Source: Ianthella basta (Eukaryota > Porifera > Demospongiae > Verongiida > Ianthellidae). Taken from it: a stretch of DNA of 64,000 bases. Where the stretch lies: the NCBI GenBank assembly GCA_964019415.1, contig OZ025879.1, forward strand, positions 2,856,794 to 2,920,793, given 5' to 3'. Position 1 is the stretch's first letter. Every line of letters begins with the position of its first letter. The notes under the pieces were generated by a model. It had not been told where the DNA came from, made no database searches, and saw only the letters and a program-made list of their open reading frames with translations. Both the position numbers and the translations under genes were made by a program. Positions 1 to 64,000 of this stretch are shown here, piece by piece.

Positions 1-189
1 AAACAGTGCTGGCATGGCAGTTGCATTACTAATACGTGTTTGTGTGCAATTGCACAATATTGAGACTCATTGTGATAGTGGTCTGTTCATCAGTTGATGC
101 ACACACACACACACACACCCCACACACACACATTTGAAAGGGGCTATAGGGTTGAATCATATTATGCTCTTTCCTTCTCTTCCCTTCAG

Positions 190-700
190 AGTATGCCCGG
201 TATGATGATGTACTTTCATTTTGGTATCAGTGATACCCTCTTGATTGAAGGGTGGAAAGCCCAAAATGCTGGAGGTTAGAATGGCATTAGTGGTGTGTAT
301 ATTGGTGCCTTATAATTACTACCATTGCTCATGTACATCCAACTACTGAGAGACTGTAGGCTAGGCTGTAGCAGGCACATGCACAACTGATCTGATGGTA
401 CGGCTAACACATGGTGTTAGCAGATGAGTGTGACATAGTGCGAAATGGTAGTCTCCGTCATGGCTGATAACCTGTCCCTTTGTTCCCCATCATTTGAGTT
501 GACACTTGTTGCAGTGTGGATGTTCTCTACCTTGCAGAATTCATTGCATCTCTTGTGTTCTTCTTCATTGTTGCTGCAATGTACGAGGGACTAAAGTACT
601 TTAGGGAAGTGCTGCATACTTTCGCAATGGAGAAGAGAAAAGAGAGAAAGGGCAGGACTCTGACATCCAAGGATGTTCAGAAGGATGATAGGTAGGCGTC

Positions 701-750
<50 letters not shown>

Positions 751-1351
751 TACAACGACACTGTCAGTTGAATCACCTAGTGTTATGTCTTCTTTCAGAG
801 AAACCAGTCCTTTAATCCACACTGACACAAAGATTTGGCGGAAGATGTAAGTATATGTACTCCCCACATGTGCAAACTGTAGTTCACACGTGTACCCAAC
901 AACAGTCCAGTGACCACTTTGTGAGTGCACTCACATATGAGAGGATTCTGGTTCATGTGTGTGTGGCATTGTATGTGCAAATTGTATACGATTCACTATG
1001 AGACAATCGGTACTGTACCATGTGATGGCCATGCACATTTGATGCTTCATGGTCATGGTTAGCATAGGCTCTATAAGACTGCTACAGTGCATGTCCACTG
1101 TCTTCCTTTGCTTCCCTTTCCCGTTCAGAACCAAGATGAATGCAGTTGAGTATGCTCTTCACATGCTGCAGACCTTCCTCCATATAGTGCAGGTTGCCGT
1201 TGGCTACCTCCTCATGTTGGTTGTCATGACGTACAACCTCTGGCTGTTCTTTGCAGTCGTGCTGGGTGCTGGGTTGGGCTACCTGGTCTTTGGGCGACTG
1301 AGGATGGTCCATGCACCGCAAAGCCCCGGCACTGAAGACCACTGCAACTGA
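190..1351 (+). CDS. CTR/SLC31-type copper transporter, copy 1 (5' end outside window)
   Basis: Four exons are supported by splice signals and phase: 190-274, 538-691, 799-846 and 1129-1351 (TGA). The product matches the Ctr1 family of trimeric high-affinity copper importers. A methionine cluster (MPGMMMYFHFG) sits just before TM1. The YEGLK motif ends TM1 in exon 2, the MxxxM copper-selectivity motif (MLVVM) lies in TM2 and GxxxG (GAGLG) in TM3. The C terminus is HCN, compared with HCH in human CTR1. Exon 190-274 follows a pyrimidine-rich acceptor and reads open upstream of its first ATG. By comparison with copy 2, a short 5' exon probably lies before position 1, so the gene is treated as 5'-partial. 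Copper import is inferred from family membership. The TM2-TM3 segment is nearly identical to copy 2 downstream, indicating recent tandem duplication. Confidence 0.85.
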
Positions 1352-2559
1352 CCTCTCTATCCCATCTGGTAACTTCACGCGTGCTCCTGTTTTACCAGTG
1401 TGTGAAGGAGGATACTTTTACTTTGCATGTGAATTTGGTGTATGAGACAGCATTTGTTTTGCTGTAAGTTTGCTCATCAATCAGGTATGTTATGTGTACA
1501 AATTACAAGTTGGTGTGTCCACCACTTGTACTGTTCCGAGTGTGTGTACGAGAGGTATCAACCTATACCATGATGAAGCACCATGAGTTCATCCATATGC
1601 ACATTTGTATATACAAATGGCATACATCTAGTGTTGTGATGCAGTGCTCACCCATGTGAATGTCTGTTAGCTGAAATCAGCTGGTGAATCTAGGACAGCT
1701 ATTGTTGTTGTGAAAGGATATTGTATATTGTGAGGTACAAAGGCCTGCATGAATGGCTGTCACTATAGAGTGCCTATACAGACACACAATGCAGGTACAT
1801 GAATGGCTAGTCACTGCGATGTGAAATTGAACACAGTGTGAACTAGGGCCAGGTAATAGGAGGTATATGGAGCATTCTAGAATCACTGAGCTGTAAATAG
1901 GTATTCAGATGTGTGAAGTGCATGTGAAGGAAATGGTAGTCACAGAAATGTGCAACTAGACCATATGAGCATATAGCACCCTCTCCAGCAGCACCTTTGA
2001 CTCATGACAGAGGATATGATACAGGGCACATCCTGTACTAATCTAGCCACTAGCCCCTATAGCTACCTCATTACTGTGTGGTAATGAGGTAGGGGCTAGT
2101 GGCTATAGACTAGACCTACACATGTATGACACACAATGGCTTCATGACCAGTCAACACACATACAGAATGTACGACAATGTATCCTGCTCTGTTGAATAA
2201 TATGACATAATAGCTATGACCTAGTTCAAACTGAGACAAGACCAGAATACTGCACATGTGGCCACAATCCATCCAGGGATACATATATGTATGTTCACTT
2301 TCACAGCTATGCAAAGTGGTTGAGCCCTTCCCTGCCACTCGTGCTTCAAACTACGTATGCACATGAAAAACTCATGTATACGTATATTGTCATGACATGC
2401 ACACAAGTACGTATGAGTACAAGTGATAAGCTGGCCTAGCTACAGGCACACACAATCATGAGAAGGGATTCTGCACAACTGAGCAAGTTGCTTTCAAATA
2501 GCAAGAACAGTGGTACAATGTACACCCTCCAGGCCATATCCGCATCCACAGTTCATTTA
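1352..2559. other. Intergenic region between the two copper transporter genes
   Basis: No coding sequence was recognised. It contains copy A of a duplicated block (1667-1940) and an imperfect inverted repeat at 2046-2106 whose arms share agccactagcccc and ctacctcattac. The remainder is unremarkable. Confidence 0.5.
1667..1940 (+). repeat. Duplicated block, copy A
   Basis: This block of about 270 bp recurs at 6945-7244, beginning with ttagctgaaatc in both. Substitutions are scattered, and a short insertion is present in the second copy near 7140-7165. Each copy lies downstream of one CTR gene, so the block was probably carried along in the CTR tandem duplication. Confidence 0.8.
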
Positions 2560-3025
2560 TGGCAGTGGTCAAGTGTCCCGCTCAAGAATTTGTTACCAGC
2601 GACCCTATTAACGCAACGAGCTTCTCAGCATTGAGAACAGTGATACCAGCTCATACAAGGGCCTCTTGGCTTATTTAATCCTGTCAGCCTCTGTAGCTGG
2701 GTGCAGACAACTACGGTATGCAATGGGTAGCCTAGGGTAGCTGGTCCTATTTCCACTTCCAACTGGCTATACGCGAGGTAGTCTGACGTAGCCACCACTC
2801 CCTTTCCTGCCTCCTGGGAAGGGGGCCTCGGCTAGCTACGTTAGACTAATAACTATACGTGAGGCTAGCGCTTTCAATTGGGGAGCAGCTGCGGCCATTT
2901 TAGTCACGTGATTCCAGCTGTACGTACCCGCTGTTCGCAACGAACGGTCCTTATTGATTTATACAACCCAGCTTATTTTGACGACCGGTTGTAACCCGTT
3001 GAATACCTTAAGACAGCGCATCAAG
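2560..3025 (+). promoter_or_regulatory. Probable promoter region of CTR copy 2
   Basis: This is the region immediately upstream of the MMSNS start exon. A palindromic E-box CACGTG lies at 2905-2910. No clear TATA box is visible close to the start. The assignment rests on position only. Confidence 0.3.
2781..2846. mobile_element. Small foldback MITE flanked by TA
   Basis: Terminal inverted repeats GTCTGACGTAGCC and GTCTAACGTAGC are bounded on both sides by TA. This matches the GTCT...AGAC, TA-flanked elements at 30869-31615, 31415-31527 and 35717-35808. Confidence 0.5.
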
Positions 3026-3631
3026 ATGATGTCCAACAGCGTAAGTGAATCTTCCCTGGCCACAGCAGCTACTGTAGCCTGTCACTGCTGTAGTGAGTAG
3101 CCTACTGTACATTAGCTTGTCCAGATGTTTATGTAATTAGGGAGTGATAACACAAAGTGTGAATAGTTACTCGTGAATGGTGTTAAACTGCTGTTTCCTG
3201 GGCATACATTGAGGTGTTGTATGCGGTTGGCGGTATAGCCACGAACGTTCCTGTTCTCGGTTTAATGTGGGCATAACACTGTACAATGGCCAATGCAATG
3301 CCTGACACAAAAGTGGCATTGGCTACTAATGTCAAGAGTATCATTAGACATATACTCTTTCTCATGTACATGCACATGCATGTGTGCTAACGCATGTGTT
3401 TGATTAAAACTGGCAAGCTAGCTTTTTCAGACCTAAAACTTAATCGCGTAGCCATACTGTCATTTGCTCAGACTCTGCGGAGTCTGAGCAAAATGGTAAT
3501 CTGGCTGCGCGAGACTACCTGAAACTCTGGACGGCAACATTGTAGTTAGCGTGCATAGGTGTTGCACTGACACAGTCATACATACACACGTACAGACATT
3601 CACAGTCACACACACACACACACACGCACAC

Positions 3632-3689
<58 letters not shown>

Positions 3690-5032
3690 TCGAAAGAGAC
3701 TGGAGGATTGAAGTGTTATACTGTTTCTATTACCTTCAGAGCATGCCTGGTATGATGATGATGATGTACTTTCACTTGGGAATTGAAGATACCATTTTGA
3801 TCAAAGGGTGGAAAGCCCATAATGGAGGAGGTTAGAAGGGTTATAATGGGGCATGTCTTGGTACTTATTGTCTATTCTTGCGTATCCAAGTAAGATCTAG
3901 GAGATTTAGCCCATGCTTTCCCTGGTACAAATCTGATGCCGCACAATGATCCACGACATAAACCAGTGACCAGTAAGCCAACCTTGGCTGAGCAGCCTCT
4001 GATCCTCATACTGCGGTCACTCTAATAATCATTCTATATATATATATACCATGAAAGATGTAATTGATACACATTTTCAGGGCTGATTGCCAGTCCCTTA
4101 AGCTTCATTTCTCATCACTGCGTTGATGCATGGTGTGCTGTGGATGTCCTCTTCCTTGCAGAATTCTTTGGGAGTTTTCTGTTCTTCTTCATATTGGCTG
4201 CATTGTACGAGGGACTGAAGTTCTATAGGGAGGTGCTGCACAGATATGCAATGAAGAAGAGAAAGCAGATAAGGGACACAGACGCCACAGATAACGAGCA
4301 GCTGAGGTCAGCTAGATATGCACAAGTGCACGTCAGTAAATCAACATGAGTAGTCAGCAGCATTGCCATTTAGATGCATTGGTATACTCTTTCCTGATCA
4401 GAGAATCCACCAATTTACTCCCCAAGACAAGGTTTATGCAGAGGTATGTATGCTGCCAATTAATTAGTCCCCATTATTATTATAAGTTCATGTCATGAAA
4501 TTCAGAAGATTGTGGAACTGTAGTTTAGTTATGCACCCAAACGCATTCAGTGAATCATTGTGTGCCAGTGTGCAAAAGATCCAGATGTATGTAGCTATAG
4601 GTATGTATGAGAGTGTGCAGTCATGTGTGCTATTATTGTAAAATTATGTATAGATGCAGTAATGCACATGCTTCACTGAAGGGACAGTTGATGTACTATG
4701 TATATGTGGTGCCTTCATGCACATGATCACCTTAGCCTTTGCTTATAGCCTTATAATGCTACCATGCATGTCCACTTTCTTCCTTTCGTCTCTTCCTGCT
4801 CAGAGGCAATTACAAGATGTCTGCGGTCGAATGTGCTCTGCACATGTTTCAGACCTTCCTCCATATAGTGCAGGTTGCCGTTGGTTACCTCCTCATGTTG
4901 GTTGTCATGACGTACAACCTCTGGCTGTTCTTTGCTGTCGTGCTGGGTGCTGGATTGGGCTACCTGGTCTTTGGATGGCTGAGGATAGTCTACGCACTGC
5001 AAGGCCCCGGCAATGAAGACCACTGCAACTGA
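3026..5032 (+). CDS. CTR/SLC31-type copper transporter, copy 2
   Basis: Five exons give an exact 174-codon reading frame: 3026-3040 (MMSNS, strong GTAAGTG donor), 3740-3830, 4162-4306, 4402-4443 and 4804-5032. The start is the first of two adjacent ATGs, and the phase-0 junction joins SNS to SMPG. The protein (173 aa) has a very short extracellular N terminus, five consecutive methionines at about residues 10-14, TM1 ending in YEGLK, TM2 with MLVVM, TM3 with GAGLG, and an HCN tail. These are the CTR1 copper-binding and trimer-packing signatures. Unlike many CTRs there is no long His/Met-rich ectodomain, which limits ectodomain copper capture to the single Met cluster. The intron 1 (CA)n tract matches the one before copy 1 exon 190-274, supporting tandem duplication of a whole gene unit. 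Confidence 0.9.
3463..3492. repeat. Short perfect hairpin
   Basis: Arms of 13 bp (tttgctcagactc and its complement) are separated by 4 bases inside intron 1 of CTR copy 2. Confidence 0.6.
3604..3688. repeat. (CA)n microsatellite
   Basis: A CA dinucleotide tract just upstream of CTR copy 2 exon 2. A shorter tract at 99-134 is in the equivalent position of copy 1. Confidence 0.95.
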
Positions 5033-5502
5033 TCTTCATCCAGTCTGGTACAGTAACTTCATACATGCTCCCTTTCTTCAATTGAATGGAACGGATAAAA
5101 TTTAATTCTCATTTTCTGCAATAATGTAGGAGACTGGCTGAATTCCTAGAATAGTAGCCCTGTAGGTTACATCAGTTGAAATAGGTTTGTGCTGAAATTT
5201 CTGTATTACTGGTAAGCTGCAAGTGTTTGTGCCATAAATTTGGTCAATCAATCAGTTACTGTACTGGAAGGTATACAGTAGGGCTCGAACGAATAACCGA
5301 ATAGTTGAATATTCGTTTGGTAGCTTAGTATACAGGAACAGTTGTCCATGCATGTTATTGCAGAGCACCAAGCTTAAGTGTAGTGCACTGATCTTCCATT
5401 TCGCACAGCGCAGATGGTGGTCATATGTGACAGACTTGAGATTGGATCAAGCAGACTAGCTTCAAGGACCCCTAAAACTGGCTGCATGCTTGTAAACATG
5501 CC

Positions 5503-5870
<368 letters not shown>

Positions 5871-8800
5871 CTTGCAACCCACATATCACAATCAATCATA
5901 CCTTAGAGCCGTCCACGCAGTAAACCCACTGCATTCACCTCAATCCATCTTCCTATAGCAAGCATGCTTCATTCCCTTCAGCACCCACTCATCAGGTGCG
6001 TCACTACACATATGCTCATATGCACATATCATGCTCACTCAGGCTTGCCCCACAGTGCCTGCAGCTGCATTTGCCCAGTAGTATTGCACACCATTTGAAG
6101 TTGAGACAGTGACCACATGATGGTACCCAGGCTCTTCTTACTTCTGCTTGGGATTTGTCTTGGAGGGGGAGGGAGGGAGGGAGGGAGGGAAGGGCAAATC
6201 CAACAAAGACCCCACAAGACACTGAAGGTCTGTTCTGGTGACACTATGACAGGAATGAGATGGTAATTATAAGTGCAACAGGAGACACAAGAAAGTTATA
6301 CGTATGCCTACATGGCATACGTATGCATGGTCACATACTACGTGAGGTAACGTACACTAGCCATGGGGAGACAGAACCCATGCATGTATTGGCTGAATTA
6401 GTATAAAAATCTGTACTGTGACATAAGTTATACTTAGGTGGTGCATGTCCGTGACAGTCAGCTGGCACACACAAGATGATTCGATCAATTGGGTGCAACT
6501 AGGCTACAGCTTAACTGCTACTGTAAGTCATCAGATACCTATACTGTAGGTGATGATACAGCGTCACACTGTGTGGATAATGTACGTAACATACAATCAC
6601 GCTATGTACACTTGCACATGCACTCATGCATTATTGTGGTACGTGCTGCTTTGTATAATTGGTGCATTAAATGGCATTGAAATGGCAACTTTGCATGGAG
6701 TTACCATATTCCTGATTGCAGCATATGCATAAGCCATGCATCTCGATATGCTTGTGAGGCATATCCTATCACAATAAGTAGGTGAGTGTGTGAGACCAGT
6801 ACACTATTGCATGACGTGTGTATGGGAGATACTTCCCTATAATTACAGCAGTAACTTAATGGAGTGCATGCTATATACATGGGTTGAGCAGCTATATGCA
6901 TACATACATGTACAGTCAGTGTATGCCAACCATGTTTGTGCCTATTAGCTGAAATCTGCTGGTGAATCTAGGACAGCTATTGTTGTTGTGAAAGGATATT
7001 GTATATTGTGAGGTACAAAGGCCTGCATGAATGGCTGTCACTATAGAGTGCCTATACAGAGACACAATGCAGGTACATGAATGGCTAGTCACATCGGAGT
7101 GAAATTGAACACAGTGTGAACTAGGGCCAGGTAATAGGAAGGATAATGAAGGCATTCATGGACAGCTTTATGGAGCATTCTAGATTCACTGAGCTGTAAA
7201 TAGGTATTCAGATGTGTGAAGTACACATGAAAAGAAGTGGCAGTACCTGGGTGTCTGCAGCTATAGGACATGCGTATATACCCTCCTCTTTGGTAGCATC
7301 TATGGAACATAACTGTGAGGGTATTGTGTATGCATACGTGCATGGAGTGTGTATAGCACTAAGTATGCATATACCTTGCAGGAAATAGGCATGTGACCAT
7401 TCAAAACATACTGAATGATGACTACATTCTGCTCCATCTGGTATAGTTTGACTGCATGCATATGTATATATATAAATTGAATGATTGCCGGCATCAATAG
7501 TTTGGCATAATGTCTTGTCTTAGCAGAAACCTGAGAATTAAGACCACCAATCAGCTTGCACCATGGTGGTCCTAATATGCAGGTGGTCTACTTACCAAGG
7601 TCAGCTGTGAATTAGTTACCAAAGGGATAGGATAGACAAGGTGCCAATTGTCCAGTGATCTTATATAAGTTTGGTACAAGGCATTCAGTGGTGGTCCAGC
7701 TAAGTGTGGTCACTTATTAGATTAGTTGGATACAACAGTCCGAGTCTTACATGGGATGTACAACAAGTGTTGGATGTGTGTGCCTTATACAGTGATAGTG
7801 ATATACAAAATCCAAGGATATCAACTTTCACAGCTGTTCAAATTGGTTTGAAATTTGTCCTGTCGCTAACACTGTGGTGTGCTGTCCTATTGATCATCAG
7901 TGTTCAAGGAACAGAGTACAAGGGACTCTTAATTATGTACGTACACATGCACTTAAGCAGAGGGCTAGCCTGTTTCCTAGTAAGGATGTGTACCAAAATA
8001 TAAGCAAACAAGTTGCAGTATATACAAAAGGAAGTTGTACATGATGCTACGCTGTAGTAAATTTACCTTGTGGTCATATGCATTCAAGTTGAATGACCAC
8101 AACCCACTCCCACACTATCTGTGCATGGATTGCATGACCAGACACTGGTTGTGGTGGATTGTATTGTATATACAACAATATCAATACACCAGAAAGTGCA
8201 CACATGATTGACTGCTGCCATTGAACATGACACTAGTCATGGTGTGTATAACAATGCTACATCTAGCTACAGATTCTGACACGGTGAGGGGTCATTGTTA
8301 ATCACAGTATACTGGACCTGGTCCAGACTGTCAAAGTCTAGCTCACACAGTGGTCCAGGACTAAAGCAAAGAATGTCACTTTAGACTTCATCTCTTATAC
8401 ATCTGCACATCTGTCAGACCCACTGGAGAACTTATACAACAGTCTACTAACATTGACTGTACTAGTGTCATATAAAAGTAAATATATATGTCTAGACTGC
8501 TTACATCATAATTATTATAGGACTAGTAGTCTGTGGAGGTTGTACTTCCCATTCCTTTCCTGTCACGTTGCATGGTTGGTATACATATGTACAAGGTAGT
8601 GCTAAGAGTGGGTGAGGTGTGGAAGAAATGGCTGCCGTATGCCCACACATGTGCATAGTGGCACTGTGTATGCCCACTCATTGCATGTGAGTTATAACAT
8701 GGCATGGACAGTACAAACTCATGGAGCATATACGTACGTAATTATAAACAGTTCAAGCCACATTATCAAGCTTTCTATTGAAGTATACAAAAGTATGTTA

Positions 8801-9151
8801 ACTATGTACAATTCCACAAGAAGAAAACTAAGCTCTTATACGTGCCACAAAGTCATTTACACAATTCTCATAACACGGGATGGGTTGAGATGAATTAAAA
8901 TAGATTGTCCAATGGATTGAAATGCAAAATTAATGATGAGTTAAAATATCAACAGCTGAATGAATTGAATGTCACCAAGAAATGAAATATTACCAGGCAG
9001 ATAACATTAACACAACCTGAGGTAGTCTGTACAAACTTCTGATACAAATAATAATAAGTTACATACACCAGGTCATTGGTCAAGGGGTTTGTGCCAAGAG
9101 CACATTATATCATTGTCATGTATCGTGGTCATCTAACCTGAAGGGAGCTCA
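5871..9151. other. Intergenic region without recognised genes
   Basis: Only short, unconserved open frames are present. Visible structure includes a G-rich patch at 6165-6192, a hairpin around 6299-6323 (tacgtatgcc), the duplicated block at 6945-7244 and a 10-bp inverted repeat ttgtggtcat near 8068-8102. Nothing else was recognised. Confidence 0.5.
6945..7244 (+). repeat. Duplicated block, copy B
   Basis: This is the partner of 1667-1940 and lies 1.9 kb after the stop of CTR copy 2. The greater distance than in copy A (0.3 kb) is accounted for by about 1.6 kb of extra sequence, including the long (TG)n tract at 5505-5870. Confidence 0.8.
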
Positions 9152-10165
9152 CTACTCCCGAAGGGCTAGCGCTGGCTGTCCCCACTGGCAGGGCATCAGA
9201 CAAAAGGAAGGAGTGAAGCACACCTCAAAGACAACCTCTAACTCATCTGATCGCCATACAAACTTCTGTGCTTCGTTGGCCCTAGGTGCAGCAAGCGCAG
9301 TTTCAGGTATGGCCAGGTCCAGACACTCTTCTGGCTGCTCCTGACATCTAGGACCGAGCAGGCTCGCTCTCCGTCCATACTGTAGGTTGCAGTCCACAGC
9401 GATGTTGACCACGGCGCGCCATTTGTACGACTTTAGACTCCTATAGGCATGGTTCACCTCGTCCTTCACTGCCAACCACACCTGGAAGGATTGGTCTCTC
9501 TCCACCCTCTGCAGCGAGTCGGGCTCCTCGTGCCCTGCAGGCCAGGGAACTGCCCAGCTCACGGTAGGAGAGAAGTTGTCGTTCATACTGACCTTCACCG
9601 TAGTCGCGGGACAGGGTCCTCGCACTGTCTTGCACTCTGTGGTGACGCCGTACCAAGGGTACTGCCGTCCGTCCGCATCGCTGACGGCACGTGCTGTACC
9701 CAAGTTCAACTCCTGCAGTTCCCAGCTGGAGCATCCGGAGGGGTAGGCATTGAAGAACCTCATGGCGGTGACTGCCTGGACCCAACCTATCGTGTACACT
9801 TCTCCTTCCCTAAGGGCAGGCACCTCAACTTCGGCCTCCGCCCTAAAGTGAGGCGTAATGTAGTTCAATGTCGCTGGCGTCTCTATAAGGTGCGTCTCTG
9901 TCTGATCCATCGTCGCCGTACTCTTTAGTACCCTAAACTGTCTGTACCTCTTGTCGATAGTCATCTTGTACTTGGACTTCGGCAGTATCCTTTGAGTTAG
10001 TGTAGACAGCTTAAGGTTGTTCATAACAGTTCCGCTACGCGACACAAGACCTTCCTGCTCCCTTCGTCGACGCCGGGGACTACTGACAGCGGACTGCGGT
10101 ATCCATACTCTATAAAAAGGACGGCATCCTTCGGAATGTCGCTGTGTACACCCGATACCAACCAA
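9152..10165 (-). CDS. FAM78 family protein, single exon
   Basis: A 337-codon uninterrupted frame. From about residue 85 onward the protein aligns with vertebrate FAM78A/B: IGWVQA, SSWEL, AVSDADG, YPWYG, SMNDNFSPTVSWAVP, RDQSF and QEQPE appear in the same order. FAM78 proteins are about 260-280 aa and of unknown biochemical function. The N terminus here is longer and Arg-rich. An internal Met at residue 48 (genomic 10024) gives a length closer to the family norm and may be the true start. The conserved C-terminal MWRP motif is represented by FVWRSDEL, but the usual basic C-terminal tail is replaced by an unrelated one. The stop is TAG followed by TGA shortly after. The gene is unspliced, whereas its neighbours are intron-rich. 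It is transcribed in the same direction as the adjacent RabGAP gene, 345 bp downstream of that gene's stop. Confidence 0.85.
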   Translation of the reverse strand: MVGIGCTQRHSEGCRPFYRVWIPQSAVSSPRRRRREQEGLVSRSGTVMNNLKLSTLTQRILPKSKYKMTIDKRYRQFRVLKSTATMDQTETHLIETPATLNYITPHFRAEAEVEVPALREGEVYTIGWVQAVTAMRFFNAYPSGCSSWELQELNLGTARAVSDADGRQYPWYGVTTECKTVRGPCPATTVKVSMNDNFSPTVSWAVPWPAGHEEPDSLQRVERDQSFQVWLAVKDEVNHAYRSLKSYKWRAVVNIAVDCNLQYGRRASLLGPRCQEQPEECLDLAIPETALAAPRANEAQKFVWRSDELEVVFEVCFTPSFCLMPCQWGQPALALRE

Positions 10166-10510
10166 GTGTCCGTTTGCGGTTACACACTAAAAGCCCTATC
10201 ATGGCTATTCAAGCGTGGAACAATATAACGGAATCGTACATGAAGGGTTCTGTGGTGCGATGTCTTAGCTAGCAGCCGTCAACTTATGATACAGTTGCCG
10301 GGTCTGGCTAACAAACAAATTGAAGGGGTAGCTAGAGCCAAACACAGCAATGACTATTACAATAAAATAAAATTAAATCAGTGCAAAGGCACAATGCCAA
10401 TAAAGTTTCCAAATACACAATATTCATTAATGTACAATTTTAAACACTCTGTACTTTGTTCCTCACTTCCCGACACACCATATGCATGCTCCAATCAGCA
10501 ATCAAGGGGC
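10166..10510. other. Spacer between the RabGAP gene 3' end and FAM78
   Basis: AT-rich sequence with several AATAAA-like stretches. On the minus strand it would hold the 3' UTR of the RabGAP gene and the FAM78 promoter. No coding sequence was recognised. Confidence 0.4.
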
Positions 10511-32359
<21,849 letters not shown>

Positions 32360-32714
32360 CCCTGCTCCGTGCGTAAGAGATGGCGGCGATACAGCTGGAC
32401 GCCCCCTGTAGTCCTAGATCGAATGATGCCTGCAGGCTAGTGCCTGACGATCCATTGTCACGCGACAGTCATAAGGGGAGACGCGGCACCGTTTCCAAAT
32501 ATTTGTAACAATTTGGTTTGTGGCCATGCCTAATGATATTCATAACAAGGGTGGAGGAGGGGAGTGTACCTGGCGGATGTCACGCCAGGCCTGATCAGGT
32601 AGTTCTCGTGATCTCACAAAGGGTCAAGTACATAGTTAGACCAGCTGTGCGTGGCTGAGAGCCCCAGTTTAGCCCCTAATTGCACTTGACAACGCTGCAA
32701 AGATTTCGATCTGT
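32360..32714. promoter_or_regulatory. Divergent promoter region, RabGAP gene / DED-membrane gene 1
   Basis: 355 bp separate the ATG of the minus-strand RabGAP gene (32359) from the ATG of the plus-strand DED gene (32715), so a shared bidirectional promoter is likely. No specific element was recognised. Confidence 0.4.
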
Positions 32715-34802
32715 ATGATGAACGGAGCTGATCTGGACAGATTAGCTTTCCGTCATCGGCTGATGCAAGTTTCGGAGCAGCTCGAGAGCGATGACGTACG
32801 CACGCTGAAATCCCTCTTTACCCGGAAGCTAACGGCGAAGAAAAGGCACACTGTGACGGAAGGATACGAGCTGTTCGCCGCTCTCGAAGAAAAGGGAGAA
32901 TTGACAACGGATGAATATAGTGGAGTGCTTAGGGACCTGTTCGAGACCCTTGGACGAGACCCAGAGTTGTGTGTGGCCGAGTTTGAGAAAGGTTTGGCGG
33001 AATCTCGGAAAGCCCTGTCTGCTGTTCCTCATATCTGTACTTTGACCAGGGATTCGCCGGAAGACCTGTATGAAGCCTATTCGCAGTGTCTCGTTCATCT
33101 GGGCGACAATCTTGCACGGGAAGATGGAAGCCTGCAAAAGGTGGTGTACATGTGTCCTCAGCTGCCACTGAAGTATCTAGAGGCCATCCAAGACGGGCAC
33201 GCCCTCTTCCGCAAACTTGAGGAAAAGGGTTTGATTCGGTGCTGGTGTCTGTCCTACCTGTACGTGTGTTTTCTTGCAGCTGAGCGGATTGATTTGTGCA
33301 ATGAAGTTGAGCAGCATAGTGAATTGGCAAAACAAAGGCTTTTCCAATCAAGTGCTCCTGAATGTGTGAATGGTGGTAGATTTCCCTCACTCTCCTTAAA
33401 GTGGCCATGGAGACGACCCCTGATTTCGTCTGAGCAGCCCATCAGTGTTGAGGATGTGCAAGATTCGCCCCACCCTGCTGGCAAGGGAAGCTTATCAGGG
33501 GCATCAGCCAGTAGGATCACTGTCTTTGACCACAGATTGTACTGTTGGATGGAGGCTGCGCTATCCAGCAAGGTCATATTTGGCATCCTAGCATTTGCCA
33601 TTTTGCTTAGCTGTCTGCTGTCAGTCGTCAACTATCCCATAGACAAGGCTTTCTGCAACGGTTACACGGCTACACACAATTTGCTAGCAAGACTTACTGT
33701 ATGTGGCACCATACCATCTTATGTCATCTGGCGAATATCAAGGACCATCACCAGGAGCAAACTGAAATCCTGTAAGCTGTTGAATCGAGCTTGGAATGAG
33801 GAGTATTGCAAAGTATTTGAACGGATTATCACCAGTTTGTCAACGAATAATGAGGACAATGATCTTGAAGGTAAATCAACTGTGGAAAAGGTTAACACCA
33901 TTCTCACACGGAAACTGGTATCCGTTACTGTGACCTCTGTAGTGCAATCAGCAGTTTCTGCTATAGGATTCTTCTTGCTGCATGCAGCCAGCTGGTACAC
34001 ATTTGCGGGTCTGACAGACACAGTCACACGATGCTTCTGCCTCATCATGATTCTAGCCTATTTTGCAACCAATGCTTTAGTGGGGGCTGTTCTTACACTG
34101 TACCTGTTTGAGATGCGAGTCCGTGAGTACCTCCTTTATGTCATCCACTACTCGGGAAAGAAAGTACGGCCACTCTGTGATGATGCACGTGAATTGAAGA
34201 AGGTGCTAGATGAGCGATGGTGGGAGATGAACATTGCCTGGAAGATTCCCTCCTTCTTCTACCTTGCATTGCTTGCATCCAGCCTGTACTTCCAAGCTCC
34301 CTTTTTCTGCGCTGGCGGCAAGACGATTTCATTCACTGAGGATGACCTGCAGGACCTGCCTCGCTATTGGCTCTTCTGGGTGATCATAAGCTTCGTCGGC
34401 TACATCTTTGCGTACAGCTACTGGACCTTCATCTATGGCCGTATAGTGGCCATTGTGACATTGATAGTGGACATCTTGTTTGTGCTTCTCATGCGTGTGG
34501 GCAGCAGCAGTTACCCGAAATGGGCTGGCCTCACGCATATCGTAGTAGTGCTGTGCCCGCTTGCAGCCCACTTGTCTACTCACTACATCGCCTGTGTCCA
34601 CATCTGGCTGCAAACCCATTTCCGACTGAAGTCCCCGGGACAGAAATCACAAGCTATTCTACCCGTGTTTCAACTAGCTGTTCGTAAACCACTGTTTGTT
34701 TTGAATTTTGTGATGTGTCTGTCCCTTGTTACTCTGTCTGTCTGTACTTTAGTTAAGGAGTATCAGTCGCTGACCACCTTTTCCAATTCCACAGCTTTCT
34801 AG
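32715..34802 (+). CDS. Tandem death effector domain protein with polytopic membrane region, gene 1
   Basis: A single uninterrupted frame of 695 aa. Residues ~8-92 form a death effector domain: FRHRLMQVSEQL, SDDVRTLKSLF, YELFAALEEKG and LRDLFETLGRDPEL follow the DED helix pattern of FADD and caspase-8. Residues ~115-205 form a second DED with LFRKLEEKGLI and the RxDL signature ERIDLC. A Ser/Pro linker (~206-280) leads to a membrane module with hydrophobic helices near 286-306, 322-340, 402-424, 437-466, 509-528, 551-570, 574-595, 604-632 and 658-680. No signal peptide is visible, so the DEDs should be cytosolic. DEDs polymerise by homotypic contact in apoptosis and immune signalling; the role of this membrane-bound form is unknown to me. 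It is followed by a closely related gene (36831-39245) on the same strand. The start is the first of two adjacent ATGs. Confidence 0.85.
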   Translation: MMNGADLDRLAFRHRLMQVSEQLESDDVRTLKSLFTRKLTAKKRHTVTEGYELFAALEEKGELTTDEYSGVLRDLFETLGRDPELCVAEFEKGLAESRKALSAVPHICTLTRDSPEDLYEAYSQCLVHLGDNLAREDGSLQKVVYMCPQLPLKYLEAIQDGHALFRKLEEKGLIRCWCLSYLYVCFLAAERIDLCNEVEQHSELAKQRLFQSSAPECVNGGRFPSLSLKWPWRRPLISSEQPISVEDVQDSPHPAGKGSLSGASASRITVFDHRLYCWMEAALSSKVIFGILAFAILLSCLLSVVNYPIDKAFCNGYTATHNLLARLTVCGTIPSYVIWRISRTITRSKLKSCKLLNRAWNEEYCKVFERIITSLSTNNEDNDLEGKSTVEKVNTILTRKLVSVTVTSVVQSAVSAIGFFLLHAASWYTFAGLTDTVTRCFCLIMILAYFATNALVGAVLTLYLFEMRVREYLLYVIHYSGKKVRPLCDDARELKKVLDERWWEMNIAWKIPSFFYLALLASSLYFQAPFFCAGGKTISFTEDDLQDLPRYWLFWVIISFVGYIFAYSYWTFIYGRIVAIVTLIVDILFVLLMRVGSSSYPKWAGLTHIVVVLCPLAAHLSTHYIACVHIWLQTHFRLKSPGQKSQAILPVFQLAVRKPLFVLNFVMCLSLVTLSVCTLVKEYQSLTTFSNSTAF

Positions 34803-35364
34803 TGGTATTTATGTCATTTGTATCCTATGCGTTATGTACATTTTTATATATGATACATATGTGTGCTATTGTATTATGTTCATATGGTGTTATATTTATT
34901 CTATAACAATATTTTCACATTATAATTATGTGCAGTGGTGTCATGGTTTCTTGTATCATGTCCCATGTACACATTTGCAATGCATGGAGGTGTATGTGTA
35001 TGTCAGTCAATTCACTCAGAGTTCCATTATCGATACATGACGGGATGCAGAATCCCTAATATACTGATAGCATCATAGACGTCGACAGTTGAGACCACAT
35101 CTATGCCTGAAGTGGACTGTATGGCTTCATGCATACGTATGTATAATATGGTACTGTCCATTCCATAGTAGAGACACTAGTAAATATAAAGAATGATCAC
35201 ATCTGACCAGATCGAAACCCAAAATTAAAAGAAAGAATGCTAAACCCCAGTCCTGAGGGCTTAGTCTGGTGTCTATGCCACATATGATTATGTGAATCTC
35301 ATCGATATCCCTTGCATAAATAATACTTGCCTCAATTATATATTCATTCCCCTATTTATAATGA

Positions 35365-35520
35365 CAGTGGAACCTGTCTAAGATGGTCACTGTGTTAGGC
35401 AGCCACCTCGAAACAGCTAGCCTCCCTGGCTCCCATTGGCGCTAAAACACTGCAGTCTACCTCTGTAGAGTAGCCACCTCTCTATAAAGTTCAGTTAGAG
35501 CTGGCAGTTAGAGCACTTTC
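35365..35520. mobile_element. CAGTGGAACCTG MITE, copy 2 (right end degraded)
   Basis: Begins CAGTGGAACCTGTCTAAG and shares internal blocks (gcagtctacctctgtagag, gccacctctctata) with the copies at 27090 and 39445. The right terminus is not recognisable. Confidence 0.6.
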
Positions 35521-35716
35521 CTGCTAGCTCTATGGCACCCACTGACACACCCACCCCCTCCCATACTCAATGATTTGTACTTCTTTGGTTTCTTGTATTA
35601 CAGCTGAAGACCTACGGATCAAAACACCCTGTGACCTATTGAGGTTGATGCTGTGCTTAAAGCTCACTAATTTGCCCAATTTCATCGTTACCTGACCACA
35701 CAGTATGAATCTCTTA

Positions 35717-35808
35717 GTCTGGCCTGCAAGACAGTCCCGTAAGTGCCCAGTAGGCGTGTTCCCTTCCGTGCCTACTGGGCACTTATGGGATGGTCTAGCA
35801 GGCCAGAC
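35717..35808. mobile_element. Foldback MITE flanked by TA
   Basis: Ends GTCTGGCCTGC and GCAGGCCAGAC are inverted repeats. The inner arms (aagtgcccagtaggc and its complement) are also paired. TA flanks both ends. Confidence 0.7.
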
Positions 35809-35937
35809 TACAAATCTCTATGATATCATGACCCATACAGAAACATGCACAGTACTGATGATGGAGCTGGATTCGATTGCTAGACTCTGCAGGTATTTAT
35901 TGTTCAATCAATTGGGACTAGTAGTACAGCCTATAGG

Positions 35938-36206
35938 CAGTGGCGCATCTACACCAGGGCCTATGCCCTGGTCAACTTTTCTTGTGCCCTGGTAAACTAG
36001 CCTAACCTGTAGCCTAGTAACTGAGATGGAGTGGTCACTATTGGATTTATCCTCGGAATGCACCTCAGAACACTCAAAATCCTCAATATTTCATTGGGGG
36101 CACGTCCCAGACCCCCCTGAGGGGGTATGGGGGCCTTGGCCTGAGGTGGTAGGCCCAGAGAGCCCACCAGGTGCCCGGGTTACTCAAAATTTTAGATACG
36201 CCACTG
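35938..36206. mobile_element. hAT-like MITE with 8-bp target duplication
   Basis: Ends CAGTGGCGCATCTA and TAGATACGCCACTG are inverted repeats. The flanking octamers cctatagg and cttatagg match at 7 of 8 positions, as expected for a hAT-type target-site duplication. There is no transposase frame. Confidence 0.75.
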
Positions 36207-36830
36207 CTTATAGGGTGCAGGAGTTGGGATCAGAGTTAATTCATGCCATAATATAGCTAGTACCATCCAGTACAGCTTAGGTAGAACTATAGAGTCAAGC
36301 AGAGTCATGCTGGCCCTTTAATACATGCACTAGACTGAGAGAGATACAGCTAATATCTGTTCTTGCACCATTGAGGAATTGTTTCTTCCTAAGGTCACAT
36401 GGCATGGTCACATTTAGCTGTGACGTATACACATGGCAGCTATAGCTAGCTAACTCCCTGGCCTTATTGTAGGCTACAGAAGGCAGCCAGCCTCATCAGT
36501 CTCCAAATTCTAGACAGAGCTGCATAAAGATGGCCATCTGTCCAATAAGTCTCTGAACCTGCAAAATCTATGAAACAGTGACCTTGCCACCAACAGTGGA
36601 TCACCCAGCAAGTATATAACAACAGCAGGCTTGTTGAGATTGCGCGCGTTATACAGGTATTCGCATCTGGTCTAATGGCTTCTTGTCTTTGTGTGGCCAC
36701 TCCTGGTCGCCCTTTAAGTTTCCACTACACGTGCACCTGTGCCATAACAGGAATTTGTTTACATGCCCATAATTATACATGCGACCTCATGACCGCTCGT
36801 GACCTCTTCAATACTGTAGGTTGGAATAAA

Positions 36831-39245
36831 ATGTCTGCTGTCGGGGAGTCTAGAAAGGGTAGCACCAGCCCCAGCACGGACACCAAACCGATACCTTTCC
36901 GTCTTCGTATCCAATTGCTGAATTTGTCGCAAAAGCTCAGGAACGAAGACAACCAGCGAGACACCGAATTGGACGTGATGAAGTCGTTCTTTCGGAACAG
37001 AATGCCGGCGGAGCAGTACAACAACATCACTAAAGGTTACGAGTTGTTTGCTTACCTAGAGGAGAACCACTTAATATCGGAAGACAACTTGCAAGCTCTG
37101 GAGTTGCCTCTTGGTGAGTGTGGACGGGGCGGCACGCTGGAGAGATTGTTGCGAGAGGGCGAAAGCGAGTCGGTAGGCTGCCCGCTTAGAGGTGGCGTCA
37201 TGGCAGACCTGGAGGTGTACAGCCCGACGGACACGTCCAAGGTGGAAGAACCCTATCGTCAGTGCCTGGCCCGCGTCGGTAACAGCATCGCTACCAGCGA
37301 CGGATCACTCGCCGAGCTGGTGTATTTGTGTCCAGAGCTTCCCCTCAGCTACTTGGATTCAAAGAAGGTGAGCAATGCCCACGAACTCTTCCGCCACCTC
37401 GAGCAAAAGGGTCTCATCAGTTGTTGGAAGCTATCCTACCTCTACTGTCGCTTGTGGGTCCTACAGCGAAAGGACCTCTGCAAAGAGGTGGAACAGTATG
37501 TGGACAAGGCACGCATGCGCAAGCCCCACATACCAACTCTTGCTGAAAGGACGTCCCAAGATTTTGTGCGATCCTACTCGTACCCAGAGGGAGTGCAGCC
37601 TAAGTCCAACCTGCTGAAGGCCAGTCAAGTGGATTCTTTGCCAGCATCATTGCCAAGATTGAAAAGGCAGGACAGTATAACCCAACAGGACAACACTGGT
37701 CCATGTGTCGGCATGGACAGAGAAGGGACTGAAGGGCAAGGAGGAGGAAGAGATGCCGATGTCGAAAGTACTGATGGTCCTCTTGTCAGATATCCGCCAG
37801 ACGACCCCCATGCGATCCCATGCCCTGAAATCGACAAGCCAGTGGTACAACAGTCTAGAGTTGTCGATGTAACGCAAAATACAGATCAACCGAGGCATCG
37901 AACTGGAACATCAAGTGAGCACAAGAGGCATTTGCTGCATACTAGGCTACCAGATGCCCCTGGCGCAACCCCTGACATTGCATTTTTGAACAAGAAGGTT
38001 TACAAATGGCTGCAGTGGTCACTGTTGTGGAATGTGACCTATGGTTTCTTGTGTGCTCTGATAGCCCTTGTAGCTGTGATGATGGTCGTCAAGCTACTAC
38101 TTGAACTTTCCATCTGTGACTGCGGCACAGCTGTGCTGAATCTAGTTGGCAGGGGTGTCACCCACTTGGTCGTTCCCACCATCACCATCCACATTATGGT
38201 GCAGATAGCGGAGGACCCTGATGTGGGCAAAATGCGTATACTCTACACCTCACGTGAAGCTGAGTTGGTTTTTGAAGCTGTGATTGAGAAGCTCTCATCT
38301 CACAAAGAATTAGAGCAGCTGACGAAAATATCGTCTGTAACAGAGAAAGTGAACAACTTGCTGAACTCCAAATTGTCCTCAATCATGGTAGCGTCTCTCC
38401 TACAATCAACCATTTTCTTTGCAGAGCTGGCATACATAGGGGCTGCCAACTTCCCGCACTTTGAGGGACTAGCCAGTCATGTGGCCGCTGTGTGTAGACT
38501 TGTGCTGATTTTTGGGGCCTTCTTCATCCACCTTGTCACAGGGGTAGCAGTGTGCCTGTACCTGTTTGAGATGCGCCTACGGGAATACCTGGCCCGCGTT
38601 GTGGATGAGGCACACAAGAAGCAATTGAAGTCAGTGGAGCAGGATGCTAAAGAGGCAAGGAAGATTATTCTGAAGCGGTGGAGCACTTTCCAGACTGTGA
38701 TGACCTTTTTGTCGCTGACACATATACTTTTGTTGATGTACAGTATATGGTCTGCTACTCCTTTTCGTTGCTATGGCGACAGTGTCACATTCAATGAAGA
38801 AGAACTGAAGCAAGTCCCATTATCTTGGATTTTGTGGATCATGATTAGTCTGCTCTGTCATGCTGGGGTCTACAACTGTTTCGGCTTCACCACTGGCCGT
38901 GTTATTGCAGTTTTCCTTCAGCTGTTCTCCATGTTACTCTGTCTGATGGACAAAACCAGTCCCAAGTGGGGGCTCATGATACAGATAGCCAACGTCGTCT
39001 ACCCGTGTGCTTCTCTCTTCTGGATCCATGTGTTGGCTTGTCGTAGCATCTACGTCAAGGCAACCTTGAGCCACAGTAGAGAGAACTGCAAACACAAGCA
39101 TTGCATATTGCTCGTGTACAATCTCTTAACTCATGTCCGCTTTCTGTTCCATGCTATTATTGCTGTTGTTATCTTTTTCGTCGTGCCCATAGCTGTATAC
39201 AGGGAACACACACTTTTAACTAAAGGTGTTCACCCTGTGCGTTAA
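36831..39245 (+). CDS. Tandem death effector domain protein with polytopic membrane region, gene 2
   Basis: An intronless frame. I start it at ATG 36831 (preceded by ataaa, followed by the conserved region), giving 804 aa. An upstream in-frame ATG at 36675 would add 52 Cys-rich residues without similarity to gene 1. Residues ~22-110 resemble a DED (FRLRIQLLNLSQKL, YELFAYLEENHLISEDNL), with a degenerate final helix. Residues ~138-225 are a second DED with LFRHLEQKGLI and the RxDL motif QRKDLC. The linker (~230-385) is longer than in gene 1. The membrane module has hydrophobic segments near 400-425, 440-460, 515-537, 552-578, 620-640, 665-684, 688-706, 715-740 and 768-790. Motifs shared with gene 1 include YLFEMR(V/L)REYL, EKVN-LL and SPKW. 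The membrane topology and death-fold placement imply a receptor, channel or scaffold that recruits DED partners; this is inference. Confidence 0.85.
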   Translation: MSAVGESRKGSTSPSTDTKPIPFRLRIQLLNLSQKLRNEDNQRDTELDVMKSFFRNRMPAEQYNNITKGYELFAYLEENHLISEDNLQALELPLGECGRGGTLERLLREGESESVGCPLRGGVMADLEVYSPTDTSKVEEPYRQCLARVGNSIATSDGSLAELVYLCPELPLSYLDSKKVSNAHELFRHLEQKGLISCWKLSYLYCRLWVLQRKDLCKEVEQYVDKARMRKPHIPTLAERTSQDFVRSYSYPEGVQPKSNLLKASQVDSLPASLPRLKRQDSITQQDNTGPCVGMDREGTEGQGGGRDADVESTDGPLVRYPPDDPHAIPCPEIDKPVVQQSRVVDVTQNTDQPRHRTGTSSEHKRHLLHTRLPDAPGATPDIAFLNKKVYKWLQWSLLWNVTYGFLCALIALVAVMMVVKLLLELSICDCGTAVLNLVGRGVTHLVVPTITIHIMVQIAEDPDVGKMRILYTSREAELVFEAVIEKLSSHKELEQLTKISSVTEKVNNLLNSKLSSIMVASLLQSTIFFAELAYIGAANFPHFEGLASHVAAVCRLVLIFGAFFIHLVTGVAVCLYLFEMRLREYLARVVDEAHKKQLKSVEQDAKEARKIILKRWSTFQTVMTFLSLTHILLLMYSIWSATPFRCYGDSVTFNEEELKQVPLSWILWIMISLLCHAGVYNCFGFTTGRVIAVFLQLFSMLLCLMDKTSPKWGLMIQIANVVYPCASLFWIHVLACRSIYVKATLSHSRENCKHKHCILLVYNLLTHVRFLFHAIIAVVIFFVVPIAVYREHTLLTKGVHPVR

Positions 39246-39853
39246 CTAGGCTGCATTCACTCTATCATTTGTTAGTAATGTACGCATGTGCAGATTGTAC
39301 TAAACTGTCGTATCATTTTATTCTCAATTGTGGACAATCTTGTATGAAAGAAAGTTTTGTATTTGCATAACTGTAAGTGTATGTTGTCATGTGCCTTCTT
39401 AATTAACCACATGCATGCAATACAAAAGGTACTGTTTGCTAATGCAGTGGAACCTGCCTAAGATGGTCACTCTGTTACAATATGGTAGGTATAGCCACCA
39501 AGCTTTCTAAAGCAGCCATCATCTCTACCCCAAATAGCACTATAGCATTGCAATTTACCTCTGTAGGGCAGCCACCTTGCGCTCTCTGTGAAGGAGCTAG
39601 CTGGCCCACAGGTGGTTGTCTTAGGCAGGTTTCACTGTATGTCAGTTTGACTGCAGTCTTTGTAGGTATGCAAGTCTCAGAGTATGTATTTTATAGGACA
39701 TTAATATTGCAGCCATAGTCAATGTTTCATTTGTGTCCATAAAAGACATAATTATAGGCATTTGAGGCATGCTGTGTGAAGGCGAGTGAACAACCACGCA
39801 ATGCAAACAACATTATAGTGCAATACAGAAATCATCCCACATTGTGTCATGCA
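39246..39853. other. Spacer between convergent DED-membrane gene 2 and PMPCA
   Basis: Apart from the MITE at 39445-39637 no feature was recognised. The two genes converge here, so both 3' UTRs lie in this interval. Confidence 0.5.
39445..39637. mobile_element. CAGTGGAACCTG MITE, copy 3
   Basis: Begins CAGTGGAACCTGCCTAAG and ends CTTAGGCAGGTTTCACTG, and is followed by TA. It shares interior blocks with the copies at 27090 and 35365. Confidence 0.75.
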
Positions 39854-41185
39854 TTAACTGAATGAAAATAGCCTGCTCTTCTTTGGCAGTGTTCCCCCAT
39901 TGGCCATTGCTTTCTCCACCTCCTCCAGAGGGGGTGCGTGTTGGAGGTCGCCCAGAACAGCTAGAGAAGGACGAGAGTGCAGCATCTTCTCACCAATTCG
40001 GGCCAAGTCTGCAGCTGTGACTTCCTCTGTGGGATGAGGGGGAGGGAAGGGGGCAGGGAGGAAGAGGGGGGAGAGAAGGGGACAGGGAGGGAGATGGGGG
40101 AGGGAAGGGGACAGGGAGGGAGAGGGGGGAGAGAAGGGGACAAGGAGGGAGAGGGGGGAGGGAAGGGGACAGGGAGGGAGATAGGGGGAGGGAAGGGGAC
40201 AGGGAGGGAGACAAGGAAAGGGAAGGGGACAGGGAGGGAGATGGGGGGGGAGGGAAGGGGAGAGGGAGGGAGATGGGGGAAGGAAAGGAGGCAGGGAGGG
40301 AGATGGGAGGAAGGAAGGGGACAGGGAGGGAGAGGGGGGAAGGGAAGGGGACAGGGAGGGAGATGGGGGGAGGGAAGGGGACAGGGAGGGAGATGGGGGA
40401 AGGGAAGGGGACAGGGAGGGAGATGGGGAGAAGGAAAGAGACAGGGAGGGAGATGGGGGGGAGGGAGATGGGGGAAGGGAAGGAGGCAGGGAGGGAGATG
40501 GGAGGAAGGAAGGGGACAGGGAGGGAGAGGGGGAAGGGAAGGGGACAGGGAGGAAGATGGGGGGGAGGGAAGGGGACAGGGAGGGAGATGGGGGGAGGGA
40601 AGGGGATAGGGAGGAAGATGGGGGGGAGGGAAGGAGACACAGGGAGGGAGATGGGGGGAGGGAGGGAAGGGGATGGGGGGAGATGTGAGGAGGGAGTGGA
40701 CACAGGGGGTCAAGGGGGAAGGAATGGGATGGTGGCTGGGATTAGATGAAAGGAGTAATGCATCTGTTTGATCACCATCTAGCTGACTAGGTATGTTGAT
40801 GGAGAGACAAACATTGTGACTGTACTGCTTAAACAGAATCAGAATGTGCGTACACCGACACATGCACTCCGGTAGACGCCTACATTAGTCAGTATCAACT
40901 ACAGGCACTGTAATGTGAGTATACCCACCTATCTTGGCACACAGCTCTTCTGCTGAAATCACTGCATTGTACTCTAAGACTTGCCTGCAGATGGGGAAAC
41001 ACATCAGTGAGTGCATCAACACGAGACACAGCTCCAGTGTATCATCTATACCACACTGCAGAGCTGTTATACTGCCTGTTTAGGTGCATATAAGAACATG
41101 AACATGTGTATGACAAGGAGTGCATGCAGTTGTGCACATCTGAGTGTGCGAACGCGCGTGCGTGTGTGTGTGTGTGTGTGTGTGT

Positions 41186-41262
<77 letters not shown>

Positions 41263-41865
41263 CACGTGTGTGGGTGTGTGCTGGTCCACCTGGCCACATT
41301 TTCAAACTGGATGAGTCTTGACTCGAGATTCATCATGAGGTTTGATTGAAGCTGCTTCTTTGCTCTGGCTACATCACCCTGAGAAAAGACAGACAGGCAG
41401 GCAGACAGACAGACAGGCAGATGGGTGAACAGAGACACAGATGTGGTGGCTAGCACACTCAAATCTTGTGTGTGGACCCCACCCATTGTCGCAGAAAGGA
41501 CTGCATGAGCATGAGGCTAACAACAACTACACAACAACAATAAAGTGCTACAAATAGCAGAGTACATAAAACTACTGAGCTACTGTTCAGAAATGAGGTG
41601 CTGGACACACTACACATAACGCTAGTGATGTGCTAAAGGATGGTCTAGGGAGAGGAGCATTCAAGGCTTGCTTAAATGAATGGTTAGGAAAGAGCAAGTC
41701 AATATGGCAAGCTGTACCTTAGCCGGCTTTGTTGCCATGCTGAAGAACTGTTTACAGAGGATCTCTGTAAGGCGGCGTGTCTGTGGGTGAGCAAGAGACA
41801 CTGACTGCAGTTGGGTACATCTGGCGATGCTTCATCATCCCAAACCATCACACCCACACACACAA

Positions 41866-41897
<32 letters not shown>

Positions 41898-44310
41898 CAT
41901 CCACCCACCCACCCACACACCCACACATGCACACGCACACACCATCCACCCACCTACTCGCACACATACCCGCACACACACACACACGCGCATGCACACA
42001 CACACACACCCACACACACACCATCCACCCACACATGCATGCCGCCTGTGTATTGTGTGTGTGCTGCCACTTACATCAGATGGTGCTGCACTTCCAAACA
42101 GACAGAAGAGCCCTGCATCTGACGAGCTGAAGTTCTGTGCCAGTGCTGAGTACACCAGGTGATACTGGTTGAGCACGTTGAGGTACAGCTGGCTGTACAT
42201 ACCCTTTCCCGGACCACCGGCAGAAAAGGACCCGCCCCCACCCATTAATGTGTTCATGACGGCAAAGGCGTATAGATCAGGGTGGAAGTAGTCCACTCCT
42301 TCCATGGCTAACACAACGTGGTTGAGGTCTGGGAGGGGGTTAGGACCCACCACTGGTGGAGCAGAGCGGTGCAGCTGAAATGGCACAGGGCAGGGAGAGA
42401 CCACAGGGTACAAATGAATGCAAATGAATGTGAGAGTAACAAGTGGCAGATGGGGTTAGTAGCCAATAGAAAGCTTACGCATATACAGAATGGACACAAA
42501 GAACCACATTGTCAGCCTCAAGAAATTAACACACACAGACAAGAGGAGCATGAAGGCAGACACACTGTTGCTTCAACCCAGTCCAATTCTCCCTGCTTGC
42601 CACCTTTACTCACAGTTTTTTCTCCCCCAGTGTACTGAGCAATGGACTCATCCACTGGCAATGGATCCACCTCCCATGACCTCCTCGGCTCCAAAAAGTG
42701 CTCCTGAGCCAGCTCCACCAGCTGGCTGTGATCAACACCACAGCCGGCAATAGCCATGCGCTGTGGGGTGAAGTGCGAGGTGACATACTGCTTCAAGTGA
42801 GACGTCTTAATGAGGGGTAGGTTCTCCTTGGGGCAGAACATTGGGAGACCTAATGTGTTGTCTCTGAAAGCAGCCTGGAGGGGCATGGGTGTAGGGAGGT
42901 GTGCGTGAGGGGTGTGTGGGGGGAGGGGTGTGTGGTTGGAGTGTGTGAGGGGGAGGGAGGTCCATGGCACTGTACATCACATGCACTTCCACCTACAGTC
43001 ACTCTACATGCTGCATCCACCTCATGGTCAGCACTGCCGAGCTGCTACACTCACGTACGTACATGATAGATGAGCTCCTCCAGGAGAGGTTGAGGGTCAG
43101 GTCGCATCAACATGTCCTCCAGTTCAAATTCAACTGCCATCTTCTCCTGTTCCAACTGTTGATGAAGAAGTGTGTTGGGTGAAGGGTTAACACGAGGCAC
43201 ACACTAGGTGCACAGGGTACTGTTATAGTCTCTCCAATAAACATTAGTTACCCTAGCAGTATATACGTACATTAAGGTCAAGCCTTGCAACACCACCTCA
43301 CCTCTTCCTCAGTGAAACGAGGCCGCCAGATCATTTCAGACAGCACCTTCATGACATCAGGTAGACAGTGGGTGTAGGCCGATGCAAGATAAATGACCAC
43401 ATCTCTGCAGAAGGAGACACAGGACAGATTGACAAGTAGAAAGACAGTTGGACAATTTGACACACAAACAGTTCTTCAAGCAGAGGGAAGCACTGACAGC
43501 ATTGACCTATCCAGATACTTCTAACAATGAAGGGGCAAGGCAAGCCCCACCTGTAGTAAATCCAGAGCAAACTGGTGCAATCTGCAATAGGGCTATTTGC
43601 TCCTGTAACAACTAGCTGTTGGCATGGCAACACAATATCGCATGGTCTGTACCTGTACATTATTTGGGGTGGCTAATGATGAGCTCACTACTCCCTCTAG
43701 TGGTAATGGGTGCGAAATGTAGAACACAAAAAGTCATAAATTGTTATAGTGTGAAATTGTTTTCAACTGTGTCAAATCACGCATACCACATCCTCCTACC
43801 TACAGTGCTACCACTATTGTGTGAGATATAACAGTGTAGATGCACTTCTCGTCTACTGGTGCTTGAGATGAGAGAATTAGGGAAAACAGCTACACCAAAT
43901 GCTGCTGTGTGTGGGGGGGGGGGGGGAGGGGGGAGGGGGTGGTCACATTCATTTGGTAGAAATGAGAGTCAATTGCACAGACTTAGTGGCATAGTCTCAG
44001 TCAATAGGTAGGCACTGGCATACAGTAAGACTTCAGCCTCATACTGCCACAAAGCTCTGTGTATGTCTGTGCCCCCTCCAATAGGTGTATACAGTGTAGG
44101 CTGGCTCACCTGAACATCTGACAGTCTACAGTTCCCCCATAGTCATTCATTGCATTGAGGACATGTTCCCTGTCCTTGAAAAGCTCTGTGCTGTTGCCGG
44201 CCATCCGACTGAGTATGTGTGTGACCCCACTGGGGTAGTCGAGCTCACAACGAGAGCCAGCCTTCACAATCACTGTGTGTAAGTGTGTGTGTGTGTGTGT
44301 GGTGTGTGTG

Positions 44311-44343
<33 letters not shown>

Positions 44344-44821
44344 CGTGGGTAGCGAGTGGGCGTAGTTGCATGGGTGGGTAAGGGTGGAGATGGTAGGAGG
44401 GGGTGGACCAGTTGCATGTGGGTTAGATCATAGACACTACACCCATACTACAGGCTACATGTACATATGCATGCGAGGTGTAGTACCTAACCCTGCTCCT
44501 ACGCACGGTTATCGAACAGGCATCATAGCATAAGCGTGTAGCTAAGCTACGCACACTGCTCCACGCACACACTACTGGAATTGTCTAACCTCCAACAGCA
44601 CAAAACTGCCCGAAGGCACTCTCTGAAGCAACTCTTAGCCCATTCGGCAGTTGGGAAATGACTGCCGCGTCCCTCCTCTCTGGAGCCACGATGGGGTCCG
44701 ACCGTCCGGTACTTTCTGTGAACTGGGGGAGAGCTTCGCTTAGAGGTACCTTGGGATAAGACAGCCACCGCAGCCCGACGCCCCTGGGCCGTCTCGCCAA
44801 CTGTCTTCCTAGTGCTTGCAT
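39854..44821 (-). CDS. PMPCA: Mitochondrial-processing peptidase subunit alpha
   Basis: Ten complement exons total 511 codons exactly: 44590-44821, 44110-44272, 43302-43404, 43063-43155, 42614-42874, 42075-42374, 41718-41780, 41290-41378, 40929-40984 and 39854-40026. The 510-aa length is close to that of human PMPCA. The N terminus is Arg-rich without acidic residues (RQLARRPRGVGLRW), as in a mitochondrial presequence. The core matches PMPCA: LPNGLRVASE, FGQFC, GSRCELDYPSGVTH, the glycine-rich substrate loop GGGGSFSAGGPGKGM (~329-343), LNVLN, LMMNLESR and a C-terminal LPKKSRLFSF. The zinc motif HxxEH of the beta subunit is replaced by HILSR, as expected for the non-catalytic alpha subunit, which presents presequences to MPP-beta in the matrix. 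The gene lies inside the death-fold cluster with no obvious functional link. Confidence 0.96.
40030..40690. repeat. About 30-bp polypurine minisatellite
   Basis: Tandem units of the type gggaaggggacagggaggga plus gatggggg occupy the last PMPCA intron. The plus strand is almost pure G/A and the sense strand is pyrimidine-rich. The G-run density could support triplex or quadruplex structure. Open frames here (GTGREMGGGK) are artefacts. Confidence 0.95.
41155..41280. repeat. (GT)n microsatellite
   Basis: A GT tract abutting the donor of PMPCA exon 41290-41378. Confidence 0.95.
41848..42032. repeat. CA-rich tract with CCACCCA units
   Basis: Mixed CACACA and catccacccac repeats in the PMPCA intron upstream of exon 41718-41780. 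Confidence 0.85.
44277..44340. repeat. (GT)n microsatellite
   Basis: A GT tract adjoining the acceptor of PMPCA exon 44110-44272. Confidence 0.9.
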
Positions 44822-45505
44822 GATCGTGCGCTCGTGCTAGTTCCCAAACCCGTTTCAAATGTACATTCACCTGTTCTCGAGTGATGTGCCGCGGTTTACC
44901 TGTAGCTAGTACGTCATCAGGTTGCACGCACGATAGCTATTACTTTTAAAATTGCCTAGTGTAAGTCAGTGACTGGTGCCCCGTGATATATGGCAGCTGT
45001 CCGGTATCACAGCTGAGCACGCAGAGAGTAGCTAGCTAGCTGCTGCTTCAATGCATGCACTGGTTAATCAGTAGATGGCCATAAGATCCATGGTACAACA
45101 GCAACAAATACTAACTAACTGCCTGTAAAACACTTACTAAAGTAACATTTTCAGTCTGTTGTAAACAGTGTGATATGAACAAGAATCCAAATCATGCAAT
45201 GAACATGCAGTACTGCAGAATAGCTAGCTACTTTACAGTAAAGTGTAGCTACAACAATGGGTTACAGGAGAACTTGCCAGTATGGTATGCATCTAGCTGG
45301 TCATGGTTTGAGGTATGTATGCAAGTACATGTACGTATGTATAGCTATACACACCACTGCTATTGGGATATATGCATGTACATAGCTAACCAAGAATGTG
45401 CACATGTGTAGCTAATAAAGAACATGCTCAGTAAAAGTCTGACATGGCCAGTTGCAAGACTGTGAGTCAGGCTCAGCCACACGTCAGCAGCTAGCAACTA
45501 AATGA
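44822..45505. other. Region upstream of PMPCA, downstream of DD-membrane gene 1
   Basis: No gene was recognised. It should contain the PMPCA promoter and 5' UTR (near 44822-44960) and the 3' UTR of the next minus-strand gene. Confidence 0.4.
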
Positions 45506-48500
45506 CTAATACTTCTCCAGGGCAGTCTGGACGTTTGACTGGATAATGGAATACTCGCTGAGAAAGCACACTGATATAGCTGTGCACAGTAGTACCATTA
45601 AACCAGCCATCATGACAATTCGGCCGCCATGTTGCTTCCTCACACCTGGCGGCTTGGCACGCCTCACAGAGTTCTCCTGGTGGAGCTTGAGCCACATGAA
45701 CCAAAACAGGTATGCAGAGGGTATGATTGGATACAAGATGTGTAGCACACCTCCAAGCGCAGGGGGCTGGGAGATGTACAAGACGATCACACCACAGAAC
45801 TGAAACAGAATCCCAATAGATCGATACGGTGCACTGCTGTGGGCAGTTGGCCATACACAGGTGGACAGGAAGTGGCAAATGGTGAAGAATGCCACAAAGC
45901 AGAACCAGTGGAGGTGAGCATGCTCTCCAGTCACTTGTGCGTTCTTGATGCCACTGATGGGCTGTCCTGATGAAGCAAATAACATGAGTGCCAGGATATA
46001 TATTTGGACCGACACTAGAATCAATATTTCACACTCTCCCCATTTGTTGTTGAAACGATTAACCGCATTCTTTCCTGCTTCTGTTAGCTTCTTTGATGGT
46101 TTCAGTTGGTACCAATGGGCAAAATCCACCAATTCCACAGCTGACCCAACAAGACGATGCACAGTGGCCTCATGGTAGTAGACAGAGGAGAAAATGCCAA
46201 TGAAGAGAAGCAAGAGAAAGTAGTATGTCATGTTAAGCAGCTCCAATGGCATGTACAGTGAACAGTCGAGAGGGAGCGAATAGTCACTTGGTGAAAATTC
46301 CGTTATTCCAATGCGTACTAAAGCAAGGGTGACAAGGAATGCTTCACAGATGGCCGTGGTACACATCATGTAGAACTCAGATGCAAGCTGTTGGGAAAGT
46401 TCCTTAAGAATTGTGCTATGGTCCTTATCCGATACTCCCTGGTTCCAAAAGTGTGCTATAATCTTCTTCAGTGCAGGCCCATTCACCTTCTTCTCAATTT
46501 CTCGTCTAAGGCTGATTGCTGGGGATACACCATCAAGTCTTCGAGCCATAGCATGAGAAGCAATCCCAAGTAAAAGAAGTGGCAACAGGCAGAATGTAAA
46601 GAAGCGAAGGAAGATGGACAGCAGCAAGAAGAACCAACCTCTGACTGAGTGGCGCTCTGTTGCTTGCTTGTTGATGAGTAGCACACACAAAACTATGTTG
46701 ATCCACAGTTGCAGAATGATTAAGGCCAGCAATCCTCCAATGACAACATTCTTCAGCAGGTTGGATCCAAGGTAGTTATATGGCCAGTTCCGGCTTGTGA
46801 CAAAAAGGGGCCCTGACTTTGGTGGTATGACAGATTGATTCAATGGGTGGTCTGCTTCTGCGGGCTCATCATCAGGTGAAGACATATTGATTAGGTTTTC
46901 AGGTCGTACAGGAGCTTTGCTAGGACTATTAGCAAGTGGGTCTGCATGTGGATCTGCAGGGATTAGCAAGAAAGGGATTCTACATGAACATGATTCTACA
47001 TGAACAAATATATAAGCTTAGACTAATTATAACTAGCTGCCAACTATATGTACTGGGGGGGGGGGGGGGGCTGGGGTGGCTAATAGCTATAAAGTTTCAC
47101 ACTCATGAGACATATAATATTCTAGTGTGTGCATGCATATATGGAAGTTGTAATACACACATTACACAACTTGGGCCAATGTACAATTCTTGAGCTAAGC
47201 ACAAACACAGCATACAATCATAATCACTTCCTTAAAGGACAGTATGTTTTGATCAGTGCACCTTCTTCAGCTATTATAGAACATAGCAGAATGTGACCAT
47301 AATAGGTATACAGGTTGTCAATAAGGGCATGAAGTCCATTAGAGGTTGACAGGAGGGATCTATGATCACGCAAGCACTAGGAAGGCACGACCTTGCGACA
47401 CTGGACTACAACACATTAATAATAATAAAAAATAGATGCCTTGTGACACTTAATGACACACCTATATCTTCTCATTCAAGAAGTTGTGCTGCCTTCCTTT
47501 CTGTACCAGCTGAGACCTAGCTATGTATTCAATTGAAATTGACTCTGAGACTTAAGTTCAATGACTTACTCTATCATCAATCAACATCACATTGCAGTGA
47601 TTCTCTATGATGCAGGGCCGTCGGAGGCAATTTAGAAGTGGTAAGGCCATTGGGTGAAGGATACAAAATGTCGTGAGTGGAGCGAGTGAAAAAATTTTTT
47701 TTAGCTACTTTTAATTATCATGCAGATAACGTTTGCTACAGATCTGTGCCTCAAGAATGGTGATGCCTTTGCTAGCCCAGCATGCACTCTCGATCAGTCA
47801 GTAAGTCGTTTTAATTATAAGAGGGTTACATAGATTTCACAATAAATCATGTACTTGTTTTGCATGCATTGTCTGTACACAGTATATATAATATATTAAT
47901 GAATGAAGCCATATCAATATTTCCACAGATTAGCAATTCCTGAAAACCTGCACAAGGCTGATGAGGCTTGTCACCTATTGTCGGCATTCTTAGGTCCACG
48001 TGCCTCGACGATAAGGCCATTTTGAATTGTTACATCACCATTAAGGGTATAGCAATTCGCTGACGTGTGGTGCTACAAGCCATGCTTCGTAGCGCCAGAT
48101 GATGTGGGTCTATTGGTGCGAGAAAACAATTGCCTATGTACTCGCTGCTGGCCTCCATCTTTATTACGTTTTGAATCGATTACGTAACAAAACATGGCGG
48201 AAGAAAGGAGCGTGTTTGTAAATCGTGAAGTATTGGACCCTACTTGATATCTCCGGTTTCATTGCATCTGCTAACAACCTAAGATCATTGCTTCCTTTGC
48301 TTCCTCAACGGTTAGTTAGGGTAGGGTAGGGGTTATCTGGTTTAGTAGCTAAAAACACTGGTTTTGAAAATTAATAAAAACTGCTAGCTGTTCAAAAAGT
48401 GGTACGGCCATGGCCGTACCGGCCGTACCGCCTCCGACGGCCCTGCGATGTCATTATATATCACACTATACCGATGGTATATATTATTTTGGTATATCTA

Positions 48501-50756
48501 ACAGAGTTTACAATGCTTGGCAAGTTAACCAATTTCAATTAAGTAGTTCGAAACCAGTTTGGTGCAATTTCACTTGTAATGAAACCGGTTTAGCCCATGC
48601 AATGCAATCCAATTTAGATCCAACTCAGCTCATGATGTGAGTTAAAGCGTTTGAAACTGGATTGGCTCTTGTGCAATCGACGCAATGGTGATGACTTGAA
48701 CGGACAAGACTTTGCTGACAGTTTGGAGTACAACAGACTTTTGAAGCTAACTCAGGCAGAGGCGGTTTTAAATCAGTTTCCATTTGTCAATGAACACCTT
48801 GTAAGAAATGCCTGCAACAAATCTGCAATCACTGCAGCCGCTCTGCTACAGGATTGCCCAATCAGAGCCTATTGAGCACATGATACTCAACAACCACATT
48901 AACTACTGTAACTAAATGTACGCACTGTCACACTTACACAGATTCATCAGACTGGTAATAAGTGTTGTGAACCAAATCCCAATGGTATTCCCTCGTGGGA
49001 CTGCAGCTGGCCTCTTGCTTGGCTCAGCTGCATGGGGAAGGACGTATGACTTCATATAATATAATAATATACTACTACCATTAAACACTTAACAGTACGT
49101 ACAGTACACTAGCTACTGTATGCAGTGGATATCTTAAGGAGGGAGCTGTCAAATACACTTTATTGCATAATTATATCAAAAGTACTCGCTCTCTGCTTCA
49201 TGTTTTCCCTTATCTAGAAATGTGAGTGTGGGTTGCTTCAAACCAAAATGCTGGAACTCATACCTTTTCACCATGTTTGAATTTTGTGCAAGTGTATCAT
49301 TGCATGCTCATGGTACAGCAAACACACTGATTTTGTCTGCATGTACAGGGCTAATTTCTATTTTAATTTGACAGCAATGCCCAATTTCACATTTGTAACA
49401 TAATTCATCAGTATGCATGTAGTTACAGTTCAGACTGAAGCCAAACGGTCTATACATGCAGTTTTGCATGAGAGCTAAACAGCATTGGATGCACAGTCCA
49501 GAGGTAGGAATTATAATATGTAGCTATGCAGTTTTGTCTTCAGTACCAATCCCAAACCTTATACCAATTGACACTCACATGAACTGTCAGACAGATGCAA
49601 GCATACATATCACCATAGATGTGAACAAGACTAAGCACTCATAACAGGCTTGGTTACAGACTATAGCTATAGCCCCTCCTCATGCATCTTTTGGAGGTCC
49701 ATTTCATCTGGGATAGCTAGGTCTGGCACATGTCATACATCTAGTTGAGCAGGTCAACAGTGCATGCAACCCATGCATGCAGACTATGTACTATTATGTA
49801 ACCTGACACCGTATGTTAGCTAACAACAGCTGTCCAGCAGCAGCTATTTCACATTGTATGACTATCGTGCAGGAAAGGATGTTTGTTGCTTCTTGTATGT
49901 CATCCATGGTCTGTATTTGCACATGAATAAATTAGAACAAAATCAATGTACAAAAGTTGCAAAACCATGCATGCTTTTCTTCAGACACAACTTGGTTAAG
50001 TTGCATATTTCCCCATAATAGGCCTGGGTGTACAAGGCTACACACAGACATGCACAGACAGGTTATTCATGCAAAGATATGCCCTGACACAGGTCTCTAG
50101 TAATGGAACTTGACTAGTTGTATCACTCACTTCCTGTAGCAATGCATTCAATCTGGTCTGCCAAATCCTTCTGCCCATTGTTTTTAGCTGCATCAATCAG
50201 TTGCTTGAAGGTAGCTTGGGTGCCATATCTTTGTTGCCACATAAGAAGAAGTTGCCAAGTCTGCTCTTTCAGTTCATTATCTTGGTGCTGTACCGTTGCT
50301 ATGTCTCCATCTTTGAGACCCAGATGACGGAAGAACATTTTCCACCCCTTGCCAGGGAGTTTCTCATTCACATCCAGTAGTTCGTGATGTTCCGGCACAC
50401 GGAGGCAGTCCTCATTGTCAGAAGCAAGGGCTTCTGAAGTTTTACGATCAGGTAAATCCTGCATACAATGCACAGCAAGAAAACTGCCTACTATAAATCT
50501 ACCCATCCTCTTAATAGCTATCCTGAGCAAATTGGGCTAGCTATTTAAGCCACAGATAATGTAGCCATTTGATTATTGTGCAGGAACCTGCCCCAGTGCG
50601 TGCAACAGCTATCCACGTTTGGCACACGCACGGGGATGCGCACGTTCGTACACGTGGTATAGCTACTCGCAGACCCACGGTTAGGGAACCACGGCGTAGA
50701 AGAGTCACTGATACCAGCTAGCTACGGCTCTACCACATGACACTCACCGCCGACAT
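45506..50756 (-). CDS. Death-domain protein with polytopic membrane region, gene 1
   Basis: Four complement exons total 625 codons: 50748-50756 (MSA), 50131-50458, 48938-49027 and 45506-46953. Phases are 0, 1, 1, the same pattern as the next two DD genes. Residues ~28-108 form a death domain: LLDVNEKLPGKGWKMFFRHL, LKDGDIATV, TWQLLLMWQQRYG, ATFKQLIDAAK, DLADQIE. The second hinge exon (~113-142) encodes a mildly hydrophobic stretch (IGIWFTTLITSLMNL). The last exon encodes a Pro-rich linker and about nine hydrophobic helices (near 211-236, 248-274, 337-357, 379-401, 449-470, 490-510, 521-540, 541-565, 586-608). Characteristic motifs are YYHEAT and HFLSTCVWP. No signal peptide is present, so the death domain is probably cytosolic. 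DDs recruit other DDs in receptor and adaptor complexes; the ligand and partner here are unknown. The hinge exon is the least certain part. Confidence 0.82.
47613..48445. mobile_element. Non-autonomous DNA transposon with CAGGGCCGTCGGAGG ends
   Basis: Ends CAGGGCCGTCGGAGGC and GCCTCCGACGGCCCTG are perfect 16-bp inverted repeats 833 bp apart, in the last intron of DD-membrane gene 1. There is no transposase frame. The CAGGG ends resemble hAT elements, but I could not find a convincing 8-bp target duplication. Confidence 0.7.
48460..48900. repeat. Possible dispersed element rich in aaaccgg motifs
   Basis: This intronic segment shares short motifs (accagtttggt, aaaccggtttag) with the interior of the 22902-23372 element and with 50920-50940. 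Boundaries could not be defined. Confidence 0.3.
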
Positions 50757-51376
50757 CGCTATGAGGTCTGTGCCTGTTCGCGCGTAAAGCAGGTCAGCTG
50801 TGCACAGAGAGTGGTTCTAGTGGCATAGCTGCCAACAGTGTGAACTTTTATACCCAGAGTGAAGGGAAGCGCGCATTACGTCACGATCAACATAGGGGAA
50901 GTACTTTACCTTAAACCGGCTCGGCTGTTAAACCGGTTTGGCTGATGCAACGCATGCGCAATAGCCACATCAATCTGCACCCGTGACACACCCGTACGTG
51001 TACAGTGGTGCGGTGGTGCCGGTGTCATCCGGGTAGCCCCCCATGTACGTACATACATTACATAGCAGCGGCGCTTAAGAAAGTTTCCCTAATGCCACAC
51101 CCAAGCCGAGTTTGGGTGACGCTGCAGTTGGGTGTGGCTATAATAAAAAGCGATAGCTATAATTGTTGTCGCATGCACTAGCTTAATTGCTGTGTCAGGC
51201 CTAATAGGTTAGCCCAATCTGTAAATGGAAGTCCCCTCAGGACCCCACATCCTGTGCAATGTATCACATGGCACATTCTTTTAGTGTTTCTCACTGGTAG
51301 CTAAGTAGCTAGCTAGGTCAGGAATTGTTGGGTTGTCCATAAATGTCCAGCGTGTGTTAATAACCTGTGCTAAGGA

Positions 51377-51379
<3 letters not shown>

Positions 51380-51439
<60 letters not shown>
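51380..51439. repeat. (GT)n microsatellite
   Basis: A GT dinucleotide tract in intergenic DNA. Confidence 0.95.
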
Positions 51440-51440
<1 letters not shown>

Positions 51441-51616
51441 ATGCGTGCATGCTTGCACGGCCTTTTGAATACAAAGAAGAGTGCAAGAAGTGAAGGTATT
51501 GATTATGCATGCACGCAGTAAATCACCAGAAACAATGTGCAGACATGTGCATTTGGTACAACTGGTGACTAAGGAGATTCGAGCAGCAGTTGGGAAGAAA
51601 CAGTGAGATGAACAGG

Positions 51617-51680
51617 AAACGTTGCATTGAATTTGACAAGTGTTCATGGTGTGCTCGATTGTCCAAAGAAGAATCAAGCT
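51617..51680 (+). mobile_element. Fragment homologous to the 16017-16210 palindrome arm
   Basis: It reads gaaacgttgcattgaa, gacaagtgttcatggtgtgc and agaagaatcaagctat in the same order as 16141-16205, with one inserted T and a few substitutions. It lacks the CTGACGA half, showing that the sequence is a dispersed repeat and not unique to the palindrome. Confidence 0.75.
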
Positions 51681-52538
51681 ATGAACAGGAGATTGTTTGC
51701 ATTATTATACCTGATCAAAGCCTGAGATGCTACCACTCCCATCCCTGAGGCACTATTATAGTAGCTATTTGAACCATTCTCAGACGTACAGCAGCTCCCC
51801 TAGCTAGCTACAGCCTTGTCATGAACCTGCAGCTTACAAGTAGGAAGATGAAAAAAACAGAGACAGACTAATTTGGCCATGTACTCTTCTAGATCTGTTT
51901 TCCACCATGCAGATCACGATCAGCTGCTCTGGACGTGACACATGCAAACATGCAACCAAAATTGTTAAGCTGAAAATAATAATATGATGTATGTTTGCCG
52001 TCAGTCAAAATTAATAATGTATATATATGTATGTGCAACCATCCTGTGCGGTGCCATGCAATGTCATACAAACTGACAAGCCAGTACATGCATGCACATT
52101 CCAATCCCAACAAATCATGCATGCAGTGCACAGTGCACACGTACATGCATGTACAGCAAAGTTATAGCATGCCCATCATGCAGTGCGACACTGACTTCTC
52201 ATGCATGCAGCTTCAACAGTATGCTGCCCTGCCACTTGTGCAATTGGTAATAAACATTTTCTCCTTCACTACTCATGCCCTTATTATATTAAAATAAAAA
52301 TTAATTGTCATCACCCGCTCAAGACACTTAAAAAGCTACTCGGAGTCTTGGTTGTAACTTGCCAGCATGCACATGTCACATGGCACGCTATAATTACTGT
52401 ACAGTATGATCAGAGCATAAAGTACACAGACATACAGTAGTATAGTCACACCATAAAATCTATACATGCAAGTGTAACTCTTGTCATGAAAAATTAAAAT
52501 ATCGTAGTGCTTGATACAACATGGCTGTAGCTTAGAGC

Positions 52539-55500
52539 TTATACAGTGGATATAGGTGTGGCTTCGATGATGGCATACTCACTGAAAATGGACAGAGTGA
52601 TTGCCAAAACCAACTGTGCCATCAAACAAATATAAATTCCCATGTTTCTTCGATGCTGTCGACTCCATCCCTTGGGCTTTGCCGATTGCAGTGAGTACTC
52701 GTAGTGCACCTTTATCCACAAGTACCAAAACAGGTAAGAAGCTGGCATGACTGCAAAGAGAATCTGCAGAAAGCTGCCAAACAGTGGTGGCTGGACAGAG
52801 TACAGAATTGCAAGGAGAAGCGCTTCAAGAAGGATCCCAGAGAAGCGACACTCTGTAGCACCAGGGGCAGACGGCCACACACAAGTTGACAGAAAATGGC
52901 CAGTAGAGAAGACAATGACAAAAATAAACCAGTATAAATGGATCTGTTCTCCAGGCACGTGTGCGGTGATGCCACAGCTAAGGGGAAGGCCAGCCCCTGC
53001 AAACAATAATAGGATAAAGGTATACAGCTGTACTGATAGGAAGATGAAGAATTCTGCAGCACTCCAGCTGTAGTTGAAGTTGTTCACAGTGTTCTTGGCA
53101 GAGGTTATGAGCTCCTTTGACGGCTCCACATTTAAAGTGTCGGCATGGTCTTCCAAAGCAACTGCTCCTGCAACAATACGGTTCATTGTAGCCTCATGGT
53201 TAAAGAAGGAAGAAATGATGCCCATCATTAAGATGAGAGCAAAGTAGGAGAGAGCATCCAGACCTTCTATCAGAACTTCCACCACTCCTCCAAGTGGAAT
53301 TGTATAGGCATCTAATGCAAACCTGGTTACACCCACTTGAATAAGTATTAGAGTGACAATAGCTGCTTCAACAGTAGAAGTAACACACATCACACCAAGC
53401 TCCTTTGCCAAATGGTGCGTGAGCTCTTGCAGAATCTTGGGGTATGTTTTCTTTGCCAATCCCACATCCCAGAAGGTATGGACAACTGCTTGAAGCACAG
53501 GCTCATTGTCTTGTTTGCTAATGAGTTTCAAGAAATCTGAAGAAAGGGAGGATGACTGAGTGCCTAGGTTACTAAGCACTGCACTTGAAAGGGCACAGAC
53601 TGCTACCAACGGCAGCAAGCCACGTGTGAAGAAGTACAGGAAAAATGTTAGAAACATAAAGAAGCCCTTCTGGGAGCCCACACAGGAATGCCTATTGGCA
53701 GAGAGATAGACACTGAATGCAAGTATCAGCATGGAGAAGAGCAGCTGCAAAATGACAATGAACAGCAGGAAGACCCTGATCAAGGTACCCAAGAACGGCA
53801 AACGATCCTGAACGTAATGGAGACATCGGTATGGCCAGAAATCCCTTAAGTTGATAACATCAGGCTCGGGTGAATGTGGGCTTCCCTCTTCTCTTACAGC
53901 AGGTGGAGTGAGGGGAGCATCTGGTTGAGTTGGAGCAGTTGCTGGTAATTCGGCATCTGCACTTAGGGAGTGAATAAGAAACGGTCGCCTAAGCTTCTTC
54001 CTCAAGGATATGGAAGATGCTGCATGAACAAAGAATACAATACAGGCAAACATGGATGAAAGAGAGCATGAGAATTATAATTGCCACGCGAGTTCAGATG
54101 CAGACCTTTGTATCATTATAATATATTAGACATATTATATTAGTTACTACTGTTTCTTTGTACATAAATTTTCGTGGACGGAGGCAATTGCAAAAATTTC
54201 CACACAACAAAATTTTCAACAATTACAGTAGATTTCTAGTAATAGAAATGATAAATAGTAATATTAGAGTAACAGAATTGGAGTCTTGCATTCACTAGCA
54301 TTAATGTACATCATTTCATTAACTCTTGCAGAACATGCATGCGTCACAGGGTTACATAGTGGGGGGTTGAAGTGGGTCTAGAGCAGTGTAGGGGTCCTGG
54401 GATCTGTGTAGTTATTTGTTGCCAGTTTCATGTTTGCCCTGTGCAATTCGCATGTGTCTTTTTCTTCTTGTGTGGGGCTGGTGCGTTATCAGTAAGGAAT
54501 ACGGGATTGTGTGTGAATATGTTGTATTGTGCATGTATTTATGGTTTTGTTCACCTGCATCTAATGGCTCGGTGATGGGGCTACCTTGGCAGCAGGGTTA
54601 TCTATACTGTTGTTCTGCCTCTTGGACATGGTTCTCTTTTCTCTCCTCGGAAGAATGTTCCTCTCTCTCCTTTTAGGTAGGAAGACAATTTATGTGAGGG
54701 CTTTATTGTTTGGTAGAATCTTTGTTGTATTGGAGGTATTTTTTGTTTAAAATTAATTTGAATTTGTATTCATTCTGTTCGGATTGGCTTTCTTTTCTGT
54801 GTGCATGCTTCCTGTGTTTGAGCATGCTATGTTACTGCCTTATCATGTGTTGTCGCTAGTAGGTGCCGGAAGGACACGTGGGTGGAACAAAATGGTGGTT
54901 GGAGGGAGGCCACACAGGTGTGCTGTAGAGGAGACCCACTGCGAAGGGGGTGCATTCAGCGCTTCGTATGCAAGCGTATTGTGTTGGGATAAGTGTACGT
55001 GTTGTTGCTCGTATTGTGTTGTCTGTGTGGGAGAAGTTGGTTTAGCTTCGGGGTTGTCCTGAGGCTTACCGGGGTTTTGAGTGGATCGATTGAGTGGTGA
55101 TTGGGGTTAGTGGTGTGTAGGAGTTGGGGATCTGTCAGGCTTGTTGTCATCGTGGTGTGGATGGTTGTCAGTCGGGGGTTCTGTTTGTTGTTGTGGCATA
55201 GGTAATTTGTGGGTTAGGGGCTATTTATAGTTGTGTGTGGATTCAGTGTTTGTGGGTTTTGCTCACTGCTCACTTTTGAAGCTAGGTGGTGTCGAGGTTG
55301 TGGTTCCAGGTTGTGGTTAGGGTAGTTGTGGTTTTAGTGGTAGTGGATGGATTTGTGCTGGGCTGAGTCTGGTTCAGTGTGGTGTGTACCAGTGGTGGCA
55401 TGTTGGTCGCTGAAGTGGGGTGGTTGTGGAATTTTCTTATCTTTGTCGTGGTGTTGTGTTGGCTGTTCAGATTGAGTATGAATTTGAGTAAGAAATAAAA

Positions 55501-56803
55501 ATGGTTGGCCGTTGCCTGAATGGCTGCATAATTATTGCTGTGAAGTGTTGATGGGACAGTGCATCACAGAGAGTTAGCAATGCGAGCAAGGGGCAGACAA
55601 ATTGCGACGTCAGATTTTGAATTATGTCTTCTTTGAAATGAGATTCACAAGTCTTACCCTCTTTATGCAGCAACTCACTAGAGAGCATCGTCAGCACATG
55701 ATGTAACCATAATACAGACCGCATGTGCCTGCGCTGAAGGTTCTGCACTTTAGTGCTCTTCATTAGTGTGTTTAGTGGTTCTAAAATGTGGAACTCACAA
55801 AGTTTTTCAAACACTCTATCAACAAAATTGCCCTGGCCATGGGAGTCTGCCTTTTCCTCATTTCCTATGTGTACAAGGCAATCATGACATGTACATAATG
55901 ACATTCTTCACTACCATAATACAGGTATCACACATTCATGTACAGATTAGACAATGCACAGTACAGCTTCACAGGATGTACACTGCACGTACAGATACAC
56001 TGCATGCCATACATACCTCCTTTGGAGATAGTCTCAATGTCCTTAGCCAACTTCACTTGTCCACTCTTCTTTGCAGCATCAGTTAACTGCTTGAAGCTTG
56101 CTTGATCTCCTTTGTCATTCGACCAGTAGCACAGGCACTGGTACTTCTGTTCCAAAGGGTCATATCTGTGTTGCTCTACTATAGCATCAATCTCACTGTC
56201 AGGGACGTCAATCTCACGAACAAACATCTTCCAATCAGTGCTTAGTTTGCGGGACACATTCATCAGCTCCTTGGTGGTGGGAGTGCGTGGAGACCCTTCA
56301 TTTCCACTCTGCAGAAAATGGTAGCCAGAAATGTGCTTCATATAATTATAGCTATATGAAGACAGTGCTCTATTCAGTGTATATTAGATCACCACAACAG
56401 ACTGTATCCTTAGTGAGGTATACGTAGGGTCTATGTCTCCGTCAAATCAAATAGCTATATTAACTCAGTGTATAGTAGCAACTGCTAGGTTTGGTCAGGT
56501 TTAGAATAATTAATAGTAGCTACATAGCTACGTAGCTAGCTATCAAGCTATCTGTAGCTACCAGCTACATAAAGGATGGAAGAAGTGGGCAGGAACAGGG
56601 TAATTGAGCCCTCCCATGGTAACTCTGAAGCTCAGTAATAAGTTTGATACAGTGATCATGGAGCCCTCCGCAAGTGCACACACACACACACACACACGCA
56701 CGCACGCACGCACACACACAACACACATTCTAGGATTGTGGCTAATAACATGAGATCATAAAACCGTGAAACGGTCATTTCTAACCTTTGAGGAGCTCGC
56801 CAT
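52539..56803 (-). CDS. Death-domain protein with polytopic membrane region, gene 2
   Basis: Four complement exons total 666 codons: 56786-56803 (MASSSK), 56017-56308, 55658-55864 and 52539-54019, with phases 0, 1, 1. Residues ~18-100 are a death domain (LMNVSRKLSTDWKMFVREID, DSEIDAIVEQH, SFKQLTDAAKK, KLAKDIE). The hinge exon is unusually long (~104-172), helical and Leu-rich (VFEKLCEFHILEPL, HHVLTMLSSELLHKE), versus 24 residues in gene 3. The terminal exon encodes an acidic/Pro linker, DFWPYRCLHYVQDRLPFLG, then about nine hydrophobic helices with FFNHEAT, HFLSTCVWP and SYLFWYLWIK motifs. The membrane exon is nearly identical to that of gene 3, which is transcribed divergently from 57261. Death-domain assembly at a membrane is inferred; the biological role is unknown. 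Confidence 0.85.
54360..55480. other. G+T-skewed segment in the last intron of DD-membrane gene 2
   Basis: About 1.1 kb in which the plus strand is strongly enriched in G and T (gtggttgtgg, ggggttagtggtgtgtagg) without simple repetition. The sense strand of the host gene is therefore A+C-rich. Minus-strand and plus-strand frames are short and show no recognised similarity. Confidence 0.5.
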
Positions 56804-57260
56804 TCCTTTGGCTCAAGATCTGTAGCGGCTAACTAAATTCTAATGGTCACACTACACGGCGAATTGGGGGATGAATGACAAAACTGGGTGTGTCCGCTTT
56901 CTTCCGCTATAAAATTATAGCAACTTACGTGGTGACGTCATAAAGGGGTTGCGCAATCTTAATCGTAGCCCTCCTCTGGTTAAGTTAATTAGCCGTATAT
57001 AGCTAATGAACGGGGTTCTAAGCGGGAGGTGGGGGTGGGGCACACGGCCACGGCCCGCGATCAGGTGAAACAACCGGCGATTACCGGTCATAAGGGGTGG
57101 AGCGAGGGGAGCCGAAGGGAAGTCCCGTCGAGTGCAAAACAGGATGCAAACGCAGATATATGAATATAAACAGCTGTGATCTCGCCCAACTCGACAGTTA
57201 AGAAGACAAGTTACTTAGCTAGTTACCTGCTCCCATCACAAGCCGTGAAAGCCGAAGGGA
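56804..57260. promoter_or_regulatory. Bidirectional promoter of DD-membrane genes 2 and 3
   Basis: 457 bp separate the two divergent start codons. Visible candidate sites are a perfect CRE palindrome TGACGTCA at 56933-56940, a TATA-like tataaaattatag at about 56907-56920, a G-rich block near 57020-57040 and a kappaB-like GGGAAGTCCC at 57117-57126. The arrangement supports co-regulation; the individual sites are matches to consensus only. Confidence 0.4.
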
Positions 57261-60200
57261 ATGGCGGAATCTTCAAAGGTTAACACTATAGGGAATGACG
57301 TTGTCTAGTTAGCTAAAGAGTTGTCGATCTTAGCTAGCTCAGTAGCGATGTTCAGGACCCGGCTGCTTGGTCATGACTGGCACACAGTTTGGTGATAGAG
57401 AAAGTACTAGCGACAGTGGCTACAATATACAACTGCTATATATGTAATATTAAATTTGTTGATGCATGGGTATTGTTAGCTAACATGATAGCAGCTATGG
57501 CTAGCTATGTAGTTATACATGTTCCCCTCTGTCATTTAATATTCTGCTCCACCTGCAGAGTGAAAACGAAGGGTCTCCTCATGTACCCACCACTAAAGAC
57601 CTGATGGATGTGTCCCGTATTCTTACTACTGATTGGAAGATGTTTGTTCGTGAGATCGACGTTCCTGACACTGAAATTGAAGCTGTAGTAGAGAAGCATA
57701 GATTTGAGCCACTGGAACAGAGGTACCAGTGCCTGTGCTACTGGTTGAATGACAAAGGAGATCAAGCAAGTTTCAAGCAGTTAATTGATGCAGCAAAGAA
57801 GAGTAGACAAGTGAAGCTGGCCAAAGACATTGAAGCCATCTCAAAACGTGGTATGTCTGGCATGTGGCTAATGTATAGCAATAGCTATGTAACAACATCC
57901 TGCATGCTAAATGTGAAGCAGTTACCATGTATTCTAATTTTTGTTCATTATGCCTCTTAATGGCACATACAATGAAAAGTTTACTATTCAAAGTGTACAA
58001 AAATTAGAGAACATATGGTACAGTAGAGTGCACGTGTATGTCCCTAATCTGTGCAGTACAGGAAATGGGTGATCTGTAGCGCACGTATTTGATAGTGAGG
58101 TATGCAAACAATACTTTACACACAGGAAATGGTGGCAGGGCAGAACCTCAGGGCAATATTGTAGAGAGAATTCTTTCAAGACTATTACTACGAATTGGTG
58201 AGTATACCATACTACTTACCGGTAACTAGTGCTTGACTACTTGTTGCCTTTGTGGTAGCCTAGCTTGTAACCTGCATTTCATTGTATATAGCTGCAATTA
58301 CATAATCAGACAGCACGGTAGTGCTGTCTATGTAGGGATGGTGGTGGTTGTTTGTATGCTGTAATACAAACAAAAAGTAGCGCTACTCCTGAACAGAAGT
58401 AAGAGCCAGCGAAAGAAACCATCTATGAAGAAGGGAGGCTGTACAGTATTCAGAGCTAACTGTACTTCCAAGCGCAAGCGCACCGTCGGGTAGACAGCAT
58501 CGTTGTCATTTTCCGTGTTTTGTCGTCTTCTTCGTCTTCTTCTTGTTGTTTTTCTTCTTCTCCATCAGCTGTAGCTCACGAATGACAAGGATTAAGACAA
58601 CAATTCATTCGCAGTTCTTCTCGCCCCCTTCCTGGCTAGTGCCTTTTGTAGATTAGGGAATGCTTCAACGTAGTATGGCATGTGCCGATTCTCCGGTCTA
58701 AGGTGCTCATAGCTATGAGTCGCCATTTTCCCATGACATAATTAGCAACCGGTTGCAACCGGCCTGCATTGTTTGTTTCTCCGGCCGCCTAATCCTTTCT
58801 GTTGCGTTGCAATCATTAGTTTCGCAATGCGGTCAGATATTCCAGGGTGCATACGGGACATGCATATGCTTTGACCGCCATTCGCCCGTGCACCATTTTG
58901 GAGGTTCTCTACAGTCATGCCATTTGGCAGCCATTTTCACTTATTGCGCAATTGCTTCCGGCCACTATTTCCACGTTCGTTTGGCGGTACAGAGCTAGCT
59001 GTCACTTCTGGTTCCACTCCACAAGCATCCTGCATTCAAGGGTGTAGGTATAGTGCAGCTCTTTTGTATGCATGTAGGGGCCTGTGGTGTGGGTATATAT
59101 GTAGCTATAGCCAATATCCCTCCAGACAGTGAGTCAGAGTGGCAGCGAAATATGATTGAGACTGCGGGTGTTACTTCGTGACCAAGCCAGTCTTGCCTAC
59201 CGCCATGATTTCCTGAAGCAAGTACTTTTTGGGGGGCTACAGCCCCCTACCCCCCCCCCCCCCCCCCCGTTCTGCCGTCCTAGCCTTATCACAGCTAACT
59301 CTGCAACATGATAGCCTACCCAAACAGAAGTAATACATCTTGTACCCACCCACCACAGCCTACCCTAGGTTGCCCACCCAGCCACATCCCACAATGTGCT
59401 ACACACCCTGCCATGCATTCTGGGCATATTGATTCCTTTGTTGCCACTGTTGTTTGGAAGCCTTTCAGACCAGCTGTTGCCCATCTGAAATTTGCATTCT
59501 GTAAAAAGTCGAGAAACAAGGGTGTGTAAAAATATTTCCTCCAATAACAAGGGCAGATGTAGGGATGGTGCAGTGTGTCTCTGAAGGGCAAACCACCTGG
59601 CAGACAAACCGTAGAACAAGGAGGGCCGGTCCATGCAAAGAGAGGGGCCAGTTTGTCCACGCAAAACCCAGATCCTTAACATGCATTTGCTGACTTTGAA
59701 TACATTTGCACCATCCCTACATCTGGCAACATTTTGCTGTGCTTGCGGTCTTGCTACCATCACCTATTTCTCCACATGCATATTGTTATGCAATTATGAG
59801 TGTGCAATAACAAGCTAAAGGACTACTACACGTGACTAGAATTGAATGCTTATTCCAGTTATGCATCTTCTCATGTACACATCACCAAGCTGCATGCATA
59901 CACCCATGTACATGACTAAAGTGCTGATGAGAAAAGGCTGTACAGCTGTACCGCTGCCATTGGAATGCACGCTGCAGCAAGCAATGTAACTTGCCTAAGG
60001 GCATGCCATTGAATTTCTTTCCATGCACTCTCAATTCAATGGCATGCCCTTAGGCAAGTTACAATTGCTTGCTGCAGCGTGCATTCCAATGGCAGCGGTG
60101 CAGGTTCTGACCGGCTGTAACTTGCATGTGCTGGCCCAGAGCCACTGTAACTTGCACTGGTGGTCTTTTTCAATGACCAACTAGCGCAGATACTCTACTG

Positions 60201-61929
60201 GCACATGTGGGGGTGGCTACTGTAACTTGCACTGGTGGTCTTTTTCTATGACCAACTGACGCAGATACTCTACTGGCACAGGTGGTGGTGGCTGCGATAT
60301 TGTAACTTGCACTGTGTGGTGGTGGTGGCAGTGGTGTTTTTTTTCTAGAGCAATGGCGCATATACTGAATGCATGCATTGATATATATATATATATATAT
60401 ATAGCTGAAATTAGGTAGCAACTAGCATAAAGATAACAATTTATCAACATACACTTTCTCCTTCATTTCCTCTAGCTGTGCTCTTCCTTTATACAGACAG
60501 GAATTCAAAGAGGAAAGTTCAAATCAAAAGTGAAGAGGATCATGATGGAGAGCCATCTGACAATGCCCCGGCTCCACTCCCTGATGAAGATGATTTCCTA
60601 CCACCTGAGCATGATGGCCTAGACTTGAGTCATTTCTGGCCATACCAATGTCTTCATTATGTTCAGGACAGTTTGCCGTTCTTGGGTACCTTGATCAGGG
60701 TCTTCCTGCTGTTCATTGTCATTTTGCAGCTGCTCTTCTCCATGCTGATACTTGCATTCAGTGTCTATCTCTCTGCCAATAGGCACTCCTGTGTCGGCTC
60801 CCAGAAGTGGTTCTTCATGTTTCAAACTGTTTTCCTATACTTCTTCACTCGTGGCCTGTTGCCTCTGATAACAGTTTGGATTTTTTCAAGTGCAGTGCTC
60901 AGTAAACTAGGCACTTGGTCATCCTCCCTTTCTTCAGATTTCTTGAAACTCATTAGCAAACAAGACAATGAGCCTGTGCTTCAAGTAGTTGTCCATACTT
61001 TCTGGGATGTGGGATTGGCAAAGAAAACATACCCCAAGATCCTACAAAAGCTCACACACCATTTGGCAAAGGAATTTGGTGTGATGTGTGTTACTTCTAC
61101 TCTTAAAGCAGCTATTATCACTCTAATACTTATTCAAGTGGGTGTAACCAGGTTTGCATTAGATGCCTATACAATTCCACTTGGAGGAGTGGTGGAAGTT
61201 CTGATAGAAGGTCTGGATGCTCTTTCCTACTTTGCTCTCATCTTAACCATTGGGATCATTTCTTCTTTCTTTAACCATGAGGCTACAATGAACCGTATTG
61301 TTGCAGGAGCAGTTGCTTTGGAAGACCATGCCGACACTTTAAATGTGGAGCCATCAAAGGAGCTCATAGTCTCCGCCAAGAACACTGTGAACAACTTCAA
61401 CTACAGCTGGAGTGCTGCAGAATTCTTCATCTTCCTATCAGTACAGCTGTATACCTTTATCCTATTATTGTTTGCAGGGGCTGGCCTTCCCCTCAGCTGT
61501 GGCATCACTGCACACGTGCCTGGAGAACAGATCCATTTATACTGGTTTGTGTTTGTCATAGTCTTCTCTACTGGTCATTTTCTGTCAACTTGTGTGTGGC
61601 CATCTTCACATGGTGCCTCAGAGTATCGCATCACTGGTATTCTATTGGAAGGAGTTCTCCTAGTAATCCTGTATGTTGTTCAGCCACCACTGTTTGGCAG
61701 CTTTCTGCAGATTCTCTTTGCAGTCATGCCAGCTTCTTACCTGTTTTGGTACTTGTGGATTAAGGTGCACTACGAGTACTCACTGCAATCAGCAAAGCCC
61801 AAGGGATGGAGTCGACAGCATCGAAGAAACATGGGAATTTATATTTGTTTGATGGCACAGTTGGTTTTGGCAATCATTTTATCCATATTCAGTGAGTATA
61901 CCATTATCCGAGCCAACCCAGCTGTGTGA
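57261..61929 (+). CDS. Death-domain protein with polytopic membrane region, gene 3
   Basis: Four exons total 612 codons: 57261-57278 (MAESSK), 57559-57850, 58126-58197 and 60476-61929, with phases 0, 1, 1. Residues ~18-100 are a death domain (LMDVSRILTTDWKMFVREID, DTEIEAVVEKH, SFKQLIDAAKK, KLAKDIEAI). The hinge exon is 24 residues and ends Leu/Ile-rich (IVERILSRLLLRI). The terminal exon encodes an acidic, Pro-rich linker and about nine hydrophobic helices, nearly identical to gene 2 including FLPFLG-type entry, FFNHEAT, HFLSTCVWP and SYLFWYLWIK. Gene 2 and gene 3 are therefore an inverted duplication sharing one intergenic region. Sequence differences concentrate in the hinge, the linker and around TM2-TM3. 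Function is inferred only from the death domain and membrane topology. Confidence 0.87.
59553..59725. mobile_element. Small inverted-repeat element in DD-membrane gene 3 intron
   Basis: The ends cagatgtagggatggtgca and tgcaccatccctacatctg are inverted repeats. The gatgtagggatg core also occurs at the 17717 element, hinting at a related family. Confidence 0.6.
59950..60099. mobile_element. Foldback element
   Basis: Two arms of about 66 bp (accgctgccattggaatgca onward) pair almost perfectly around a 17-base loop, in the last intron of DD-membrane gene 3. Confidence 0.75.
60117..60320. repeat. Tandem repeat of about 76-bp units
   Basis: Units beginning tgtaacttgcactggtggtc and containing gcagatactctactggcaca occur twice, with partial units on either side. 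They directly follow the foldback at 59950-60099, which itself contains tgtaacttgc. Confidence 0.75.
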
Positions 61930-62329
61930 GGTGCATTACATTGATATTGTATGCAATTAATTCAGACATATTAAGTCATAATGAAGGCATTGTACTATCT
62001 CTGAACTGATTATATGAAAATTTATAGAAATTTGTTCTGCATGGTATACCAATTGTACATTACATTTGTGTGTAAACCACAAAGCTTGCAGGCTATTAGC
62101 AAGCTTCAGATTTTATGACATGTATCTGATTTGATATATTGTGTACCGTATTGCACTCAGCCACCTGCACATACATGACAACTGATGCATAATGTGCTGG
62201 CAGATCTAGGCTATGTAAAAATGTACATAATCTGGAAATTTAGAAGCAAGCAACATAGAGCAGTATGCATCATTCAACAGGTTACTGTTGCATACAAGCT
62301 AGTACAACAGATTAGCAGCTGCCACAGCA

Positions 62330-62780
62330 CCAGCCTCCCTGGCAGTGAGGGCAACATGTGAGGGGACATAGGTATCCGGGCAAGTTGCATTCCATACCAG
62401 GGCACGACCATACTTCTAGGGCATCACTGTTGCCGCATCTGGCCTCTTCCCATCCATATATGGGAAGAGGCCAGATGTGGCAGGATGGCCATATACGTGA
62501 GATGCCTGCATGATGGCTCTAGGTGTGAAGGTACTTGGGCTGATGCCAAAGCGCTCTTGATTAGATCATTGATTGCCGCATGCCTTGAGTGGCGGCTTTG
62601 ATGTTTCCTGCAGCTTAGGCCATGTAACCCAAGGTGGTCCACTTCCATACCACACTGGTGGCAGCGGTGTGGCTGACAAAGAGCAGAAAGCAGGCGAAGT
62701 CCCACTGGCGCCACCCTCACCACATTGCCGTCGATGCGAAGACCGAGTGCCGACTTGGGAATGCCTGCAGCCATGTCCCT
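62330..62780 (-). pseudogene. Decayed non-LTR retroelement ORF fragment
   Basis: The minus strand encodes LGLHGLSCRK, RHSRHAAINDLIKSALASAQ, VPSHLEP and then, after a break, LVWNATCPDTYVPSH and ALTAREAGAV. This order is typical of the C-terminal portion of reverse-transcriptase-bearing retroelements common in marine invertebrates. The frame is broken by a stop and by a 23-bp-arm hairpin at 62431-62482 that interrupts it. It is non-functional. Confidence 0.6.
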
Positions 62781-62822
62781 AAGTCCTTTCTCCTAGTTAC
62801 TAGGAGGCAAGCTCTTGTTGTC

Positions 62823-63518
62823 AGCTATAATTTAAACTACCCAGAGGGTTTCTTTATATACGGAAGAATTGAGAGAATTATAAATAACTGATTAGCAAAC
62901 CCACCACACTATGAAAACAGCCCCAACTGCAGACTGGGGTTTGGTTAGACCATAATCAGTGCAAGCTACAAGAGGATATATTCGGTACATAGACCCTCCC
63001 CGGCTCTCCGGCCTGCAGCTGTGCAATGCAGGTCACATTGGTGACATTGCACATTCTGTCAAAGTACAATTGTACCATCCGCACAATAAGCCTGCAAGGA
63101 TAGCTATAATTATAGGGTACTGTTGTTGGGGTTTACTACAAAATGAAGGTTCCAGGTGTAGATCTGTAGCTATATATGAATATAGAGCTATTATAGGTAC
63201 TTTAGTTCCAACTGTCAGCTGTGTGTGTGCATGTTAACGTTGCTTGTGTATGTGTGCTTATGATCATGAGTAGTGCATGGATGATGTGCATATCTATATA
63301 TGTCGTCCAGACGGCAATGTAGTACACTACCATCAGGAATGGACAGGGTGGAACATGTCCATTCACGACTATAGCTGGATATATAGCTCCAAGTTACGGT
63401 GGCCATTTTATAGTGGAACACGTGGTCTATACAATATAATCATAGCCTACCTCGTCCAATGTCACATAAACTTTTCTCCCGTATATAGAGAATCCCTCTG
63501 GATATTTTAAATTATATC
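62823..63518. mobile_element. DNA element with ~46-bp terminal inverted repeats
   Basis: The left end reads ataatttaaactacccagag and the complement of the right end ataatttaaaatatccagag; both continue into ggg(t/a)ttct-tatatacgg. There is no transposase frame, so it is probably a MITE. Confidence 0.65.
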
Positions 63519-63984
63519 TGGGGTTTGAAACAACCTAGTATATATGTTACACGCAAACCTCGAATCTGCGCAAAGCTGCAACCTCGGCCATGTGACTGGG
63601 AAGAACCTTGCCTTTACATTCTTAAAAGCACTGAGTAACGCACAGAGTAAAGCAGACCTCCTGAAATATCCTGGCACAGATCATGGGTGGGTATAGGATA
63701 TTCTACTAGTATATATAGAATTCTTAGAGGGATAAAACGCACCAAAGGGAAGAAGAGTATCCTAGTTCGTTTAACCCGGCCGAGGAGGATACCGGAAACT
63801 ATGACGGAACGGCTAGAGCATGCATATTCCTCGATCTTTGCATATGCATGCAGAGCTAAAATGCGGAACGGAAATTGGGCAACCGTGCGTGACCCACCCT
63901 GATGCTTTTGTTGGCCATTTTTCCTTTGTATAGAGTGTGACTAGCCACCTCCTTTCTGGTCGCATCATTAACCATTGCAAAGTA

Positions 63985-64000
63985 ATGGCGGACTCCTCAA
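63985..64000 (+). CDS. First exon of a probable fourth DD-membrane gene (truncated by window end)
   Basis: The final 16 bases encode M-A-D-S-S and the first base of the next codon. The first exons of DD-membrane genes 2 and 3 encode MASSSK and MAESSK and end in TCAAAG before the donor. The match in sequence (ATGGCG...TCCTCAA) and in its position downstream of gene 3 supports another family member starting here. It rests on 16 bases only. Confidence 0.5.

Follow-up and report, generated by a model that had tools for sequence, protein, structure and literature searches.

Known death-fold and 7TMIC proteins

Death receptors with a single membrane pass are already known, as are soluble DED proteins, and insect odorant and gustatory receptors are ligand-gated cation channels. 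The 7TMIC proteins comprise the insect ORs, Orco and GRs together with animal GRLs, plant DUF3537 proteins and PHTF. An excerpt of Benton and Himmel 2023 (PMC9998090) describes the insect receptors as tetramers and reports trypanosome MORN-repeat 7TMIC-like proteins that carry a cytoplasmic interaction domain at the N-terminus, a fusion described by the authors as the first of its kind. Further published excerpts describe oyster proteins that combine an extracellular domain, one transmembrane helix and a DED-TRADD-N region (PMC8195603), and NLRs of the sponge Dysidea avara that have a death domain and, in some cases, transmembrane segments (PMC12909245).

The genes described here lie in a window of 64,000 nucleotides (C12:2856794-2920793) in a genome of 209 Mb and 96 contigs, and place death folds ahead of a polytopic membrane module. 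Their introns and death domains mark the genome as that of an animal, perhaps a sponge in view of its size and its many death domains. The predicted fold of the module matches the 7TMIC fold over most of its length, Orco included, with long fourth and fifth helices in the model and an N-terminus that may lie inside, but the module differs in having nine hydrophobic segments and N-terminal death folds, without detectable sequence similarity. As far as the excerpt describes them, the trypanosome proteins likewise join a 7TMIC-like fold to an N-terminal interaction domain, with MORN repeats instead of death folds and in other organisms. In contrast to caspase-8 and c-FLIP (both tandem-DED), FADD and PEA-15, the DED proteins of the window have no caspase domain, and a polytopic membrane module follows the DEDs. 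TNF-family death receptors also hold a cytosolic death fold at the membrane and are, by analogy, signalling receptors; however, they have one transmembrane helix preceded by an extracellular domain, whereas here an N-terminal death fold precedes nine hydrophobic segments. The oyster proteins, as excerpted, share the membrane-anchored death fold and differ in the same way, by a single helix and an extracellular domain. The Dysidea avara NLRs, in the part of the source available, are similar in their N-terminal death domain and local expansion, but their core consists of NACHT and LRR, neither of which was detected by Pfam in the eight window pieces scanned. No death-fold protein with a 7TMIC-like membrane fold was among the literature matches listed, a scope outside which falls the broadest 7TMIC survey (Himmel, Moi and Benton 2023, Curr Biol); none of six terms, sponge and death among them, occurs in Benton et al. 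2020 (PMC7746228).

Five genes join death folds to a membrane module

An earlier note on this DNA had claimed five complete genes with death folds at their N-termini, two with a tandem DED and three with a single death domain, ahead of about eight or nine membrane helices. Our analysis confirmed this (Table 1): Pfam identified DEDs in A and B and Death domains in C, D and E, all above the gathering scores, and both structure models and hydropathy gave nine helices. Gene A occupies the frame 32673-34799 on the forward strand with its start Met at 32718, and gene B the frame 36582-39242, also forward, with a likely start Met at 36831. The Pfam DED matches (A, E 1.1e-19, 70.9 bits; B, E 1.9e-17, 63.7 bits; gathering score 35.9) cover two stretches in each protein, and the DEDs of both are predicted to form a six-helix bundle. 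The RxDL motif, part of the DED charge triad, was found in the second DED of all nine DED-type rows and was not reported in the first DED of those rows. Since death folds and membrane helices share one stop-free frame in A and B, no assumption about splicing is necessary, and a 709-codon frame that contains both a pair of DEDs and a membrane module is more than chance.

Table 1 Features of the death-fold membrane protein cluster, in window coordinates
Feature	Position	Strand	Basis or description
Gene A	32718..34802	+	694 aa in one exon: two DEDs, disordered linker, 7TMIC-like membrane module
Gene B	36831..39245	+	one frame, ~804 aa counted from the likely start: two DEDs, linker and membrane module
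Gene C exon 1 (ATG, 3 codons), predicted	50748..50756	-	GT donor, phase 0
Gene C death-domain exon	50131..50458	-	Pfam Death 4.7e-15; splice model
Gene C linker exon, predicted, phase 1-1	48938..49027	-	splice model
Gene C membrane-module exon with stop	45506..46953	-	family profile (source alignment itself includes C) E 1.1e-157; splice model
Gene D exon 1 (ATG, 6 codons), predicted	56786..56803	-	inverted match to E exon 1; splice model
Gene D death-domain exon	56017..56308	-	Pfam Death 1.1e-13; splice model
Gene D linker exon, predicted, phase 1-1	55799..55864	-	similar to E linker; splice model
Gene D membrane-module exon with stop	52539..54019	-	
Gene E exon 1 (ATG, 6 codons), predicted	57261..57278	+	inverted match to D exon 1; splice model
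Gene E death-domain exon	57559..57850	+	Pfam Death 1.2e-11; splice model
Gene E linker exon, predicted, phase 1-1	58126..58197	+	similar to D linker; splice model
Gene E membrane-module exon with stop	60497..61929	+	88% identical to D; splice model
Sixth-copy first exon	63985..64000, runs 2 bases past window	+	ATG exon resembling D, E

Genes C, D and E are four-exon models predicted from conserved sequence and splice signals, with sites picked by eye; an inverted match within the common upstream region of D and E revealed the first exon of each. Their death domains score 55.9, 51.5 and 45.0 bits, respectively, against a gathering score of 22.6, and in each gene the membrane exon lies 3' of the death-domain exon on the same strand. 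The predicted products (624, 618 and 604 aa) are open from ATG to a single terminal stop, while either alternative frame of the joined exons, exon 1 left out, contains 28-32 stops. All nine introns are GT-AG, with the death-domain exon running from phase 0 to 1, the linker exon beginning and ending in phase 1, and the membrane exon last. When 12 membrane exons were scanned for splice acceptors, seven yielded candidates (eight sites, all phase 1) and the other five, C included, none under the rule applied; among seven other death-domain exons, a phase-1 donor was found in five, some of which also had donors in other phases, and in two there was none.

The probable start of a sixth gene, also proposed earlier, was recovered as the ATG exon at the window's edge. 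Its death-domain exon, which lies beyond the window at about 64836-65109 in window numbering, is broken across two frames, and a profile search found no membrane module before the next death-domain exons. As for the PMPCA gene said to interrupt the cluster, three exons match Peptidase_M16 or M16_C, while the name itself rests on the earlier claim; a piece of this M16 gene had no match to phages.

Extent, relatives and constraint of the family

In the 204 kb from window base 1, 17 membrane-module matches were found (two DED-type, two fragments and 13 other full-length), and a death-domain profile gave 15 rows corresponding to 14 exons, the broken exon included. Two of the 15 full-length modules have in-frame DEDs, ten are directly preceded on their 5' side by a death-domain exon of the same strand, and three are not, again a pattern beyond chance; the 5' same-strand death-domain exon of module M11 is 13 kb away. 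An unfiltered profile search detected no death-domain exon near M08, M09 or M10, except one beyond a decayed copy before M08. Modules M08-M10 (L024:3774-5657, L025:784-2295 and L025:5356-7287) also carry a coiled-coil-like C-terminal extension after the last helix. Whole-genome searches with the A, D and M11 modules matched solely C12 at 2.89-3.32 Mb plus a C15 fragment with stops, and a same-strand death-domain match lies 7 kb upstream of the C12:3.317 Mb copy. Within the family, A and B carry two DEDs each; C, D and E, like the majority of the remaining copies, carry a single death domain.

Eight matches to gene A were obtained from the protein database, one near identical (P0001), six at 63-65% (P0002-P0007) and one at 27% with 97% covered (P0008). 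All eight carry a precomputed DED, and P0002-P0008 are seven full-length relatives that share with A and B the same domain order within one frame. The D module had 36 database matches, including the window's own D and E, and a profile had 46. In a tree of 50 rows, with long branches and an arbitrary root, the nine DED-type rows fell together (100/100), with B grouping with A and P0002-P0008. The membrane exons of E and D, compared over 453 codons, gave a dN/dS of 0.28. Among 14 paralogue pairs, two were saturated and 12 scorable, with dN/dS of 0.14-0.42 in 11 and 0.89 in one short death-domain pair having eight changes.

The fusion in C, D and E rests on predicted models with splice sites chosen by eye, and their last introns are 1.8-2.3 kb long, as might be expected if the death-domain and membrane exons belonged to separate neighbouring genes. 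We regard this as very improbable: all three models give one open ATG-to-stop product with matching phases (0, 1 and 1) and GT-AG ends, a same-strand death domain lies directly 5' of ten of the 13 non-DED modules, and A, B and seven relatives keep the same order in one frame. The earlier proposal of a locally expanded, membrane-resident death-fold signalling family is partly supported; the fusion and the expansion of the death-domain form are backed by prediction and comparison, and the signalling role is one that we infer.

The membrane module has a predicted 7TMIC-like fold

Each predicted model of the membrane module contains nine long helices (the AF2 model of gene A has a pLDDT of 84), and a crude hydropathy analysis, not a dedicated transmembrane predictor, gave 18 stretches above threshold that were merged by eye into nine peaks, rather than the seven transmembrane segments expected of 7TMICs. 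The N-termini are hydrophilic. The first inner loop is K/R-rich, and one inner loop is not; the first is 43 residues long versus 6-16 for the outer loops, and later inner loops, apart from helix extensions, have 5-11. The model helices at positions 4 and 5 have 46 and 42 residues, and the last helix (415-449) is unbroken. The models support an overall fold like that of the insect odorant and gustatory receptor ion channels. Pfam gave the module no identity: among 47 members scanned, 33 families appeared at E<=10, and the best 25 of the 33 were weak and inconsistent, apart from DED (four members).

The likeness could also stem from convergence or from AlphaFold bias, as Orco and other receptors were already known when AlphaFold-type models were trained, so that the module would be a scaffold or transporter anchoring death folds without conducting ions. 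Consistent with this are the nine segments, weak Foldseek values, a pyrophosphatase ranked first for D, and the lack of sequence similarity to 7TMICs in the Pfam, PDB and own-genome 7tm_7 searches; neither the D membrane exon nor profile A4 had a sequence match in the PDB, and the 7tm_7 search gave two fragments below cut-off, none in the cluster. However, for two distinct structure queries the 7TMIC superfamily formed one block in the match list, widely separated from other membrane proteins, and no other channel or transporter family came near in those two lists, which makes such a scaffold unlikely, though not negligible.

A proposed death-fold receptor-channel and its possible partners

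Prediction and comparison support the fusion, the death folds, the fold of the module, the constraint on paralogues, the DED-fused full-length relatives elsewhere and the local expansion of the death-domain form. We tentatively propose, with confidence a little short of even, that these proteins are a family of receptor-channels in which death folds, a linker and a polytopic 7TMIC-like module are wired to cell-death or immune signalling. The death folds would face the cytosol and the proteins would assemble as oligomers, possibly tetramers like the insect receptors, so that eight DEDs would come together in a tetramer of A and four death domains in one of D. A ligand or membrane stimulus would act on the module, and the clustered death folds would nucleate a DED or death-domain complex recruiting partners, for example a tandem-DED caspase encoded 1.5 Mb away or death-domain-bearing immune sensors. 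Death folds signal by clustering, as established for FADD and caspase-8; this, together with the possible partners in the genome, makes a membrane receptor triggering a DED or death-domain complex the likeliest role.

The tandem-DED caspase (L036:3983-6118, within C12:1.374-1.379 Mb) is one 712-aa frame with Pfam DED (2e-37) and C14 (4.1e-57) matches. Just downstream lie a tandem-DED exon (L036:6334-7017, 7.3e-34) and a caspase-like exon (7249-8754, 8.9e-40), which may form a single gene. Because the latter exon reads FFFQLDQGD in place of the FFVQACRGD of the tandem-DED caspase, we take it that this neighbour may be inactive and c-FLIP-like. On C5, a DED match below cut-off (6342780-6342935, +, 32.8 bits) lies 2.8 kb from the best death-domain match of the genome (6345751-6345972, +, 58.4 bits), and this pair on one strand is a candidate FADD-like locus.

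The main rival reverses the order of events: DED or death-domain filaments raised by other sensors, for example death-domain-bearing NLRs, would capture these proteins and open the channel, ion flux being the death or alarm output, with plant resistosome channels as an analogy. Such an effector would have an anatomy identical to that of a receptor, and death domains are numerous in the genome (at least 150 matches among 437 candidates); the local expansion of the death-domain form is, however, more typical of receptors, and we consider the effector role rather improbable. Among the matches listed, dense death-domain groups also occur at C6:9.05-9.39 Mb, C3:4.58-4.75 Mb and C18:4.37-5.18 Mb.

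A more speculative and distinctly doubtful extension of the receptor-channel proposal is that A and B, as conserved DED subunits, are Orco-like partners of variable death-domain subunits. Such partnering would set DEDs and death domains side by side in the membrane, and the mixed channel would bridge death-domain sensors to DED caspases under ligand control, doing the job of FADD; a branch of the chemoreceptor-channel fold would then provide an animal, perhaps one without nerves, with polytopic death or immune receptors.

Through this combination, the detection of chemicals may be coupled to cell-death or immune signalling. Should the module be a channel, a single protein would unite domains of cell-death signalling with the fold of insect smell and taste receptors, and would do so, if the organism is a sponge, in a lineage without neurons. 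If the proposal is true, the 7TMIC fold would have a new role, and one could test directly in what way early animals tied the chemical detection of microbes or damage to a death or immune response; the death folds of this natural fusion should report oligomerisation of the membrane part.

Elsewhere in the window, an exon of a RabGAP-TBC domain gene lies at 21750-22274 (-, E 1.1e-09), and minisatellites with units of 22, 25, 33 and 30 bases occupy 15536-16566, 25754-26326, 27815-28271 and 40031-40663, respectively.
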